Origin: an uncultured Niabella sp.
GTDB lineage: Bacteria; Bacteroidota; Bacteroidia; Chitinophagales; Chitinophagaceae
Direction of reading: 5' to 3'
DNA length: 64,000 nucleotides
Assembly: GCA_934486785.1 (NCBI GenBank)
Contig: CAKSQK010000006.1
Span: 62,001-126,000, forward strand
Each line of letters starts with the position of its first letter. The stretch's first letter is position 1. Shown piece by piece: positions 1-64,000 of the stretch. The notes under the pieces are model-generated. The model saw only the letters and a program-made list of their open reading frames with translations, was not told where the DNA came from and did not search any database. A program made the position numbers and the translations under genes.

Positions 1-789
1 CTTTACTTTAATAGCAACGTGGTCATCTGGCGCGAGTATAAAGGCACTCCGCGCAGCAGTGATACCACTATCATTACAAGAGAAGTGAATAAAGAGCTGC
101 GGCATTTTGTAGCAACAAAAGAGCCCATCACAACCATTCCTTTTGTAAAAGACCATGAGTTTAGGTATTCCAGGCTGATGCCTGAATCGCTGAGAGATTA
201 CACGTGGGTGCTGTACATTCTGGTAGTAATATTCATCATCACGGCAGTGTCCAATGGTTCAAATATTACAGACGGGCTGGATGGGCTGGCCACAGGAACT
301 TCGGCATTGATAGGCGTGATGCTGGGCATATTTGCCTACGCCAGCGGCAACTTTGTGCTGGCCGACTATCTGAACATTATGTACATACCCAACCTTGGTG
401 AGCTGACCATTTTTATAGCCGCCATGATTGGTGCCTGCGTGGGCTTTTTGTGGTACAACTCTTACCCGGCGCAGGTTTTTATGGGCGATACCGGAAGTTT
501 AACCTTGGGAGGGCTTATCGCAGCCATTGCAATTATTGTGCATAAAGAATTGTTGATACCCATTTTCTGCGGTGTGTTTTTGGTAGAAAATGTAAGCGTG
601 ATGCTGCAGGTAGCATACTTCAAATACACAAAAAGAAAGTATGGCGAAGGCAGGCGGATATTCTTAATGAGCCCGCTGCACCATCACTATCAGAAAAGGG
701 GGTATCACGAGGCGAAGATTGTAACAAGGTTTTGGATCTTGCAAATATTGCTGGTTGTGATCTGCATTGTTACACTCAAATTAAGATAA
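1..789 (+). CDS. mraY: Phospho-N-acetylmuramoyl-pentapeptide transferase MraY (5' truncated by window edge)
   Basis: This integral membrane enzyme transfers phospho-MurNAc-pentapeptide from UDP to undecaprenyl phosphate, giving lipid I at the inner face of the membrane. The frame is open from base 1, so the N-terminal third or so lies outside the window; the GTG at 19 is internal. Visible family hallmarks are the [15 protein letters not shown] segment with the catalytic aspartates, the [11 protein letters not shown] loop and the SPLHHHYQ histidine cluster near the C-terminus. Several hydrophobic helices alternate with these loops. It is followed 39 bp later by murD, the usual order of the dcw cluster in Bacteroidota. 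The family assignment is firm. Confidence 0.97.
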
Positions 790-828
790 GCGCAAAGAGT
801 GCTAAATAGAAATTGAATTGAATAAACA

Positions 829-2163
829 TTGAATAAAAAAATAATCATACTGGGAGGAGGCGAAAGCGGTGCAGGCGCTGCTTTGCTGGCAAGGCAGATG
901 GGGTATGATGTTTTTTTATCTGATGGAGGTTCTTTGAAAGAAGTATATCGTAACGCACTGAACCTGGAAGGTATTGCGTGGGAAGAAGGGAGGCACAGCG
1001 AAGAAAGGATTTTATCGGCAGATGAAATCATCAAAAGCCCCGGCATCCCCGAAACCAGTGAGCTGATAAAAAAAATACGGGAAAAAAGAATACCGGTCAT
1101 CAGTGAAATTGAGTTTGCATACCGGCATGCTGGCGATAGTAAAGTCATAGCTGTTACAGGCAGCAATGGTAAAACCACCACCACCTCGCTCATTTACCAT
1201 ATTTGTAAAACAGGTGGGCTTGATGTGGCGCTGGTGGGCAATATTGGCGAGTCGTTTGCAAAGCAGGTGGCCATTGATCCCAGGAAGGTTTATGTGGTAG
1301 AGATCAGCAGTTTTCAACTGGATGATATTGTCAGTTTCAGGCCGCATGTGGCAGTTCTTACCAATATTACCGAAGATCATTTGGACCGTTATGATTACAA
1401 TTTTGAAAACTATATCAAAAGCAAGTTCAGGATCATTGAAAATCAAAAGGCAGGCGATTACTTCATTTACAACAGCGATGATGAGGTAACCATGAAATAT
1501 TTGGAACAATTTAATATTTACTCAACCCAATTACCAATTAGCATGAGAAACGAAAACAATGCGGCTTTTATTAAGGACGGCGATATGTACGTAAGAACAG
1601 GCGAAGAAATAATGACAATGAGCATTTATGATTTTACGCTAAAAGGCAAACATAACCAGTACAATACTATGGCAGCATGTGTAACAGGCGCTACGATGGA
1701 CATTAGAAAAGAAAAGATCCGCGAAGCAGTGCAAACTTTTCAAAACCTTGAGCACAGGATGGAGCATGTGGCCAGCATCAGGGGAGTGGAATTTATTAAT
1801 GACAGTAAAGCTACCAACGTAAACTCTACATGGTTTGCACTTGAGAGCATGGATAAGCCAACTGTTTTGATTTTGGGCGGAGTGGATAAGGGCAATGATT
1901 ACGGCCTTATTGAACAAATGGTAAAGGAAAAGGTAAAAGCCATTGTGTGCCTGGGCGTGGATAACAAAAAAATTCATGAAGCATTTGGCAATATTGTGCC
2001 GGTAATGGATACAGCCAGCGCTGCAGAGGCTGCCAGCACGGCATTTGGCCTGGCATCCGTAGGCGATGTGGTGCTGTTAAGCCCTGCCTGCGCCAGCTTC
2101 GATTTGTTTAAGAATTACGAAGACCGCGGCACACAGTTTAAAAGCGCAGTCATTAATTTATAA
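829..2163 (+). CDS. murD: UDP-N-acetylmuramoylalanine--D-glutamate ligase MurD
   Basis: Cytoplasmic ATP-dependent Mur ligase adding D-glutamate to UDP-MurNAc-L-Ala. The protein has 444 residues, normal for the family. The N-terminal Rossmann-like UDP-binding domain begins IIILGGGESGAGAALLA, the ATP P-loop is TGSNGKTTTT near residue 107, and the C-terminal domain carries NDSKATN and the LLSPACASFDLF segment typical of MurD. The start is a TTG at 829, which places the glycine-rich strand directly at the N-terminus as in homologues. It sits between mraY and ftsW in the same direction, so it is probably cotranscribed with them. Confidence 0.97.
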   Translation: MNKKIIILGGGESGAGAALLARQMGYDVFLSDGGSLKEVYRNALNLEGIAWEEGRHSEERILSADEIIKSPGIPETSELIKKIREKRIPVISEIEFAYRHAGDSKVIAVTGSNGKTTTTSLIYHICKTGGLDVALVGNIGESFAKQVAIDPRKVYVVEISSFQLDDIVSFRPHVAVLTNITEDHLDRYDYNFENYIKSKFRIIENQKAGDYFIYNSDDEVTMKYLEQFNIYSTQLPISMRNENNAAFIKDGDMYVRTGEEIMTMSIYDFTLKGKHNQYNTMAACVTGATMDIRKEKIREAVQTFQNLEHRMEHVASIRGVEFINDSKATNVNSTWFALESMDKPTVLILGGVDKGNDYGLIEQMVKEKVKAIVCLGVDNKKIHEAFGNIVPVMDTASAAEAASTAFGLASVGDVVLLSPACASFDLFKNYEDRGTQFKSAVINL

Positions 2164-2205
2164 TAAAAAATTTTCAGTCATTAAAGGCAGAACACAATAG
2201 AAACT

Positions 2206-3510
2206 ATGTCGGCAACAGCAGAAATATCAGGCAATCAAAATTACCAGCAAACCGGCTGGCGCGACCACCTGCACAAACACACAGGCGGCGATAAGGTAAT
2301 ATGGGCGCTTGTGGTGTTGCTCACACTGGTATCGCTGCTGGCAGTGTACAGCTCCACTGGCTCTTTGGCATATAAAAATTATAAAGGCAATACGGAAATC
2401 TATCTTTTTAAACAGGTAGTTTTCATCCTGCTGGGATTTGCCATTGTTTATTTTGCCCACCGGGTAAACTATACCATTTACTCAAAAATTGCAAAAGTCT
2501 TATTCATTCTTACAATACCATTACTTATCTATACATTGCTCTTTGGCGTAAAGATGAATGAAGGTAGCAGGTGGATACGATTGCCACTGATCAATATGAC
2601 AATGCAAACTTCCGACCTCGCGAAGCTTGCATTGTTTATGTACCTCGCCAGGCTCCTCAGCCGTAAGCAGCAGGTGATCAAAGATTTTAAGCAAGGCTTT
2701 TTGCCGGTTATCATACCCATTATCTTTACCTGTTTGCTCATTGCACCGGCCAATCTTTCTACCGCGCTGTTGCTGGGTGCAAGCTGTATGGTATTGCTGT
2801 TCATCGGCAGGGTCAGGATCAAACATTTATTAATGGTTACAGGCCTGGCAATGGTGCCAATAGCCATGCTGATCATAGCGGCTGTGGCAAAGCACAACAG
2901 CTCAAATGAACTGCCGCCGGCAGAAGGAAGTATTACCGCGGTTAAAAAAGAATCAGGCGGGGTATGGATAAGGGTTGAAACATGGATCAACCGTGTAGAA
3001 AATTTTATATACGGCGGTAAAGAAGCTGATAATGATGAAATGTACCAGGTAAACCAGGCTAAAATTGCCATTGCAAAAGGCGGCATACTGGGCGTGGGCC
3101 CGGGCAACAGCACTACAAGAGATTATTTGCCGCAGGCCTACAACGACTTCATATTTGCTATCATAATTGAAGAGTATGGCCTGGCAGGCGGCGCATTTAT
3201 ACTGTTTGTGTACATCGTGTTTTTATACCGCTGCATCAGGATCTTTAAAAAATGTCCGTTTGCATTTGGCGCGTTCCTGGCAATTGGTTTAAGTTTTACA
3301 CTTGCCATACAGGCCATCGCTAATACAGCGGTAACGGTAAACCTGTTTCCGGTAACCGGTGTTACGCTGCCGCTTGTAAGTATGGGAGGTTCCAGTTTTT
3401 TATTTACCTGCCTGGCAATCGGCATCATATTAAGTGTTTCAAGAAACGTGGAAAATTTTAAACGCAGCCCGCAACCTGTTGCCGTGGCTGAAGAAAATAA
3501 AGAAGGTTGA
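2206..3510 (+). CDS. ftsW: Lipid II polymerase / cell division protein FtsW
   Basis: SEDS-family peptidoglycan glycosyltransferase that polymerises lipid II at the division septum with its partner class B PBP. The 434-residue protein has about ten hydrophobic segments after a roughly 30-residue polar cytoplasmic N-terminus. It carries SEDS features: the ILGVGPGNSTTRDYLPQAYNDFIFAIIIEEYG block and the C-terminal LPLVSMGGSSFLFTCLAIGIILSVSR block. The loop around residues 230-270 is longer than in E. coli, as is common in Bacteroidota. The stop codon overlaps the TTG start of murG by 4 bp, pointing to translational coupling. FtsW is preferred over RodA because of its dcw location. Confidence 0.95.
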   Translation: MSATAEISGNQNYQQTGWRDHLHKHTGGDKVIWALVVLLTLVSLLAVYSSTGSLAYKNYKGNTEIYLFKQVVFILLGFAIVYFAHRVNYTIYSKIAKVLFILTIPLLIYTLLFGVKMNEGSRWIRLPLINMTMQTSDLAKLALFMYLARLLSRKQQVIKDFKQGFLPVIIPIIFTCLLIAPANLSTALLLGASCMVLLFIGRVRIKHLLMVTGLAMVPIAMLIIAAVAKHNSSNELPPAEGSITAVKKESGGVWIRVETWINRVENFIYGGKEADNDEMYQVNQAKIAIAKGGILGVGPGNSTTRDYLPQAYNDFIFAIIIEEYGLAGGAFILFVYIVFLYRCIRIFKKCPFAFGAFLAIGLSFTLAIQAIANTAVTVNLFPVTGVTLPLVSMGGSSFLFTCLAIGIILSVSRNVENFKRSPQPVAVAEENKEG

Positions 3511-4595
3511 GTAAAAATATCATCATAGCAGGCGGCGGTACCGGCGGGCATATATTCCCTGCCATCGCAATTGCCAATGCGCTAAAAGCAAAAGATCCAA
3601 ACATCGGGATTTTGTTTATAGGCGCAGAAGGTAAAATGGAAATGGAAAAAGTGCCGGAAGCAGGCTATGAGATAAAAGGATTGGACATTGCGGGATTTAA
3701 CCGCAGCTCTTTGATAAAAAATATCAGTCTTCCCTTTAAGCTCTTAAAAAGCTTTATACAGGTAAGAAAGATATTTAAAGCATTCAGGCCAGATGCCGTT
3801 GTGGGCGTGGGTGGCTATTCTACTTTTCCTGTGCTAAGATATGCGCAGTCAAAAAACATTCCCACGTTCATACACGAGTCAAACTCGTTTGCAGGAAAAT
3901 CAAATATAATGCTGGGCAAAAAAGCCACTAAGGTTTTTACAGGCACAGACAATATGGAGAAGTTTTTTCCTGCTCAAAAAATAATCGTAACCGGAAACCC
4001 GGTTCGCAAGGCCATTGTAAATGCAAACATCAGCAAAAAAGAAGCGCTCGAATATTTTTCGCTTGAAGAAGGCAAAACCACTTTGCTGGTAGTGGGTGGC
4101 AGCCTGGGCGCCAAATCTGTTAATGAGGCGGTACTGGCAGGTATGAGTGATTTGTTGAAAGCAGGCCTGCAGGTGATCTGGCAAACGGGAAAAACTTTTG
4201 CAAAAGAAGCGGCTGGCCAGGCGGTGGAGCATAAAGAAGTCTGGATCAACAGTTTTATTACCAGCATGGAGTATGCTTATGCCGCGGCAGACATCATTAT
4301 TTCAAGAGCCGGCGCTATGACGGTAGCTGAAATATGTGTGGCGCAAAAGCCCGCTGTGTTTGTTCCTTATCCACACGCGGCAGAAGACCATCAAACCGTA
4401 AACGCGTTGCAACTGGTAAATAAACAGGCAGCGCTGATGGTGAAAGACAGTGAAGTACAACATGAAGTAATAAAAACAGTAATTGACCTGGCTAAGAATA
4501 TAACATTAAGAACTGAAATGGCTCACAACCTTGCAAAACTTGCTGTAACCAATGCAGACGAGGTAGTGGCTGAGGAAATATTAAAAAACATATAG
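3507..4595 (+). CDS. murG: UDP-N-acetylglucosamine--lipid I transferase MurG
   Basis: Peripheral membrane GT-B glycosyltransferase converting lipid I to lipid II by adding GlcNAc from UDP-GlcNAc. The 362-residue protein starts with the diagnostic GGGTGGHIFPAIAIA loop at residues 8-22. It has HESNSFAGKSN in the acceptor domain, the second glycine loop VVGGSLGAKSVN, and the UDP-GlcNAc site SRAGAMTVAEICVAQKPAVFVPYPHAAEDHQ, the last positions of which hold the conserved His/Gln. Translation begins at a TTG overlapping the ftsW stop (TTGA). Length and motif order are canonical. Confidence 0.97.
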   Translation: MSKNIIIAGGGTGGHIFPAIAIANALKAKDPNIGILFIGAEGKMEMEKVPEAGYEIKGLDIAGFNRSSLIKNISLPFKLLKSFIQVRKIFKAFRPDAVVGVGGYSTFPVLRYAQSKNIPTFIHESNSFAGKSNIMLGKKATKVFTGTDNMEKFFPAQKIIVTGNPVRKAIVNANISKKEALEYFSLEEGKTTLLVVGGSLGAKSVNEAVLAGMSDLLKAGLQVIWQTGKTFAKEAAGQAVEHKEVWINSFITSMEYAYAAADIIISRAGAMTVAEICVAQKPAVFVPYPHAAEDHQTVNALQLVNKQAALMVKDSEVQHEVIKTVIDLAKNITLRTEMAHNLAKLAVTNADEVVAEEILKNI

Positions 4596-4657
4596 TACAT
4601 GGCTGATGATTCATGGCCGATTGCCATGAGCGATGCAGCATGAACGATGAACAAGAA

Positions 4658-6046
4658 ATGAACGGAAAGCATACAAATATAAGCGGCATCAAAAGCATCT
4701 ACTTCATAGGTATTGGTGGCATTGGTATGAGCGCTATTGCAAGGTATTTTCATTTCAGGGGAGCAAAGGTGAGCGGGTACGACAGGGCAGAAACTGAATT
4801 GACCAAAAGCCTGGTAGCAGAAGGCATTGGCGTGCATTATAATGAAGATGTGGAACGTATTCCCAAAGATGCCGGCATTGTGGTTTACACGCCCGCCATT
4901 TCAAACGAGCACAAAGAGCTGGCGTTTTATATGGCCAATGGCTACAGGGTTGTAAAGCGAAGCGACATTTTGCAGCTCATCACCGAAAGTTCATTTAACA
5001 TTTGTGTGGCAGGCACGCACGGTAAAACCACCACTACTTCCATGATAGCTCATTTGCTGCGCGACAGTGGTTATGGTTGTAATGCTTTTTTGGGCGGTAT
5101 TGCGGCAAATTATGATACTAACTTTTGGCCTGATGAAAACAATGTGTGCGTGATAGAGGCCGATGAATACGATCGCAGCTTTTTAAAGCTTAGCCCCGAT
5201 GTGGCGGTGGTAACAGCCATGGATGCCGACCACCTGGATATTTATGAAACAGAAGAAAACCTGCGTGAGGCTTATAAAGATTTTGCCGGAAGGGTAAAGC
5301 AGGGCGGGTTGTTGCTAAAAAGGTTTGGGCTTGACAGGAGTATGCAGGCATCGCGCACGCTGGCGTACAGCCTGCAAAATGACAGCGCGGATGTGTATGC
5401 CGCAAACATACAATTGCAGCAGGGCGGTTACAGGTTTGATGTAGTGACTGGCAGCAACGCCATCAATGGCCTGCAGTTGAACATGGGCGGAATGCATAAC
5501 GTGGAAAATATGACGGCAGCCATAGCAGTGGCAGGTTCTTTAAATATTGATAGCGAAAAAATAAAAAAGGCAGTCGCTTCTTACAAAGGTGTAAAACGCA
5601 GGTTTGAGTACATTGTTAAAACAGACGACCTTGTTTTTATTGATGATTACGCGCACCATCCCGAAGAGCTGAAAGCGTTGATAAATAGTGTAAAATCTCT
5701 GTTTTCCCAAAAGAAATGCACAGTAATTTTCCAACCACATTTATTCACCCGTACAAGAGATTTTGCAAAAGAATTTGCCGAAGTTTTAGACATGGCTCAC
5801 CAGGTTATTTTACTGCCCATCTATCCTGCCAGAGAACTGCCCATAGAAGGTGTGCATGCAGATCTGATCCTGGGCTACATGAAGCTTGATAACAAAGCCG
5901 TAATGGAAAAACAGGAACTGCTAAACTGGATTGAAAATAGTTTTCAAAAAAACAGGGACAGGGAATTTGGCGAAGTGCTGGTTATGGCCGGCGCCGGAGA
6001 TATTGACAAGCTTGTTTCACCCGTAAAAGAAATTTTAGTCAGATAA
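4658..6046 (+). CDS. murC: UDP-N-acetylmuramate--L-alanine ligase MurC
   Basis: Cytoplasmic Mur ligase that attaches L-alanine to UDP-MurNAc, the first amino-acid step of the stem peptide. It shows the N-terminal YFIGIGGIGMSAIARYF dinucleotide-like loop, the P-loop GTHGKTTTTSMIAH, the EADEYDRSF acidic segment, the C-terminal DDYAHHPEE motif and FQPHLFTRTRD. Three in-frame ATGs exist at 4613, 4640 and 4658. The last places the GIGGIG strand about 15 residues from the start, as in homologues, so it is preferred; 4613 would add 15 residues without resemblance to MurC. It ends 1 bp before ftsQ. Confidence 0.95.
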   Translation: MNGKHTNISGIKSIYFIGIGGIGMSAIARYFHFRGAKVSGYDRAETELTKSLVAEGIGVHYNEDVERIPKDAGIVVYTPAISNEHKELAFYMANGYRVVKRSDILQLITESSFNICVAGTHGKTTTTSMIAHLLRDSGYGCNAFLGGIAANYDTNFWPDENNVCVIEADEYDRSFLKLSPDVAVVTAMDADHLDIYETEENLREAYKDFAGRVKQGGLLLKRFGLDRSMQASRTLAYSLQNDSADVYAANIQLQQGGYRFDVVTGSNAINGLQLNMGGMHNVENMTAAIAVAGSLNIDSEKIKKAVASYKGVKRRFEYIVKTDDLVFIDDYAHHPEELKALINSVKSLFSQKKCTVIFQPHLFTRTRDFAKEFAEVLDMAHQVILLPIYPARELPIEGVHADLILGYMKLDNKAVMEKQELLNWIENSFQKNRDREFGEVLVMAGAGDIDKLVSPVKEILVR

Positions 6047-6047
6047 A

Positions 6048-7325
6048 ATGATCAGGAAAAGGGCCATAAAAAGAATGTTTCTAACGCTTATGTGGATAGC
6101 GGTGGCAGCAGGTATGGTTACCATTATCACAGCGGCAATGGAGGTTCAAAACACATCTTTATGCAAAGGCTACGAGGTGCGCATTACCGGCTTTGAAAAA
6201 GATAAGTTGTTTACCTCTGAAGAAAATATTATAAAGCTCTTAAAAGCCGCAACAAAGGGCAACATCAAAGGCCAGCGCATCAGCGAGTTTAACCTGCCGG
6301 GTATTGAAGACCTGCTGGAGCAAAGCGCCTGGGTGTACAACGCTGAGTTGTATTTTGACAACATGGATATCCTTCGTGTGAATGTTACAGAGCGCAAACC
6401 GCTGGCACGCGTGTTTACAAACGTGGGAGAAAGTTTTTATATTGATGAAGCCGGAAGGCAGATTCCGCTCTCAGAAAAAATTTCGCTGGATGTGCCGGTG
6501 TTCACTGGTTATCCTAATAAAAAGATCATGAATGCTGAAGACAGCGCGCTGGTGCAAAATGTAATTGCAACGGCTTCATTCATCAGCACCGATCCGTTCT
6601 GGTCATCGCAGGTATCACAAATTGATATTGGATACAACGGCATAAAAGGCTGGCAAATGGAAATGATACCCGTGGTAGGCAATCACCGTGTACAATTGGG
6701 CGACGGAAGCGATATTGCCACCAAGTTTCACAGGTTGTTTCTTTTTTATGATCAGGTGCTGAAACGCAAAGGGTTTGATAAATACAAAACGATTGATGTG
6801 CAGTACAACGGGCAGGTGGTTGGTGTAAAAGAAAATTATACAAAGATTGACTCCATCCAGTTGAGAAAAAATATTGAATCATTATTAGAGCAATCGCGCA
6901 TGGCTAATGAACTGATCAGTGAAACACCTAATATTGGTTTAAGTAACTACATTATGGACACTGCAGTAGCTGCCTGGGAAGCTGATGAACCAATGAGTGA
7001 GGCGCCATTGGGGATGTCAGAATCAGAGGCTAATGCGGTTGCTACAGAAAAAGCTAAAGCTGCAAAAATAGAGATTGAAAAAGATGTCAAAACTGTTGAA
7101 GATACTGAAGCAGAGGTAAGTGAAGATGCAGATCAACCGGGGAAAGATACAGTAAAAAACCCAGTGCCTGTTAGAACAACAAAACCGGCCATTAAAAAAG
7201 AAACGGCAACAAAAGAGGCAAAACCAACAGTAAAAAAGACTGAGGTTAAGGCAAGCAATAGAAAATCGGATACAAAAAAAACAACGGCTGCAAAGCTTGT
7301 GGAAGCTAAAAAGAAAACGAACTAA
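6048..7325 (+). CDS. ftsQ: Cell division protein FtsQ with long charged C-terminal tail
   Basis: Bitopic divisome protein. A short basic cytoplasmic N-terminus precedes one transmembrane helix at about residues 9-30, followed by a POTRA-like domain (YEVRITGFEKDKLFTSEENIIKLL) and the periplasmic beta domain (DILRVNVTERKPLARVF). The core ends near residue 300. The remaining roughly 110 residues are Lys/Thr/Glu/Ala-rich and look disordered. The 425-residue length exceeds typical FtsQ (about 250-300). Identification rests on the domain pattern and the position between murC and ftsA; pairwise sequence conservation of FtsQ is low. Confidence 0.9.
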   Translation: MIRKRAIKRMFLTLMWIAVAAGMVTIITAAMEVQNTSLCKGYEVRITGFEKDKLFTSEENIIKLLKAATKGNIKGQRISEFNLPGIEDLLEQSAWVYNAELYFDNMDILRVNVTERKPLARVFTNVGESFYIDEAGRQIPLSEKISLDVPVFTGYPNKKIMNAEDSALVQNVIATASFISTDPFWSSQVSQIDIGYNGIKGWQMEMIPVVGNHRVQLGDGSDIATKFHRLFLFYDQVLKRKGFDKYKTIDVQYNGQVVGVKENYTKIDSIQLRKNIESLLEQSRMANELISETPNIGLSNYIMDTAVAAWEADEPMSEAPLGMSESEANAVATEKAKAAKIEIEKDVKTVEDTEAEVSEDADQPGKDTVKNPVPVRTTKPAIKKETATKEAKPTVKKTEVKASNRKSDTKKTTAAKLVEAKKKTN

Positions 7326-7401
7326 GAAGATAGACGAAACGCTGAGCGGCAGCGCATGGATTATAAATAAATGACTATAAAATAACTTAAAACCTGATAA
7401 G

Positions 7402-8787
7402 ATGAATTATGAACAACCCATTATCGTAGGATTGGACATTGGTACAACTAAAATTGCTGTAATAGCAAGCCATAAAAATGAGTTTGGTAAACTTGAGATC
7501 CTCGGCTTCGGCAAAGCAAATTCAAATGGAGTAAGGCATGGCCAGGTGCTAAATATTGATGAAACTATCAAAGCCATTAAACAGGCTTTGGAAAGTTGCC
7601 TCGCCTGCAATCCCGGCCTTAGCATCAGCGAAGTGTATGTGGGTGTAGCGGGCCATCACATTAAAAGTTTACAAACCCGCGGTGATATTGTTCGTGAAAA
7701 TGACGAAGAGGAAATTACACAGGCAGAGGTGGATATTCTCATCAGCAAACAATACAAAACATATATTCCTGCCGGTGATCAGATTATTGATGTGATTCCG
7801 CAGGAATATACAATCGATAATATGCCAAACATACTGCGGCCGATTGGCTACAGTGGTGTAAAACTGGGCGCCAATTTTCACATTATAACCGGCGATAAGA
7901 ATGCTATACGCAACATCAACCGAAGTGTGGAAAAAGCAGGGCTTTATACAAAAGATCTGGTGTTGCAGCCTTTGGCGTCAGCGGCAGCAGTTATGAGTCA
8001 GGATGACCTTGAAGCCGGTGTGGCCATTGTGGATATTGGTGGCGGAACAACTGACCTTGCGGTGTTTGCTGATGGGGTTTTGCGCCATACCGCCGTTATT
8101 CCTTTTGCCGGAGAAAACATTACCAACGATATTAAATCTGGCCTGGGCGTGCTAAAAAGCCAGGCAGAACAAATGAAAACTCAATTTGGAAGCGCACTGG
8201 CCAATGAAGCAAAAGCCAATGCCTACATTACCATTCCGGGCCTTCGCGGTATGCCGGCAAAAGAGATCAGCGTAAAAAACCTGGCAAACATCATTCAGGC
8301 GCGTATGAGCGAGATACTCGATTTTGTTACCTATCATTTAAAGCAAATTGGTATGGACAATCGCCAGTTGAACGGTGGTATTGTGCTCACTGGTGGCGGA
8401 TCGCAGTTAAAGCATTTAATTCAATTGACAGAATATGTTACCGGCCTGCCCGCGCGTATAGGCCTGCCCAATGAGCATCTGGCCGCAGGGCATATTGAAG
8501 AGCTGGCAAAGCCAACTTATTCAACCTGCCTGGGACTGATTTTAAAAGGGTATGATGATTTTGAAAACAACCGCATGACTTTTAATAAAGACTTTATAAA
8601 AGTGAAGCCAAACGAGGCACTGAAGCAAAAGCCGGTAGAAGAGCCTGATGAAGAAACAAAGGCTGAAGCAGGAACAAAAGCCGCTAAAAGCAAGCAGGCC
8701 CGTAAGCCGCTTACCAATTTCTGGAACTCTTTCAAGCACAACCTTATTAAAGTTTTTGAAGAAGAAGAAGACAAGCAATTCAATTAA
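7402..8787 (+). CDS. ftsA: Cell division protein FtsA
   Basis: Actin-like ATPase that tethers FtsZ to the membrane and recruits late divisome proteins. The 461-residue protein has phosphate-1 motif GLDIGTTKIAV at residues 9-19, an SHS2/1C domain region with ISEVYVGVAGHHIKS, phosphate-2 VAIVDIGGGTTDLAVF near residue 206, and the adenosine motif GGIVLTGGGSQL. The C-terminal region is a Lys/Glu-rich linker followed by NFWNSFKHNLIKVFEEEE, an amphipathic stretch that probably acts as the membrane-targeting sequence. It lies upstream of ftsZ with a 56-bp gap, the standard arrangement. Confidence 0.96.
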   Translation: MNYEQPIIVGLDIGTTKIAVIASHKNEFGKLEILGFGKANSNGVRHGQVLNIDETIKAIKQALESCLACNPGLSISEVYVGVAGHHIKSLQTRGDIVRENDEEEITQAEVDILISKQYKTYIPAGDQIIDVIPQEYTIDNMPNILRPIGYSGVKLGANFHIITGDKNAIRNINRSVEKAGLYTKDLVLQPLASAAAVMSQDDLEAGVAIVDIGGGTTDLAVFADGVLRHTAVIPFAGENITNDIKSGLGVLKSQAEQMKTQFGSALANEAKANAYITIPGLRGMPAKEISVKNLANIIQARMSEILDFVTYHLKQIGMDNRQLNGGIVLTGGGSQLKHLIQLTEYVTGLPARIGLPNEHLAAGHIEELAKPTYSTCLGLILKGYDDFENNRMTFNKDFIKVKPNEALKQKPVEEPDEETKAEAGTKAAKSKQARKPLTNFWNSFKHNLIKVFEEEEDKQFN

Positions 8788-8843
8788 TACTATACTATCC
8801 CATTTATAAACTTGTTTGCACGGCAAACACAAAAACAACAACT

Positions 8844-10811
8844 ATGATTCAATTTGACTTACCCAGGGAGCAGTCCTCCATACTTAAAGTGATTGGAGTG
8901 GGCGGCGGCGGCGGTAATGCCGTTAATCACATGTTTAACCAGAATATAGAAGGTGTAAATTTTATTATTTGTAATACTGATGCGCAGGCGCTGTCGAACA
9001 GCAAAATTGCCAACCGCATACAATTAGGTCCCCAACTCACGTCAGGTTTGGGTGCAGGCGCCAACCCTGAAATTGGCCGGCAGGCTACAGAAGAATCGCT
9101 TGAAGAGATCAGGCGCATTTTAGAAGTAAATACCAAAATGGTTTTCATTACTGCCGGCATGGGTGGTGGCACTGGTACGGGAGGTGCGCCTATCATTGCT
9201 AAAATTTGTCGGGATCTGGGCGTGCTTACTGTTGGTATTGTTACCATGCCTTTTGCATACGAAGGAAAGAAACGCCATTTGCAGGCAGAAGAGGGTATAA
9301 AGCAATTAAAGCAATACGTGGACACGCTGCTGGTTATAAGCAACGATAAGCTGCGCCACCAGTTTGGCAATCTTAAAATGCGGGAAGCATTTGAAAAAGC
9401 CGATAACGTGCTGGCAACCGCGGCCAAATGTATTACCGATGTAATCACTACCACGGGCCAGATCAACGTAGACTTTGCCGATGTGTGCACTGTAATGCGC
9501 AACGGCGGCGTGGCCATATTAGGCAACGCGGCAGCCAGCGGAGAAAATCGTGCGCAGCGCGCTATTGAAGAAGCTCTAAGCTCTCCATTGTTGAACGACA
9601 ATGACATACGTGGTGCTAAGTGGATTCTGATTAACATCAACTCTGCAGAAGGCGAGCACGAGTTCACAATGGATGAGGTTGAGATCATACAATCACACCT
9701 CTTAACCCAGGCCGGAGAAAATACTGATGTAATACTGGGTATGGGTTATGATAATACACTGGAAGATTCTATTGGCATCACACTAATTGCAACAGGTTTT
9801 GAAAACAAAGATCCATTTGTAAAACCTGTTCTCAAACGCGAAGAAGCCGAAGAAGGTAAAATAGTATTGATGCTTGGGCATGAAACCAACTTGCGCGCAG
9901 AACCTGTTATTGAAAAAATTGATGTTCAGGAAGAAGAACAATCTGCAGTTGCCGCAATCACTCCTGAAACCGAAATTAAATTTAAGCCCGACCCAATGGC
10001 ACCAAAATTAATTGAAGAACCATTGTTCTTTGATGCTCCAATGCCAACTGTTGAAGACATAGTTATCGAGCAGACAGTTGAAAACGACTATATCAATTAT
10101 GATCTGTCCTATGATTTGGAAGAAAAACCCGAAGTTGAAAATAAAGAAGAAAAGGAAGTTGAGCAGCAGCAGGTAGCAGAAGAAGAGATCATAGAACACG
10201 TGTTCTATTCGCCTGCCATCCCCTCTTCTGACAGGATTTTAAGAGTGCCGGATATCGAAGAAACAGAAGAAGTAAAAGAAACTCCGGCTGTATCTGCAGG
10301 TTCGTATCAATTATCTAAACCTTTAAATATTTATAGCGAAAGCCGCGAGGAAGAAAAAGTGTTTGAAAAAGAGATCATAGATTTTTCTGATATGGCCGAT
10401 GAGCCAAAAGAAGAAGAACAGCAAACATCTGAATTGCAAATGGGTATGTTTGAAAAGCCCGGGCCGGTTGAAATGAAAGAAGAAACAACAACGGTTTTTT
10501 ATACTTCTCACATGCAAACCGGTTCCGCAAAAAAAGAGGAACCGGAAGCAGATGAGCAGGAAATGCAAAAACGCAAACAGTTGGAACGCCTGCAAAAATT
10601 ACGCAACCTTTCATTTAACGTAAACGCCGGTGATCCTAACAGCGAGTTTGAAAACGTACCGGCTTACATCAGGCGCAATATGGAAATGTACAACAATTCT
10701 CACTCGCATATTGAGAGTTATTATAGCAAATATGAGGTTTCTTCGAACGATAAGAACCAGGGACAAATCAATACCATCAACACTTTTCTTGACGGTAAAA
10801 AACCAGATTGA
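8844..10811 (+). CDS. ftsZ: Cell division protein FtsZ with extended C-terminal linker
   Basis: Tubulin-like GTPase forming the Z ring. The GTP-binding signature GGGTGTGGAP is at residues 107-116 and the synergy loop NVDFADVCTVM near residue 208. The globular domain ends near residue 320. A roughly 280-residue acidic, Glu-rich linker follows, then the probable partner-binding peptide NVPAYIRRN at about 604-612 and the terminal sequence INTFLDGKKPD. At 655 residues it is much longer than the E. coli protein, as in many Bacteroidota. The last 13 codons, the stop and the downstream terminator recur at 29636-29769 with one synonymous change, marking this gene end as the left boundary of the accessory island. 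Confidence 0.97.
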   Translation: MIQFDLPREQSSILKVIGVGGGGGNAVNHMFNQNIEGVNFIICNTDAQALSNSKIANRIQLGPQLTSGLGAGANPEIGRQATEESLEEIRRILEVNTKMVFITAGMGGGTGTGGAPIIAKICRDLGVLTVGIVTMPFAYEGKKRHLQAEEGIKQLKQYVDTLLVISNDKLRHQFGNLKMREAFEKADNVLATAAKCITDVITTTGQINVDFADVCTVMRNGGVAILGNAAASGENRAQRAIEEALSSPLLNDNDIRGAKWILININSAEGEHEFTMDEVEIIQSHLLTQAGENTDVILGMGYDNTLEDSIGITLIATGFENKDPFVKPVLKREEAEEGKIVLMLGHETNLRAEPVIEKIDVQEEEQSAVAAITPETEIKFKPDPMAPKLIEEPLFFDAPMPTVEDIVIEQTVENDYINYDLSYDLEEKPEVENKEEKEVEQQQVAEEEIIEHVFYSPAIPSSDRILRVPDIEETEEVKETPAVSAGSYQLSKPLNIYSESREEEKVFEKEIIDFSDMADEPKEEEQQTSELQMGMFEKPGPVEMKEETTTVFYTSHMQTGSAKKEEPEADEQEMQKRKQLERLQKLRNLSFNVNAGDPNSEFENVPAYIRRNMEMYNNSHSHIESYYSKYEVSSNDKNQGQINTINTFLDGKKPD

Positions 10812-10903
10812 CCCCTATGGAAATTCTAAACCTCGTTCGGAGGATTTGGGTGTATAGTTTTATAGTTGTTACCCCTGCAATTTTGCAGGGGTTTTTTTGT
10901 TGG
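10771..10903 (+). repeat. Left copy of the ftsZ-tail direct repeat (island boundary)
   Basis: This 133-bp segment covers the last 13 codons of ftsZ, its TGA stop, the short 3' untranslated stretch and the rho-independent terminator. It recurs in the same orientation at 29636-29769. By eye there are three differences: a synonymous CTT/CTC leucine codon, one extra A in the hairpin loop of the right copy, and G/A just after the T-tract. Here it is joined to a full-length ftsZ. Flanking sequence outside the segment does not match between the copies. Confidence 0.93.
10871..10898 (+). terminator. Rho-independent terminator of the dcw/ftsZ operon
   Basis: A 10-bp perfect stem (ACCCCTGCAA pairing with TTGCAGGGGT, 10871-10880 and 10883-10892) with a minimal TT centre is followed by seven T residues ending at 10898. 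It lies 60 bp after the ftsZ stop and should end transcription of the division cluster. The same hairpin, with an 11-bp stem, is present in the right repeat copy. Confidence 0.88.
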
Positions 10904-11202
10904 GCTTATTGAAAAAATGCTTTTATCATACGGCCACCTACAACAAAAATGCCATTGCAAAGGCTGCAGGCACCCATGACAGATAATGAGAAAGCTTCTG
11001 CCACCTACGTTTGGAAAAGAAAACGACTTGGAGCTGGTGATTTTCTTGCTCTCTTTATGTAGAGAATAAGCATAATAATATTTATCCTTCTTCAATATAA
11101 ATTTTCGGTATTTGTCAGTTTTATCTTCAAGTGAATGATAATATAGATAAAATAGTTCAAATAATTGATAAAAATGTTAAAATATTAGCAATTTGAAGAT
11201 GA
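10904..11202. other. Intergenic left shoulder of the island, no gene called
   Basis: About 300 bp between the ftsZ terminator and the susC promoter, increasingly AT-rich toward susC. A minus-strand frame at 10826-11095 reads into the ftsZ terminator repeat and has no recognisable domain, so I do not call it. No integrase, transposase or terminal inverted repeat was seen. Confidence 0.5.
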
Positions 11203-11210
11203 TAGCTTTG
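11203..11210 (+). promoter_or_regulatory. Candidate -7 box for the susC operon
   Basis: TAGCTTTG matches the Bacteroidota -7 consensus TAnnTTTG. It would place the transcription start near 11217, about 32 nt upstream of the susC ATG. No convincing TTTG box at -33 with a 19-21 nt spacer was found, so regulator-assisted initiation, for example by the AraC protein of the island, is possible. Confidence 0.45.
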
Positions 11211-11248
11211 GTGTAAGAATTTTTTAAAACCAAAAATCTATCAAATAC

Positions 11249-14200
11249 ATGAAACGGCGAATGATTAATTTTTCTGATCCCGATAGCTATCGGGAGGAAT
11301 GTATAAGCGAATCTCCCTGCCTTAGAGCAGACTGGCACAGGCCAAATATTATTAAAGCGCTTGCAGGCGAGTTAAAAAGCATACGGGTAAAATATCTGTT
11401 TCTACTTTTGGCCATTTTTTTCACAACCATTGTGTGTGCTCAACGACAACAGATATCAGGAACTATAACTGATAGTTTAGGTGCGCCTGTTGCATCGGCT
11501 AGTATTATTGAAAAAGGAACAACAAACGGCACAACATCCGGCGATGATGGTCGTTTTGTGCTTGTTGTTAACCCAAATGCAAGACTCATCATATCTTCCA
11601 TCGGGTATGCTACCGTAGAAATGCCGGCAACGGATAATATGCGCATTGTTTTAAACGCTTCGGCAATAGAGGTTGGCCGGGACGTGGTAGTTGTAGCTTA
11701 TGGTACGCAGGACAGAGCCACAATGACAAGCTCGCAAACTTCTATTTCCAGTTCGGAATTTAGAGGACAACCTGTTATCAGGCTTGATCAGGCCTTACAG
11801 GGAAGAGCGGCTGGCGTACAGGTTACTAACACTACGGGCGCACCGGGAGGCGATGTGAGAATACGCATCAGAGGCGCTAACTCCATAAACGGAGACAACG
11901 GGCCTTTGTATGTGATTGACGGCTTTGTTGGCGGCGACTTTAACGTCATCAATCCGGATGATGTTGTAGACATACAAATTTTGAAGGATGCTGCTGCCAC
12001 TGCCCCTTACGGAAGCAGAGGCTCAAATGGCGTGATCATCGTAACTACAAAAAAGGGAAGCAGGGGAAGAGCCAATTTGAGTTTAACTTCAAGATTGTCA
12101 TATTCTGAAGTAACCAAAACATACGACAAACTTAACGCAGCAGATTTTGCAGAAATTGTGAACGAGCGCGCAAGAGTATCAGGCAATAACGATGTTTTTA
12201 CGGCGCAGCAGATAAGCCAGTTTAGAAATACAGGAGGTACAGATTGGCAAAAAGAAATTTACCGGAAGGCGGTCGGCCAGCAATATGAGTTGGCCGTAAA
12301 CGGCGGCGGCGAAAATACCAATTATTACATTTCGGGCTCTTATCACAATCTTCCGGGGGTGATTATAAATTCATGGTACAAGTTTTACAATATTCGTTCA
12401 AATATCAATGCCACTTTATCAGATAAATTATCTACTTACATTAATTTTAATGGGTTTGCCAGAAATAATTATAATACATTTTTAAGATCCGGTACACAAA
12501 ATGCTGTTGTGCAGGCGCTTGCCTGGGCGCCTACAACGCCGGTGAGAGATGCTAATGGAAATTATACCAGGCAGGATCCGGTAGGGTCAGTCGGTTACAA
12601 TCCTTTGGCAGAAGCCACGGATAGAGAAGCGCTGGCAAACAATTACAGCGCAAACATTAGCGGAGGTATTATTTATAAGATTCTTCCTGATCTTACATTG
12701 AATGTGCAGTATGGTGTAAATTATTTAGGCGGGCAGTACAAAAATTATGGTTCTGAATATGTTTCAAATGAGCCTTATACGGGTAGAAGCATGGGTTCTG
12801 CTTTTAATTTACAAAATATCAATACTTTAAATTATAAAAAAATATTCAACGGAGTACACGGCCTTGATCTTACAGCAGTTGTTGAACTGCAAAAAGATAA
12901 GTCAGAGGGCTTTAATGTGGAAGCAAATAATTTGATTTATCCTGATTTTAAATGGAACAATTTCAGTTTGGTAACGCTGGTGGGTGCCGGAGCTTATGCC
13001 GGAGAAGCCTCTTTATTTTCAGTGTTCGGCAGAGCCAATTATGCTTTTGACCAAAAATATTTATTATCAGGCACCATCAGAAGAGACGCCTCATCACGGT
13101 TTAGAGGTACTAACAAATACAGCTATTTTCCTTCTGTTTCTTTAGGTTGGGTGCTGTCCAGAGAAAACTTCATTCAAAACATGAACATTTTTGATGAATT
13201 TAAATTACGAGGTTCATGGGGGCTTACAGGAAACCAGGCGATTAGTTCGTACAGCACTTTTGCCACATACAGCAGCACTGCCATGACGTATGACAACTCT
13301 TCTTTTGTTCCTGGTATTTTGATAGACCGGGCAGAAAATCCTGATTTAAAGTGGGAAACAACAGAGCAGATCAACCTGGGGCTGGACATGCGTTTCCTGA
13401 AAAACAGAATGTTTGTCAATATTGATTATTTCAATAAAAATACCAGAGACCTTTTATTCTGGGTAGGATTGCCCGCTTACGTTGGCGGTGGCGGTATAAT
13501 GAGAAACGTTGGCAATGTAGAAAACAAGGGCTGGGAATTGACGGTTGGGGGCACGCCTGTAAAAACGGGTAATTTTACATGGGTGACAGATTTCAACTAT
13601 TCAATAGTAAACAATAAAATCAAAAAACTTTCTACGCCCGATAATAGCGACTTAACCTGGGACTCTGATATTGGCTGGGGCGCTACTAACTTCCCTGAAT
13701 TTCTTTTAAGAGTGGGAGAGCCAATGGGCGCTATTTACGGTGTAAATTACTTAGGTACCTGGAAACCCGGGCAGGAGGCAGAGGCCGCTGCTTACGGCGA
13801 AAAACCCGGCGACTCAAGATATGAAGACATGAACAATGATAAAAAGATTGATGCTGCTGATTTCACTATCATCGGGTATGGCCTTCCAAAATCTACGCTG
13901 GGCTGGAACAACACCTTAAACTTTAAAGGCTTTGAAATGAATGTGCTGCTGCAGGGTGTTTTTGGATTTGATAAAATGAATTTGCTTAATGCTATGTCCA
14001 TGGCACATTTTGGAGATTTTCGCCAGCCAGTGCTGAATGATATTAAGAACAGGTATATTCCAGGTGTAAATGAAACATCTGACATTCCTGCCTTCAGCAG
14101 CACAAACAAAAATTTTGTGCAGTCATCCCGTTTTGTTTCTCCGGGCGATTTTCTGAGAATAAAAAATGTGAGCTTATCTTACACAGTGCCAAAAGCAAGC

Positions 14201-14386
14201 TTCTGGAACGTGGCTTCCATTCGCCTCTTCGCAAGCGTTACTAATGTATTTACATTCACTAAATACAATGGCATGGATCCGGAAACAGCCAACACCGGTG
14301 CCGGAAACGATGCGGCACAAAGCTTTGATTATGGCAGCTATCCCATTCCAAGAGTCTTTACTGGTGGCATCACCCTCAATTTTTAG
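11249..14386 (+). CDS. SusC/RagA-family TonB-dependent outer-membrane transporter
   Basis: Outer-membrane beta-barrel importing oligosaccharides with its SusD lid partner, energised by TonB. The order is a long N-terminal extension of about 46 residues, a hydrophobic signal segment (KYLFLLLAIFFTTIVCAQ), a carboxypeptidase-regulatory-like domain (ISGTITDSLGAPVASASI), the plug (ALQGRAAGVQVTNT, IRIRGANSINGDNGPLYVIDG) and a 22-strand-type barrel. It ends in GGITLNF with a terminal aromatic. No other in-frame start lies between the extension and the signal segment apart from an ATG at 11261. The extension contains an 18-bp perfect DNA palindrome. It is the first gene of the apiosidase island and lies 51 bp from susD. 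Confidence 0.95.
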   Translation: MKRRMINFSDPDSYREECISESPCLRADWHRPNIIKALAGELKSIRVKYLFLLLAIFFTTIVCAQRQQISGTITDSLGAPVASASIIEKGTTNGTTSGDDGRFVLVVNPNARLIISSIGYATVEMPATDNMRIVLNASAIEVGRDVVVVAYGTQDRATMTSSQTSISSSEFRGQPVIRLDQALQGRAAGVQVTNTTGAPGGDVRIRIRGANSINGDNGPLYVIDGFVGGDFNVINPDDVVDIQILKDAAATAPYGSRGSNGVIIVTTKKGSRGRANLSLTSRLSYSEVTKTYDKLNAADFAEIVNERARVSGNNDVFTAQQISQFRNTGGTDWQKEIYRKAVGQQYELAVNGGGENTNYYISGSYHNLPGVIINSWYKFYNIRSNINATLSDKLSTYINFNGFARNNYNTFLRSGTQNAVVQALAWAPTTPVRDANGNYTRQDPVGSVGYNPLAEATDREALANNYSANISGGIIYKILPDLTLNVQYGVNYLGGQYKNYGSEYVSNEPYTGRSMGSAFNLQNINTLNYKKIFNGVHGLDLTAVVELQKDKSEGFNVEANNLIYPDFKWNNFSLVTLVGAGAYAGEASLFSVFGRANYAFDQKYLLSGTIRRDASSRFRGTNKYSYFPSVSLGWVLSRENFIQNMNIFDEFKLRGSWGLTGNQAISSYSTFATYSSTAMTYDNSSFVPGILIDRAENPDLKWETTEQINLGLDMRFLKNRMFVNIDYFNKNTRDLLFWVGLPAYVGGGGIMRNVGNVENKGWELTVGGTPVKTGNFTWVTDFNYSIVNNKIKKLSTPDNSDLTWDSDIGWGATNFPEFLLRVGEPMGAIYGVNYLGTWKPGQEAEAAAYGEKPGDSRYEDMNNDKKIDAADFTIIGYGLPKSTLGWNNTLNFKGFEMNVLLQGVFGFDKMNLLNAMSMAHFGDFRQPVLNDIKNRYIPGVNETSDIPAFSSTNKNFVQSSRFVSPGDFLRIKNVSLSYTVPKASFWNVASIRLFASVTNVFTFTKYNGMDPETANTGAGNDAAQSFDYGSYPIPRVFTGGITLNF
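11278..11295. repeat. 18-bp perfect palindrome inside the susC 5' coding region
   Basis: TCCCGATAGCTATCGGGA is perfectly self-complementary. It lies 30 bp inside the reading frame, in the part encoding the unusual N-terminal extension of SusC, and 68 bp after the candidate -7 box. It may be an operator, a translational hairpin or a copy of a dispersed palindrome; I saw no second copy in the window. Confidence 0.6.
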
Positions 14387-14437
14387 TTTGTTACAACCCA
14401 AATCTTAATGGTTGAGATTATCAAAAAAAAAAATAAA

Positions 14438-15895
14438 ATGAAAAATATTAAATTAATTATGTTGATTTTTATTGCAGCTGGCGCAGTAGGGTGCAATAAA
14501 TTTTTAGAAGAAAAGCCACAAGGCATCCTTATAGGCGACGTGGCTATTTCAAACGTAAACGGGCTAAATGCCCAATTGGCCGGCGCTTATTCCACACTCA
14601 TAGGTAGTTGGGGTTCGGGCTTTGCCACTGCCGCTGCCATTGGAAGTTCTATGGGCGGCGACGATGTAACCACACATCCGGCATCCAACAAAGCTGATTT
14701 TCGCGAATTCGATCAGTTCAATGTAAATTCCTTCAATGGCAGATCTTCAGCAATCTGGAACGGATGTTATAAAAGCATTCAATCTGCCAACAACATCATC
14801 AACAATTACGCAAAAGCAACCGGCGACGAAAATGACATCATGCGCATTGTGGGAGAGGCCCATTTCATCCGTGCTTTTAGTTACTATTATCTTGTGCGCT
14901 GGTGGGGCAAAATTCCGCTGATAACTACGGCGGTTTATTCTCCTGATCTGTTAAACGTTCCAAAAAGCGAAATCACCGAAGTTTACAAGCTAATAGAAGA
15001 AGATCTTAAAAAAGCAGAAGAGCTTGTAGGCGATCAAAAACTGGCGCCCGGCAGAATAAATAAAGGGGTGGTGAAGGCATATTTGGCAGATATGTATCTT
15101 ACACAATCAGGATGGCCGCTTAAGGACAATTCTAAAGTAGCCCTGGCTGCGCAATATGCCAAAGACGTGATTGATAACAAAGCAAAATATGGTTTTGATC
15201 TTTTTCAGGGCGATTTTCTCAAGATCTTTGCCGGTGGAACTTCGGAAAATGTGTTTGCACTAATGACCGACGGTAACGCAACCAGCAACTTGTATTACGG
15301 CTGGTCAGGCATGCCCGGCGATGAGAACGGCTGGGATGATTATTGCTCGGAAATTAATTTCTTCAATAGTTTTCCCGAAGGCAACCGTAAAAACGGCACA
15401 TTTTTAACATCCGTAACCAAAAGTGACGGCACGGTTGTTCAATGGCAGAACTTTTCGATCAAGCATCCCTATTATAAAAAATTCAGAATACAAATCGGAA
15501 ATCCTAATACATATTATTCAAGTAATCCTATTATTTTTATGCGCTATGCAGAAGTGCTGCTGATATATGCCGAAGCCCAGGCAAGAAGCGGAGCGCCGAA
15601 CGCCGATGCTTATGCCGCTGTAAACGCTGTGCGTAACCGCGCCGGGCTTGGCGATCTTGCTACAGGAATGAACAGCGCCAATTTTGTAAATGCTGTGTTG
15701 CAGGAAAGAGCATGGGAGTTTGCCGCCGAGTGGCACAGGTGGTTTGACCTGGTAAGAACCGAAACAGTAAAGCAGGCTAATTCCAACAGGCACGCAAACG
15801 AAATTCCATTGATAGGAGATCCGGGAGATCAAACAAAGTGGTTCCTTCCCATACCGGCAAGCGAAGTAACATCAAATCCTTCTTTAGGAAAATAA
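14438..15895 (+). CDS. SusD/RagB-family outer-membrane glycan-binding lipoprotein
   Basis: Surface lipoprotein forming the lid over the SusC transporter and binding the incoming glycan. The chosen ATG at 14438 gives a lipoprotein signal ending in AAGAVGC; the longer frame from 14408 adds ten lysine-rich residues. SusD features include NKFLEEKPQG at the mature N-terminus, the TPR region with FIRAFSYYYLVRWWGKIPLITT, and the C-terminal NAVRNRAGLGD and LQERAWEFAAEWHRWFDLVRT blocks. Length of about 485 residues is typical. It directly follows susC, and a strong hairpin separates it from the glycoside hydrolase genes. Confidence 0.95.
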   Translation: MKNIKLIMLIFIAAGAVGCNKFLEEKPQGILIGDVAISNVNGLNAQLAGAYSTLIGSWGSGFATAAAIGSSMGGDDVTTHPASNKADFREFDQFNVNSFNGRSSAIWNGCYKSIQSANNIINNYAKATGDENDIMRIVGEAHFIRAFSYYYLVRWWGKIPLITTAVYSPDLLNVPKSEITEVYKLIEEDLKKAEELVGDQKLAPGRINKGVVKAYLADMYLTQSGWPLKDNSKVALAAQYAKDVIDNKAKYGFDLFQGDFLKIFAGGTSENVFALMTDGNATSNLYYGWSGMPGDENGWDDYCSEINFFNSFPEGNRKNGTFLTSVTKSDGTVVQWQNFSIKHPYYKKFRIQIGNPNTYYSSNPIIFMRYAEVLLIYAEAQARSGAPNADAYAAVNAVRNRAGLGDLATGMNSANFVNAVLQERAWEFAAEWHRWFDLVRTETVKQANSNRHANEIPLIGDPGDQTKWFLPIPASEVTSNPSLGK

Positions 15896-15909
15896 AATTG
15901 TTTTTTGAG

Positions 15910-15945
15910 GTTTGAAGCTGCTGCTTTTTAGCGGCAGCTTCAAAC
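15910..15945 (+). terminator. Hairpin between susD and the apiosidase-like genes
   Basis: A 12-bp perfect stem (15910-15921 with 15934-15945) continues through four inner pairs, one of them a wobble, to a TTTT loop. It starts 15 bp after the susD stop and lacks a long T-tract. It could attenuate transcription or protect the 3' end of susCD mRNA, lowering downstream enzyme expression relative to the transporter. Confidence 0.7.
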
Positions 15946-15971
15946 TTTGATTGTAAAATAAATATTCAACC

Positions 15972-17327
15972 ATGAAGAAAACCGTTTTTCTGCTTTTTTA
16001 TTTGTTTTTGATAAACATAAGTTTCGCTCAAAGCACGTTAAAAGTTTCGCCCAACGGGCATTATTTACAATTTGAAAACGGGAAACCTTTCTTCTGGCTC
16101 GGCGACACGGGGTGGCATCTTTTTACTAATCTTTTAAAAGAAGATATAATTAAATATCTCAACAACAGGAAAGAAAAAGGTTTTAATGTAATACAGATCG
16201 TGGCTTCAACACGAAGAAACAACCGCTACAATGAACCGTCTTTTCTCAACAACAATCCTTCTACGCCTAACACAAAATATTTCGATCTGGTTGATTGGAC
16301 AATAGCCGAAGCTGCCAAAAGAAACATCTACATTGCGCTGCTGCCCGCCTGGGGCCAAAGCGGCGCTTTGGAAAAAAACAACAAGCCTTTATTCAACAAA
16401 AAAAATGCGTATGACTACGGATCTTTTTTGGGAAAAAGATATAAAAATGCCCGCAACATCGTGTGGGTTTTGGGCGGAGATAAACCGGCTTACACAGAAA
16501 CAGCCGACTGGCGGCCAATTTACCGGAGTATGCTGCATGGGATACAAAACGCAGGAGCGCATCAGCTGGTTACCTATCACCCGGCGGGCGAAAGCTCTTC
16601 TACTCAATTTTGGAACTGCGAAAAAATCCTTGATTTCAACATGCTGCAATCAGGACACAGGGTGCATGACCTGCCCGTGTGGGAATGGATAAAAAGAGAT
16701 CGTGCTTACAAACCTTATAAACCTGTGCTTGACTCGGAGCCGAATTATGAAGGGCATCCTGTAAACTGGAATCCTGCAAACGGATATTTCACCGCTTATG
16801 ATGTTCGTAAGCAATTGTATCGTTCTGTATTTTCCGGCGCAGCCGGGGTAACGTATGGGCATCATTCTATCTGGCAATTTTATTACAAAAAAGAAAATAA
16901 CATAGCACACGCTATTAAATTCTGGGATGCTGCAATGGACGATACGGCCGCATTTCAGGCAGGCTACCTTCGCCGGCTTATAGAATCAAGACCGCTGCTG
17001 AATCATGTGCCTGCATGGGAAATGGTAGCAGAATCGCCCACAGACGCGGCAAAATACATAACGCCTTTTTACAATGAAGATAAAAGCTATGCTATGATTT
17101 ATATTCCCTTTGGCCAAACAGTAAAGATCAATTTAAAATATATTAATGCAAAGCAAATCGTAGCGTGGTGGTTCAATCCCAGAAACAGCGAAGCCATAAA
17201 AATAGGAGCTTTTGAAAAAAAAGAACAAATGGATTTTACGACACCCTCCTCAGGCGTAAACAACGACTGGGTTTTGGTAATAGATGATGCTTCAAAAAAT
17301 TATAAAATACCGGCAAGAACTAAATAA
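15972..17327 (+). CDS. Apiosidase-like glycoside hydrolase (GH140/DUF4038 family), copy 1
   Basis: Exported glycoside hydrolase of the DUF4038 family, whose characterised members (GH140) remove apiose from plant glycans. A signal peptide (MKKTVFLLFYLFLINISFAQ) precedes a TIM-barrel domain starting with the family block FENGKPFFWLGDTGWHLF. Likely catalytic carboxylates are Asp170 in VWVLGGD and Glu256 in VLDSEP, by position in the barrel. A C-terminal beta domain (residues about 360-450) ends with NNDWVLVIDDA. It is a tandem paralogue of the next gene, with nearly identical signal-peptide DNA. Apiosidase is the best substrate guess given the downstream genes. Confidence 0.85.
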   Translation: MKKTVFLLFYLFLINISFAQSTLKVSPNGHYLQFENGKPFFWLGDTGWHLFTNLLKEDIIKYLNNRKEKGFNVIQIVASTRRNNRYNEPSFLNNNPSTPNTKYFDLVDWTIAEAAKRNIYIALLPAWGQSGALEKNNKPLFNKKNAYDYGSFLGKRYKNARNIVWVLGGDKPAYTETADWRPIYRSMLHGIQNAGAHQLVTYHPAGESSSTQFWNCEKILDFNMLQSGHRVHDLPVWEWIKRDRAYKPYKPVLDSEPNYEGHPVNWNPANGYFTAYDVRKQLYRSVFSGAAGVTYGHHSIWQFYYKKENNIAHAIKFWDAAMDDTAAFQAGYLRRLIESRPLLNHVPAWEMVAESPTDAAKYITPFYNEDKSYAMIYIPFGQTVKINLKYINAKQIVAWWFNPRNSEAIKIGAFEKKEQMDFTTPSSGVNNDWVLVIDDASKNYKIPARTK

Positions 17328-17340
17328 AGTAATAGTAGTC

Positions 17341-18723
17341 ATGAAGAAAACCGTTTATCTGCTTTTTAATTTATTTTTGATAAACATCAGTTTCGCTCAA
17401 AATGCGTTAAAAGTTACGCCCAACGGGCATTTTTTGCAATATGAAAACGGCAAACCTTTTTTCTGGCTGGGCGACACGGGGTGGGAGCTTTTTCATCGCT
17501 TAACGCTGGAAGAAATAAAAAAATATCTTGATAACCGCCATTCAAAAGGCTTTAATGTAATTCAAGCCGTCATCCTTGCCGAACTGGATGGCTTGCGCGT
17601 GCCCAATCGTTACGGAGATGTGCCTTTGATTAACATGGACCCACAAAAACCAAATGAAAAATATTTTCAATTAGTGGATACAGTAGTGGCAATAGCAGCG
17701 GAAAAAAACATGATCATGGCTTTGCTGCCTGCCTGGGGCGACAAAGTTACGCTGCGCTTTGGCGGCAGCGGGCCGGTAATTTTTACCAAAGAGAATGCTT
17801 TTGAATATGGAAAATATTTGGGAAAAAGATATGCGCGTTTTTCAAACATCGTGTGGGTTTTGGGTGGCGACCGTCCGCCCAGGGACGATTGTGGAAACTA
17901 TATTGAAGAGTATCGTCAAATTGCAAAAGGAATAAAAGAGGGTTCGGGGAAAAATACGCTGATGAGTTTTCATCCCGGCGGTTCTATCTGGGAAAGCTCT
18001 CCAATGATCCACAATGAAGAATGGCTTGATTTTAATATGATCCAATCCGGTCATGCGGAATTGGATCAGCCTGTTTGGAGAAATGTAATCCGCGACTGGA
18101 ATTTAAAACCCACGAAACCCACTATTGATGCGGAACCTTGTTATGAAGATGTCCGTGTAAACCCATGGAACTGGGATCCTAAAAATGGATACTTTAGAGA
18201 TTATGAAGTGCGCAGACAAATCTACCGCTCCGTTTTTTCAGGCGGTATGGGCGTTACATACGGGCAGCGTGCAATCTGGTTGTTTTTGAGCCCTGAAACT
18301 ATACAGGCAGGTTTAACCACCGGATTTTGGTACGAATCGCTCGACAGGCCCGGCGCTTATCAGGCGGGGTATTTAAGAAAATTAATTGAATCAAGGCCTT
18401 ATGTAGACAGGGTTCCCGATCAGTCAATCATCCTGGAAGGACAGGGCACAGAAAACGCAGAATACGCCGCCGCTTTTAAAGATGAAAAGGGCCGGTATCT
18501 GATGGTGTACTTACCCGTTGGGAAAAAAGTAGTCATCAGCACAACATCCATACCTTCAAAAAAAATAAGTGCGTGGTGGTTCAACCCCAAAAATGCTGCT
18601 ACAACGCATATTGGCACAATGTCAAATAATGGCAAAGTTTCTATTAGGCCACCTGCACTTGGAAAAGGAAACGACTGGGTGCTGGTGATTGACAATGACG
18701 ATGAAAACTTTGAAACACCTTGA
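17341..18723 (+). CDS. Apiosidase-like glycoside hydrolase (GH140/DUF4038 family), copy 2
   Basis: Second tandem GH140-like enzyme. The ATG at 17341 gives the signal peptide MKKTVYLLFNLFLINISFAQ, matching copy 1; an upstream frame from 17284 would overlap copy 1 and is not needed. The barrel has ENGKPFFWLGDTGWELF, VWVLGGD with Asp177, and TIDAEP with Glu265 as probable catalytic residues. The C-terminal domain ends in GNDWVLVIDN. The first 140 bp match copy 1 closely, while mid-barrel loops differ (for example residues 78-100 and 130-145), suggesting a duplication followed by substrate divergence. Confidence 0.86.
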   Translation: MKKTVYLLFNLFLINISFAQNALKVTPNGHFLQYENGKPFFWLGDTGWELFHRLTLEEIKKYLDNRHSKGFNVIQAVILAELDGLRVPNRYGDVPLINMDPQKPNEKYFQLVDTVVAIAAEKNMIMALLPAWGDKVTLRFGGSGPVIFTKENAFEYGKYLGKRYARFSNIVWVLGGDRPPRDDCGNYIEEYRQIAKGIKEGSGKNTLMSFHPGGSIWESSPMIHNEEWLDFNMIQSGHAELDQPVWRNVIRDWNLKPTKPTIDAEPCYEDVRVNPWNWDPKNGYFRDYEVRRQIYRSVFSGGMGVTYGQRAIWLFLSPETIQAGLTTGFWYESLDRPGAYQAGYLRKLIESRPYVDRVPDQSIILEGQGTENAEYAAAFKDEKGRYLMVYLPVGKKVVISTTSIPSKKISAWWFNPKNAATTHIGTMSNNGKVSIRPPALGKGNDWVLVIDNDDENFETP

Positions 18724-18780
18724 GTGGGTTGTCTTCAAACAAATAAATAATCAAAGAAATGAACCATCAAACAAAAAAAA

Positions 18781-21369
18781 ATGATGAAGAAAAGAAGCCT
18801 GTTTTGTTTTGCATTAGCCTTGTTTTTATCTTTAGCAGCAATTACACAAAATACGATCAAACAGGATCTGAATGAAAGCTGGAAATTTAAGCAGGCCAGG
18901 CTGAACAATTGGTATGCGGCACAGGTGCCGGGCACGGTGCACACAGATTTGATGAACAATAAAATAATTGAAGACCCTTATTTCAGGCTGAATGAACGCG
19001 GCGTGCAGTGGGTGGATAAAGAAGACTGGATTTATGAAACCATTTTTACCGTAAACAACGATTTGCTGTCGAAAAAGAATATCAGCCTCGTTTTTAAAGG
19101 CCTTGATACCTACGCGGATGTTTTTCTGAATGATGAAAAAATACTTTCTGCAAACAATATGTTTCGCGAGTGGACGGCTGGTGTGAAAGATCATTTGAAG
19201 GCGGGCGAGAACACTTTGCGCATTTATTTTCATTCACCCATCAAAACAGATATTCCAAAATTTGATTCACTGCCTTATTTTTATCATGCTTCTAACGATC
19301 AGTCTCAAAACGGCGGCGTCTTCAACAAAAAAGTAAGCGTATTTGCACGAAAAGCAGGTTATCATTACGGCTGGGACTGGGGCCCAAGAATTGTTACTTC
19401 GGGCATCTGGCGCCCGGTACTGCTCGAAGCATGGAACGATGCTAAAATAGAAGATGTATTTTATCATCAAAAAAATATCACTCCCCAAAAGGCAGAAGTT
19501 ACAACGATCATGGAAGTGGTAGCGGATATGCCTTTGGCAAATGCACAATTACAAATCAGCGATGCAGCTTCGGGAAAAATATTAGCTCAAAAAAATACGC
19601 CGCTAACAAAAGGTTTGAATAAAATAGAAATTCCTTTCACCATCACCAATCCTCAACTGTGGTGGAGCCGTGGCCTGGGTAAAGCGCATTTGTATAATTT
19701 TGAAACAACGCTGAAAATAAATGATAAAAAGGCAGACAGCCGTATAGATAAAACAGGCCTGCGTTCTGTAAAAATAATTAACCGGCCGGATAAACACGGC
19801 AAATCATTTTATATTGAGTTAAACGGTCGCCCGGTATTTACAAAGGGCGCAAATTATATTCCCAACGATATGTTTTTGCCGCTCGTAACGGATGAAAAAT
19901 ATAAAAAAGTAATTCTTGACGCTGTTGACGCTAACATGAATATGCTGCGCGTGTGGGGCGGCGGGATTTATGAAAATGATATCTTTTATGAGTTGTGCGA
20001 CGAGTACGGTATCATGGTTTGGCAGGATTTTATGTACGCGTGCAGCATGTATCCGGCCGAAGGCGCCATGCTCGAAAACATGCGGCAGGAAGCCATACAA
20101 AATGTAAGGCGATTGCGCAACCATCCGTCCATTGCGCTTTGGTGTGGCAATAATGAAAACAACGACGCTTGGCTTACCTGGGGATGGAAACAGGAAATAG
20201 AAAAAATCAATCCTGAATATGCAAAGATCATCTGGGATCAATACGTGGAGCAATTTCATAAAATGCTTCCTAAAGTGGTAGAAGAAAATCATCCTGAAAT
20301 ATTTTACTGGCCGTCTTCTCCTTTTTCTGAATTTGGAAAACCAAGTACAGACTCGAGCGGCGACATGCACTACTGGCGCGTGTGGCATGCAAAAGAACCA
20401 ATTGAACAGTACAATTTTCAGAAAAGCCGCTTTTTTAGCGAATATGGTTTTCAGTCTTTCCCCGGGTTTGAATCTGTAAAAATGTATGCGCCCGAAGAAA
20501 GGGATTGGAACATTTATTCTGAAGTAATGATGGCGCACCAGCGCGGCGGCGCCCATGCCAATGGTTTGATTGAAACCTATCTTTTAAATGAATATAAAAA
20601 ACCAAAAGACTTCCGGTCGTTTTTGTACATGAACCAGGTATTGCAGGGCGATGCCATAAAAACCGCCATGGAAGCCCACCGCCGGATGATGCCTTACAAT
20701 ATGGGAACTTTATACTGGCAGCACAACGATGTGTGGCCGGTGGCATCATGGTCGGCAAGAGACTATTACGGAAGGTGGAAAGCCCAGCAATATTTTGCTC
20801 GCGAAGCTTTTAAAGATATACTCGTTTCACCCATTCATCAACGTAATCAGTTAGATGTTTATATTGTTTCTGACAGAACAATGACAGCTACAGGCACGCT
20901 TGAATTGGAAGTAATTAAACTCAATGGCGAAAAGATCAGCCATTATATAAAACAGGTGGAAGTAAATGCAAATGCAAGTAATTACCTTTTTTCAGTAAAA
21001 ATTGATGAAATGCTGAAAGGCGCTCCAAAAGAAGAAGTGGTGATCCATGCAGCATTTAAAGAATCCGGCGGGCAAATTTATTCAAACAATTATTTTCTGG
21101 TAAAACATAAAGATATGAATTACCCGGCAGCCGCCATTTCCAAAAGCATAAAGCCCGTGAGCGGCGGCTTCGAAATTACTTTAAGCAGCGCCCGTTTTGC
21201 AAGAGCCGTTTTCATGTCTGTGGATGGTATTGATCATTTTTTTGAAAATAATTATTTTGATCTGCTGCCCGGCCGCGCCGCTACGGTAAAGGTAATTACA
21301 AAACTGCCACAGCAGGATTTTGAAAATCAACTAAAGATAGTTTCACTGGTGGATGGATACGAAAATTGA
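18781..21369 (+). CDS. GH2 beta-mannosidase-like glycoside hydrolase
   Basis: Exported GH2 enzyme, 862 residues, with a signal peptide at residues 1-23. The sugar-binding jelly roll begins LNESWKFKQARLNNWYAAQVPGTVHTDL, the beta-mannosidase hallmark. An immunoglobulin-like domain and a TIM barrel follow. The barrel holds WGGGIYENDIFYELCDEYGIMVWQDFMYAC, the acid/base glutamate in WCGNNENNDAW and the nucleophile glutamate in FFSEYGFQSFPG. The block HYGWDWGPRIVTSGIWRPV is also characteristic. It removes terminal beta-linked mannose or a related sugar from the imported oligosaccharide. Why a mannosidase accompanies apiosidases is not clear from sequence. Confidence 0.92.
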   Translation: MMKKRSLFCFALALFLSLAAITQNTIKQDLNESWKFKQARLNNWYAAQVPGTVHTDLMNNKIIEDPYFRLNERGVQWVDKEDWIYETIFTVNNDLLSKKNISLVFKGLDTYADVFLNDEKILSANNMFREWTAGVKDHLKAGENTLRIYFHSPIKTDIPKFDSLPYFYHASNDQSQNGGVFNKKVSVFARKAGYHYGWDWGPRIVTSGIWRPVLLEAWNDAKIEDVFYHQKNITPQKAEVTTIMEVVADMPLANAQLQISDAASGKILAQKNTPLTKGLNKIEIPFTITNPQLWWSRGLGKAHLYNFETTLKINDKKADSRIDKTGLRSVKIINRPDKHGKSFYIELNGRPVFTKGANYIPNDMFLPLVTDEKYKKVILDAVDANMNMLRVWGGGIYENDIFYELCDEYGIMVWQDFMYACSMYPAEGAMLENMRQEAIQNVRRLRNHPSIALWCGNNENNDAWLTWGWKQEIEKINPEYAKIIWDQYVEQFHKMLPKVVEENHPEIFYWPSSPFSEFGKPSTDSSGDMHYWRVWHAKEPIEQYNFQKSRFFSEYGFQSFPGFESVKMYAPEERDWNIYSEVMMAHQRGGAHANGLIETYLLNEYKKPKDFRSFLYMNQVLQGDAIKTAMEAHRRMMPYNMGTLYWQHNDVWPVASWSARDYYGRWKAQQYFAREAFKDILVSPIHQRNQLDVYIVSDRTMTATGTLELEVIKLNGEKISHYIKQVEVNANASNYLFSVKIDEMLKGAPKEEVVIHAAFKESGGQIYSNNYFLVKHKDMNYPAAAISKSIKPVSGGFEITLSSARFARAVFMSVDGIDHFFENNYFDLLPGRAATVKVITKLPQQDFENQLKIVSLVDGYEN

Positions 21370-21379
21370 TTAAAACGCC

Positions 21380-23074
21380 ATGAGCGATGTTTTTGAAATA
21401 AATAACGGCATTTTTAGCGCACTGTTTTTAAATGGCGACTTTAGAAAATTGAAAACAGGCGGCCAAGAATTTATTCAGCGCATTTATTTTGCTGTAAGAG
21501 ATGAACAATGGCGCAACGTTTCTTTTGCTTTAAAAAAGATCAGTGAACAAAGCAGCAATGAAGCCTTTTCCTGCACGCATGAAATGCTTTTCAGCGCCGG
21601 ATCAATAAAATTTAATGTAAATATTTTTTTTTCAATAGAAAAAAATAATATCACTATAGAAGCGAATGGAAAAGCACTGTGCGCTTTCAATAAAAACAGG
21701 ATCGGATTTTGCCTGCATCTGCCTGCCACATTAAAAGCAACAGATTGCATTGTAACGCATTTAGATCATACAACAACAGTGTCTTCTTTTCCGTTTTTCG
21801 TTTCGCCTCACCAACCTTTCAAAAACATTTCCGCAATTGAATGGGAAAAGAACGGCAAAAGAATAAAGATCGTTTTAGAAGGTGATGTTTTTGAAATGGA
21901 AGATCAGCGCAATTGGACAGACGCTTCTTATAAAATCTATTCCACTCCGTTGGAAATTCCTTTTCCGGCAGAAGTGAAAAAAGGAGAAAAATTTTACCAA
22001 AAAATATCCATAATGCTTTCAGGTGAAAAACAGTCCGATCCCATAAATAACAAATTAGAGACACTACCCTCCGAAACCGTTGCCTGCCCTGCGTTGGGTA
22101 TTGTTGAACCTGGCGTGATCGCTGGCGGGGAAAATATTCTTTCAGAAAAAAGCGATTTGCCTTTTTCACACTACCGGATAGATTTCCATTTATACGATAC
22201 AAACTGGAAAACATCGTCACTGCCCGGCATTTTAAGGGCTGCAGCTTTGCATTTACCTGTCTATGCCGTTGTATATTTTAGCGGCAATTTTTTATTGCAG
22301 GCTAAAGAGTTTATTGCATTCATCCATTCTTTCAAAAGCGTTTTCATTCATTCCGTTTGTCTTTTGCCAGCAGAAAATTTTGTGCTTCGCGATGATGTGT
22401 TGCAAGCATTGGTCTCTGTAATGCGGCAATCATTTTCTAAAGCGGCTGTAGGCGGCGGTACCGATGCAAATTTTGCTCAGTTGAACCGGAGCCGCCCGGA
22501 TCCTTCATTGTTAGATTTTATTTGTTATTCCGTTCAGCCGCAGGAACATGCTGCTGATGCGTTGTCTATCATAGAGAATATTCAGGGCCAATTGCCCACC
22601 GTGCAAACAGCAAAAACGTTTTCTGCAAATAAAGAAGTGCACATTTCAGCGCTTTCTTTTTTTAAAAGGTTTAATGCAAACGTCACTTCAGTTTGGAAAG
22701 ATAAAATTGAGACATACGAACACAAAGGCTCTTGTTTTGAAGCGGCATGGTTTGTAGCATCGTTGCATCAATTAATAGTTGCCGGAGCGGCTTGTATTAA
22801 TTGTGTTTATCCTGTAAAAAAAGAGCTTCCGCTTATAAAAATGGTCAGTTATATGGCAAAAAATCCTCCTGAACGTTTTTATACGTGCGGTTCATTTCTT
22901 CCTGAAAAATATGCAGCGCTTTCCTGGCGGTCGAAAAACAAAAGACATTCTGTTTTTGCAAATCTCACGGAAGAAAAAATAGCCATTGCGCATCCTTTCG
23001 CTGAAATTGTTTTAATGCCATTTGAAATTCATTACACCAGTTCAATATTAAAAAATCAATTTCATCATCTTTAA
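21380..23074 (+). CDS. apnL: Probable D-apionate lactonase (ApnL-like)
   Basis: A 564-residue protein without signal peptide. The N-terminal half is a predicted beta-sandwich with RIYFAVRDEQW, NRIGFCLHLP and EGDVFEMEDQRNWTDASYKIYSTPLEIPFP. The middle looks like a TIM-type domain (DFHLYDTNWKTSS onward, GGGTDANFAQLNRSRP), and the C-terminus is a small beta domain. The EMEDQRNWTDAS block and three-part layout match my memory of ApnL, which hydrolyses D-apionolactone to D-apionate in the oxidative apiose pathway. The call depends on recall plus context: ApsD-like and ApnO-like genes follow. The alternative is an uncharacterised glycoside-hydrolase-like protein. Confidence 0.65.
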   Translation: MSDVFEINNGIFSALFLNGDFRKLKTGGQEFIQRIYFAVRDEQWRNVSFALKKISEQSSNEAFSCTHEMLFSAGSIKFNVNIFFSIEKNNITIEANGKALCAFNKNRIGFCLHLPATLKATDCIVTHLDHTTTVSSFPFFVSPHQPFKNISAIEWEKNGKRIKIVLEGDVFEMEDQRNWTDASYKIYSTPLEIPFPAEVKKGEKFYQKISIMLSGEKQSDPINNKLETLPSETVACPALGIVEPGVIAGGENILSEKSDLPFSHYRIDFHLYDTNWKTSSLPGILRAAALHLPVYAVVYFSGNFLLQAKEFIAFIHSFKSVFIHSVCLLPAENFVLRDDVLQALVSVMRQSFSKAAVGGGTDANFAQLNRSRPDPSLLDFICYSVQPQEHAADALSIIENIQGQLPTVQTAKTFSANKEVHISALSFFKRFNANVTSVWKDKIETYEHKGSCFEAAWFVASLHQLIVAGAACINCVYPVKKELPLIKMVSYMAKNPPERFYTCGSFLPEKYAALSWRSKNKRHSVFANLTEEKIAIAHPFAEIVLMPFEIHYTSSILKNQFHHL

Positions 23075-23085
23075 AACTCCGGGAT

Positions 23086-24087
23086 ATGTTTGAAGTACAA
23101 AATTATACGCTGGCAATTATGCTTTGCTTTTTAGCTATGATCTGCTGGGGCTCGTGGCAAAACACAAGGAATCTTCTGCCATCTTCGTGGCGGTTTGAGC
23201 TTTTTTACTGGGATTTTGTTATTGGCATTGTTATATTATCCGTTATCGCGGCGTTTACACTTGGCAGCCTCACGCCAGAAAACCGAACGTTTATGCAGGA
23301 CATTGCCCAGGCTGGCATCAATTATATTTTGCTGGCAATGCTGGGCGGGTTTATCTGGAATTTAGGAACGTTGCTGTTAACCGCTGGTATTGCCACAACC
23401 GGCATGGCCGTTGCGTTTCCCATTGGCGGTGGCATTGGCTGGATTTTGGGAATTGTGGTGAATTACATCGGCACGCCGGAAGGCGATCCGCTATGGCTGT
23501 TTACTGGATGCGCCGTAATTGTGGTGGCTATCATTTGCAGCATGATGGCTTATAAGAAAAAAGCAGCTTCTCAGCAAAAGAGCATCAAAGGCGTTTTGTA
23601 TTCGTTTGCCGCCGGCATTTTTATCGCCTTTTTTTATCGTTTTGTGATGATGTCCATCAGCGATGATATTTCTCCAGAATATACCGGCGGGCAGCTTACG
23701 CCGTACACGTCTGTGGTTTTCTTTGCGTTGGGCGCTTTGGTTAGCACGCTTATCTTCAATCCTTTTTTCATGCGTTTTCCCGTTGAAGGATCGCCTGTTA
23801 AAATAAACGATTATTTCAAAGGAACATCCAAAATACACCTTCTGGGAATGATTGGCGGCGCCATCTGGTGTATGGGACAGGTTTTTAGTGTAATGTCTGC
23901 AAACGCCGCTTCTCCCGCTATTGCTTACGGCCTCAGCAATGGCGCGCCGATAGTGGCCGCCGTCTGGGGTATTTTTGTATGGAAAGAATTTAAAAATGCG
24001 CCCAAAGGAACAAATACTTTACTTGCGCTGATGTTTGTTTTTTACATTATTGGTCTGGCATTGATCATTTACTCGCGTTATGCTTAA
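23086..24087 (+). CDS. GRP-family / DMT-superfamily sugar transporter
   Basis: Inner-membrane permease with about ten predicted transmembrane helices over 333 residues. The N-terminal AMICWGSWQNTRNL and the GFIWNLGTLLLTAGIATTGMAVAFPIGGGIGWILG block are characteristic of glucose/ribose porter and RhaT-like carriers. The second half repeats the pattern (LGMIGGAIWCMGQVFSVMSANAASPAIAYGLSNGAPIVAAVWGIFVWKEF), reflecting the duplicated five-helix fold of the superfamily. It lies between the lactonase-like and dehydrogenase genes with small gaps, so it probably carries the monosaccharide released in the periplasm, here inferred to be D-apiose. Confidence 0.88.
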   Translation: MFEVQNYTLAIMLCFLAMICWGSWQNTRNLLPSSWRFELFYWDFVIGIVILSVIAAFTLGSLTPENRTFMQDIAQAGINYILLAMLGGFIWNLGTLLLTAGIATTGMAVAFPIGGGIGWILGIVVNYIGTPEGDPLWLFTGCAVIVVAIICSMMAYKKKAASQQKSIKGVLYSFAAGIFIAFFYRFVMMSISDDISPEYTGGQLTPYTSVVFFALGALVSTLIFNPFFMRFPVEGSPVKINDYFKGTSKIHLLGMIGGAIWCMGQVFSVMSANAASPAIAYGLSNGAPIVAAVWGIFVWKEFKNAPKGTNTLLALMFVFYIIGLALIIYSRYA

Positions 24088-24119
24088 TTTTTTTTAATGA
24101 TAATTCATTTAAAATAATA

Positions 24120-25163
24120 ATGATGGAAGAATTAAAATTTGCTGTTTTAGGTACCGGCTTTTGGTCGCAATTTCAGGTAGGCGCCTGGAGCGAAATTCCG
24201 GGCGCGCGGCTGGTTGCTTTGTATAACAGAACAAAATCTAAGGCCGAAGATATGGCCGCGCGCTTCAATGTGCCTGCGGTTTACGATGATGCAGCAGAAA
24301 TGTTTAAAAAAGAGGAATTGGATTTTGTTGATATTATAACAGATGTGGACACGCATTTAAAATTTGTGGAAATGGCTGCGGATGCAGGTATAAAGCACAT
24401 TATTTGCCAAAAGCCTATGGCTCCCGATTGGGAAACCGCAAAAGCGATGATCAAAAAATGCAATCAGGCGGGCGCGCATCTTTACATTCATGAAAACTAC
24501 CGCTGGCAGGCGCCTGTAAGAAAATTTAAGGAAATATTGGATTCAGGCGTGATCGGCGCTCCTTTTAAAGCGCGCGTATCTTTCCTGTCGGGCTTTCCTG
24601 TTTTTGATAATCAGCCTTTTCTTAAAGAGCTGGATCATTTTATTCTTACCGATATGGGTTCGCATGTGTTTGATATTTGCCGTTATCTTTTTGGCGAAGC
24701 AAAAAAATTGTGGTGCCAGGCAAAATCAGTCAATCCGGGAATAAAAGGAGAAGATGTAGCCGTTGTGTTAATGGAAATGCAGAGCGGCATGCCTTTATAT
24801 ACGGAAATGTCTTATGCTTCTGTTGTTGAGCATGATATGTTCTCAACGGTCAACGTGCTTGTGGAAGGAGATAAGGGAAGCATGGCATTAGGGCCGGGCG
24901 CCGCTTTTGAAATACGCACCACAACACGCGACGGAACAAAGGTGGAAAAGGTAAAATTTCCTGCTTACAATTGGGCAGATCCCGATTATATTGTGAACCA
25001 TGAAAGCGGCATACACATTAACCGCAACATTCTCAACGCCATTCGCGGCAAAGAAAAAGCTGAAAACACGGGTGATGATAATCTGGAAACAGTAAGACTG
25101 GTTTGGGCTTCCTACGCATCTGCCAAAAGCGGAAAACTGCTGGAGTTGAAGGATTTTAATTAA
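24120..25163 (+). CDS. apsD: Gfo/Idh/MocA-family oxidoreductase, probable D-apiose dehydrogenase
   Basis: NAD(P)-dependent sugar dehydrogenase of 347 residues. An N-terminal Rossmann fold (FAVLGTGFWSQFQVGAWSEIPGARLVALYNRT) is followed by the ICQKPMA motif with the conserved EKP-type lysine, here preceded by Gln rather than Glu. HENYRWQAPVRKFKEIL and DMGSHVFDICRYLFGE lie in the substrate domain. The family is certain. D-apiose as substrate, giving the lactone, is inferred because lactonase- and oxidoisomerase-like genes and two apiosidases share the locus. Start ATG at 24120; a second ATG at 24123 is equally possible. A 19-bp hairpin follows the stop. Confidence 0.75.
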   Translation: MMEELKFAVLGTGFWSQFQVGAWSEIPGARLVALYNRTKSKAEDMAARFNVPAVYDDAAEMFKKEELDFVDIITDVDTHLKFVEMAADAGIKHIICQKPMAPDWETAKAMIKKCNQAGAHLYIHENYRWQAPVRKFKEILDSGVIGAPFKARVSFLSGFPVFDNQPFLKELDHFILTDMGSHVFDICRYLFGEAKKLWCQAKSVNPGIKGEDVAVVLMEMQSGMPLYTEMSYASVVEHDMFSTVNVLVEGDKGSMALGPGAAFEIRTTTRDGTKVEKVKFPAYNWADPDYIVNHESGIHINRNILNAIRGKEKAENTGDDNLETVRLVWASYASAKSGKLLELKDFN

Positions 25164-25178
25164 ATAAGGTATAGATTA

Positions 25179-25224
25179 TAAATACAGGATCATTGAAACA
25201 AGCGCTTCAATGATCCTGTATTTA
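25179..25224. terminator. Bidirectional hairpin terminator between convergent genes
   Basis: A 19-bp perfect inverted repeat (25179-25197 pairing with 25206-25224) encloses an 8-nt loop. It sits between the dehydrogenase gene on the plus strand and the oxidoreductase gene on the minus strand, which converge here. T-rich sequence follows on the plus side and A-rich on the other, as expected for a shared terminator. Confidence 0.85.
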
Positions 25225-25229
25225 CGTCT

Positions 25230-26063
25230 TTATTTTTTCACAATGTCTTTTACCTGCTCTCTAATATCGTCCATTTCAAATATCTTTTTCCAGTCATCTT
25301 TAAAAATAATGGGTTTAGCTCTTTTGCTGATCTTGTAAGCCGCATCAGAAAAAGTGCCGCTGGTTTCTTTGAATAAAACAGCTATCTGGATGCGCAAATG
25401 CCCTAAAACAAAATCGCGCGCGGCGGCTTCGGGCACGCCCAGTTCTACAATTCTATCAAAACCTTCTTTTACAATTTCCATGGCTGTTTGGGCTAAAGTT
25501 TCCACCATGGCAGGTTCCAGCATAGACATTTGTTCTAAGGTAATGCGATGCGTGTCTTTAATGGGGCCGTACATGTCCTGCGCCATTTTTTCGCCCAATT
25601 TATAATGTTCTTCTGTGCCGTGCATCAGAGCCACAACAATGGATTGTTTAGCGCTGATGCCGCCGTAAAAATCGCGGAACGCTTCTTCGGTAGGCTCCCA
25701 GTTAAAAATGCCTGGGTGGCATGGATGGGCAATTACGTAGCCGATGTCATCGCGGTGATGAATAATGCCATCAAGCGGTGCTGCAGGATCCAGCGTCATC
25801 ACCAGTGCGCCGCTTTTCATTTGAGGAATAATTTCGCGTGAAATTTCGCCGATAGAAACATCGGGAACGCCCAGAATAACCACGTCGGCATCGGGAATGG
25901 CTTGTGCCTGGTCGCTTACTACAACATTTCTTTCTTTTAAGTTTTGAATTCCCTGTTCGCTTATTTCAAGATAATCCAGCATGTACTGCCGGCATTTTAA
26001 AAAATTATCTGTAAGGCGGCAGCCCATTTTTCCTCCGGCGCCTACTAATGCAATCTTTGTCAT
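25230..26063 (-). CDS. apnO: Phosphogluconate-dehydrogenase-like oxidoreductase, probable D-apionate oxidoisomerase (ApnO-like)
   Basis: A 277-residue NAD-dependent enzyme with Rossmann signature KIALVGAGGKMGCRLTDN at residues 3-20 and VVILGVPDVSIGEIS. A C-terminal all-alpha domain contains AHPCHPGIFNWE and DTHRITLEQMSMLEPAMVETLAQTAMEIVKEG. This layout matches proteins annotated as phosphogluconate dehydrogenase C-terminal domain proteins, the family that includes D-apionate oxidoisomerase (D-apionate to 3-oxo-isoapionate). Adjacent genes fit that pathway. It is the second gene of a minus-strand pair with the TIM-barrel gene, whose stop overlaps this start region by 4 bp. Confidence 0.72.
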   Translation of the reverse strand: MTKIALVGAGGKMGCRLTDNFLKCRQYMLDYLEISEQGIQNLKERNVVVSDQAQAIPDADVVILGVPDVSIGEISREIIPQMKSGALVMTLDPAAPLDGIIHHRDDIGYVIAHPCHPGIFNWEPTEEAFRDFYGGISAKQSIVVALMHGTEEHYKLGEKMAQDMYGPIKDTHRITLEQMSMLEPAMVETLAQTAMEIVKEGFDRIVELGVPEAAARDFVLGHLRIQIAVLFKETSGTFSDAAYKISKRAKPIIFKDDWKKIFEMDDIREQVKDIVKK

Positions 26064-26869
26064 TGTATATATTTTTTAAGGTAATGAATACTTTTTTGCA
26101 CCCAGCGCTTTTCTTTTTTGATCGTTTGCCCCATATCTTCCTCGCGGTTCATCCAGGTTTCAAGCGTAGCCGTTTTGCATTTTTGCTGCCGGCTGCATTG
26201 TTGCAAAAGCCACGGAATATCCAGCATTCCTTCGCCTGCGGGCGTACCGGAAACAGTAAATCCCATTTTATGATCTACTCTTTTTATAGTAAAATCTTTT
26301 ATGTGCAAATTCACGGTGTAAGGCAGCAGCACGGGAAGAATTTCATAAATGCCTTCGCCTGCGCCCAAAGAGTTGGCGGTGTCTAAACAAATGCCCACAT
26401 ATTTTTCGTTGGTTTGACGAATGATATGCGCTAAATCTTTTGCTTTGAAGCGGTCATGATTTTCTATGGCAAGGCAAATGTTTTTTTGCTCTAATAGCGG
26501 CAGAAGCAATTTTATCACTGCAATTATTTCTTCAATATCCGGATGATAATCAACATCATCCATCACCACGCGCAAAAAAGGCGAAGAAAAGAATGCAGCA
26601 ATTTCTATGTATTGTTCAATATTTACCTTCGTGAGGCGGCGCGTGCCTGCCTGAATTTTTATGTCGCAGGCGGCAGCAAGCATTTTCAGATCGTGCATTT
26701 CTTCATCTTTCAGCAAATGCAAAGGCAAATTGTCTCCAAACTGTAGGTGCTTAATTTGATTTCGGCAGGTAAAAGCGATCAATTCTTTATACGTCAGGGG
26801 CGCATCCTGCAGCGAGCCTTCTATACCAATGTTCCAGGGAAAAGAATATGTGCTTAATCCTAAATTCAT
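26060..26869 (-). CDS. Sugar-phosphate isomerase/epimerase-fold TIM barrel, probable 3-oxo-isoapionate decarboxylase (OiaC-like)
   Basis: A metal-dependent TIM barrel of the AP-endonuclease-2/xylose-isomerase-like superfamily, about 269 residues from the ATG at 26869. An upstream in-frame ATG at 26896 would add nine residues. Likely metal ligands are Glu in LAIENHDRF, Asp in GICLDTANSLGAGEG, His in NLHIKDFTI and Glu in ATLETWMN. The STYSFPW start and KHLQFGDNLPLH segment fit this family. In the oxidative apiose route a protein of this fold decarboxylates 3-oxo-isoapionate to L-erythrulose. An isomerase role is the main alternative. It is transcribed divergently from the kinase gene. Confidence 0.68.
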   Translation of the reverse strand: MNLGLSTYSFPWNIGIEGSLQDAPLTYKELIAFTCRNQIKHLQFGDNLPLHLLKDEEMHDLKMLAAACDIKIQAGTRRLTKVNIEQYIEIAAFFSSPFLRVVMDDVDYHPDIEEIIAVIKLLLPLLEQKNICLAIENHDRFKAKDLAHIIRQTNEKYVGICLDTANSLGAGEGIYEILPVLLPYTVNLHIKDFTIKRVDHKMGFTVSGTPAGEGMLDIPWLLQQCSRQQKCKTATLETWMNREEDMGQTIKKEKRWVQKSIHYLKKYIQ

Positions 26870-27030
26870 GACCATTACCGCGTAAACGAAGTTCATTCAA
26901 AAATTTTTGTCGTTTGTTAACATTTTTATCAAATTATAGAACAATATTATCCTGTTATTCTTTTTTAATTAAAAAAACAGCTATATTAGAGGAACTAAAA
27001 AAACATCTTCATTATTCAATAAAACGATGC

Positions 27031-28518
27031 ATGCTGCTCCTTGGAATAGATATTGGCACCTCATCAGTAAAAGCAACTGTGATGGATGCAGCCTCTCAAG
27101 TAACGCTCTCTTCAGCTTCTTTTCCTGGCAGCGAAGCGGCAATTATAAGTTTGCAGACTGGCTGGGCTGAGCAGGATCCTGTAACATGGTGGACGTTTGC
27201 ACAACAGGCCATTTTGCAATGTCATTCACATAAAAAATATAACCCCAAAGAAATTGCAGCAATAGGTATTTCTTACCAGATGCATGGACTGGTTTTAACG
27301 GATGAGTCGGGTAAAGCTCTTAGAAATTCCATTATTTGGTGCGACAGCAGAGCGGTGGACATTGGACGAAAAGCATTTGCTGAAATTGGCGAAGAGAAAT
27401 GTTTGCGTTCTTTGCTAAATTCTCCCGGCAATTTTACTGCAAGCAAACTGGCATGGGTAAAGGAAAACGAACCAGAAATTTATAAGAAAATTCATAGAAT
27501 AATGCTGCCCGGTGACTACATTTCCATGAAATTTACAGGAAGCACTACCACAACCATTTCAGCTTTGTCGGAAGGCATTTTCTGGGACTTTCACACAAAT
27601 GCAATTTCCGAAGATGTGATGCAATATTTTGATTTTGATGCTGCGCACTTCCCTGAAATACGTCCTGTATTTTCCGTGCACGGAAAGCTATTAAAACCAG
27701 TTGCGCACGAACTTGGTTTAACACCACAAATCCCGGTGAGCTACAAGGCGGGCGACCAACCCAACAATGCGCTTGCGCTGAACGTGATGCAGCCCGGCGA
27801 AGTGGCTGCCACAGCCGGAACATCAGGCGTGATTTACGGCGTTTCGGATCAGTTGATTTTCGACAAAAAATCGCGCATCAATAATTTTGCGCACGTTAAT
27901 TATTGCAACAAAAATAAAAAAACAGGCGTTTTGCTTTGTTTAAACGGCACAGGTATTTTTTATAAATGGATAAAATCCATCATCGGTAAAGAAAAATCGT
28001 ATGAAGAAATCAATCGTATGGCTGCCGAAGTAGGCTCGGGCGCCAACGAGCTTTTTGCGCTGCCTTTCGGAAACGGAGCAGAAAGAATTTTAAACGATCG
28101 CTTCACCGGCGCACAATTTTTCGGCATTGATTTTAACGTGCACACTTCCTCTCATCTTCTGCGCGCGGCAATTGAAGGCATTGCTTTTTCTTTCAGATTC
28201 GGGCTTGATATGATGCGCGAAAACGGTATCAATCCAAAGATCATCAGGGCCGCACGGGCAAACATGTTTTTGAGTGATGTTTTTGCACAAGCATTTGCCA
28301 CCATTAATAATGTTGCGGTGGAATTTTACGAAGGCGACGGCAGTTATGGCGCGGCAATCGGCGCCGGCCTGGGGGCCGGTATTTACATAAATAGCGAAGA
28401 AGCTGCGAAAAACAGAAAGCCCGTAGGAGTTATTGAGCCGCAAAACGACGCAATGCTGAATGAAAAATATGAAAAATGGAAACAGGCGCTGGCAATGGCG
28501 CTTGAACTTGCAATGTAA
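27031..28518 (+). CDS. FGGY-family carbohydrate kinase (xylulokinase-like)
   Basis: ATP-dependent ketose kinase, about 495 residues from the ATG at 27031. The longer frame from 26914 adds 39 residues before the FGGY start LLLGIDIGTSSVKATVMD. Family blocks include GISYQMHGLVLTDESG, IIWCDSRAVD, SKLAWVKENEPEIYKKIHRIMLPGDYISMKFTG and the C-terminal GDGSYGAAIGAGLGAGIY. It most resembles xylulokinases. In this locus its likely job is phosphorylating the pathway ketose (L-erythrulose, or D-apulose if an isomerase route operates). It is divergent from the apnO/TIM-barrel pair across about 160 bp that probably hold both promoters. Confidence 0.88.
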   Translation: MLLLGIDIGTSSVKATVMDAASQVTLSSASFPGSEAAIISLQTGWAEQDPVTWWTFAQQAILQCHSHKKYNPKEIAAIGISYQMHGLVLTDESGKALRNSIIWCDSRAVDIGRKAFAEIGEEKCLRSLLNSPGNFTASKLAWVKENEPEIYKKIHRIMLPGDYISMKFTGSTTTTISALSEGIFWDFHTNAISEDVMQYFDFDAAHFPEIRPVFSVHGKLLKPVAHELGLTPQIPVSYKAGDQPNNALALNVMQPGEVAATAGTSGVIYGVSDQLIFDKKSRINNFAHVNYCNKNKKTGVLLCLNGTGIFYKWIKSIIGKEKSYEEINRMAAEVGSGANELFALPFGNGAERILNDRFTGAQFFGIDFNVHTSSHLLRAAIEGIAFSFRFGLDMMRENGINPKIIRAARANMFLSDVFAQAFATINNVAVEFYEGDGSYGAAIGAGLGAGIYINSEEAAKNRKPVGVIEPQNDAMLNEKYEKWKQALAMALELAM

Positions 28519-28543
28519 TTTCATAGAATAAAATCACTTGATT

Positions 28544-29437
28544 ATGACTATCCCGAAATACAGGTTGATTAACCCGCAAACCAACAGGTGCTTTGTTTTT
28601 AAGTGGGAACCGTTTGGGTTGAAAACCCTTTGGCATTATCATCCTGAGTTAGAAATGATTTTCTTTATCAAAGGTAAAACCAGCGCTGTGATCGGCAATG
28701 GATTTCAGGAGTTTGACGAAGGTGATCTGGTGCTGCTGGGAAAAGATTTTCCGCATGTTTTGCAGGAGCATATTACTTTTAAAAAAGAATTTCCCGATAT
28801 AGAACCTTTCGGGCTTATCATACAATTTACCGAAGAATTTTTGGGAATAGATTTTATTGAAAAAGCCGAACTGGAACCCATAAAAAAGCTTTTTTCTGAG
28901 GCGAGAAGAGGCATAAGGTTCGGCAAAAACATTACCGAAAAAGTGCGGCCGCAACTGCTGAATATGTATTTGTTGAACGATACCCGCAAATTGCTTTCGC
29001 TTATTGATATTCTTGCCACGCTGGGCGAAAGTAATGAATTTACTTATTTTTTAACTTCCAGCGAGTTTGATAATTATTGTCCGTTTGACGAAGACAGAAT
29101 GCAAAAAATCAACCAATACGTTTATGATCATTTTAAAGAAGAAATCACGCTGGAAAAAATTGCTTCGGTTTCTAACATGACTATTACTTCTTTTTGCAGG
29201 TATTTCAGGTCCAGAACTTTAAAAACCTTCACGCGTTTTTTAAATGAAGTAAGAATTGCTTATGCATGCAAATTGCTTAACGATGATAAATACTCCGTTA
29301 TGGATGTGTGTTTTCAATGCGGCTTCAACAGCTTGTCTTACTTCAACCGCCAATTTAAACTAATTATGAAAATGTCGCCGAGGCATTATAAAACCTGGAA
29401 GAAAAAAGCGCTGGAAAGCGAATTGGAAAACGCGTAA
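28544..29437 (+). CDS. AraC-family transcriptional regulator with cupin-like sensor domain
   Basis: A 297-residue regulator. The N-terminal cupin-like domain (HYHPELEMIFFIKGKTSAVIGNG, DLVLLGKDFPHVLQ) would sense a sugar ligand. The C-terminal pair of helix-turn-helix motifs spans about residues 195-290, with EITLEKIASVSNMTITSFCRYFRSRT and VMDVCFQCGFNSLSYFNRQFKLIMKMSPRHYK. It starts 25 bp after the kinase gene and is the last gene of the island, so it is the natural candidate to control the locus. Start ATG at 28544 is chosen over a TTG two codons upstream. Confidence 0.92.
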   Translation: MTIPKYRLINPQTNRCFVFKWEPFGLKTLWHYHPELEMIFFIKGKTSAVIGNGFQEFDEGDLVLLGKDFPHVLQEHITFKKEFPDIEPFGLIIQFTEEFLGIDFIEKAELEPIKKLFSEARRGIRFGKNITEKVRPQLLNMYLLNDTRKLLSLIDILATLGESNEFTYFLTSSEFDNYCPFDEDRMQKINQYVYDHFKEEITLEKIASVSNMTITSFCRYFRSRTLKTFTRFLNEVRIAYACKLLNDDKYSVMDVCFQCGFNSLSYFNRQFKLIMKMSPRHYKTWKKKALESELENA

Positions 29438-29635
29438 AAATATTTTTTGCACAGTGTAATATGTATTTACAGTTGAACAACGGTAAACAGGAGCAGGTAT
29501 GAATTATTCATTTTAAAAACTTACCGTGAAAACCCTGATATGCTACTTGCTTTAGCTTGTCTTTCTTAAAATCAACCAATATAGCCTATCACCGTCACAG
29601 AAGTATTGCAGGTTTTTTGGTATGCTCATTTCAAT
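29438..29635. other. Intergenic right shoulder of the island, no gene seen
   Basis: About 200 AT-rich bases between the AraC gene and the right ftsZ-tail repeat. I see no reading frame of interest, no recombinase fragment and no inverted repeat matching the left shoulder. Confidence 0.5.
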
Positions 29636-29769
29636 ATACCATCAACACTTTTCTCGACGGTAAAAAACCAGATTGACCCCTATGGAAATTCTAAACCTCG
29701 TTCGGAGGATTTGGGTGTATAGTTTTATAGTTGTTACCCCTGCAAATTTTGCAGGGGTTTTTTTATTGG
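29636..29769 (+). repeat. Right copy of the ftsZ-tail direct repeat (orphan ftsZ 3' end plus terminator)
   Basis: This 134-bp segment repeats 10771-10903 in the same orientation. It encodes the ftsZ C-terminal residues NTINTFLDGKKPD and the stop, without any ftsZ body upstream, then the same 3' untranslated stretch and terminator. The only coding difference is a synonymous leucine codon. It is followed by the promoter of the next chromosomal gene, so it probably represents the displaced original end of ftsZ. See the findings for how this marks island insertion. Confidence 0.93.
29736..29764 (+). terminator. Rho-independent terminator in the right repeat copy
   Basis: An 11-bp perfect stem (ACCCCTGCAAA with TTTGCAGGGGT) around a single T, followed by a T-tract. 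It is the duplicate of the ftsZ terminator and now shields the downstream gene from readthrough out of the island. Confidence 0.85.
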
Positions 29770-29828
29770 CCGCGGTCATACGTTTGCACACTGTGGAGAA
29801 TTAGCCACTGCATTCCTGCCGTATGCAT

Positions 29829-29836
29829 TATCTTTG
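29829..29836 (+). promoter_or_regulatory. Candidate -7 box for the serine-palmitoyltransferase-like gene
   Basis: TATCTTTG matches TAnnTTTG and lies 22 bp before the ATG at 29859, giving a short leader. A clear -33 TTTG at the usual spacing is not seen. Confidence 0.5.
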
Positions 29837-29858
29837 CCGGAATTTAAAATTGTGATTT

Positions 29859-31118
29859 ATGGCAGATATTTTTGAAAGGTTATTGAAGAATTATGGCCCT
29901 ATTGGCCAGCACAGAGAGCGTGCGCACGGCTATTTTGCTTTTCCCAAACTGGAAGGAGAAATTGGAAGCCGCATGAAATTTCGCGGGCATGATGTGATCG
30001 TTTGGAGCCTGAATAACTACCTGGGTCTGGCCAACCATCCTGAAGTAAGAAAAGCGGATGCAGATGCTGCGCGTGAGTACGGCCTGGCATTGCCCATGGG
30101 CGCCCGCATGATGAGCGGTAACAGTAATTTACACGAAAAATTAGAAGCCGAGCTTGCGGCATTTGAAGGAAAGGAAGACGCGATACTGCTGAACTTTGGC
30201 TACCAGGGTATGGTAAGCATTATTGATGTGCTGTGCAGCCGCCATGATGTGATTGTATACGATGCCGAAAGCCACGCCTGCATTATTGACGGGCTGCGGC
30301 TTCACCCCGGCCACCGCTTTGTTTTTAAACACAACGATATTGAAGATTTTCAAAAACAAATGGACAGGGCTACCGCACTTGTTGAAAAACAAAAATCGGG
30401 CGGTATACTGGTGATTACCGAAGGTGTATTTGGCATGGCCGGCGACCAGGGAAAATTAAAAGAAATTGCAGAATTGAAAAGCAAATACAATTTCAGGCTG
30501 CTGGTAGACGATGCCCACGGTTTTGGCACACTTGGCAAAACCGGCGCCGGAGCGGGAGAAGAGCAGGGCGTTCAGGATCAGATAGACCTTTACTTTTCAA
30601 CCTTTGCAAAGTCCATGGCATCCATCGGTGCATTTGTGGCCGGCGATCATAAGATCATTGATTACATCCGCTACAACATCCGCAGCCAGATATTTGCCAA
30701 AAGCCTGCCCATGCCATTGGTAATTGGCAATTTAAAAAGGCTGGAATTATTAAGAACGCAGCCACAGCTAAAAGACAAGCTTTGGGAAAATGCTTTAAAG
30801 CTTCAAAACGGTTTAAAACAAAGAGGGTTTGACATTGGTAAAACCGACTCTGTAGTAACGCCGGTTTATATGAAAGGCGGGGTGGAAGAAGCCACGGCTA
30901 TGGTGATGGATCTTAGGGAAAATTACAAGGTATTCTGCTCAATTGTCGTATACCCTGTAATTCCAAAAGGGCATATTATTTACAGGCTCATACCTACGGC
31001 AGCCCATACCGATGAGGATATTGAAACCACTTTAAAAGCCTTTACGGCTGTAAAAGAAAAGCTGGATGCCGGCGCTTACAAAGTAGAAGCCATACCTGAT
31101 ATGGCTGACCAGCGATAG
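29859..31118 (+). CDS. Alpha-oxoamine synthase family PLP enzyme, probable serine palmitoyltransferase
   Basis: PLP-dependent enzyme condensing an amino acid with an acyl-CoA, 419 residues. Visible are SLNNYLGLANHPEV near the start, SGNSNLHEKLEAELAAFEGKEDA, the stacking histidine in YDAESHACIIDG, the PLP-binding aspartate in VDDAHGFGTLG and the Schiff-base lysine in YFSTFAKSMASIGAF. Bacteroidota use serine palmitoyltransferase of this family for sphingolipids, and the sequence resembles that branch more than BioF or Kbl. The distinction is by eye only. It is the first normal gene to the right of the island, with its own promoter box and a terminator behind it. Confidence 0.82.
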   Translation: MADIFERLLKNYGPIGQHRERAHGYFAFPKLEGEIGSRMKFRGHDVIVWSLNNYLGLANHPEVRKADADAAREYGLALPMGARMMSGNSNLHEKLEAELAAFEGKEDAILLNFGYQGMVSIIDVLCSRHDVIVYDAESHACIIDGLRLHPGHRFVFKHNDIEDFQKQMDRATALVEKQKSGGILVITEGVFGMAGDQGKLKEIAELKSKYNFRLLVDDAHGFGTLGKTGAGAGEEQGVQDQIDLYFSTFAKSMASIGAFVAGDHKIIDYIRYNIRSQIFAKSLPMPLVIGNLKRLELLRTQPQLKDKLWENALKLQNGLKQRGFDIGKTDSVVTPVYMKGGVEEATAMVMDLRENYKVFCSIVVYPVIPKGHIIYRLIPTAAHTDEDIETTLKAFTAVKEKLDAGAYKVEAIPDMADQR

Positions 31119-31140
31119 AGCTTTAGGTATAAAATAACAA

Positions 31141-31164
31141 GAACCCCGTAGCAATACGGGGTTC
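31141..31164. terminator. Bidirectional GNRA-loop terminator
   Basis: A 10-bp perfect stem (GAACCCCGTA with TACGGGGTTC) closed by a GCAA tetraloop lies between the converging genes ending at 31118 and 31189. It can serve both strands; T-rich sequence follows on the plus strand. Confidence 0.88.
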
Positions 31165-31188
31165 TCTATTTAGTGTTTTGTTTAAGCC

Positions 31189-31593
31189 TTATTTTACCCT
31201 GCTAACTGCAACTTCGTCGTAGATCTTTTTGGTTTTATTGATCTCGTACACACGGGTTGAGTTATCTGCCACATTCCTTACTTCAAAAGTTAAAGAATAC
31301 TCGTAAGAAGGAATTTCGTTGAATTGGTAGTTGCGCACAATTTCTTTTCCTGAAACTCTTTCAGTATATAATATATCACCGGCTTGATCTTTAATAGTTA
31401 CCATGTAAGTTGCTGCTGCATCGTTGTTCAGCGTAAGGCGGTAAACGGGCAGGTCATTTTTATTACCTACATAGCGAACTTCCTGAGGCGCTTCTTTGTC
31501 ATTAACGGGCTCATTTGCAAAAGCAGTACCTGTAGTAAAAATGGTTGCCAGCGCCAGCGCCATAAACTTCATTCTTGTCGTCATAGTTTTCAT
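31189..31593 (-). CDS. Small secreted protein of unknown function
   Basis: A 134-residue exported protein. The ATG at 31593 gives the signal peptide MKTMTTRMKFMALALATIFTTGTAFA; the longer frame from 31662 adds 23 unrelated residues. The mature part appears all-beta (RLTLNNDAAATYMVTIKDQAGDILYTERVSGKEIVRNYQFNEIP), with alternating hydrophobic residues like a single immunoglobulin-like or C-terminal-sorting-type fold. I recognise no named family and no catalytic residues. It has its own promoter with a leader of roughly 175 nt and ends at the shared terminator. Confidence 0.8.
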   Translation of the reverse strand: MKTMTTRMKFMALALATIFTTGTAFANEPVNDKEAPQEVRYVGNKNDLPVYRLTLNNDAAATYMVTIKDQAGDILYTERVSGKEIVRNYQFNEIPSYEYSLTFEVRNVADNSTRVYEINKTKKIYDEVAVSRVK

Positions 31594-31776
31594 AATTAAG
31601 ATTTTAAATTTTTGTTTTGTCTTAAAATAATTTTTCCTTTCGTGTTTATTCAAACACCCCACAATTTTTTTTGTGCAAGAAAACGCTAAAACGGCAGCAA
31701 AAGCAGGCAGGCAATACAGGTTAACTTCAAGGCCTTAAAGGTGCGTGTAAACACCTTTTTTGATTGGTTGACAGGG

Positions 31777-31808
31777 CAAAAGTAAGGCTGAAACAATGCG
31801 CAGGCAAA
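31777..31808 (-). promoter_or_regulatory. Complete Bacteroidota-type promoter for the small secreted protein gene
   Basis: On the minus strand a TTTG -33 box (31805-31808) is separated by 20 nt from TACTTTTG, a full match to TAnnTTTG (31777-31784). Transcription would begin near 31770, leaving a leader of about 175 nt before the ATG at 31593. This is the best two-box promoter found in the window. Confidence 0.6.
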
Positions 31809-31944
31809 CCATTCTTTTATACCGTGGCTGATGCTTAAAAGCCATTAAAAAAGCATAACGTATTGATTATGTGCCTGTTTGAAATTTTATCGGTATGATG
31901 CCCAACTTCCCATAAGTGCGCATCTTACCTGTTCTATACCAATG

Positions 31945-31972
31945 AAAAACCCCGTCTTACGACAGGGTTTTG
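31945..31972 (-). terminator. Terminator of the gld/outer-membrane protein operon
   Basis: A stem of 7 bp (AAAACCC with GGGTTTT) continues through one mismatch into three more pairs and a TTAC loop. It lies 30 bp beyond the stop of the minus-strand outer-membrane protein gene and resembles other hairpins in this genome. Confidence 0.7.
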
Positions 31973-32001
31973 TACTATTTGAAGTCAATTGTATGAGCAA
32001 A

Positions 32002-32658
32002 TTACCAAAGCGTGTTTTGCTTTTGCAATTTGTAGGATAAGCCCAGGCCTAATGTAAAATATTTGTTGACGTTGTTGGTTGCCGGATAATTGTCTAAGTT
32101 CTTATTAAAAAGTCGCACAGTTCCGTCAAACAGCAATTGAGTGCGTGGCCCCACGCTGTATTTAATACCGCCGCCAACAGGCAGCACAAAACCCATCAGG
32201 TCAGATGACGCTTTGTTTCCCATGCTTGAGTTATAGTTCAGCAGCGAGTAAAAGCCCGGGCCTGTGGCAATGTATGGCGAAAACCTGTTTGTATTCATAT
32301 TCAAAAAATCATATTCCGCCCTTATTGAAAACTCTACAATATTGGCACTAAAACTCCCCTGTGCCCCGGTAGTTTGTACATCAGTGTTGTCACCTTTTAA
32401 CTGGCCACCCATTAATGCCGCTTTTAAATTCAAATTTTTTACCAGGCTGATGTTGGGCACGTAAAACACAGTTGCTCCCCACGATGCAAAAGTTGATGTA
32501 GAAGCATCTACACTATACCTGCCATTGTAAAAAAGCGCGCCGGCAGTAACACCAATCTGGCTATTGTTTGAAACATGCTGCGCCTGCGCCGCGTTTTGGG
32601 CAAGTATACAAAACAATACAAAAAACAAGGCCTTAGCTGTTAAGAAGTTTTTTTTCAT
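32002..32658 (-). CDS. PorT-like/OmpA-type outer-membrane beta-barrel protein
   Basis: A protein of about 218 residues from the ATG at 32658, which starts directly at the signal peptide MKKNFLTAKALFFVLFCILAQNAAQAQ. The mature part has alternating short beta strands (IGVTAGALFYNGRYSVD, FSIRAEYDFLNMNTNRFSPYIATGPGFYSLL, VLPVGGGIKYSVGPRTQLLFDGTVRLF) and ends in YFTLGLGLSYKLQKQNTLW, typical of an eight-stranded outer-membrane barrel. It lies about 40 bp downstream of gldN in the same direction, suggesting a link to type IX secretion, although barrels of this type are common and unspecific. Confidence 0.83.
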   Translation of the reverse strand: MKKNFLTAKALFFVLFCILAQNAAQAQHVSNNSQIGVTAGALFYNGRYSVDASTSTFASWGATVFYVPNISLVKNLNLKAALMGGQLKGDNTDVQTTGAQGSFSANIVEFSIRAEYDFLNMNTNRFSPYIATGPGFYSLLNYNSSMGNKASSDLMGFVLPVGGGIKYSVGPRTQLLFDGTVRLFNKNLDNYPATNNVNKYFTLGLGLSYKLQKQNTLW

Positions 32659-32696
32659 ATTAGTAAGGTTTAAAATTACATGCAAATTACTGCTTA

Positions 32697-33746
32697 TTAA
32701 TTACCGGTGGTCCACAGCCTTTCGCTTAAGCGCGTTAGTTGTTGTTCTATCACACTGGCCTGCTCGGCAGTTAGAGGCGTATTGTTAAAACCATTTTCTG
32801 CGTCTAACGAAGATTTGATGATCGTACTTTCAAACAACCTGTCTTCAAAAACTTCTTCCCAGGTAACGCTGCCGCCCATTTTTAGCGGATTGGTAATGCT
32901 GTTGCGCACCAGTGTTTTCCTCAGGTCAGGATAATAGATCCAAAACACCGCGTGCTCACTGTTGTCCATTACATAACCATCAGAGGTTACATAATTGGCC
33001 AGTGGCGCTATACCTAAAATCCTCACATACGTTTTGCCATCTCTTTTGTTAAACAGCCATTCTTCTTTTAGCCTGAACTTATAAACAGAATCTGCTGAGA
33101 CATTTTTGCTTCTCACCTGGTAGCCCACAATGTTTCCGTCAAGATCATACTTGGCCGATGTGTCTTTCCCTCCGCCAAAGCCAGACACGGCTTCATCAAA
33201 AGTGATGGGTGTTGTAAAGCGGTCGTCTATATTGCTAAAAGCCTGTACACTGTCTTCTAAAATGGCTTTCAGCATCAGGTTGATCAGCCTTGAATTATCG
33301 CCACCCTCAATATCTTTATTATAAAAATACACGGCATTTTTTTGCGTGCGTGCATCAATGGTGCGCCAAACCCTTACCCTGAAAAGGGCGTCGGCAGAAT
33401 AAAGCGCTGTGTAAGGAAGCGGAACTGCCGAGCTGTCGGTATTGTCATCTTCCAGGATATTGTCTTTTCTTAAAGATGGCTTTACGGTGCCAAACAATGC
33501 GCCTTCGGCATCTTCTTCAATCACTTCTACAGGCAGGTTGGCTTCAGCCGGTGCATTGGCAGCCGGCCTTGCTGTTGGCGTTTTGCTGGTATCTGCACGG
33601 GTGGTTGTTTTTTTGGTTTCACTGGCCGGGGTGCGCGAAGGTGTATCATACGCGCTTCTGGGTGCTCTTTGTGCAGAAGTAATAAAGCTTACTGCCAGCA
33701 ACAGCATCAGGCAAAAACTGAATTGTAAAAGAGTACTATTTTTCAT
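32697..33746 (-). CDS. gldN: Gliding motility / type IX secretion protein GldN
   Basis: Periplasmic component of the type IX secretion machinery; with GldK it forms the large ring under the outer membrane. The 349-residue protein has a signal peptide ending in ITSAQ, then a low-complexity Thr/Ala/Pro linker (residues 28-75), then the conserved GldN domain with RVRVWRTIDARTQKNAVYFYNKD, FRLKEEWLFNKRDGKTYVRILGIAPL and FWIYYPDLRKTLVRN. It is the last gld gene of the cluster, 22 bp after gldM. Family, order and length all agree. Confidence 0.94.
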   Translation of the reverse strand: MKNSTLLQFSFCLMLLLAVSFITSAQRAPRSAYDTPSRTPASETKKTTTRADTSKTPTARPAANAPAEANLPVEVIEEDAEGALFGTVKPSLRKDNILEDDNTDSSAVPLPYTALYSADALFRVRVWRTIDARTQKNAVYFYNKDIEGGDNSRLINLMLKAILEDSVQAFSNIDDRFTTPITFDEAVSGFGGGKDTSAKYDLDGNIVGYQVRSKNVSADSVYKFRLKEEWLFNKRDGKTYVRILGIAPLANYVTSDGYVMDNSEHAVFWIYYPDLRKTLVRNSITNPLKMGGSVTWEEVFEDRLFESTIIKSSLDAENGFNNTPLTAEQASVIEQQLTRLSERLWTTGN

Positions 33747-33768
33747 ACACTGATCGGATTAATTTTTT

Positions 33769-35283
33769 TTAATACAGATTAAATGCTATGGGAGCAAGCA
33801 TCCTGGTACCGCCGGGCCCTGTAGCCCTTATTTCATCTATGGTAATGGTGCTGCCGGGCCTTGCCCTTTCAATAAGCGACCGCGCAGAGCTGAAAGAATT
33901 TCCTGCAACTGATTTATGCATAAACTCGGGGTAGCCCGCGCCGGTAAAAGTAATCGTAAAGCTGGATACGGTAAACTTCACTCCTTCAAACACAAAGTTT
34001 TCAAGCTCTGCCCGTACACCGGCCTGTGCTTTAAAATCGTTCACCCGCATTCTGCCGCCTTTGCTGGCGCCAACCATGGCTGTGGGCGCGGGCACTGATC
34101 TTACCCTGAAATCGTAACCGGTGGTTTGCTTACCATCGTTTACGGTAATTTTTGCCGTACCGGGTGTGGTTACCCTGGCTATGTATTTGCCTCCGCTGCC
34201 GGTGATGGAGCCCTGGCTGATTGAAACGCGCATGTTATTGGCGTTTGTTCCGCTGCCGCCGCCAACTGATATCGGATTGTCTAAGCCAATATACAAAACT
34301 TTAACCGCATCGGCGCTAACGGTAAGGCCTGTGGGCGCTGCCACCATATAATTAATATCTCTTGTAAGGGTGGAAGTGGTTCCATCTGGTTTTACAAAAG
34401 AGATATTTACCCTTTTGGAATAAGAGCCCGGGCTGCCTGCAATGGTTTTATATTCTGCCAGGCCATTGGTGTTCAGCGGTACCACGGCCCCGTCAATGGT
34501 AACCGTAGGCTTTGCATTTTTACTAAACGCTCCAATGCCGGCAGTTATTGTAAACTCCTGCCCGGGCAGCAAATATTGCGCATTGGCTGTGGCCAGCGCC
34601 TGAAACTCATCATACACCACTTTTACTTCCCCAATTTTGTTGTGTGCAAACTCAACCACCTGTGCTTCTGTATTTCGCACATCGTTTTGAAACTTAGAAA
34701 GTATGGTAATGGCAGCCACCGAAGGTGTCATTCTGAAATATGCGGCTTCCCAGGTTCTGTTTTCTTTATTTTCTACCTCAGGCATGGAAAGATCGAGCGG
34801 CAGGGAATTGCTGAACTGCCTTTTGATCTCTGCATCTATACCTAAAATACTTTTTTTATAATCAGACAGTTTGTTGTACAGTTCTTTTCCCAATTTTCCG
34901 TCAACCATCAGATTTGAGGGTACAGAAATCTCGCTTTCTTTGTATTGGCCGGTTTCGGGGTCAAACTCCGATTCGTTTTTTATGCGGGTTTTAATATTTT
35001 CAATGTACGATATCATTTCTTCTGATAATGACCTTGCTCTTTCGGCTTTAGGCAGCCACATCGCGGCCAGCTCTCTGGTTTTGGGGTCATTCATCTTTTC
35101 ATTAAAAGATGCAAAAAGGGTTTCTGTTTTTTGATTGATCACATTGTTGGAAGCAGAAAAGCTTTTATCAATTGTTTTAAAAGCATTCAGTATTTCAGAT
35201 GACACATTCAAAGCTAACATTGCCGTGAGCACCAAATACATGATGTTGATCATTTTCTGCCTGGGTTCCCTGGGTAATGCCAT
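33769..35283 (-). CDS. gldM: Gliding motility / type IX secretion motor protein GldM
   Basis: Inner-membrane motor subunit with one N-terminal helix (residues about 12-32, KMINIMYLVLTAMLALNVSSEILNAF) and a long periplasmic part of four stacked domains that reaches the GldKN ring. GldL and GldM together convert proton flow to rotation for secretion and gliding. Regions visible are coiled helices (residues 40-180) and beta-rich domains with GQEFTITAGIGAFSKNAKPTVTIDG and the C-terminal RARPGSTITIDEIRATGPGGTRMLAPIAFNLY. At 504 residues it is close to the usual size. It lies between gldL and gldN. Confidence 0.95.
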   Translation of the reverse strand: MALPREPRQKMINIMYLVLTAMLALNVSSEILNAFKTIDKSFSASNNVINQKTETLFASFNEKMNDPKTRELAAMWLPKAERARSLSEEMISYIENIKTRIKNESEFDPETGQYKESEISVPSNLMVDGKLGKELYNKLSDYKKSILGIDAEIKRQFSNSLPLDLSMPEVENKENRTWEAAYFRMTPSVAAITILSKFQNDVRNTEAQVVEFAHNKIGEVKVVYDEFQALATANAQYLLPGQEFTITAGIGAFSKNAKPTVTIDGAVVPLNTNGLAEYKTIAGSPGSYSKRVNISFVKPDGTTSTLTRDINYMVAAPTGLTVSADAVKVLYIGLDNPISVGGGSGTNANNMRVSISQGSITGSGGKYIARVTTPGTAKITVNDGKQTTGYDFRVRSVPAPTAMVGASKGGRMRVNDFKAQAGVRAELENFVFEGVKFTVSSFTITFTGAGYPEFMHKSVAGNSFSSARSLIERARPGSTITIDEIRATGPGGTRMLAPIAFNLY

Positions 35284-35322
35284 AAGAAAAGTTTTGCTAA
35301 GAAGTTGTTATGGAATTATATA

Positions 35323-35955
35323 TCAGGAACCTTTTATTTGCATAGCCGAGATCATACCGCTGTACATGGCATTGAGCTTTGAAAGATTTTTTGAAAGATC
35401 CGCCATTTCTTTCTGCGTATTTTTTGCATCTTCTGCACTGTCAAGCAGCGCATGAGATGTTTCTGCCAGTTTGTTGTAATACGTGTTCATGCGGTGCATG
35501 GCCAGCGTGGTTTCTTTTACCTGCCTGGCGTATTCTTCTGTTTCTACCAGGCTTTCTGATGCGGAGCTTAGTTTATTAATGGAGACTTCCAGGTTTTTAA
35601 ACCCGTTGCCCAGCCTGTCAAGCGCTTCGGGTGTAATATCAGCCGCGCGAAGCATGTCTTCCATAGCTAGTGTGGTAACAGGTTGGGACACTGCTTTTTG
35701 ATTGGCAGCGTCGGTGGTTTCTACCGGGTTGCCCAACTCATCTACCTTTTTTGGAGGCGCAAAAATATATAAAAGGCCGAAGCTTAAAAATACCAGCGCT
35801 TCCGTCCACAAACCCACCTGCAGCCAGGTATTGGCAGAGCCAATGGGAGCCGTGTTGGTAATTTTAAACAAAGCGCCCAAAAGAACGGGTACAGCGCCTA
35901 AGGCATAAAAAATTTCCAGGTAACGGTCAATCGGGCGAACTTTTTCTACGGCCAT
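35323..35955 (-). CDS. gldL: Gliding motility / type IX secretion motor protein GldL
   Basis: Proton-channel-forming partner of GldM. Two transmembrane helices lie at about residues 13-31 and 43-65, with a glutamate at residue 52 (GLWTEALVF) that probably corresponds to the essential membrane glutamate known in this family. The remaining cytoplasmic part is alpha-helical (NGFKNLEVSINKLSSASESLVETEEYARQVKETT) and looks coiled-coil. The 210-residue length matches GldL. It is 39 bp upstream of gldM on the minus strand. Confidence 0.94.
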   Translation of the reverse strand: MAVEKVRPIDRYLEIFYALGAVPVLLGALFKITNTAPIGSANTWLQVGLWTEALVFLSFGLLYIFAPPKKVDELGNPVETTDAANQKAVSQPVTTLAMEDMLRAADITPEALDRLGNGFKNLEVSINKLSSASESLVETEEYARQVKETTLAMHRMNTYYNKLAETSHALLDSAEDAKNTQKEMADLSKNLSKLNAMYSGMISAMQIKGS

Positions 35956-35970
35956 ATAATTGTTTTTATT

Positions 35971-37161
35971 TTATTGAGGTAAATTGACTACGATGCGAAA
36001 TCCTAAGTAGGAGTGTGTAGCGCCCATATCGTCGTAAGAGCGGTTATGGGTGGTAAGCAAAACCGGTGAATCTTTCCAACTGCCGCCTCTTACCACTTTT
36101 CTTCTTTGGGAAGTAGATTTTGTATCGGGCGTACCCCATTGAATATCGGGGTTGAACCTGTTTTGGAAATTGCGGGCGCCTTCATAGTAAGAGGTTAAGG
36201 TCCATTCAGATACATTGTCTGCCATATTATACAGCCCTGTTTTTCCTTTGTTTCCTGCCAGTACGTAAGTGGGAAATATTCTTTCAATCTTTGCTTCGTC
36301 TCCGGCTTTTTCGTTTTCAAAGCTGTTCAGGCTGGCGGCATAATCCCACTCGGCTTCGGTTGGAAGCCTGGCCTTGCCACCTTCGGCAATTTTGCTTTTG
36401 TTTTGCTGTGTGTTGATCTTATGCTTGGTCAGCCAGTCGCAAAAAGCGTTGGCCTGGATCCAGCTAACGCCCACCACGGGATAGTTTTGGTATTTGGGAC
36501 TGTCATAGTAGCTGATTGCCATCTGCTCGTTGTTAGAATATCCAAAATCTCTCATCCACGAAAGTGTATCGGGGTAAACAGGCACAACATATTTATAAAT
36601 GAATTCGTTAGGGTTTTTGCCGGCATTTTCTTTTTTGGCAGCTTCGGTATAATTAAAACCTTCCATCAGGTACACAAGCTTTTCGGGGTCTAACTGCCTT
36701 CTTTGCCCGATGGTCCTGGAAGGGTCTAAAAACAACCCGGGCAGCTTGGCTATCATTTCAGGATCAGAATAATTGATCTTTGAGGCATTTTTCCAGTTGA
36801 TGGTGGTATCATTTGCCTGCGAAACATCAATATAAGTGCCGCCAAGCATTTTAGCCGCTATGGAATCTCTTACCCAGTTTACAAATTCTTTGTATTGCGC
36901 ATTGGTAACTTCTGTTTGCGAAATGTAGAAACCACTGATCAATACAGGTTTTACATTCTCCTGTTTATCGTTAGAAGTCATAGAGTCTCCGGGACGCTGT
37001 GGAGTATAGGTGCCTGTAGGTATTTCTATCATTTGTAGGGGAACCGTAGAGGATACTTCGCTGTTTTTACTTACCAGTTTTTTAAGCCTGGTTGCCTTTT
37101 TTTGACCATAAGACGCATTAACAATCAGTAGCAGCACTGTGGATAGGAATAAATAACGCAT
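35971..37161 (-). CDS. gldK: Gliding motility / type IX secretion protein GldK, apparently without lipobox
   Basis: Formylglycine-generating-enzyme-fold (SUMF1-like) protein that forms a periplasmic ring with GldN. The 396-residue protein shows IPTGTYTPQRPGDS near residue 48, SQTEVTNAQYKEFVNWVRDS, ARLPTEAEWDYAASL, YNMADNVSEWTLTSYY and the C-terminal VVRGGSWKDSPV...THSYLGFRIVV block. Well-known GldK/PorK proteins are outer-membrane lipoproteins, but this signal peptide ends ASYGQKKATR and has no cysteine, so it looks cleaved by signal peptidase I. It is the first gene of the gldKLMN operon. Confidence 0.94.
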   Translation of the reverse strand: MRYLFLSTVLLLIVNASYGQKKATRLKKLVSKNSEVSSTVPLQMIEIPTGTYTPQRPGDSMTSNDKQENVKPVLISGFYISQTEVTNAQYKEFVNWVRDSIAAKMLGGTYIDVSQANDTTINWKNASKINYSDPEMIAKLPGLFLDPSRTIGQRRQLDPEKLVYLMEGFNYTEAAKKENAGKNPNEFIYKYVVPVYPDTLSWMRDFGYSNNEQMAISYYDSPKYQNYPVVGVSWIQANAFCDWLTKHKINTQQNKSKIAEGGKARLPTEAEWDYAASLNSFENEKAGDEAKIERIFPTYVLAGNKGKTGLYNMADNVSEWTLTSYYEGARNFQNRFNPDIQWGTPDTKSTSQRRKVVRGGSWKDSPVLLTTHNRSYDDMGATHSYLGFRIVVNLPQ

Positions 37162-37192
37162 ATTAAATAGTTTCTAAAGGTAAAGATTCAAA

Positions 37193-37200
37193 CAAAAGTA
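37193..37200 (-). promoter_or_regulatory. Candidate -7 box of the gldKLMN operon
   Basis: Read on the minus strand, TACTTTTG matches TAnnTTTG and lies about 32 bp before the gldK ATG. The next 20-odd bases upstream contain no TTTG at the normal position. Confidence 0.45.
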
Positions 37201-37467
37201 TCATATCAGCATCAATTAGCTGTTTATTTTTTGCTTCGTTAATAATAATATTTCTGGTTTTGAAAGCTTTTGTAAAAATAGGACGTAAAGATAAAAAATT
37301 ATAGATTATTTGTAATATCGCGGTTTATGCCGGGTAATGTGTTTATTTAAAGCACTGATATGGTTACACAATCTGCACACATATATATAATAAGCACAAA
37401 TGCTTTTCAAGTGTGATTTTTCAGTAATTTTAAAACTTTTATATAATAAATCTTAAAGCCGTTTGTC
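37201..37467. other. AT-rich divergent intergenic region upstream of gldK and the ECF-like gene
   Basis: This roughly 270-bp spacer between divergent genes is very AT-rich, with short TA runs near 37381-37393 and 37440. No RNA gene or long inverted repeat was recognised. Confidence 0.4.
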
Positions 37468-37977
37468 ATGCACAATTCAGTAAAACTTCATTCACTCAAT
37501 TATACTGATCATCGTACTTATATGTTTGCAGCCCTGTTTGTGGCGGGTAATATTGCGCTGCCGCAACTGGTGCACTTTTTACCCGGCGGCGGGCTGGTTT
37601 TTCTGCCTATTTATTTTTTTACATTAATAGCTGCCTATAAGTATGGTATTATGGCCGGGTTGCTTACTGCCATCCTTTCGCCGCTGGCCAACCATTTATT
37701 ATTTGGTATGCCGCCTTTGGCCATGTTGCCCATTGTTGTTACAAAATCTGTTTTGTTAGCCATAGCCGCTGCTGCCGCTGCCAGGTATTTTAAAAATGTT
37801 TCCATTATTGCATTAATAGCCGTAGTGCTGGCATACCAGCTTACCGGCACACTGGCTGAGTGGGCCATTACCAACAATTTTGGAGCGGCTGTTCAAAATT
37901 TAAAAACCGCCCTGCCTGGTATGTTGTTGCAAATTGCCGGCGGCTACCTGGTTCTCAAAGCGCTTGCCAAATACTAA
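37468..37977 (+). CDS. ECF transporter substrate-binding (S) component-like membrane protein
   Basis: A 169-residue protein with about five or six predicted transmembrane helices (FAALFVAGNIALPQLVHF, LVFLPIYFFTLIAAYKYG, GLLTAILSPLANHLLFGMPPL, VVTKSVLLAIAAAAAARYF, IALIAVVLAYQLTGTLAEW, LPGMLLQIAGGYLVLKALAK). This layout and the PIYFFTLIAAYKYGIMAGLLTAILSPLANH block fit S components of energy-coupling-factor vitamin transporters. No ATPase or T component is adjacent, so the substrate is unknown. A phosphoribosyltransferase gene follows within 5 bp. Confidence 0.72.
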   Translation: MHNSVKLHSLNYTDHRTYMFAALFVAGNIALPQLVHFLPGGGLVFLPIYFFTLIAAYKYGIMAGLLTAILSPLANHLLFGMPPLAMLPIVVTKSVLLAIAAAAAARYFKNVSIIALIAVVLAYQLTGTLAEWAITNNFGAAVQNLKTALPGMLLQIAGGYLVLKALAKY

Positions 37978-37981
37978 TGCC

Positions 37982-38377
37982 TTGATCACTTTTGATGAGA
38001 TAAAAAATAAACTGGCCACGATTGAGTTTGCTGAAACATTCGATCTTATAGTGGCCATTACCAACGGGGGCATTGTGCCCGCGGCCATTCTTAACCAGCG
38101 GTTGAACGTGGAAATGCAGCTATTAAAAATAAACTGGCGCGATCCGCAGCAAAAACCAAAATATACTGCGCCACGCCTGTTGGCCACACCTGATTTTGAG
38201 TATAAGAACAAAACCATTTTACTGGTAGAAGACCGTGTGAAAACCGGCGCCACCCTTGAGTTTGCCAAAAAACTTTTGCTGCCTGATGCAAAGCTGGTAA
38301 AAACCTTTGCCGTAAACGGCCCCGCCGATTACAGCCTGTATAACGGCGCCTGCTTTAAATTTCCCTGGATATTGTAA
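37982..38377 (+). CDS. Phosphoribosyltransferase-domain protein
   Basis: A 131-residue type I phosphoribosyltransferase-fold protein. The PRPP loop is ILLVEDRVKTGATLEFAKKLL, and an N-terminal IVAITNGGIVPAAILNQRLN strand-loop resembles the pyrophosphate-binding region of hypoxanthine/xanthine PRTases. A TTG at 37982 gives the start ITFDEIKNKL, directly after the previous stop; a TTG at 37934 would overlap the upstream gene by 44 bp. It is shorter than catalytic purine PRTases, so its substrate is uncertain. Confidence 0.8.
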   Translation: MITFDEIKNKLATIEFAETFDLIVAITNGGIVPAAILNQRLNVEMQLLKINWRDPQQKPKYTAPRLLATPDFEYKNKTILLVEDRVKTGATLEFAKKLLLPDAKLVKTFAVNGPADYSLYNGACFKFPWIL

Positions 38378-38490
38378 GCCTTAATGCTATTTTTTTTATA
38401 CAGTTTTATACGGTATGCGCAGCGTATTAAAATATGATAAATAACAGTTTTATTTACAAATTTGTCATATTATGTTATAACTTAGGCTTA

Positions 38491-38498
38491 TAAATTTG
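38491..38498 (+). promoter_or_regulatory. Candidate -7 box of the nuo operon
   Basis: TAAATTTG matches TAnnTTTG, 21 bp before the ATG at 38520. A TTTG at 38461 is spaced 26 nt away, somewhat too far for -33. Because the TTG at 38496 lies within this box, the downstream ATG is the more plausible nuoA start. Confidence 0.5.
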
Positions 38499-38519
38499 CG
38501 CTATAAAACAATTGCCATC

Positions 38520-38870
38520 ATGGGCGCAGCATCCATCATCGTACTTACCATTGCCGCTGTTTCATTTTCAGTAATAGCACTGCTTATCTCGCGCCTGGTA
38601 TTAAAGCCCGGAACAAATGAGCAGAAAGGCGAGCCTTATGAATGCGGCATTCCTACCCAAGGCCCAAGCTGGGTACAGTTCAACGTGGGCTATTATTTAT
38701 TTGCACTCATATTTTTAATTTTCGATGTAGAATTAATATTTCTTTTTCCCTGGGCTGTAGCAGTAAAGAATGTAGGATGGATAGCCCTGGTAGAAGTGGT
38801 CATATTCCTGTTCATCCTTTTTATCGGCTTCTTATATGCCCATAAAAAAGGTGCCTTGAAGTGGCAATAA
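38520..38870 (+). CDS. nuoA: NADH-quinone oxidoreductase subunit A
   Basis: Membrane subunit of complex I with three transmembrane helices, 116 residues from the ATG at 38520. Diagnostic blocks are KGEPYECGIPTQG, containing the loop cysteine, and YYLFALIFLIFDVELIFLFPWAV. The longer frame from a TTG at 38496 is rejected because that codon overlaps the promoter box. It begins the 11-gene nuo operon. Confidence 0.96.
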   Translation: MGAASIIVLTIAAVSFSVIALLISRLVLKPGTNEQKGEPYECGIPTQGPSWVQFNVGYYLFALIFLIFDVELIFLFPWAVAVKNVGWIALVEVVIFLFILFIGFLYAHKKGALKWQ

Positions 38871-38897
38871 AATTGCCCGCGTTACAAAAAGTAAACA

Positions 38898-39452
38898 ATG
38901 AGCGAACAACAAATACAACCGGCCGCGCAGGTTTTTCCGGGCAAAATAATGCACGAGGGCGGCGCCACTGTAAGCACCGGCGTGTTGGACGATGTGATCA
39001 ACTGGGCACGCAGCAATTCTTTGTGGCCGCTTACGTTTGGTACCAGTTGCTGCGCCATTGAATTTATGAGTGTAAACTCTGCCAAATACGACTGGAGCCG
39101 TTTTGGGTTTGAAGTGGTACGCGCCACACCGCGGCAGGCAGATGTGATCATCATAGCCGGAACCATTGTAAATAAAATGGCGCCGGTATTAAAAAGATTA
39201 TACGATCAAATGGCCGAGCCTAAATACGTGGTGGCCATGGGCGCCTGCGCCATAAGCGGCGGGCCGTTTTTTTACAATACCTATTCTGTGGTAAAAGGTG
39301 CAGACCATGTCATTCCCGTGGATGTTTACATTCCCGGTTGCCCGCCAAGGCCCGAAGCATTGATGCATTCACTGATCACCTTGCAAAAGAAGATCAAAGC
39401 AGGACTGACAAGAGAACAGATAAAGAACGAAATGAAACAGGAACAGGGATGA
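38898..39452 (+). CDS. nuoB: NADH-quinone oxidoreductase subunit B
   Basis: Peripheral-arm subunit carrying iron-sulfur cluster N2, the last before quinone. The 184-residue protein has the adjacent cysteines in TSCCAIEFM, the third ligand in [10 protein letters not shown] and the fourth in [11 protein letters not shown], all intact. [15 protein letters not shown] is also typical. Start ATG at 38898, 27 bp after nuoA. Confidence 0.97.
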
Positions 39453-39476
39453 ATGATATAAATAATACCAACGCTG

Positions 39477-39935
39477 ATGACTAAAGAGGAACTGAGAATA
39501 AAATTGGCTGAAAGCTTTACCACTGCTGTTTTTGACGAAAGCGGCCAGTGGCTGGGCATGAATGTTCCTGTTGCAGATTGGTTGAAAACAGCACAAGCCC
39601 TGAGGCATTATGAAAGCCTGCCTTTTGATTATTTGTTTTGCCTTACCTGTATTGACTGGCAAGACAGGCTGACAATGGTGTATCACCTCAGTTGTACCCA
39701 TACAAGAGATACGGTTGTGGTAAAAGTAGATTTAGACAGAAGCAACCCCGGAATAGAAAGTGTTGCCAACATCTGGCGCACGGCAGAGTTTCATGAAAGA
39801 GAAGTGTATGAAATGTTTGGAGTGAATTTCTTCAATCATCCTGACCTGAGGCTGCTGATATTGCCCGATGGATGGGAAGGAAAAAACCCGCTGCGCAAAG
39901 ATTTTGAAGACCCGGTGAACATGATAAAGCTATAA
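39477..39935 (+). CDS. nuoC: NADH-quinone oxidoreductase subunit C
   Basis: Peripheral-arm subunit, 152 residues, belonging to the 30-kDa family. It has LPFDYLFCLTCIDWQDRLTMVYHL, the signature WRTAEFHEREVYEMFGVNFFNHPDLRLLILPDGWEGKNPLRKDF, and ends shortly after. It is separate from nuoD here, unlike the fused NuoCD of enterobacteria and Bacteroides. ATG at 39477. Confidence 0.97.
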   Translation: MTKEELRIKLAESFTTAVFDESGQWLGMNVPVADWLKTAQALRHYESLPFDYLFCLTCIDWQDRLTMVYHLSCTHTRDTVVVKVDLDRSNPGIESVANIWRTAEFHEREVYEMFGVNFFNHPDLRLLILPDGWEGKNPLRKDFEDPVNMIKL

Positions 39936-39983
39936 GGCATTCACAATAATAATATTCAGTAAAGAATAAAACCTATAAATAAA

Positions 39984-41111
39984 TTGTATCGCGAATCGCA
40001 AATAATACAAGATACTGCACCGGATCATTACATGGTGATTAATGTTGGACCGCAGCACCCGTCAACACACGGTGTGCTGCATTTTGTGATTACGCTGGAT
40101 GGGGAAACCATTATAAAACTGGAGCCTCACCTGGGATACATTCACCGCTCCATAGAAAAAATGTGCGAAAGCCTTACATACCGCCAGTTTGTGTATGTAA
40201 CCAGCCGCATGGATTATTTATCGTCTCACATAAACAATCATGCCTGCGCACTTTGTGTGGAGCAGGGCTTACAGGTAGAAATACCGGCAAGAGCACAGGT
40301 GATAAGGGTTTTAATGGATGAGCTGACAAGGCTTGCGTCGCACCTGCTATGGTGGGGCAGTATGGCCATGGATATAGGAGCGCTCACTCCCTTCTTTTAT
40401 GCTTTTCGCGAGCGGGAAATGATCACTGAAATTTTTGAAGAAACCTGCGGAACCAGGCTTACCATGAATTACATCTGCCCCGGCGGTGTAATGACGGATC
40501 TGCATCCGGATTTTCAAAGAAAAGTAAAAGCTTTTTTAAAGCAAATTAAAGAAAGGCTGCCAGAGTACGACGAGGTGGTAACCGGTAACATCATATTTCA
40601 AAACCGTACAAAAGGCATAGGTATTTTAAGTAAAGAAGATGCCATATCATTTGGTTGCAGCGGCCCAACCGCGCGTGCCAGCGGTGTAAGCTGCGACATT
40701 AGAAAACTATATCCTTACGAAGTATATGACAAGCTTGAGTTTGCCGAAATTTTAGATACCGGTTGCGATAGCTGGGCAAGGTATGTAGTACGTATGAAAG
40801 AAATAAAAGAATCCATTTCTATTGTAGAACAATTGATAGATAATATTCCCGATGGCGATATACAGGCCAAAACAAAAGCTGTTATAAAACTGCCGAAGGG
40901 AGAATATTACAGCCGTGTGGAAACGGCGCGTGGCGAGCTGGGTGTGTACATTGTAAGTGAAGGCGGCACCACGCCATACCGCATTAAATTCCGTTCGCCT
41001 GGTTTTAGCAATTTGAGCGCCATGGAAACCATGACCAAAGGAGGAAAGATCGGGGATTTTGTAGCAATAATGGGTTCTGTAGACCTGGTGATACCCGATA
41101 TAGACAGGTAA
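39984..41111 (+). CDS. nuoD: NADH-quinone oxidoreductase subunit D
   Basis: Peripheral-arm subunit with the quinone-binding cavity, 375 residues. It begins with a TTG at 39984 and soon shows VGPQHPSTHGVLHF. Other marks are EPHLGYIHRSIEKMCESLTYRQ, YVTSRMDYLSSHINNHA, GGVMTDLHPD and the C-terminal SVDLVIPDIDR. Only 27 bp separate it from nuoH, where many complex I operons hold nuoE, nuoF and nuoG. Confidence 0.97.
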   Translation: MYRESQIIQDTAPDHYMVINVGPQHPSTHGVLHFVITLDGETIIKLEPHLGYIHRSIEKMCESLTYRQFVYVTSRMDYLSSHINNHACALCVEQGLQVEIPARAQVIRVLMDELTRLASHLLWWGSMAMDIGALTPFFYAFREREMITEIFEETCGTRLTMNYICPGGVMTDLHPDFQRKVKAFLKQIKERLPEYDEVVTGNIIFQNRTKGIGILSKEDAISFGCSGPTARASGVSCDIRKLYPYEVYDKLEFAEILDTGCDSWARYVVRMKEIKESISIVEQLIDNIPDGDIQAKTKAVIKLPKGEYYSRVETARGELGVYIVSEGGTTPYRIKFRSPGFSNLSAMETMTKGGKIGDFVAIMGSVDLVIPDIDR

Positions 41112-41138
41112 CAATTATAAAAATGATACGTAACTGCA

Positions 41139-42218
41139 ATGAAGTATAGCTTAGAAAATATTGCCCAAAATGTGGATGGTTGGCTGAATGCCATGTTCAA
41201 TCCTGCCATTGCATTTATGATTGAAGCCGTTATCATCATGGTGCTGGTGATCGCCTTATTTGCCTTTCTTGGTTTGGTACTGGTGATGATGGAACGGAAA
41301 GTGGCTGCCTTTATGCAAATCAGGCTCGGCCCCAACCGCGTAGGCCCCAAAGGTATGTTTCAAACCATGGCCGATACGTTAAAGCTCATTGTAAAAGAAG
41401 GTTTCACACCCAATACTGTAGATAAATTCCTGTTCAACCTGGCTCCGTTTATTGTAATGATCGTAGCCATGGTGGCCATGGCGCCATTGCCCTTCGCTAA
41501 TGGTTTTCAAATATGGGATGTGAATATTGGCGTGTTGTTTATCACAGCCGTAACCTCGGTGAGTGTAATTGGTATTTTAATGGCCGGATGGAGCAGTAAT
41601 AACAAATACTCCTTACTGGGCGCCATGCGCAGCGGGGCGCAAATTGTTAGTTATGAATTAAGCGCGGGCCTTTCCATCTTAGTCATCGTAATGCTTACAG
41701 GCAGCCTTCGTATTTCTGATATTGTAATGGCGCAGGCTGATGGCTGGTGGCTGTTTAAAGGGCACATACCGGTGCTGATTGCATTTGTTATTTACATCAT
41801 TGCCGCCACGGCCGAAACCAACCGCGCACCGTTTGATATGGCAGAAGCAGAAAGTGAACTCACAGCCGGGTTTCACACAGAATATTCGGGAATGAAGTTC
41901 GCCCTGTTTTTTCTGGCAGAATACGTGAATATTTTTATAGTATGTGCCGTAGGCGCTACGCTGTTCTTAGGCGGATGGATGCCCTTGCACTTTGGCACCG
42001 GTACGGTGTTTAACCAGGTAATGGATTACATACCGGGCATTGTTTGGTTTTTTGGCAAAACGTTCTTTTTAATATTTGTGATCATGTGGTTCCGCTGGAC
42101 GTTCCCTCGCCTTCGTATAGATCAGTTGCTGAATTTGGAATGGAAATATTTATTGCCGATCTGTTTGTTTAATTTATTGCTGGCAACAGTGATCACCATT
42201 GCAGGCTGGCATTTTTAA
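41139..42218 (+). CDS. nuoH: NADH-quinone oxidoreductase subunit H
   Basis: Membrane subunit that links the quinone chamber to the proton path, 359 residues with about eight helices. It contains ERKVAAFMQIRLGPNRVGPKGMFQTMADTLKLIVKE, the charged loop AATAETNRAPFDMAEAESELTAGFHTEYSGMKFALFFLAEY and FPRLRIDQLLNLEWKYLLP, all conserved. It directly follows nuoD. Confidence 0.97.
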   Translation: MKYSLENIAQNVDGWLNAMFNPAIAFMIEAVIIMVLVIALFAFLGLVLVMMERKVAAFMQIRLGPNRVGPKGMFQTMADTLKLIVKEGFTPNTVDKFLFNLAPFIVMIVAMVAMAPLPFANGFQIWDVNIGVLFITAVTSVSVIGILMAGWSSNNKYSLLGAMRSGAQIVSYELSAGLSILVIVMLTGSLRISDIVMAQADGWWLFKGHIPVLIAFVIYIIAATAETNRAPFDMAEAESELTAGFHTEYSGMKFALFFLAEYVNIFIVCAVGATLFLGGWMPLHFGTGTVFNQVMDYIPGIVWFFGKTFFLIFVIMWFRWTFPRLRIDQLLNLEWKYLLPICLFNLLLATVITIAGWHF

Positions 42219-42287
42219 GAGAGAGAAGCAAAAGTTGTTTTTAAAAATCACATAAAGTTCAAAACCCGTGCAGGGTGCAAACAAACC

Positions 42288-42764
42288 ATGTTTTTAGTTC
42301 AATACATAAAAGACATTTTTGGGGCGATCAAATCGCTAAGTACCGGTATGCGCCGCACGCTCTACTATTTTACGCACCCCAAAGAAATTATTACCGAGCA
42401 ATATCCCGACAACAGGGATACGCTGGTACTGGCAGAGCGCTTCAGGGGCGAAGTGGTGATGCCGCATGATGAAAACAACGAGCATGCCTGCACAGGTTGT
42501 ACGGCCTGCGAACTGGCTTGCCCCAACGGAACGATCAAGATCATTACAAAATTTGAACTGTCTGCTGCCGGGAAAAGAAAAAAAGCCATTGACCAGTTTG
42601 TGTACCGCCTTGAGATGTGCACCATGTGCAATTTGTGTGTAGAAGCATGTCCCAGCGATGCCATTAAAATGGCGAACGATTTTGAGCATAGTGTGTACGA
42701 CAGAAACGAGCTGACCAGGATATTGAACAAACCCGGTTCAAAAATAAGGGATGGCATTGAATAA
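42288..42764 (+). CDS. nuoI: NADH-quinone oxidoreductase subunit I
   Basis: Peripheral-arm ferredoxin-like subunit holding clusters N6a and N6b, 158 residues. Both CxxCxxCxxxCP motifs are complete: CTGCTACELACPNGTI near residue 70 and CTMCNLCVEACPSDAI near residue 112. The first motif has Thr-Ala rather than the usual Lys/Met surroundings, without loss of ligands. An intact N6 pair means the electron path into the membrane arm is present even though the NADH module genes are absent. Confidence 0.95.
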   Translation: MFLVQYIKDIFGAIKSLSTGMRRTLYYFTHPKEIITEQYPDNRDTLVLAERFRGEVVMPHDENNEHACTGCTACELACPNGTIKIITKFELSAAGKRKKAIDQFVYRLEMCTMCNLCVEACPSDAIKMANDFEHSVYDRNELTRILNKPGSKIRDGIE

Positions 42765-42822
42765 AAGCCGCGCAGCAGTAGGCATATGGTATGAAAACAA
42801 ATAACAACCAAAAAGAAATAAA

Positions 42823-43362
42823 TTGACAGCTCATCAAATCATATTTTATGTATTGGCAGCGGCCATTCTTATAGCCGGTTTTTTATCGGTCACATCGCCT
42901 AAAATATTCCGCTCGGCCATCTTCCTGCTTTTTGCACTTTTGGGGGTGGCAGGGCTATACTTTTGGATGGAAGTAGAATTTATTGCTGCCGTACAAATTA
43001 CTGTGTATGTAGGCGGTATTGTAGTGCTCATTATCTTTTCCATTTTTCTTACCCAGCATGGTGGCAATGATGCGCCTAAAGTTCCACCAGTGCGCATCCT
43101 TTCGGCATCGCTTGCAGCTTTGTTCGGAATCATTTTAGGTTATCTGGTTATTGGCCAATATCCTTTTGTCACAAGCACAGAAGCATTTGATCCTTCTGTT
43201 TCAAAAATTGGCGAAGCCATGCTGAATTATAAGGATGCCGGGTTTTCATTGCCCTTTGAAGTGATAAGCATTTTATTGCTGGCATGCATGGTGGGTTGTA
43301 TTGTGGTGGCCATGAAGCCGGGCGTTCTTCTCAACAATAAAAAAACACAAGACGAGCAATAA
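42823..43362 (+). CDS. nuoJ: NADH-quinone oxidoreductase subunit J
   Basis: Membrane subunit with five predicted helices, 179 residues. VGGIVVLIIFSIFL in the third helix contains the glycine pair at the pi-bulge-type site, and ALLGVAGLYFWMEVEFIAAVQITVYVGG is typical. It starts with TTG at 42823. Its stop codon overlaps the ATG of nuoK. Confidence 0.95.
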   Translation: MTAHQIIFYVLAAAILIAGFLSVTSPKIFRSAIFLLFALLGVAGLYFWMEVEFIAAVQITVYVGGIVVLIIFSIFLTQHGGNDAPKVPPVRILSASLAALFGIILGYLVIGQYPFVTSTEAFDPSVSKIGEAMLNYKDAGFSLPFEVISILLLACMVGCIVVAMKPGVLLNNKKTQDEQ

Positions 43363-43670
43363 TGGTTCCTGTAAGTCATATCATTTTATTCAGCACTGCT
43401 TTATTTTTCATTGGCATGTACGGGTTTCTTACCAGAAAAAACCTTATTGCCATGCTAATGGCCATAGAGCTGATGCTCAACAGTGTCAACATCAACTTTG
43501 TGGCGTTCAATAAATATTTATTTCCCGGCCAGCTTGACGGTATCTTTTTTACCATCTTCATCATCGCAATTGCTGCGGCAGAAGCGGCTGTGGCCATAGC
43601 CATTATTATCAACCTGTATCGTTCGCACAAAACAATTGACGTGGATGCGGCAAGTGAATTAAAACATTAA
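43362..43670 (+). CDS. nuoK: NADH-quinone oxidoreductase subunit K
   Basis: Small three-helix membrane subunit, 102 residues. It has the conserved membrane glutamates in LIAMLMAIELMLNSVNINFVAF and in IAIAAAEAAVAIAIIINLYR. The ATG at 43362 uses the last base of the nuoJ stop, suggesting coupled translation. Confidence 0.97.
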   Translation: MVPVSHIILFSTALFFIGMYGFLTRKNLIAMLMAIELMLNSVNINFVAFNKYLFPGQLDGIFFTIFIIAIAAAEAAVAIAIIINLYRSHKTIDVDAASELKH

Positions 43671-43674
43671 AGTA

Positions 43675-45618
43675 ATGAGCGGATACGAATATATCATCTG
43701 GATCATCCTTTTGCCTTTCCTTAGTTTCGTGATACTTGGATTGTTTGGCAGGAAATATTTTAATAAAGCGGCAGGCACTGTAGCCACGGCGGTGCTTACA
43801 GTTTCTGCATCGCTGTCTTTGTATACAGCCTGGCAATATTTTTTTGTGCAAGGCTTGCAAAATGGTATTTACCCAAAGGTTGAGGCGCTGAAGCTCACCT
43901 GGCTCACTTTTTCCCAGGGCGTATCTATTGATTTGGGCATTCTGCTCGATCCGATTTCTGTAATGATGCTGGTGGTGGTAACCTTTGTTTCGCTGATGGT
44001 GCATATTTTCAGCCTGGGCTATATGAAAGGCGAGGAAAGATTTGCAACCTATTACGCTTTTCTTGGCTTATTTACTTTTTCCATGCTGGGGCTGGTGGTT
44101 TCTTCCAACCTCTTTCAAATGTATATGTTTTGGGAGCTGGTAGGCGTTTCTTCTTACCTGCTTATCGGGTTTTATTTTCAAAAGCCGGCAGCAGTTGCAG
44201 CTTCTAAGAAAGCGTTTATCGTTACGCGCTTTGCCGACCTGGGTTTTTTAATCGGCATCCTTATCATAGCCTATTACGGCCATAGTCTCGATTTCAATAC
44301 CATCATTCAAACGCTTTCTGCGCAGCAGTCATCAGAATACCTGGCGGCAACCTCAGCATCGTTTTTAGGCATCAGCGCTTTAACCTGGGGCCTCACTTTA
44401 ATATTTATGGGAGGCGCCGGTAAAAGCGCCATGTTCCCGTTGCACGTGTGGCTGCCCGATGCCATGGAAGGTCCCACGCCGGTTTCCGCGCTCATTCATG
44501 CGGCCACTATGGTGGTGGCGGGCGTTTATCTTGTGGCCAGATTGTTTACGCTGTTTGCACTCAACGGCGTGGCCTTAACAATCGTGCTAACAGTAGGATT
44601 ACTCTCTGCGTTACTGGCGGCAGTCATTGCCTGTACACAAACAGATATCAAACGCGTACTGGCTTACTCTACCATGAGCCAGATTGGTTTTATGATGTTT
44701 GCCCTTGGTGTAAGCGGCACACATGGTGAGCAAAGCCTAGGCTATACAGCTTCCCTGTTTCAGCTGTTTACACATGCTTTCTTTAAATCGCTTTTGTTTC
44801 TTTGTGCCGGCGCTGTTATTCATCTGGTGCACAGCAACGAAATGAAGCATATGGGCGGGCTGAGAAAATACATGCCCATAACCAATATGGCATTTCTGGT
44901 TGCGTGCCTCGCCATTGCAGGCATTCCGCCTTTTGCAGGCTTTTTTAGTAAAGAACAAATTTTACTGGCAGCTTATAATAAAGACATGCTGGTGTACATC
45001 GTGGCATTGCTTACTTCGGGCCTTACAGCGTTTTATATGTTCCGGTTGTACTTTTCTATTTTCTGGAGAAAAGATGCAACAGATAATATTGCACAACATG
45101 CCTCTTCTCATGGAGAAGGTTCATTCTCCATGAAACTGCCGCTGATCATCCTGGCAATCTGCACCATTGGCGCAGGCTTTATTCCTTTTGGCAAATTTGT
45201 AAGCGCTGACGGAAGGCCATTGGAGCTGCATTTACATTTGATGTTTTCCATTCTGCCCGTAGTGGTAGCCCTTGCAGGTATTGCCGTGGCGTGGTGGATG
45301 TATCAGAAAGGGCGTGGCCGTTCGCAAAACATGGCGCAATCATTAAGCGGGGTGTACAACGCTTCAAAAAATAAATTTTATGTTGATGAGCTGTACCTTT
45401 TTATTACAAAAAATATTGTTTTTAAATGGATTGGCAGGCCGGCCGCGTGGTTTGACAAAAAAGTGGTGGATGGCGCCATGAACGAAATTGCTGATGGCAC
45501 TTATGAAATTTCAAAAAGTATTAAAGGCATGCAAAGTGGCCGTGTGCAGCGTTATGCCATGTATTTTTTTAGTGGTATTGCGCTATTGCTGATCTTATTT
45601 ATTTACATCTGGAAATAA
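43675..45618 (+). CDS. nuoL: NADH-quinone oxidoreductase subunit L
   Basis: Distal antiporter-like proton-pumping subunit, 647 residues with about 15-16 helices and the long lateral amphipathic helix near the C-terminus. FWELVGVSSYLLIGFYFQKP holds the conserved glutamate, GGAGKSAMFPLHVWLPDAMEGPTPVSALIHAATMVVAGVYL the lysine and histidines, and IKRVLAYSTMSQIGFM is the family signature. Length is normal. Confidence 0.97.
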   Translation: MSGYEYIIWIILLPFLSFVILGLFGRKYFNKAAGTVATAVLTVSASLSLYTAWQYFFVQGLQNGIYPKVEALKLTWLTFSQGVSIDLGILLDPISVMMLVVVTFVSLMVHIFSLGYMKGEERFATYYAFLGLFTFSMLGLVVSSNLFQMYMFWELVGVSSYLLIGFYFQKPAAVAASKKAFIVTRFADLGFLIGILIIAYYGHSLDFNTIIQTLSAQQSSEYLAATSASFLGISALTWGLTLIFMGGAGKSAMFPLHVWLPDAMEGPTPVSALIHAATMVVAGVYLVARLFTLFALNGVALTIVLTVGLLSALLAAVIACTQTDIKRVLAYSTMSQIGFMMFALGVSGTHGEQSLGYTASLFQLFTHAFFKSLLFLCAGAVIHLVHSNEMKHMGGLRKYMPITNMAFLVACLAIAGIPPFAGFFSKEQILLAAYNKDMLVYIVALLTSGLTAFYMFRLYFSIFWRKDATDNIAQHASSHGEGSFSMKLPLIILAICTIGAGFIPFGKFVSADGRPLELHLHLMFSILPVVVALAGIAVAWWMYQKGRGRSQNMAQSLSGVYNASKNKFYVDELYLFITKNIVFKWIGRPAAWFDKKVVDGAMNEIADGTYEISKSIKGMQSGRVQRYAMYFFSGIALLLILFIYIWK

Positions 45619-45622
45619 GAAT

Positions 45623-47077
45623 ATGAACCTGTCATTACTCATACTTGTACCTCTTCTGTCTGCGCTGGCTGTTTTATTGGTAAAAGGCCGGCAGGCAAGA
45701 GCTGTTTCCCTAACGGGTGCGGCTGTACAGCTTTTGCTGGCTTTATACCTGGTGCTTCAGTTTACTGCAGAAAGAGCTGTGAGCAAAGCCGCGTTTCTGT
45801 TTGAACAGAATTATCAATGGTTCAGGTTGCCCAACATTAATTACCATATAGGCGTTGATGGCATTTCAGTAGCCATGATCGTACTTACGGCTTTTGTAGT
45901 GCTTGCAGGGGTTTTGGTTTCGTGGAAGTTGGAAAAGCTGAATAAGGAATTTTTTTTCCTGCTGATGTTTTTAGCCATGGGCGCTTATGGGTTTTTTATT
46001 TCGCTGGATCTGTTTACGATGTTCTTTTTCCTTGAAGTGGCCGTAGTGCCTAAGTTTTTGCTCATTGGCATTTGGGGCAGCGGTAAAAAAGAATACAGCG
46101 CTATGAAGCTGGCTTTAATGCTGATGGCAGGCTCGGCCCTGTTATTTGTGGGGCTGGCAGGTTTGTATTTTAACAGCAGTTTTGGCGGGAATTATAGTTT
46201 TGATATGATGCACATAGCAGCTCAAAACATTGCTCCCGAAATTCAAATATTTTTCTTCCCCTTTGTATTTATAGGCTTTGGTATTTTCACGGCGCTGTTC
46301 CCGTTTCATACATGGGTGCCCGATGGCCACTCTTCGGCGCCAACGGCAGCGTCTATGTTTTTGGCTGGTATATCTATGAAGCTGGGCGGTTACGGCTGCC
46401 TGCGCGCCGCTACACACCTGATGCCCGAAGGCGCCGCGTTTTACTCAGATGCCATCATCGTGCTGGCCTGTATAGCTATTTTGTATGGGGCCTTTGCCAC
46501 CATGATGCAAAAGGATTTGAAATACATCAACGCCTATTCATCCGTAAGCCACAATGGATTTGTATTGCTGGGCATTGGGCTGCTTACGCAAACGGCCATT
46601 AACGGCGCCGTGCTGCAAATGATCAGCCACGGGCTGATGACCGCACTTTTCTTTGCCGTAATTGGTATGATCTACGACCGCACCCACACCCGCGACGTTT
46701 CTAAAATGAGCGGGCTGTTGAAAATAACGCCTTTCATTTCTTCTGCATTTATTATTGTGGGCCTATGCTCGCTGGGCCTGCCGGGGCTAAGTGGTTTTGT
46801 GGCCGAAGTAACGGTGTTTATGGGTGGCTGGCAAAAGGGTGGAACATTTTACCATGTGGCTACAATTGTTGCCTGCGCTTCAATTGTGGTAACGGCAGTA
46901 TATATTTTAAGAGCGGTGGGGTGGGTGATCATGGGCCCGCTGAAAGTGAACGGCGATGCCGGCATTGTGCTGCAGGATGCGCGCTGGAATGAAAAGCTGG
47001 CCACCATTTTGCTGATGGCAGGCATTTTAACAGTGGGTCTGCTGCCGTTCGTGGTTATGAAACTCATCACGTCGTAA
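45623..47077 (+). CDS. nuoM: NADH-quinone oxidoreductase subunit M
   Basis: Second antiporter-like subunit, 484 residues with about 14 helices. FFFLEVAVVPKFLLIGIWG carries the key glutamate, ALFPFHTWVPDGHSSAPTAASMFLAGISMKLGGYG the discontinuous helix, and LKYINAYSSVSHNGFVLLG is typical of NuoM. It starts 4 bp after nuoL. Confidence 0.97.
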   Translation: MNLSLLILVPLLSALAVLLVKGRQARAVSLTGAAVQLLLALYLVLQFTAERAVSKAAFLFEQNYQWFRLPNINYHIGVDGISVAMIVLTAFVVLAGVLVSWKLEKLNKEFFFLLMFLAMGAYGFFISLDLFTMFFFLEVAVVPKFLLIGIWGSGKKEYSAMKLALMLMAGSALLFVGLAGLYFNSSFGGNYSFDMMHIAAQNIAPEIQIFFFPFVFIGFGIFTALFPFHTWVPDGHSSAPTAASMFLAGISMKLGGYGCLRAATHLMPEGAAFYSDAIIVLACIAILYGAFATMMQKDLKYINAYSSVSHNGFVLLGIGLLTQTAINGAVLQMISHGLMTALFFAVIGMIYDRTHTRDVSKMSGLLKITPFISSAFIIVGLCSLGLPGLSGFVAEVTVFMGGWQKGGTFYHVATIVACASIVVTAVYILRAVGWVIMGPLKVNGDAGIVLQDARWNEKLATILLMAGILTVGLLPFVVMKLITS

Positions 47078-47095
47078 AAGAATAAACAACTATTG

Positions 47096-48511
47096 ATGGA
47101 GAATTTTTTGCTTTTAATGAAACAGGAGCTGCTGCTTACAGTGCTCATCTTTGTTTTGTTATTTATAAAACTGGCGGCTAAAGAATGGAGCAATCAGAAG
47201 CTGCTGTTATGGATCAATATTTTACTGGCGCTGAACGTTGTTGCAGGCTTTGTGGCACAGGCATCCGGCAATTTGTTTGGAACCATGTTTTATACCAATG
47301 AACTGCTGACGCTTGAAAAAAACATACTCAACACAGGTGTACTCATCATATCATTACAATCATACAATTGGCTGTTAAAACACAAGCATGCCGCAGAATT
47401 TTACGTGCTGATGCTTTCTACATTGCTGGGCATGTTTTTTATGATCAGTTCGCAAAACATGCTGATGTTGTACCTGGGGCTTGAGCTGGCGAGCATTCCA
47501 CTGGCAGCGCTTGCCAATTTCGACCTGGAAAAAAGGCGCTCCTCCGAAGCGGCAATGAAATACATCATGTCCTCTTCTTTTGCATCGGCTATTTTATTGT
47601 TTGGCATTTCTTTAATGTACGGCGCAACCGGCGCGGTTGATTATACGGCGCTTAATAGTGGCTTAAGCAACAGCCCTATGCTTACTATGGCGCTCATACT
47701 CATTCTTGCCGGCTTTGGATTTAAAATTTCTGCCGTGCCTTTTCACTTATGGACCGCCGATGTGTATGAAGGCGCGCCCACGCCGGTTACTTCTTATTTT
47801 TCCGTGATCTCTAAGGGCAGTATGATCTTTGTGTTGGCAACCGTTTTCTTCACCGCATTTGAAAATCTGCAGGTTGACTGGTACCGGATGATGGCCCTGC
47901 TGGCCGTAGCTTCCATGATCATCGGGAATTTGTTTGCGTTGCGCCAGCAAAATATTAAAAGGTTCCTGGCGTTCTCTTCCATAGCACAGGTGGGCTTTAT
48001 ACTGATCGGTATTTTAGGCGGTAAGGCTATCGGTACTTCATCGCTGATTTATTTTGTGTTGATTTACCTGTTCTCAAACCTTGCGGCCTTTGGTGTGATT
48101 AGTGTGGTGGGTGCTGCAACCGGCAAAGAGAACATCAGCGATTACAAAGGGTTTTATAAAACAAATAAAGGCCTTAGCTGGATCATGGCGATTGCGCTGT
48201 TTTCGCTGGCTGGCGTGCCGCCCACCGCGGGTTTCTTTGGTAAATTCTTTTTGATTTTATCAGGCGCGGGTGGCACTGCAAATTATCTGCTCATCACGAT
48301 TGCAGCGTTGAACATGGTCATTTCTTTATACTATTATTTGCGTATTGTAAAAGCGATGTTCATGGATGAAAACCCTTATCCGCTTGAAACGGTACGGGTA
48401 AACCGCAGCCCTTTGTTAGGCATGGGTTTGTGTGTGCTGGGCATAATTGTTACAGGTGTTATCGGCAGTGTATATGAATACATCAGCATGTTGGTGAAAA
48501 CGTTGTGGTAG
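47096..48511 (+). CDS. nuoN: NADH-quinone oxidoreductase subunit N
   Basis: Third antiporter-like subunit and the last nuo gene, 471 residues from the ATG at 47096 (a TTG lies one codon upstream). LYLGLELASIPLAAL holds the conserved glutamate, FKISAVPFHLWTADVYEGAPTPVTSYFSVISKGSMI the lysine and channel region, and IKRFLAFSSIAQVGFILIG is the signature. About 14 helices. No further respiratory gene follows. Confidence 0.97.
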   Translation: MENFLLLMKQELLLTVLIFVLLFIKLAAKEWSNQKLLLWINILLALNVVAGFVAQASGNLFGTMFYTNELLTLEKNILNTGVLIISLQSYNWLLKHKHAAEFYVLMLSTLLGMFFMISSQNMLMLYLGLELASIPLAALANFDLEKRRSSEAAMKYIMSSSFASAILLFGISLMYGATGAVDYTALNSGLSNSPMLTMALILILAGFGFKISAVPFHLWTADVYEGAPTPVTSYFSVISKGSMIFVLATVFFTAFENLQVDWYRMMALLAVASMIIGNLFALRQQNIKRFLAFSSIAQVGFILIGILGGKAIGTSSLIYFVLIYLFSNLAAFGVISVVGAATGKENISDYKGFYKTNKGLSWIMAIALFSLAGVPPTAGFFGKFFLILSGAGGTANYLLITIAALNMVISLYYYLRIVKAMFMDENPYPLETVRVNRSPLLGMGLCVLGIIVTGVIGSVYEYISMLVKTLW

Positions 48512-48570
48512 AAATCTGATTCTTTTGTTTTGATATCAAGAACTCATTTTCGCAAATGCTAAACCACTAA

Positions 48571-49161
48571 ATGAAACAAGTAACTCTCTTTTGGATTGTT
48601 TTGGGCGTATATCTTTTAATAGGTATAATAGGAAAAATTATTCGTAAAGAAAGTTTTCTTGAGAATAGTAACAGTAGGTATGGGCGTATATTAATTGGCA
48701 TTGGTGTTATGTTGCCTTTCATATTTTTCATTCTTCAGCTGCGATATAATTATAGCAAAGCAAATGTAGATCATGACAGAGTAAAATATCATATTCCATG
48801 TATTGATAGTACAATGGAACTGACTTATAGAACGAAGGATAATGAATTGTGGAAGAATACAAGAAGTAAAACCAGAGATATTATTGATCATACAAAAGAA
48901 ATTGAAGTTGATGGTACCAGCATCTTTAAAGAAACGGATAGGTTTATCAATTATACTTTGAGTCAAACACTGGTTCTTGAAACGACTTTGCCTGGGTGGT
49001 TTAGAAAGCATAGCAGCAATTACAAATTGTTAAACACATCGGATTTTTTCAACAGGGAAGCGGCAAAAAGTAAAATTTTATTGAATGCTACGCAAGCGGA
49101 CAGTGTATTACATTCCTGGAACTTTTATTTTGTGTATAATTGCTTTCCTATAAGATATTAG
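48571..49161 (+). CDS. Orphan membrane protein of unknown function
   Basis: A 196-residue protein with two predicted transmembrane helices at about residues 6-24 and 39-58, followed by a soluble region of roughly 140 residues that would face the periplasm if the termini are cytoplasmic. No domain, metal motif or repeat is recognised. The gene is clearly more AT-rich than the nuo genes before it and has a lower-GC codon choice (many AAA, ATT, TTA). It may be an orphan or acquired gene. The coding call rests on an uninterrupted frame with an ATG and sensible hydrophobicity. Confidence 0.7.
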   Translation: MKQVTLFWIVLGVYLLIGIIGKIIRKESFLENSNSRYGRILIGIGVMLPFIFFILQLRYNYSKANVDHDRVKYHIPCIDSTMELTYRTKDNELWKNTRSKTRDIIDHTKEIEVDGTSIFKETDRFINYTLSQTLVLETTLPGWFRKHSSNYKLLNTSDFFNREAAKSKILLNATQADSVLHSWNFYFVYNCFPIRY

Positions 49162-49174
49162 AATTTTAAAAGAC

Positions 49175-49582
49175 ATGGCCATAAATAAAAATCACGAATT
49201 TGAAGAATTAGATGGTATTAAATGTGCCATCGTGGAAAGAAATATTGCAAACGACAGGGCTATGTTTTTAAAAGACCTGTTAGTGAATAATGGCTATACC
49301 GTTGTGATTATTCCGGCACCGCCGCCAAAAGCTGCTGCTAAACCAAAAGTTGCAGTTACTGCTGATACTGAAACCCCTGCAACAGTTGAAGAAGCACCGA
49401 TGTTGCCTGAACTTTTTGTACTGGGTGTTACTGACCTTTCATTTAATGCCATCAACGCAATTTTCGGCAGGTTATTGAAAACTTCAAACGGACACGTGGT
49501 GACTCAAGCTTATTGGAACCAACAGGAAAACGTAAGCCACGATGAAGTGCCGTATTACGAGCATACCAAGCTGGCGAAATAA
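49175..49582 (+). CDS. Conserved-looking small cytoplasmic protein of unknown function
   Basis: A 135-residue protein. The N-terminal 45 residues form a beta-alpha unit (GIKCAIVERNIANDRAMFLKDLLVNNGYTVVIIPAP). A Pro/Ala/Lys/Thr linker occupies residues 46-75, and a second part (LFVLGVTDLSFNAINAIFGRLLKTSNGHVVTQAYW) follows. No named family is recognised. The layout resembles two small alpha/beta halves joined by a flexible hinge. It follows the orphan membrane protein by 13 bp in the same direction but shows a GC level closer to the core genes. Confidence 0.72.
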   Translation: MAINKNHEFEELDGIKCAIVERNIANDRAMFLKDLLVNNGYTVVIIPAPPPKAAAKPKVAVTADTETPATVEEAPMLPELFVLGVTDLSFNAINAIFGRLLKTSNGHVVTQAYWNQQENVSHDEVPYYEHTKLAK

Positions 49583-49666
49583 CTTCTCATAACGGCGCAA
49601 CGGAAAATTTAATTAAGCCGTTTGTGTTTTGTCTTCGAGAAACATTGGAAAGCTATCCAACAATGT

Positions 49667-49834
49667 TTAAATCACTGGTAGTGAAATGTTCTTTTCTTCA
49701 TAGTCTTTAATCAGAAGAAGTAATAAAGATAGTTCGTCAGCTTCGGTTGTTCCTTCTTTAGCATGAAATATTTCAAGTGTACGCGTTACCGCTTTCTGAT
49801 ATTGCTTTTCTGTCTGTAAAACTTTCCAATTCAT
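49667..49834 (-). pseudogene. higA: HigA-type antitoxin remnant lacking the HTH domain
   Basis: A 55-codon frame on the minus strand encodes MNWKVLQTEKQYQKAVTRTL followed by an acidic helix (GTTEADELSLLLLLIKDYEEKN) and stops after ISLPVI. This is the N-terminal segment of the HigA/COG5499 antitoxin family, in which a DNA-binding HTH should follow the ...DYEEKxxxIP... segment. Here translation stops at that point and the following frame has no HTH. It begins directly after the stop of a HigB-like fragment, the toxin-then-antitoxin order of higBA. A short functional derivative cannot be excluded. Confidence 0.75.
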
Positions 49835-49936
49835 TTATTTTGATTTATATCTTAATATTTTAGTTTCAAACTTTATTGTTGTAGCATCAATTTTATCGTA
49901 CTCTTTATGCATTCCAAACCAAATAACATAAGTTTT
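49835..49936 (-). pseudogene. higB: HigB-type toxin C-terminal remnant
   Basis: The minus strand immediately upstream of the higA-like frame encodes KTYVIWFGMHKEYDKIDATT followed by a 12-residue tail and a TAA that abuts the antitoxin ATG. HKEYDKIDATTI is the conserved C-terminus of HigB/RelE-type mRNA interferases. The N-terminal two thirds of the toxin are missing: sequence further upstream is hydrophobic and unrelated and runs into the end of the neighbouring metallopeptidase gene. The toxin must therefore be dead. Too short for ordinary gene calling. Confidence 0.78.
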
Positions 49937-49968
49937 CAAAAAGAAAACAAAATACAAAATTATACTAA

Positions 49969-52794
49969 TCACCGCGGTATCAAACCGACCGGTAATATCA
50001 GTTCAATAAAAGGCTTTTTGTTTTTAGTTAATGGATCCGGCTTTAACAGGTAACCGCCACGCACGCCAAATGTTATGGGGTGCTGGTTCCACCATTTGGT
50101 ATCAAACAACAATTCTGCTCCGGCACTCATAAGTTCTTTTTTAAAAGAAGTTTTTACGCCTGCAATTTGTGTGTAATCATAAAACAGGTTGGCCCGCAGC
50201 CGCTGTAAATAAAAGATATTGCCAAAGCCCGCGTCGGGGTAAGCTACCGGTAAATGATAATTAAAGGTCAAGCCCCAAAGCCGCGCAGAATCTACCGCAT
50301 GGTAACCCCTGGCAAACGGAAAGCGGTTGGCAAACACACGGTCTTGTTCGCCGTTTTGCTGGTAAGCGCCTGTTATGTAAAAACTGTGTGCAGCAAAAAT
50401 GCCTGGTGTAAAAATGGTGCCGCGGCCATAAAGTTGCCAGCCATTGTAAAAGTTGAGCGTGTGCCGGAACTGCGCGCCTGCATTATAACCCCACATGGGA
50501 TAGATATGCTGCCTGGCTCTTTGCACCTGCTGTGCCCATGAAAGCTGGTGCAGTAAATATCCGAATTTAACCGTGCGGAACGTATCGCGGTAAAAACCTT
50601 TATTAAAGTCTTTGCGGTAAAAATAAGTAGCGCCCCAGTTAAAAGATTTCTGGGTTTGGTTACTGGTCCAGCTCAACGGAATGTTGATGCCGGCATAGTT
50701 ATCCCACTGGTTCCACAGCCTGAGCCTGTTTGTAACGGTAATGTTCCTGTCAAACGTGTATTTGGAACCCACACTGATGAAGGGGAAAAGCCCTCCGTAT
50801 ACCACAGATCCGCCAACGGCGTGGCTGCCATCATTTTGATTGTACTGGTATTGCAGCACAGTTTCCACCGTGTTTAAAATATTATTACCATAAATGGAAA
50901 AATCAAAAATAGGATCATCATAGTTGGGGCGCCAGCTATGAAAGTTGAAAGGCCTTGTAAGTTTCGCATAGCGTGTTGAAGTAAAAGTTCTGCCTGGCAT
51001 GGCATCCATAAAACCGGATGTGTTCTGATGCTTACCAGATACGATACCGGATTGTTTATTTACAAAATGATTTTCATCTACCGCTTCCCAAATGCTTTCT
51101 TCAGTTTTTAGCTGATGAAGATGATAGCCTAAAGCTGTAAAATAACTGTAATTGATCCTGCCAAAACCGGCATTGGGAAAATGGCTGATCAAATGTGGTG
51201 ATCTGAGTTTCTGAAGGCTGCCCGTTAATACATTGGTGCAAAACACTTCATCTTTCAAACCCTGCGAAGCAGAAAAATAAATGTCATCGCCCTGCACGCT
51301 CACATACCCAACGGTGTTGAATGAAGGCGGTGTTATTTGTTGTATAGACTGGCTTTCAAAGTCTATCAGCCCGATAAAGGTTTTTGCATTTTGCAGGCGG
51401 ATGGCGGCAATTACTTTTCCATCCCGCCAGAACTTAGGGTCCGCAAAATAGCCGATGCTGTCAGCGGAAAAAGTTTTTTTAATTTCTCCATCTGCACTGT
51501 TAAGCAGTACCAATGAACTTCTACCGCCTGCCGAAACATGCGTGGCAACAACAGTTTCGCCGTCTTCCGAAATATCGGGGCTGAAATAATTGGTTCGATG
51601 CTGCAAGGTTTTTTGCTGGTTGGTTTTTACATTCAGCAATTTAATCACGCTGTAATTTTCCCATTGCCAGCGCGGGTGCGATTCAAAAGCTGCATATACC
51701 AGCCTGCCATTGCGGTAGCTGAACTGTTCATCAATGCTGATGTTGCGAAAGCGCAGCCTTTGCTCGCTACTATTATTTTTTATATAAAACGCGGCCCTTT
51801 GCGTATAAGAATTTTTTAAATACAGCAGGGAGTCAGCAGAGATTTGTTGCGGATAATAAATGTTAGAGACTACAGCCTGTTTACGGGTCAAAAAGTTTTT
51901 ACCCTGTAACTGGTAACCGGCAACTGGTAACTGGTAACCGCTTTCCTGCGTGTAAATATTTTTATAATACTCCAACGCCTGTTTAGTAAAATCTTTAAAC
52001 CGCAGTCCTGAATATTTTTTAACGGCTTTTTGCATGGGATAAAACCATCCCTTAAAAGCGCTGGCGTCCCTGGTTACGTTTGCCCAAAAACCCGGGCCAT
52101 ATTTTTCATAGCCGTAATTTACCAGCAGGTAGCCCAGCTCATAGTGCCCCGGTACGTAGTCTTTCACAGAGCCGTTGCGCAATTTCATCCAGCTATAATT
52201 TTTTCCTGCCTGCCATAGCGCCGGAAAGGCTTTTAAAAAAGAAGGCATTCTGCCGCGGCCCTGCGGGGAAAGAATGGTTTCATGGTGCACGGCGTCACCC
52301 TCAAAAAACCAGTTGGGAATGGACGCGTTGATGGCAAGCGCGTATCCTTCTTCACCCAAAACATAGTGCAGGGCTTTGCTTGCGCTGTTGAAAAAATTAT
52401 TGTATTGCTGAATATGGCGGTATTCATGCACGGCAAGCTGTGCCGCCCAGTTTACGGTACCCAGGCTGAAATTATCGGATGGCGGCGTCATAAAGAATTC
52501 GCTGCGGTAAGGGCCCAGCGCTGCATATCCGTTGGATACTGCCGTGCGCGGTTGCAACACAATGTTGATCTTTTGCAACCGGCTGCCCAGCGGCACAAAA
52601 TTTTTAGTTGCCACGGAATGAATAATATGGGCAATTTGCTGGGCGGCTGTGTCTGAACTTTGAGGGAAAATAATGCGCGCCGTATCGGTATTTAACTGCC
52701 GCCACCGGGTAGAGAACCGGTTGCCGCCAAATTCCTGCGCGCCTGAAGAAAAAAAACAAATAAGCAGTATGATGATGCCAATTAAATATTTCAC
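49969..52794 (-). CDS. Gluzincin-type metallopeptidase fused to beta-propeller and outer-membrane barrel-like domain
   Basis: A 941-residue exported protein with a signal peptide at residues 1-19. Residues about 25-290 form a peptidase-MA-like domain with the zinc motif HEYRH (in AVHEYRHIQQYNNF) and a downstream glutamate in NWFFEGDAVHHE as probable third ligand. Residues about 300-600 contain TolB/PD40-type propeller blades (SPDISEDGETVVATHV, ILNSADGEIKKTFSADS-like strands). The last third has alternating aromatic strands ending in ELILPVGLIPR, resembling an outer-membrane barrel. Residues 294-306 derive from a GYQLPVAGYQL microrepeat. Protease activity is inferred from the zinc motif only. 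Confidence 0.8.
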   Translation of the reverse strand: MKYLIGIIILLICFFSSGAQEFGGNRFSTRWRQLNTDTARIIFPQSSDTAAQQIAHIIHSVATKNFVPLGSRLQKINIVLQPRTAVSNGYAALGPYRSEFFMTPPSDNFSLGTVNWAAQLAVHEYRHIQQYNNFFNSASKALHYVLGEEGYALAINASIPNWFFEGDAVHHETILSPQGRGRMPSFLKAFPALWQAGKNYSWMKLRNGSVKDYVPGHYELGYLLVNYGYEKYGPGFWANVTRDASAFKGWFYPMQKAVKKYSGLRFKDFTKQALEYYKNIYTQESGYQLPVAGYQLQGKNFLTRKQAVVSNIYYPQQISADSLLYLKNSYTQRAAFYIKNNSSEQRLRFRNISIDEQFSYRNGRLVYAAFESHPRWQWENYSVIKLLNVKTNQQKTLQHRTNYFSPDISEDGETVVATHVSAGGRSSLVLLNSADGEIKKTFSADSIGYFADPKFWRDGKVIAAIRLQNAKTFIGLIDFESQSIQQITPPSFNTVGYVSVQGDDIYFSASQGLKDEVFCTNVLTGSLQKLRSPHLISHFPNAGFGRINYSYFTALGYHLHQLKTEESIWEAVDENHFVNKQSGIVSGKHQNTSGFMDAMPGRTFTSTRYAKLTRPFNFHSWRPNYDDPIFDFSIYGNNILNTVETVLQYQYNQNDGSHAVGGSVVYGGLFPFISVGSKYTFDRNITVTNRLRLWNQWDNYAGINIPLSWTSNQTQKSFNWGATYFYRKDFNKGFYRDTFRTVKFGYLLHQLSWAQQVQRARQHIYPMWGYNAGAQFRHTLNFYNGWQLYGRGTIFTPGIFAAHSFYITGAYQQNGEQDRVFANRFPFARGYHAVDSARLWGLTFNYHLPVAYPDAGFGNIFYLQRLRANLFYDYTQIAGVKTSFKKELMSAGAELLFDTKWWNQHPITFGVRGGYLLKPDPLTKNKKPFIELILPVGLIPR
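51907..51940. repeat. Degenerate (A)ACTGGTAACC microrepeat inside a coding region
   Basis: About three units of the pattern AACTGGTAAC/CGG lie in frame within the metallopeptidase gene and are translated as GYQLPVAGYQL. The unit is low-complexity and different from neighbouring coding sequence. It lies at the junction between the peptidase and propeller domains, where an insertion would be tolerated. Confidence 0.65.
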
Positions 52795-53043
52795 AAACAG
52801 CGGTTATATTTACAATATAAACTTAAATGATACGTTTGCCATACGTAAAACATCATTACTTTGGCTTTTGATACAATAATGTAAATGTATTATTAATTCT
52901 TTGTCAAAAACAGTTGATTTTGAATAGAAAGTTATTGGCTGGTACACCTGGCAGTTGTATGCTGATTTACAGAACACTGTGCGCAAATTTGTTTCAGGCT
53001 GCTGAATAATTTAATTTTACAAATAATTTAATCTGGACATTCC

Positions 53044-56000
53044 CTGAAGAAATTCAAAAAAATATTACTCATCACGCTGGCATGCCTGTTTTTGCTGCTG
53101 GCTGCCGTTTGGTTTCTTATACAAACACCGCCTGTTCAAAACTGGATTATAGGAAAAGTAACGGGCAGGCTTTCCCGGGACCTGGAAACTAAAATAGAGA
53201 TCAGGCGGGTGGATTTTTCGTTTTTCGATAAAATGCATTTGCTGGGCGTGCTGGTAGAAGACCGGCAAAAAGACACCATCCTCAGCGCAGGAGAAATGAC
53301 CGTAAATATCACAGACTGGTTTTTTCTTAAAAAGAATATTGAACTGGAATACATCGGCCTGAAGGATGCCTACATCAACCTGCAAAGAGATGATTCTGTT
53401 TGGAGGCACCAGTTTTTGCTTGATTATTTTACTTCGCCTGCGGCGGAAAAAAAGCCTGAGAAGGACAATGCCATCAGTATTGCTTTTAAAGAAGTAGACC
53501 TTCAAAACATTCACGTAAAGCAGCGCGATGCCTGGCTGGGGCAGGATATGACCATAGCGCTTGCCTCGCTGCATACCAACCCGCGCAACGTGGATTTTAA
53601 TAATAAGGTTATTGACATCAGCTCGCTGCACATCAGCAAACCATATTTTGCGCTTCGGGCATACAAAGGTGCAAAGCCGCGCAATGACATTGAGAAAGCG
53701 CCGCCGGTTGTTGCAAAAGATACCACGCAGCCCCAATGGAACGCGGGCAACTGGAGCATCAAAGCCGTGCACGTGTCGCTAAGAGACGGAACATTTAAAA
53801 GCGACAATGACTCAAGGCCTTTAGACCCGCGCGCGTTTGACGGGCAACACATCGGGTTTTCAAAAATCTACGCCGACCTTAGAGATGTGGCCTGGCGTAT
53901 GGATACCATTACGGCCCGCATCAACCTGAGTACCCGCGAGCGCAGCGGTTTTGAGGTAAAACACCTGATCGCTAACGCGAAAGTTACGCCGCAGGAAATG
54001 ACCTTTCGCAACCTCGACATCCGCACCAATAACAGCTCTTTGCGCAATTACTTTAGTATGCGGTTTGCAAAGTTTGCAGACATGAGCGATTTCATTAACA
54101 AAGTAAGAATGGATGGCGTGTTTGACCGCTCGCAAATTCACAGCGACGATATTGCTTATTTTGCACCGGCATTAAAAACCTGGAAGAAAAACATTACACT
54201 TTCAGGCCGCATCTCCGGCCCGGTGGCTGCCCTTAGCGGCAGGGGCCTTGTCATCAGCGCGGGGCCGAATACTTCTTTCGTGGGCAATGCTTCGCTGAAC
54301 GGGTTGCCCGATATCAATAATACATTTTTAAATATTGCTGCCGCGCCGCTTAAAACCACTTATGCTGATGCAGTGGCATTTGCACCCGCACTAAAAACCA
54401 TCAAAGGGGCTGACCTGGCTAGCCTGAAGTATGTAAATTTTACAGGCAATTTTACGGGCTTTATCAGAGATTTTGTAACCTCGGGTACTATTCACACGGC
54501 GCTGGGCAATGTGGTGGCAGATGTAAACATGAAATTGCCTGCCGGCAGAAACCCCGTTTATTCAGGCAGCGTTGCCACGCCTGATTTTAACCTGGGCGCT
54601 TTGCTCAACGATAAAAGGTTTGGGCATGTAAGCCTGAATGCCCGCTTAAAAGGCGCGGGCTTTAATCCGCAAAAAGGAAATATTGCCATCGAGTCAAACA
54701 TCAGGTATGCAGATTTTAATAACTACCGCTACCAGCAGATTGCGCTGGATGGCGAAGTGAACCGCAATGTGTTTGATGGCCATATCAAAAGCAACGATCC
54801 TAACGCAAGGCTTACGCTGAACGGCCTTGTGAATTATAGCGAAAAACTGCCGGCCTTCAACTTCATGGCTGAAATTGATACCCTGAATTTGAAGAAGCTG
54901 AATTTTACCGAAGCTAATCTTTCTGTGGAAGGACGCATTAATGCCAATTTTACAGGAAACAACATTGATGATTTTTTAGGCAGCGCTAATATCAGTGAGG
55001 CCACGGTGATGAATAACGGCAATCCACTGTCTTTTGATTCGCTGTCATTAACATCAACAATTATTGAGGGAGAAAAACACCTCATTGTGCAGTCAAACGA
55101 ATTCAGAGCCAGCCTTATGGGACAGTTTAATATCAGCGATCTGCCCAACTCATTTAAGCTGTTTTTAAGCAGGTATTATCCGGCTTATATTAAAGCGCCG
55201 GTAAACACACCGAACAACCAGGTGTTTTCATTTGACATCAGTACCGAGGTTGTAGAAGGGTATATTCATCTTATAGACAGCAGTTTATACGGATTTAACA
55301 ACAGCAACATTACCGGCAGCATCAATACTATAACAAACAACTTGTCAGTAAACGCTATTGTACCCTGGTTTAAGTACCAGCAGTATAGTTTTTCTGATGC
55401 TATTATAAAAGCCGGTGGCAATTATGAAAAACTGCAGATAACCGGTCAAACCACTAACATTATTATAGGCGACAGTTTGAATATTCCTTTGGCAACATTT
55501 GATATTACGGCTCAGAATGATGTTTCAACCGTAAGAATATTTTCAGGCGGCAACCCCACGGTAGACCAGGCGCGGCTGAATGCTGTTGTTACTACTTACA
55601 ATGATGGCATAAACATCACTTTTGAACCATCAAGTTTTGTATTAAATGGTAAAACCTGGCAAATAGAAGAAAAAGGCGAATTAGAGTTCAGAAGAAACAC
55701 GCCGGCACACGGGCTGCTGTTTTTAAAAGAGGGCAATCAGGAAATCCGAATTCGAACACTGCCATCTGATGTGGGAAGTTGGAATGATATATCTATTGAT
55801 ATTAAAAATTTGATACTCGGAGATATTGCACCGTACATTTTACCACGCAACAGGCTTGAAGGATTGGTAAATGCCAGCGTTATGCTTGAAAACCCGGGTA
55901 AAAAAATGCGGGTGATTTCAAACGATTTTATCGGGCGTGCAATAAGATTTGACAATGATTCTTTAGGAGATGTAACGGCAAAATTTGTTTATGATGCGCT

Positions 56001-57969
56001 GACACAGGAACTGGTGGTAAATGGTAAAACCCTTAACCCCGAGCAGAAAGACCTTGCCTTTAACATTCATCTTTACCTGAAGGATAAGGAAAGCCAGCAA
56101 AAAAATGTGATCGCCCTGAACGCGAACCGTTTCGACCTGAAATACCTCAACCGCTTTCTGGATGTATTGTTTTCCGATATCAGCGGAGATGTAACCGGTA
56201 ATTTTGAAGTGCGGGGCCCACTAAATGCATTATATGTTGTGGGCAAAGGGCGGCTGCAAAATGCGGGTCTTAAAGTAAACTTTACGCAATGCTACTACCA
56301 AATAGAAGACAGAGAAATAGAGCTGCTGGAGGATAGAATAGAACTTGATAATATTGTATTACGCGATACAGTGACCAACAATCCCGTTTACCTGATGGGT
56401 AGCATTATGCACAACGCGTTCGATGATATGTTCTTCGACATCACCGTTTCTACCCGTAAGCCCGGCACACGAGACCCAGGCAATAATCGACCGGTGCAGG
56501 TTTTAAGAACCACATACAATGATAACCGCCTGTTTTACGGAGATGTAAAAGCCACCGGCTCGTTCGTATTGCTTGGCCCGGCTGATAATACTTATATGAA
56601 AATTGATGCAATTGCATCGGATGAAGATGAAAGTACGTTTACCATTGCTTCGGGGGATAGCCGCGCAGGCCAAATGCCCGAATGGTTGGTAGAAAGAAAA
56701 TTTGGTGAGGCTATGGCAGACAGCATTTACAGGAGTGCTACGTCATCAAATATGGTATACGAACTTGACGTAACAGCCAATCCCAAGGTGTTGATGAAGT
56801 TTGTAATGGATGACCTTACAGGTGATGAGATCAAAGGACGCGGCTATGGAACTTTAAACGTTAGATCGGGCTCGCGCGAGCCGCTGGCCATTCGCGGCCG
56901 CTTTGATATAGAGGAAGGCAGCTACAATTATACTTTTCAGTCGTTTTTTAAACGGCCGTTTGAGATCATCAAGGGAACTGAGAATTTTATTTCCTGGAAT
57001 GGTGACCCCATGAATGCCACCATTAATTTCAATGCACAATACAAAGCAGAACGCGTAAGTTTTGCCCCGTTGGCCGCAGGATCAGATATTGACGCCAGCT
57101 ACGCGAATACACGTGAAAATGTATTTGTAACCGCTCGACTTTCGGGTAATTTATTCAAGCCCGATTTTCAATTTGGCATTGAACTGGATCCTAACAGCAG
57201 GTATAACAATGATTTTAACGTGGGCAATGCACTGGCGCAGGTGCAGCGAAGGCCGGAAGAGGTGACCCGGCAGGTAACGTACCTGATCGTGTTTAACAGT
57301 TTTGCGCCACCCGAAACAGGTGTGGCAAGCGCCGCGGGCGAGTTTGGCAGCGCTGTGAACGAGCTGGGCTATAACACCATTTCCAGTTTATCAGGTATAT
57401 TGTTCAACGAGATCAATAAAAAGCTGAACAATGAGCTGGCAAAACTATTAGGCGCAAAAGTTAGCGTGGTTTTCAGCGGCAGCGTTTATAACAGAAACCT
57501 TCTTACATCGGGTACAGGCTTCCACATCAACCAGGCTAATTTAAGCGGCGCGCTGCGGGTGCCCTTGTTCAACGACAGGTTTGTTATTTCCCTGGGCAGC
57601 TCCATGGAAGTTCCCTTGCAGTCATCGCTGCAGCAAACCGTGCAGTTTTTGCCGGATGTAACGCTTGAATGGTTGATCAACAATAGTGGTACCATTCGTG
57701 CCAACCTGTTTTATCGCGAAAGCCTGGACTTTATTACAAGTTCAAGCACCGGGGCAGCCAAGCTGCAACGCACGGGCATGGGCCTTTCCTTTAAAAGAGA
57801 ATTTGACAGGCTGGGAGAACTGTTTACCAATGTTAGAAAAAGAACCCTGCGTGAAATACAATCAACCGAGCAACAGCAGCCTGTTGATATGCTCAGGCGT
57901 GTTCCAACAACGCCAGACCCGGGCGTTGATCCCGAACCATTGAAACCGCGCGTGGCGCCTAAAAACTAA
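53044..57969 (+). CDS. TamB-like translocation/assembly module protein, probable CTG start
   Basis: A giant AsmA/TamB-family protein, about 1641 residues, spanning the periplasm as a lipid-transfer-type beta-groove. The N-terminal signal anchor reads KKFKKILLITLACLFLLLAA and is followed by TPPVQNWIIGKVTGRLSRDLETKIEIRRVDFSF. Repeated beta-strand blocks fill the middle, and the C-terminal DUF490-type domain (residues about 1150-1560) contains FNAQYKAERVSFAPLA and SGNLFKPDFQFGIELD. No ATG precedes the anchor: a stop at 53029-53031 leaves only the CTG at 53044. A TTG at 53092 would cut the anchor in half. The gene is alone on its strand here. Confidence 0.88.
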   Translation: MKKFKKILLITLACLFLLLAAVWFLIQTPPVQNWIIGKVTGRLSRDLETKIEIRRVDFSFFDKMHLLGVLVEDRQKDTILSAGEMTVNITDWFFLKKNIELEYIGLKDAYINLQRDDSVWRHQFLLDYFTSPAAEKKPEKDNAISIAFKEVDLQNIHVKQRDAWLGQDMTIALASLHTNPRNVDFNNKVIDISSLHISKPYFALRAYKGAKPRNDIEKAPPVVAKDTTQPQWNAGNWSIKAVHVSLRDGTFKSDNDSRPLDPRAFDGQHIGFSKIYADLRDVAWRMDTITARINLSTRERSGFEVKHLIANAKVTPQEMTFRNLDIRTNNSSLRNYFSMRFAKFADMSDFINKVRMDGVFDRSQIHSDDIAYFAPALKTWKKNITLSGRISGPVAALSGRGLVISAGPNTSFVGNASLNGLPDINNTFLNIAAAPLKTTYADAVAFAPALKTIKGADLASLKYVNFTGNFTGFIRDFVTSGTIHTALGNVVADVNMKLPAGRNPVYSGSVATPDFNLGALLNDKRFGHVSLNARLKGAGFNPQKGNIAIESNIRYADFNNYRYQQIALDGEVNRNVFDGHIKSNDPNARLTLNGLVNYSEKLPAFNFMAEIDTLNLKKLNFTEANLSVEGRINANFTGNNIDDFLGSANISEATVMNNGNPLSFDSLSLTSTIIEGEKHLIVQSNEFRASLMGQFNISDLPNSFKLFLSRYYPAYIKAPVNTPNNQVFSFDISTEVVEGYIHLIDSSLYGFNNSNITGSINTITNNLSVNAIVPWFKYQQYSFSDAIIKAGGNYEKLQITGQTTNIIIGDSLNIPLATFDITAQNDVSTVRIFSGGNPTVDQARLNAVVTTYNDGINITFEPSSFVLNGKTWQIEEKGELEFRRNTPAHGLLFLKEGNQEIRIRTLPSDVGSWNDISIDIKNLILGDIAPYILPRNRLEGLVNASVMLENPGKKMRVISNDFIGRAIRFDNDSLGDVTAKFVYDALTQELVVNGKTLNPEQKDLAFNIHLYLKDKESQQKNVIALNANRFDLKYLNRFLDVLFSDISGDVTGNFEVRGPLNALYVVGKGRLQNAGLKVNFTQCYYQIEDREIELLEDRIELDNIVLRDTVTNNPVYLMGSIMHNAFDDMFFDITVSTRKPGTRDPGNNRPVQVLRTTYNDNRLFYGDVKATGSFVLLGPADNTYMKIDAIASDEDESTFTIASGDSRAGQMPEWLVERKFGEAMADSIYRSATSSNMVYELDVTANPKVLMKFVMDDLTGDEIKGRGYGTLNVRSGSREPLAIRGRFDIEEGSYNYTFQSFFKRPFEIIKGTENFISWNGDPMNATINFNAQYKAERVSFAPLAAGSDIDASYANTRENVFVTARLSGNLFKPDFQFGIELDPNSRYNNDFNVGNALAQVQRRPEEVTRQVTYLIVFNSFAPPETGVASAAGEFGSAVNELGYNTISSLSGILFNEINKKLNNELAKLLGAKVSVVFSGSVYNRNLLTSGTGFHINQANLSGALRVPLFNDRFVISLGSSMEVPLQSSLQQTVQFLPDVTLEWLINNSGTIRANLFYRESLDFITSSSTGAAKLQRTGMGLSFKREFDRLGELFTNVRKRTLREIQSTEQQQPVDMLRRVPTTPDPGVDPEPLKPRVAPKN

Positions 57970-58002
57970 CGTTGGAAAAAAAATCGCTTGCGGTGAAAAG
58001 TG

Positions 58003-58010
58003 TACATTTG
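58003..58010 (+). promoter_or_regulatory. Candidate -7 box for the YggS-family gene
   Basis: TACATTTG matches TAnnTTTG and lies 25 bp before the ATG at 58036. It overlaps the GTG that would extend the frame to 58000, arguing against that longer start. Confidence 0.5.
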
Positions 58011-58035
58011 TGTGCAGCAAAAAGTAAATGTTCAC

Positions 58036-58704
58036 ATGTCCGTTAACAAACAAAATTATCAGGAAATTTTATCACAATTGCAGCCTGGCGGCGTAACGCT
58101 GGTGGCTGTATCAAAAATAAAACCCGTTTCAGATATTGAGGCATTGCACGCCTTAGGGCAAAAAGATTTTGGTGAAAATTATGTTCAGGAACTTTTAGAA
58201 AAAGCAAGGGCAGCGCCACCCGGTATACGCTGGCATTTTATCGGCCATTTGCAAAGCAACAAAGTAAAATACATTGCGCCATTCATACACCTGATACACG
58301 GTGTGGACAGCGAAAAGCTATTAAAAGAAATTGACAAACAGGGCAGGAAAAACGGCCGTGCGATCAACTGCCTGTTGCAGGTGCACATTGCGCAGGAAGT
58401 AACAAAATTTGGTTTTGATGCAGATGAGGTAACCGCTTTGATCAGTAAAATAACAGCCGGCGAATCATCATTTGAACACGTAAATATTTGCGGGCTGATG
58501 GGCATGGCGTCTTTTAGCGATGACCTGCAAAAAGTAAGAAGTGAATTTGAGTTTCTGGCAGCCTTATATAAAAACCTGCAGGCGGCGATGCCATCATTTA
58601 ATACGTTGAGTATGGGCATGAGCGGCGATTACAAACTGGCTGTTGAATGCGGCAGTACAATGGTGCGCATTGGCAGCCTGTTGTTTGGCGCAAGAATTCA
58701 ATAA
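58036..58704 (+). CDS. YggS/PROSC-family pyridoxal-phosphate homeostasis protein
   Basis: A 222-residue single-domain PLP-binding protein with alanine-racemase-type TIM barrel. It keeps free PLP and amino-acid pools balanced rather than catalysing a known reaction. The PLP lysine is in LVAVSKIKP near residue 28. HFIGHLQSNKVK, FGENYVQELL and the phosphate-binding C-terminus LSMGMSGDYKLAVECGSTMVRIGSLLFGAR are diagnostic. Start ATG at 58036 rather than the GTG at 58000, which overlaps the promoter box. Confidence 0.95.
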   Translation: MSVNKQNYQEILSQLQPGGVTLVAVSKIKPVSDIEALHALGQKDFGENYVQELLEKARAAPPGIRWHFIGHLQSNKVKYIAPFIHLIHGVDSEKLLKEIDKQGRKNGRAINCLLQVHIAQEVTKFGFDADEVTALISKITAGESSFEHVNICGLMGMASFSDDLQKVRSEFEFLAALYKNLQAAMPSFNTLSMGMSGDYKLAVECGSTMVRIGSLLFGARIQ

Positions 58705-58728
58705 AATTTAATAGTTCAACGCTTCCTG

Positions 58729-59673
58729 ATGAAAACCCGGTTCTTATTCATTTTTTCAATACTGATAATTGCGCACGCATGCAAAAAAGTAATTACCAAT
58801 GCTCCCGTGGTTGCACCTCCGGTGGAGGATACGGTAAACCTAAAAAGTTATCATAAGAACATTACTATTGTAAACTGGAACATTGAATGGTTTGGCAGCA
58901 GCGAGATGTTTAGCGGAAACCTGGGCGTGCAGGAAGCCAACGCGGCAAAAATTTTAAAGTACTTAAATGCTGACCTGTACGGCATTTGCGAGGTGGTTGA
59001 TACGGCACGTTTTGGCCACATGGTACGCACCGCGCTTGGCGATGAATTTCGTTATAAAATATCTTATTATCCTACCATGGCCGGTTCGCAAAAGCTGGCT
59101 TTTGTTTATAACCGTCATATTTTTCGCAATGTAACGGTACGGCCATTTTTAGGGTTAAGCGCCAATGCCTATTATTATTTCGCACAGCGTTTCCCGTTTT
59201 TATTGAAAGCAGAGGTTGTGGTAAACGATAAAAGAAACCTGGTGCATTTCTTTCTGCTTCATGCAAAGGCCAATGCTGACAACGACAGCTATACCAGGCG
59301 GCTGAATGGATCGGTAGAAATGAAAGACAGCCTGGACAGGCATTACAGCGGGAAATACATAATGATCATTGGAGATTATAACGATCACTTGAGCGGAAGT
59401 ATTGTTGCGGGAAGGCCTTCTCCTTATCAAAACTTTGTAAATGATGCCGGCTATGATCCGGTCACATTGCCATTGAACACAACGGGTTACCAGTCTACAA
59501 TTTATTATCCTAACTCTGTTATTGATCAGCAAATGATCAGCAGCAATATGAGCAAATGGTACATCGCTTCTTCAGCAAAGATCAGAACCGATGTAACGCA
59601 GCCCGTGCCTGATTTTAACACGGCCAATACATCTGACCACTACCCTGTATCCTCTATGTACAACATACGATAG
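58729..59673 (+). CDS. Endonuclease/exonuclease/phosphatase-family lipoprotein
   Basis: A 314-residue protein with a lipoprotein signal (MKTRFLFIFSILIIAHAC, lipobox cysteine at residue 18). The EEP fold shows NWNIEWFG, the metal-binding ICEVVD glutamate, HLKAN-type FFLLHAKANAD, IIGDYNDHL and the terminal catalytic TSDHYPV. The substrate of the metal-dependent phosphoesterase could be DNA, phospholipid or inositol phosphate. Its location outside the cytoplasm favours nutrient scavenging or nuclease roles. Confidence 0.87.
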   Translation: MKTRFLFIFSILIIAHACKKVITNAPVVAPPVEDTVNLKSYHKNITIVNWNIEWFGSSEMFSGNLGVQEANAAKILKYLNADLYGICEVVDTARFGHMVRTALGDEFRYKISYYPTMAGSQKLAFVYNRHIFRNVTVRPFLGLSANAYYYFAQRFPFLLKAEVVVNDKRNLVHFFLLHAKANADNDSYTRRLNGSVEMKDSLDRHYSGKYIMIIGDYNDHLSGSIVAGRPSPYQNFVNDAGYDPVTLPLNTTGYQSTIYYPNSVIDQQMISSNMSKWYIASSAKIRTDVTQPVPDFNTANTSDHYPVSSMYNIR

Positions 59674-59763
59674 CGGCTGTTTTTACTGGCAACTCTGCTG
59701 CATTTTTTTTGAAAAATGAATTATCTTGCTATCATATCTACAAAACGCTCTGTCAAAACATTT

Positions 59764-60183
59764 ATGCAACAGAACAAAATAAAAGTTTCCGCAATTGTTC
59801 ATGCCGGGCCTGAAACGGTTTGGGACAGTTTTACCAACCCGGCGCATATTACCAGCTGGAACTTTGCAAGCGATGGCTGGCAATGCAGCAGCGCCACAAA
59901 TAACCTGGAACAGGGCGGAAGTTTTTCCTATCGCATGGAAGCAAAAGACGGTTCAGCCGGTTTTGATTTTGAAGGTGTTTATAACTTCATCATCCCTTTT
60001 GAAAAAATAGAATTTACTTTAGGTGACGGCAGGAAAACAGAAGTGCTGTTTAAAAAGATTGATGGCAGCACAACAGAAGTGGTGGAAATGTTTGAGCCTG
60101 ATAACGATCACCCGGCCGAACTACAAAAACAGGGCTGGCAGGCCATATTAAACCAATTTAAAAAATACACTGAATTGCTGTAA
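59764..60183 (+). CDS. SRPBCC/AHSA1-family START-like protein (1)
   Basis: A 139-residue helix-grip protein. ATG at 59764 gives QQNKIKVSAIVHAGPETVWDSFTNPAHITSWNFASDGWQC, the canonical SRPBCC opening; the frame from 59716 adds 16 unrelated residues. The C-terminal helix holds GWQAILNQFKKYTELL. Such proteins bind hydrophobic ligands or act in stress response. The next three genes are of similar stress- or ligand-binding type. Confidence 0.86.
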   Translation: MQQNKIKVSAIVHAGPETVWDSFTNPAHITSWNFASDGWQCSSATNNLEQGGSFSYRMEAKDGSAGFDFEGVYNFIIPFEKIEFTLGDGRKTEVLFKKIDGSTTEVVEMFEPDNDHPAELQKQGWQAILNQFKKYTELL

Positions 60184-60194
60184 CAATTATTTGT

Positions 60195-60779
60195 ATGCAC
60201 AACCAATATGAAGCGCTGTGCCAGGTTTATCAATATCCCGCCCTTACACAGGCAGAATTAAAACAACTGTTTGCGGCGCATGAAAGAATTTCGTTTGCCA
60301 AAGGCGCGCTGATACTGAAAGAAGGCAGTGTGCCCAATGAATATTTTATCTTAGAAAGCGGCGTTGCACGATCGTATGTAATGGATTATAACGGCAACGA
60401 TATCACTACCAATTTTTTTACCTGCAACCAGGTGATCATTGAAGTGGCCTCGTTGTTTCAGCGAAGCAAATCAAAAGAAAATATTGAAGCCCTTACCGAT
60501 TGCAAATGCTGGAAGATCAATTTCGACAGGTTCCAGGAGTTATACCATTCAATCAAAAATTTTAACGAGTGGGGCCGCGCCTGGATGTCGAACAAGCTGT
60601 TTGAATTTAAACAGCGCTCGGTCGAAATGATCACCGACAGCGCTACCGACAGGTACCTGAAACTAATCAATGAAAACCCGGATGTGCTGCAATACGCGCC
60701 GTTAAAAAACATCGCAACTTATCTTGGGATTACTGATACTTCGCTCAGCCGCATCAGGAAAGAGATTTCTGTGAAGTAA
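60195..60779 (+). CDS. Crp/Fnr-family transcriptional regulator
   Basis: A 194-residue regulator. The N-terminal cyclic-nucleotide-binding-like beta barrel (residues 20-120; SFAKGALILKEGSVPNEYFILESGVARSYVMDYNGNDITTNFF) lacks the classical phosphate-binding Arg-Ala pair, so it may bind no cyclic nucleotide. The C-terminal helix-turn-helix is LKNIATYLGITDTSLSRIRKEI. This compact form is common in Bacteroidota. It starts 12 bp after the START-like gene. Confidence 0.9.
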   Translation: MHNQYEALCQVYQYPALTQAELKQLFAAHERISFAKGALILKEGSVPNEYFILESGVARSYVMDYNGNDITTNFFTCNQVIIEVASLFQRSKSKENIEALTDCKCWKINFDRFQELYHSIKNFNEWGRAWMSNKLFEFKQRSVEMITDSATDRYLKLINENPDVLQYAPLKNIATYLGITDTSLSRIRKEISVK

Positions 60780-60830
60780 CGCGGTGTAATTTTCTTGCCT
60801 TATGGCAAGCGTGTAGAAATCAGGCAGTAT

Positions 60831-60838
60831 TACTTTTG
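60831..60838 (+). promoter_or_regulatory. Candidate -7 box for the second START-like gene
   Basis: TACTTTTG fits TAnnTTTG and lies 42 bp before the ATG at 60881. No matching -33 element at standard spacing was found. Confidence 0.4.
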
Positions 60839-60880
60839 GTTGATCTGGCACAGCCATAATCCTTATTAATATCAGCAAAA

Positions 60881-61321
60881 ATGATCACACTTACATTTGA
60901 AAAATACATCAATGCGCCGGCACAAAAAGTGTGGCAGGTGTTGTGGAACGAAGATTCTTACCGGCAATGGACGGAAGCCTTTATGCCAGGATCACGCATG
61001 GTAAGCGACTGGAAGCCTGGCGGTAAAACCTATTTTTTAAGCCCCGAAGATGACGGTATGGTTGCCACCATCGAGTCGCTGAACGAACCATACGAAGTTG
61101 TGTTCAGGCAACTGGGAGAAGTAAACAAAGGCGTTGAAGATACCACGAGCGAAAAAGTACAGGCATACAATGGCTCCTATGAAAAATACTTTTTAACAGA
61201 AGTTGGCGGGCAAACCAGGTTGGTGGGCACTGTGGACACGCTGGAAGAATACAAACACATTATGGAAAGAGGTTTTACACAGGGCTTTGAAATTGTAAAA
61301 CGCCTATCTGAAAATAACTGA
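60881..61321 (+). CDS. SRPBCC/AHSA1-family START-like protein (2)
   Basis: A 146-residue helix-grip protein, with TFEKYINAPAQKVWQVLWNEDSYRQWTEAFMPGSRMVSDWKPGGKTYFLSPEDDG at the start and a long C-terminal helix. It differs clearly from the START-like protein upstream, so the two are not a recent duplication. Ligand unknown. It ends 3 bp before the next gene. Confidence 0.87.
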   Translation: MITLTFEKYINAPAQKVWQVLWNEDSYRQWTEAFMPGSRMVSDWKPGGKTYFLSPEDDGMVATIESLNEPYEVVFRQLGEVNKGVEDTTSEKVQAYNGSYEKYFLTEVGGQTRLVGTVDTLEEYKHIMERGFTQGFEIVKRLSENN

Positions 61322-61324
61322 GCC

Positions 61325-61897
61325 ATGGCAACTACAAATCATCCCGCTATACCCGGCCTGTCGGCGCCTGCAGGCAGAGCGTTGCAAGGTGCAGGAATTA
61401 AAACTTTAAAAGACCTGTCGGCTTTTTCTGAAAAAGAAATTTTAAAATTACACGAGGTAGGCCCCTCATCAATTCCTACATTAAAAAAAGCATTGCAGTC
61501 TGCCGGTTTGCATTTTAAAAAACCGAGAATGCAAAATGTAAAGGATATCAGCGCTTACATTGCATCGGCAGATGAAAAAGTACAGCCTGTTTTAATAACC
61601 ATCCGGCAGCAAATAGAAAAAACAATGCCCGGTGCGGTGGGCAGTATTTCTTATGGCATGCCTGCTTATAAGTATAAGGGCAAACCGCTGGCATATTTTG
61701 CGGCTAACAGAAACCACGTGGGTTTTTATCCCACACCCGGCCCCATTACTGCATTTGCAAAAGAACTGGAACTTTATGTTACGAGCAAAAGCGCGGTACA
61801 ATTTCCTTACAATAAAAAATTGCCGTTGCCGCTTATTACTGAAATGGTCAGGTTCAGGGCAGGGCAGATAGATGAAAGTATTAAAACCAATAGTTAA
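61325..61897 (+). CDS. DUF1801-type protein with N-terminal helix-hairpin-like domain
   Basis: A 190-residue protein of two parts. Residues 8-60 (IPGLSAPAGRALQGAGIKTLKDLSAFSEKEILKLHEVGPSSIPTLKKAL) resemble the helix-hairpin-helix domain of the RNA polymerase alpha C-terminus or DNA-repair proteins. Residues 70-185 form a YdhG/DUF1801 domain (ADEKVQPVLITIRQQIEKTMPGAVGSISYGMPAYKYKGKPLAYFAANRNHVGFYP), sometimes described as iron-chaperone-like. The fusion is not unusual in Bacteroidota, but its function is unknown. Confidence 0.84.
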   Translation: MATTNHPAIPGLSAPAGRALQGAGIKTLKDLSAFSEKEILKLHEVGPSSIPTLKKALQSAGLHFKKPRMQNVKDISAYIASADEKVQPVLITIRQQIEKTMPGAVGSISYGMPAYKYKGKPLAYFAANRNHVGFYPTPGPITAFAKELELYVTSKSAVQFPYNKKLPLPLITEMVRFRAGQIDESIKTNS

Positions 61898-61918
61898 AAA
61901 CCTTTTAATAAAACAATA

Positions 61919-62749
61919 ATGGCAAATAACATTTACACCTGCATTTGGTGCAACAACAATGCCGCCGCAATGGCTAAATTCTATATCGGAGTTTTTTCCG
62001 GTGCGAAAATAGTAGATGAAAACCCTATGGTTACCGTTATTGAAGTTGAAGGCCAGCATTTGATGCTGCTTAATGGCGGCAGCATATTTCGGCCAAACCC
62101 ATCTGTTTCTTTTATGGTGCTGTGCAGTTCAGCAGAGGAAGTAGAAAATCTTTACAATCAACTTGCAGAAGGCGGCAAACCGTTAATGGAGCTGGGCAAA
62201 TATCCCTGGAGCGATAAGTATGGCTGGATGGAAGATCAGTACGGTGTTTCCTGGCAGTTGTATTTGGGCGATAGCGGCAATGCTTTGCAAAAACTTGTTC
62301 CTACGCTAATGTTTACCGGTGCTAACAATGGAAAAGCAAAAGATGCGATTGCGTTTTATACAAAGTTATTTCCAAACTCCAGTGTAACAGGTATTCTGGA
62401 GTATTCCGGCAATGAAGGCGAACAGGCAGGAAATGTGCAAAACGCCCAGTTTAATATTGACGGTTTTACGCTTATGTGTATGGATAGCGGCCATGACCAC
62501 CAGTTTAATTTTACTGAAGGCATATCGCTGGTAGTAAATTGTAAAAACCAGGCAGAGATTGATCAATACTGGGATGCGCTTACTGCCGGCGGCGGAAAAG
62601 AAGGTATGTGCGGATGGCTAAAAGACAGGTATGGATTTAGCTGGCAGATTGTGCCGGAACATATGGGTGAGCTTATGCAATCAAAAGAAGCCAGGGATGC
62701 CCTGATGCAAATGAAAAAGATCAGCATTGCTGATCTGAATGCCCGCTAA
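61919..62749 (+). CDS. Tandem VOC (PhnB-like) domain protein
   Basis: A 276-residue protein made of two PhnB-type vicinal-oxygen-chelate domains of about 135 residues. The first is CIWCNNNAAAMAKFYIGVFSGAKIVDEN...EVEGQHLMLLNGG and the second TLMFTGANNGKAKDAIAFYTKLFPNSSVTGI...FNIDGFTLMCMDSGHDHQF. Each ends with the family pattern DRYGxSWQ. PhnB-like proteins rarely have a confirmed substrate. It ends the + strand group of four small stress-type genes. Confidence 0.88.
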   Translation: MANNIYTCIWCNNNAAAMAKFYIGVFSGAKIVDENPMVTVIEVEGQHLMLLNGGSIFRPNPSVSFMVLCSSAEEVENLYNQLAEGGKPLMELGKYPWSDKYGWMEDQYGVSWQLYLGDSGNALQKLVPTLMFTGANNGKAKDAIAFYTKLFPNSSVTGILEYSGNEGEQAGNVQNAQFNIDGFTLMCMDSGHDHQFNFTEGISLVVNCKNQAEIDQYWDALTAGGGKEGMCGWLKDRYGFSWQIVPEHMGELMQSKEARDALMQMKKISIADLNAR

Positions 62750-62796
62750 CAAAATGTTCAGGATTTTATAAATGTATTATATGGCCATTTTTTGTA

Positions 62797-62825
62797 GGCG
62801 TAGGCGCGTTGCATTGCAACGCGCC
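62797..62825. repeat. 29-bp hairpin at the left edge of the tandem array
   Basis: GTAGGCGCGTTGCA and its exact complement flank a single T, a 14-bp perfect stem with a minimal centre. The right arm is the beginning of the first array unit. The array may have grown from one arm of this palindrome. Confidence 0.75.
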
Positions 62826-63016
62826 TACAAATCCAATAACGCAACGTGCCTACGAATCCAATAACGCAACGCGCCTACAAATCCAATAACGCAACGCGCC
62901 TACGAATCCAATAACGCAACGCGCCTACAAATCCAATAACGCAACGTGCCTACGAATCCAATAACGCAACGCGCCTACAAATCCAATAACGCAACGCGCC
63001 TACGATGGTAATACAA
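62817..63016. repeat. 25-bp tandem repeat array, eight units with period-4 variation
   Basis: Eight consecutive 25-bp units begin with CAACGCGCCTAC or CAACGTGCCTAC and continue AAATCC or GAATCC then AATAACG. Variants alternate strictly: every second unit has GAATCC, and units 2 and 6 carry the GTG form, so units 1-4 equal units 5-8 over a 100-bp period. The last unit diverges after CTACGA, and a degenerate extra unit follows near 63014-63033. It fills the space between the VOC gene and the convergent DUF3037 gene. Confidence 0.92.
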
Positions 63017-63058
63017 TGCGACACGCCTACGCATTCGCTTTGTTTGTCAGATTGTGCT

Positions 63059-63448
63059 CTAATCATTCTTAACCATCTCGTTAAACAGCCGTTTTAAAGT
63101 ATCATCGTTATCATCTGCAAGGCCGGGGTGCACTTTACCTGTTTGAATAATGGTGCTGCGCGATGCCGTGAGCCAGCGGAACCTTTCCGGAACATCAAGC
63201 CGGGCTATGGGCCCGCCACTGGCATGGCCTGACGCGATGTTTTGGAAAGCAGCTAAGTTTTTACGGACCAGTTCTATATCTATATTAGGGAAAAGCGCCT
63301 GCAGCCGCGCTTCATTAATTTCGTAAAGGCATTTTAAAAATTTTGCTTTTTTACAAAACAGGATGATGCCGGTATTTATAAATTCTTCACGCTCCACGCG
63401 CGGCACTACGCGTATCACCGCATACTCATATAAGTGTTTCTTTTGCAT
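63059..63448 (-). CDS. DUF3037-family protein
   Basis: A 129-residue protein starting MQKKHLYEYAVIRVVPRVEREEFINTGIILFCKKAKFLKC, the typical DUF3037 opening. GPIARLDVPERFRWLTASRSTIIQTGKVHPGL is the second conserved block. Its role is unknown. The start overlaps the last 23 bp of the upstream HipA-like gene, a pairing that is common for this family and implies linked function. Confidence 0.9.
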   Translation of the reverse strand: MQKKHLYEYAVIRVVPRVEREEFINTGIILFCKKAKFLKCLYEINEARLQALFPNIDIELVRKNLAAFQNIASGHASGGPIARLDVPERFRWLTASRSTIIQTGKVHPGLADDNDDTLKRLFNEMVKND

Positions 63449-64000
63449 TTTGTGCCTCTTTTAAAAAGTGATGCGATTGTTGCCTGCGCTCTGTCAGGTA
63501 TTGAATGTAAAAGTCTTTAATTTCTTTAGCCGTTACGCCTTCATCCCAGTGCAGCCAGTCTTCAGGTATGGCAGTAACGATGGCTGCAATAGCCTCATCA
63601 GTGATCTGGTTTTTACACAACCTGTTGGCATCTTCCAGCAAGCCTGCCCAGGGCAATAATACATGATCTTTTACCTGTGCAAAAGGATTTAAAACTGAGC
63701 GGTTGCGGTTGTGCCAGTTGTGGTGAAAATATAAAGATGCGCCGTGATCGATCAGCCACAACTCATTGTTCCAGTAAAGCAGGTTGGGATTGCGTATGGT
63801 TCTGTCTACATTCTGCAGGTAAGCATCCAGCCATACAATTTGCGAGGCCAGCATTGCATCTGGCTGGTTCACTGTAATATCATAAGTGATGGAGCCCTGC
63901 AGGTAATGCAATGCCAGGTTCAGTCCAGTGCTGGCTTTCAGCAGGTCCTGTATTTCTTCATCGGGTTCGGTGCGGCCAAAGGCTTCATCCAGTTCGGCAA
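63426..64000 (-). CDS. HipA-like kinase-family protein (5' truncated by window edge)
   Basis: The frame is open to the right end of the window, so the N-terminus is missing. The visible 191 residues include ELDEAFGRTEPDEEIQDLLK at the window edge, SQIVWLDAYLQNVDRTIRNPNLL with the catalytic-loop-like Asp...Asn pattern, and LIDHGASLYFHHNW resembling the Mg-binding DHG/DFD segment of HipA kinases. A TTG at 63911 is probably internal. It is followed by an overlapping DUF3037 gene. Whether it phosphorylates a tRNA synthetase, as classical HipA does, is unknown. Confidence 0.82.
   Translation of the reverse strand, partial: AELDEAFGRTEPDEEIQDLLKASTGLNLALHYLQGSITYDITVNQPDAMLASQIVWLDAYLQNVDRTIRNPNLLYWNNELWLIDHGASLYFHHNWHNRNRSVLNPFAQVKDHVLLPWAGLLEDANRLCKNQITDEAIAAIVTAIPEDWLHWDEGVTAKEIKDFYIQYLTERRQQSHHFLKEAQNAKETLI

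What the first reader, a model, noticed from the sequence alone, without database searches (positions are those of the whole stretch)
10771..29769. An 18.9-kb carbohydrate island inserted at the 3' end of ftsZ, bounded by a direct repeat of the ftsZ tail and terminator
The last 13 codons, stop and terminator of ftsZ occur twice in the same orientation, once joined to the whole gene and once as an orphan just before the next chromosomal gene. Flanks differ outside the 133/134 bp, and everything between is accessory sugar metabolism. This is the pattern left when an element carrying a gene's 3' end recombines into that gene and restores it, as integrative elements do at tRNA genes. Targeting the essential ftsZ tail with its terminator would be unusual. 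No integrase or transposase is present, so the element may be mobilised in trans, be a relic, or have entered by homologous recombination with a circular donor.
Basis: partly seen in the sequence, partly recalled or inferred. Interest (0 to 1): 0.9.

Follow-up and report, generated by a model that had tools for sequence, protein, structure and literature searches.

The report
Apiose gene island beside ftsZ
A block of plant-sugar (apiose) digestion genes has been spliced in beside an essential cell-division gene, leaving a second copy of that gene's end, most likely as a one-time recombination accident rather than the work of a dedicated mobile element.

Summary
A 133/134-bp direct repeat (12 ftsZ codons, stop, 3'UTR, terminator) flanks an 18.7-kb apiose-utilisation island, and the closest relative found (L016) has the empty site. 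The proposed mechanism, an element targeting the ftsZ tail, is not supported: no integrase in the 12 main island ORFs; of 394 family genomes, 276 show one exact tail match and none two; phage, plasmid and viral searches for the tail were empty. The left end is a decayed apiosidase fragment. A near-identical FtsZ (3/655 differences) and a more diverged SPT-like protein (10/419) come from contigs of equal length, presumably one contig. This reverses the usual divergence (Fisher p=6e-6) and suggests strain recombination here. I favour a one-off homologous/illegitimate insertion.

A by-product may matter more. In Chitinophagaceae the ftsZ 3'UTR carries UUUUUAGUUGUU, complementary to AACAACUAAAAA near the ftsA start. 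In 80 loci (1.38 Mb) the 12-mer occurs 52 times there, its complement 53 times after ftsZ, and either once elsewhere. It resembles an OppZ-type autoregulatory 3'UTR, and the island carries a spare copy. In the window itself pairing is weaker and energy tests are unimpressive.

The parts
8844..10811 (+). ftsZ (655 aa), complete, ending in the left repeat copy
   Evidence: Pfam Tubulin/FtsZ_C
10771..10903 (+). left repeat copy: 12 ftsZ codons, stop, 3'UTR, terminator
10857..10870 (+). 3'UTR motif GTTTTATAGTTGTT, complementary (with G-U pairs or a bulge) to the ftsA upstream region
7370..7393 (+). ftsA upstream region containing AATGACTATAAAA and AATAACTTAAAAC, putative pairing partner of the ftsZ 3'UTR
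10944..11042 (+). decayed 3' fragment of a GH140-type apiosidase gene at the island's left end
   Evidence: local alignment to 18588-18690, score 81 against a maximum of 29 (300 shuffles) and 32.5 (270 window pieces)
11249..14386 (+). SusC-like TonB-dependent receptor (ORF start probably too far 5')
   Evidence: Pfam, translation
14408..15895 (+). SusD-like protein
   Evidence: Pfam
15972..17327 (+). GH140-type apiosidase 1
   Evidence: Pfam Apiosidase E 9.3e-102
17284..18723 (+). GH140-type apiosidase 2
   Evidence: Pfam Apiosidase E 1.4e-111
18781..21369 (+). GH2-family glycosidase
   Evidence: Pfam
21380..23074 (+). ApnL-like D-apionate lactonase
   Evidence: NCBIfam NF049900 192 bits, below the 750-bit cut-off; some homologues are named D-apionolactonase
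23086..24087 (+). RhaT/ureide-permease-like transporter
   Evidence: Pfam, NCBIfam
24120..25163 (+). Gfo/Idh/MocA dehydrogenase (candidate apiose dehydrogenase, by context)
   Evidence: Pfam
25230..26063 (-). PF16896 dehydrogenase (candidate ApnO, recalled)
   Evidence: Pfam
26060..26896 (-). AP_endonuc_2/xylose-isomerase-like protein (candidate OiaD, recalled)
   Evidence: Pfam
26914..28518 (+). FGGY carbohydrate kinase
   Evidence: Pfam, NCBIfam
28538..29437 (+). AraC-family regulator
   Evidence: Pfam
29636..29769 (+). right repeat copy: orphan ftsZ tail, 3'UTR, terminator
29859..31118 (+). serine-palmitoyltransferase/BioF-like gene, next to ftsZ in L016

Best explanation
The island is a horizontally acquired fragment of an apiose polysaccharide-utilisation locus. 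A single, non-site-specific recombination event between DNAs of the same or a very close species put it beside ftsZ. Most likely route (inferred): incoming DNA carrying ftsZ, its terminator and the island just after it recombined by homology upstream, while its far end joined illegitimately inside the recipient's own ftsZ at codon 643. The recipient's leftover ftsZ end then stands as the orphan copy before the SPT-like gene. Shown: the repeat, the empty site in L016, no recombinase in the ORFs scanned, the truncated apiosidase at the left end, no recurrence in the relatives searched, and the FtsZ/SPT divergence contrast. Inferred: direction, donor, and the two-step order.
For: Empty site in L016; window 4-10901 and 29636-31109 align in order to one stretch there. 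The copies differ at only 3 places, so the second tail comes from the same or a sister strain. L016 matches the left copy at the 2 differences it can polarise. The orphan starts at an arbitrary base inside codon 643, and the island starts soon after the terminator with a broken apiosidase fragment. No recombinase domain in the 12 main island ORFs. One tail per genome in 276 of 276 genomes with an exact match, 394 searched. FtsZ P0122 (3/655 differences from the window) and SPT P0244 (10/419) both have a longest contig of 103,685 bp; to the sister species the window differs at 114 and 20 positions; Fisher p 5.9e-6, as expected if ftsZ and SPT have different recent histories.
Against: No conspecific contig could be read: that P0122 and P0244 share a contig is inferred from equal contig length, and its empty site is inferred too. 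The mosaic may lie in the other genome. A single crossover with a circle gives the same local structure. Gene conversion between the copies could hide an older event. The donor locus was not found: the nearest ApnL homologue other than the window's own is 63% identical. Base composition shows no foreign signal.
Confidence: 0.55

Rival explanations
1. Campbell-type integration: a circular molecule carrying the island and a 134-bp ftsZ tail (for instance from imprecise excision in a conspecific) integrated by one RecA crossover in the tail, regenerating ftsZ and leaving the second copy.
For: Gives exactly this duplicated structure; copies about 98.5% identical; no recombinase needed.
Against: Does not predict the FtsZ/SPT divergence contrast. 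Needs a circle that already holds a conspecific ftsZ tail. No phage, plasmid or IMG/VR match to the tail.
Confidence: 0.22
2. Relic or in-trans-mobilised integrative element whose attachment site is the ftsZ 3' end, as integrative elements use tRNA 3' ends.
For: att-like repeat that restores the gene; insertion at a terminator; empty site.
Against: No integrase or mobility domain in the 12 main island ORFs; 0 of 276 family genomes with two tails, 0 of 15 in the genus; a coding-gene fragment at one end; the tail is conspecific although the island's ApnL is rare and distant in the family.
Confidence: 0.1
3. Target duplication: an island fragment captured at a staggered break or by template switching in ftsZ's tail, copying 134 bp.
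For: Arbitrary left boundary, near-identical copies, right copy derived at the 2 polarisable sites.
Against: A 134-bp duplication is long for such events (own knowledge); does not explain the FtsZ/SPT contrast.
Confidence: 0.08
4. Assembly artefact: chimaeric join at the repeat.
For: The repeat is of the order of assembler k-mers; no reads were available.
Against: Both island-tail junctions lie outside the shared repeat and the copies carry three distinguishing differences. The window's ApnL and SPT proteins are each listed on 3 contigs, longest 343,434 bp; these may be re-assemblies of the same data.
Confidence: 0.05

Closest known systems
Integrative elements that integrate into gene 3' ends and restore them (tRNA, tmRNA and some protein genes; recalled)
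   Same: Direct repeat of the gene's 3' end; intact target gene; accessory cargo; empty site in a relative
   Different: No integrase found, no recurrence at the site in the genomes searched, one end is a broken cargo-type gene, repeat of strain-level identity
Homology-facilitated illegitimate recombination (PMC3240628; only the start of the abstract seen, in a search listing)
   Same: Homology at one end and an illegitimate joint at the other inserts foreign DNA without a mobile element
   Different: Here inferred from anatomy only; no transfer observed
Bacteroidota polysaccharide-utilisation loci with SusC/SusD (recalled)
   Same: SusC, SusD, glycosidases, transporter, catabolic enzymes, AraC regulator
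   Different: Read here as specific to apiose/apionate; acquired beside ftsZ
OppZ/CarZ-type autoregulatory 3'UTR-derived sRNAs (PMC9438474; passages seen)
   Same: The operon's terminal 3'UTR with its terminator is complementary to an upstream region of its own gene cluster, just before ftsA
   Different: Chitinophagaceae ftsA-ftsZ; no RNA evidence; weaker in the window's clade
DicF of a defective E. coli prophage (PMC9438474; passages seen)
   Same: An accessory region carrying an RNA directed at division genes
   Different: Here the RNA would be a copy of the host's own ftsZ 3'UTR and would target ftsA; trans action untested

Membership tests
Site-specific integrative element at a gene 3' end | Flanking repeat that reconstitutes the target gene | tested here: met
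Site-specific integrative element at a gene 3' end | Integrase or other recombinase in the element | tested here: not met
   No recombinase family in the 12 main island ORFs. Antisense ORFs overlapping them and ORFs under 120 aa were not scanned. 26 further ORFs at 29859-63911 also gave none; ORFs at 1-8787 were not scanned
Site-specific integrative element at a gene 3' end | Recurrent use of the same site by elements in related genomes | tested here: not met
   0 of 276 with a match (394 searched; 118 had no exact match and are uninformative); 0 of 15 with a match (17 searched)
Site-specific integrative element at a gene 3' end | Excision to a circle | not testable with these tools
   no reads held
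Polysaccharide-utilisation locus | Adjacent SusC and SusD with glycosidases and a regulator | tested here: met
D-apiose/D-apionate catabolic locus | Apiosidase plus apionate-pathway enzymes | tested here: inconclusive
   Two apiosidase hits are clear; the ApnL-like hit is below its cut-off; ApnO and OiaD roles are recalled from domain families only
Autoregulatory 3'UTR-derived sRNA (OppZ type) | Conserved complementarity between the terminal 3'UTR and an upstream region of its own operon | tested here: met
   54 of 67 loci with at least 10 nt exact complementarity against 3.3% of shuffles, three of them (L007, L047, L057) at another site; specificity 52/53/1. Met for the family, weakly for the window: 9 nt exact, 14 with G-U. 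That ftsA and ftsZ share one transcript is assumed
Autoregulatory 3'UTR-derived sRNA (OppZ type) | A processed small RNA that represses its operon | not testable with these tools
   needs RNA-seq and reporters

The most novel reading that the evidence does not exclude
The repeat is a second gene for a regulatory RNA. In Chitinophagaceae the ftsZ 3'UTR base-pairs with the region just before ftsA, so the ftsA-ftsZ operon would be throttled by its own 3' end. The island ends in a spare copy, downstream of the AraC regulator gene, so transcription of that gene running through the orphan would release the same RNA and couple apiose use to cell division.
Probability: 0.08. Interest if true: 0.85.

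Novelty: new member of a known kind. Interest (0 to 1): 0.45.

Why it matters
For the island: a tidy direct repeat at an essential gene's 3' end need not mean a dedicated mobile element; recombination between strains can leave the same signature, and the two can be told apart by testing recurrence and flank mosaicism. For the repeat's content: a family-wide complementarity between the ftsZ 3'UTR and the ftsA upstream region would be a testable control of the FtsA:FtsZ balance. Two literature searches gave no report of it (no paper; 11 papers held at least 4 of 5 terms, 10 listed, judged by title and abstract start only), nor did two searches show integration at ftsZ (no paper). Only open-licence PMC papers were searched.

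Tried and rejected
Own-genome search and file: no genome is held. Rfam: nothing in the window at gathering score; six sub-threshold hits (E 0.035-0.76) to sRNAs of other bacteria on the repeat, taken as chance. tRNA integration: no tRNA in the window. Tail in phages, plasmids and, as exact patterns, IMG/VR: empty; ApnL in IMG/VR: none. Plasmid ApnL homologues (236 records) are all under 60% identity and mostly Rhizobium and Sinorhizobium, so no donor there. PADLOC on three ORFs without a Pfam hit: none. Base composition: no contrast.

RNA pairing, results against it: whole-length duplex energies set only 37 of 67 loci apart from shuffles (at most 3 of 60 as good), and the window is not among them (15 of 60). 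For the window a narrower test gave 6 of 1000 shuffled UTRs as good, but two of 17 other 5' regions of the window (14408 and 41139) pair with the UTR better than ftsA's does. Swapping partners between loci changes the mean energy little (own -22.8, swapped -21.2 kcal/mol). Permuting partners shows only modest flank covariation (92 of 2000 permutations as good). Of the 13 of 67 loci below 10 nt, six are the window, L016 and L001-L005 taken without L003's twin: in detail window 9, L016 8, L001 7, L002 8, L003 7, L004 8, L005 8, that is seven loci of the window's own group. Loci dropped: one search kept 67 of 81 (80 loci plus the window), with L077 removed by hand because its ftsA start was miscalled; one search kept 48 of those 67, chosen for having both 6-nt cores. 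Outside my family samples 0 of 18 class genomes reach 10 nt (longest 9), nor do G031 and G047, which do appear in my family samples.
Full report
What was checked. The repeat is real: 10771-10903 and 29636-29769, same strand, 18,865 bp apart. With one 1-nt gap the copies differ at T10790/C29655 and G10899/A29765 and by one extra A in the right terminator loop. The left copy completes ftsZ; the right copy is preceded by unrelated sequence and followed by an SPT/BioF-like gene.

Empty site. A scan of genome contigs with FtsZ kept the best 80 of 283 loci. Only one of the 80, L016 (MAG Sphingobacteriales bacterium 41-5, FtsZ 77%, the highest identity), shows the SPT-like gene in the sequence held: it begins 312 bp after the ftsZ stop with a single tail and terminator between. 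Window 4-10901 and 29636-31109 align in order to one stretch of L016, with small gaps; the island does not align. The alignment stops after SPT. L016 agrees with the left copy at the two differences it can polarise (the T and the missing A), so the orphan is the changed copy there.

Recurrence. In the genus of L016, 15 of 17 genomes match the 135-bp query, each once. In 394 family genomes, a degenerate pattern for the FtsZ tail is found in 276 and not in 118 (uninformative); no row of the table shows two matches, and the reversed control pattern shows none (read by eye). In 94 ftsZ loci (five genomes counted twice; flanks up to 10 kb but often shorter, about 1.5 kb in 15) there is no second tail; four loci gave short repeats of 26-37 nt that I set aside. 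The tail has no match in phages or plasmids and none as an exact pattern in IMG/VR.

Cargo. SusC, SusD, two apiosidases, a GH2 enzyme, an ApnL-like lactonase (192 bits to NF049900, below its 750-bit cut-off), a RhaT-like transporter, a Gfo/Idh dehydrogenase, a PF16896 protein, an AP_endonuc_2 protein, an FGGY kinase and an AraC regulator. I read this as an apiose-to-apionate catabolic locus; the ApnO and OiaD assignments are recalled, not tested. No recombinase or transposase domain appears in these 12 ORFs, nor in the further ORFs scanned at 29859-63911. Overlapping antisense ORFs, ORFs under 120 aa, some downstream ORFs and those at 1-8787 were not scanned. ApnL relatives are rare in the family: 2 of 394 genomes, at 32-34% identity. 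In the large protein set (7,997 candidates scored) the nearest other ApnL is 63% identical.

The left edge is a broken gene. Positions 10944-11042 align to the 3' end of apiosidase 2 (18588-18690) with score 81; 300 shuffles reach 29 at most and 270 window pieces 32.5. The reading frame is lost. So the island begins, 40 nt after the repeat, in a decayed fragment of a cargo-type gene. That fits a fragment of a larger locus and not the end of a defined element.

Two histories at one junction. Among proteins close to the window, FtsZ P0122 (3 of 655 residues differ) and SPT P0244 (10 of 419 differ) both have a longest contig of exactly 103,685 bp, so I take them to share a contig. Against the sister species (both on contigs of 101,268 bp; P0123, P0247) the window differs at 114 and 20 positions. 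FtsZ normally changes faster than SPT (against L016: 137 of 645 and 30 of 419), yet here it is far closer (Fisher p 5.9e-6). One of the two genomes has recombined between ftsZ and SPT, where the island lies. The window's own ApnL and SPT are each on 3 contigs with the same longest length, 343,434 bp, and no ApnL variant other than the window's own is above 63%. The 103,685-bp contig therefore probably lacks the island, but I could not read it.

Mechanism. A homologous exchange upstream plus an illegitimate joint inside the recipient's ftsZ explains the arbitrary left boundary, the strain-level identity of the copies, the broken cargo gene, the lack of a recombinase and the contrast between flanks. 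A single crossover with a circle explains the repeat as well but not the contrast. An ftsZ-targeting element is less supported than either.

What the repeat contains. In 82 of 87 loci (Chitinophagaceae by most record titles) with at least 200 nt downstream, the ftsZ 3'UTR holds UUUAGUUGU or a near variant, by eye usually next to the terminator. It is complementary to a site about 17-25 nt before the ftsA start in most loci. Of 67 loci with both regions, 54 have an exact complementary run of at least 10 nt and 49 at least 11; doubly shuffled sequences do so in 3.3% and 1.2%. Three of the 54 (L007, L047, L057) have it at another site. In the 80 loci (1.38 Mb) the 12-mer AACAACTAAAAA stands 52 times within -90 to +40 of the ftsA start (50 loci), its complement 53 times within 250 nt after ftsZ (53 loci), and the two occur once elsewhere; about 0.16 is expected in all by simple base counting. 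The loci are related, so these are not independent events. Three loci with different sequences on both sides keep complementarity (L064 12 nt, L072 12 nt, L065 10 nt), and their own pairs rank 1-8 of 67 against swapped partners.

Against the pairing: the loci aligned were chosen for an intact core, so the core gives no covariation, and flank covariation is modest (92 of 2000). Energy tests are weak for the window, and its own group pairs less (window 9 nt exact, 14 with G-U; L016 8). 18 class genomes outside my family samples and two within them lack a 10-nt run. The topology is that of OppZ, where a 3'UTR RNA acts on an intergenic region of its own operon (PMC9438474, passages seen). The orphan copy has an identical 66-nt UTR segment and a terminator. 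Two consensus scans show no promoter on its strand before it, so it could probably be made only by read-through; that remains speculation.

Verdict. A real and, by the few differences between copies, fairly recent island insertion with an ordinary recombinational origin; the integrative-element reading is disfavoured. The conserved complementarity between the ftsZ 3'UTR and the ftsA upstream region is the more promising lead.

Noticed in passing
window 7370-7393 and 10857-10870; L001-L080: ftsZ 3'UTR motif complementary to the region just upstream of ftsA across Chitinophagaceae; candidate autoregulatory 3'UTR RNA.
   Followed up: partly
window about 11249-11323; L132-L135: A roughly 60-80-nt dispersed repeat with the palindrome CCCGATAGC(T/A)ATCGGG, found four times in the L016 genome at 79-84% identity and once here, at the 5' end of the SusC ORF; the true SusC start is probably downstream.
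   Followed up: partly
L001-L080, just after the ftsZ terminator: The gene after ftsZ varies widely among relatives (67 loci compared), and near-identical UTRs diverge right after the terminator (for example L007/L008, L017/L018).
   Followed up: partly
window 15972-18723: Two apiosidase genes in tandem with overlapping ORFs and a 154-nt stretch near their 5' ends that is 90% identical.
   Followed up: no
window 31189-37161: GldN, GldM, GldL and an FGE-sulfatase-domain gene (GldK-like, recalled) follow the SPT-like gene; the alignment with L016 stops before them.
   Followed up: no
L131 3741-8893 (G173): A differently arranged apiose cluster: the PF16896 protein is 81% identical, the apiosidase, Gfo/Idh, AP_endonuc_2 and AraC proteins 40-60%.
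   Followed up: partly
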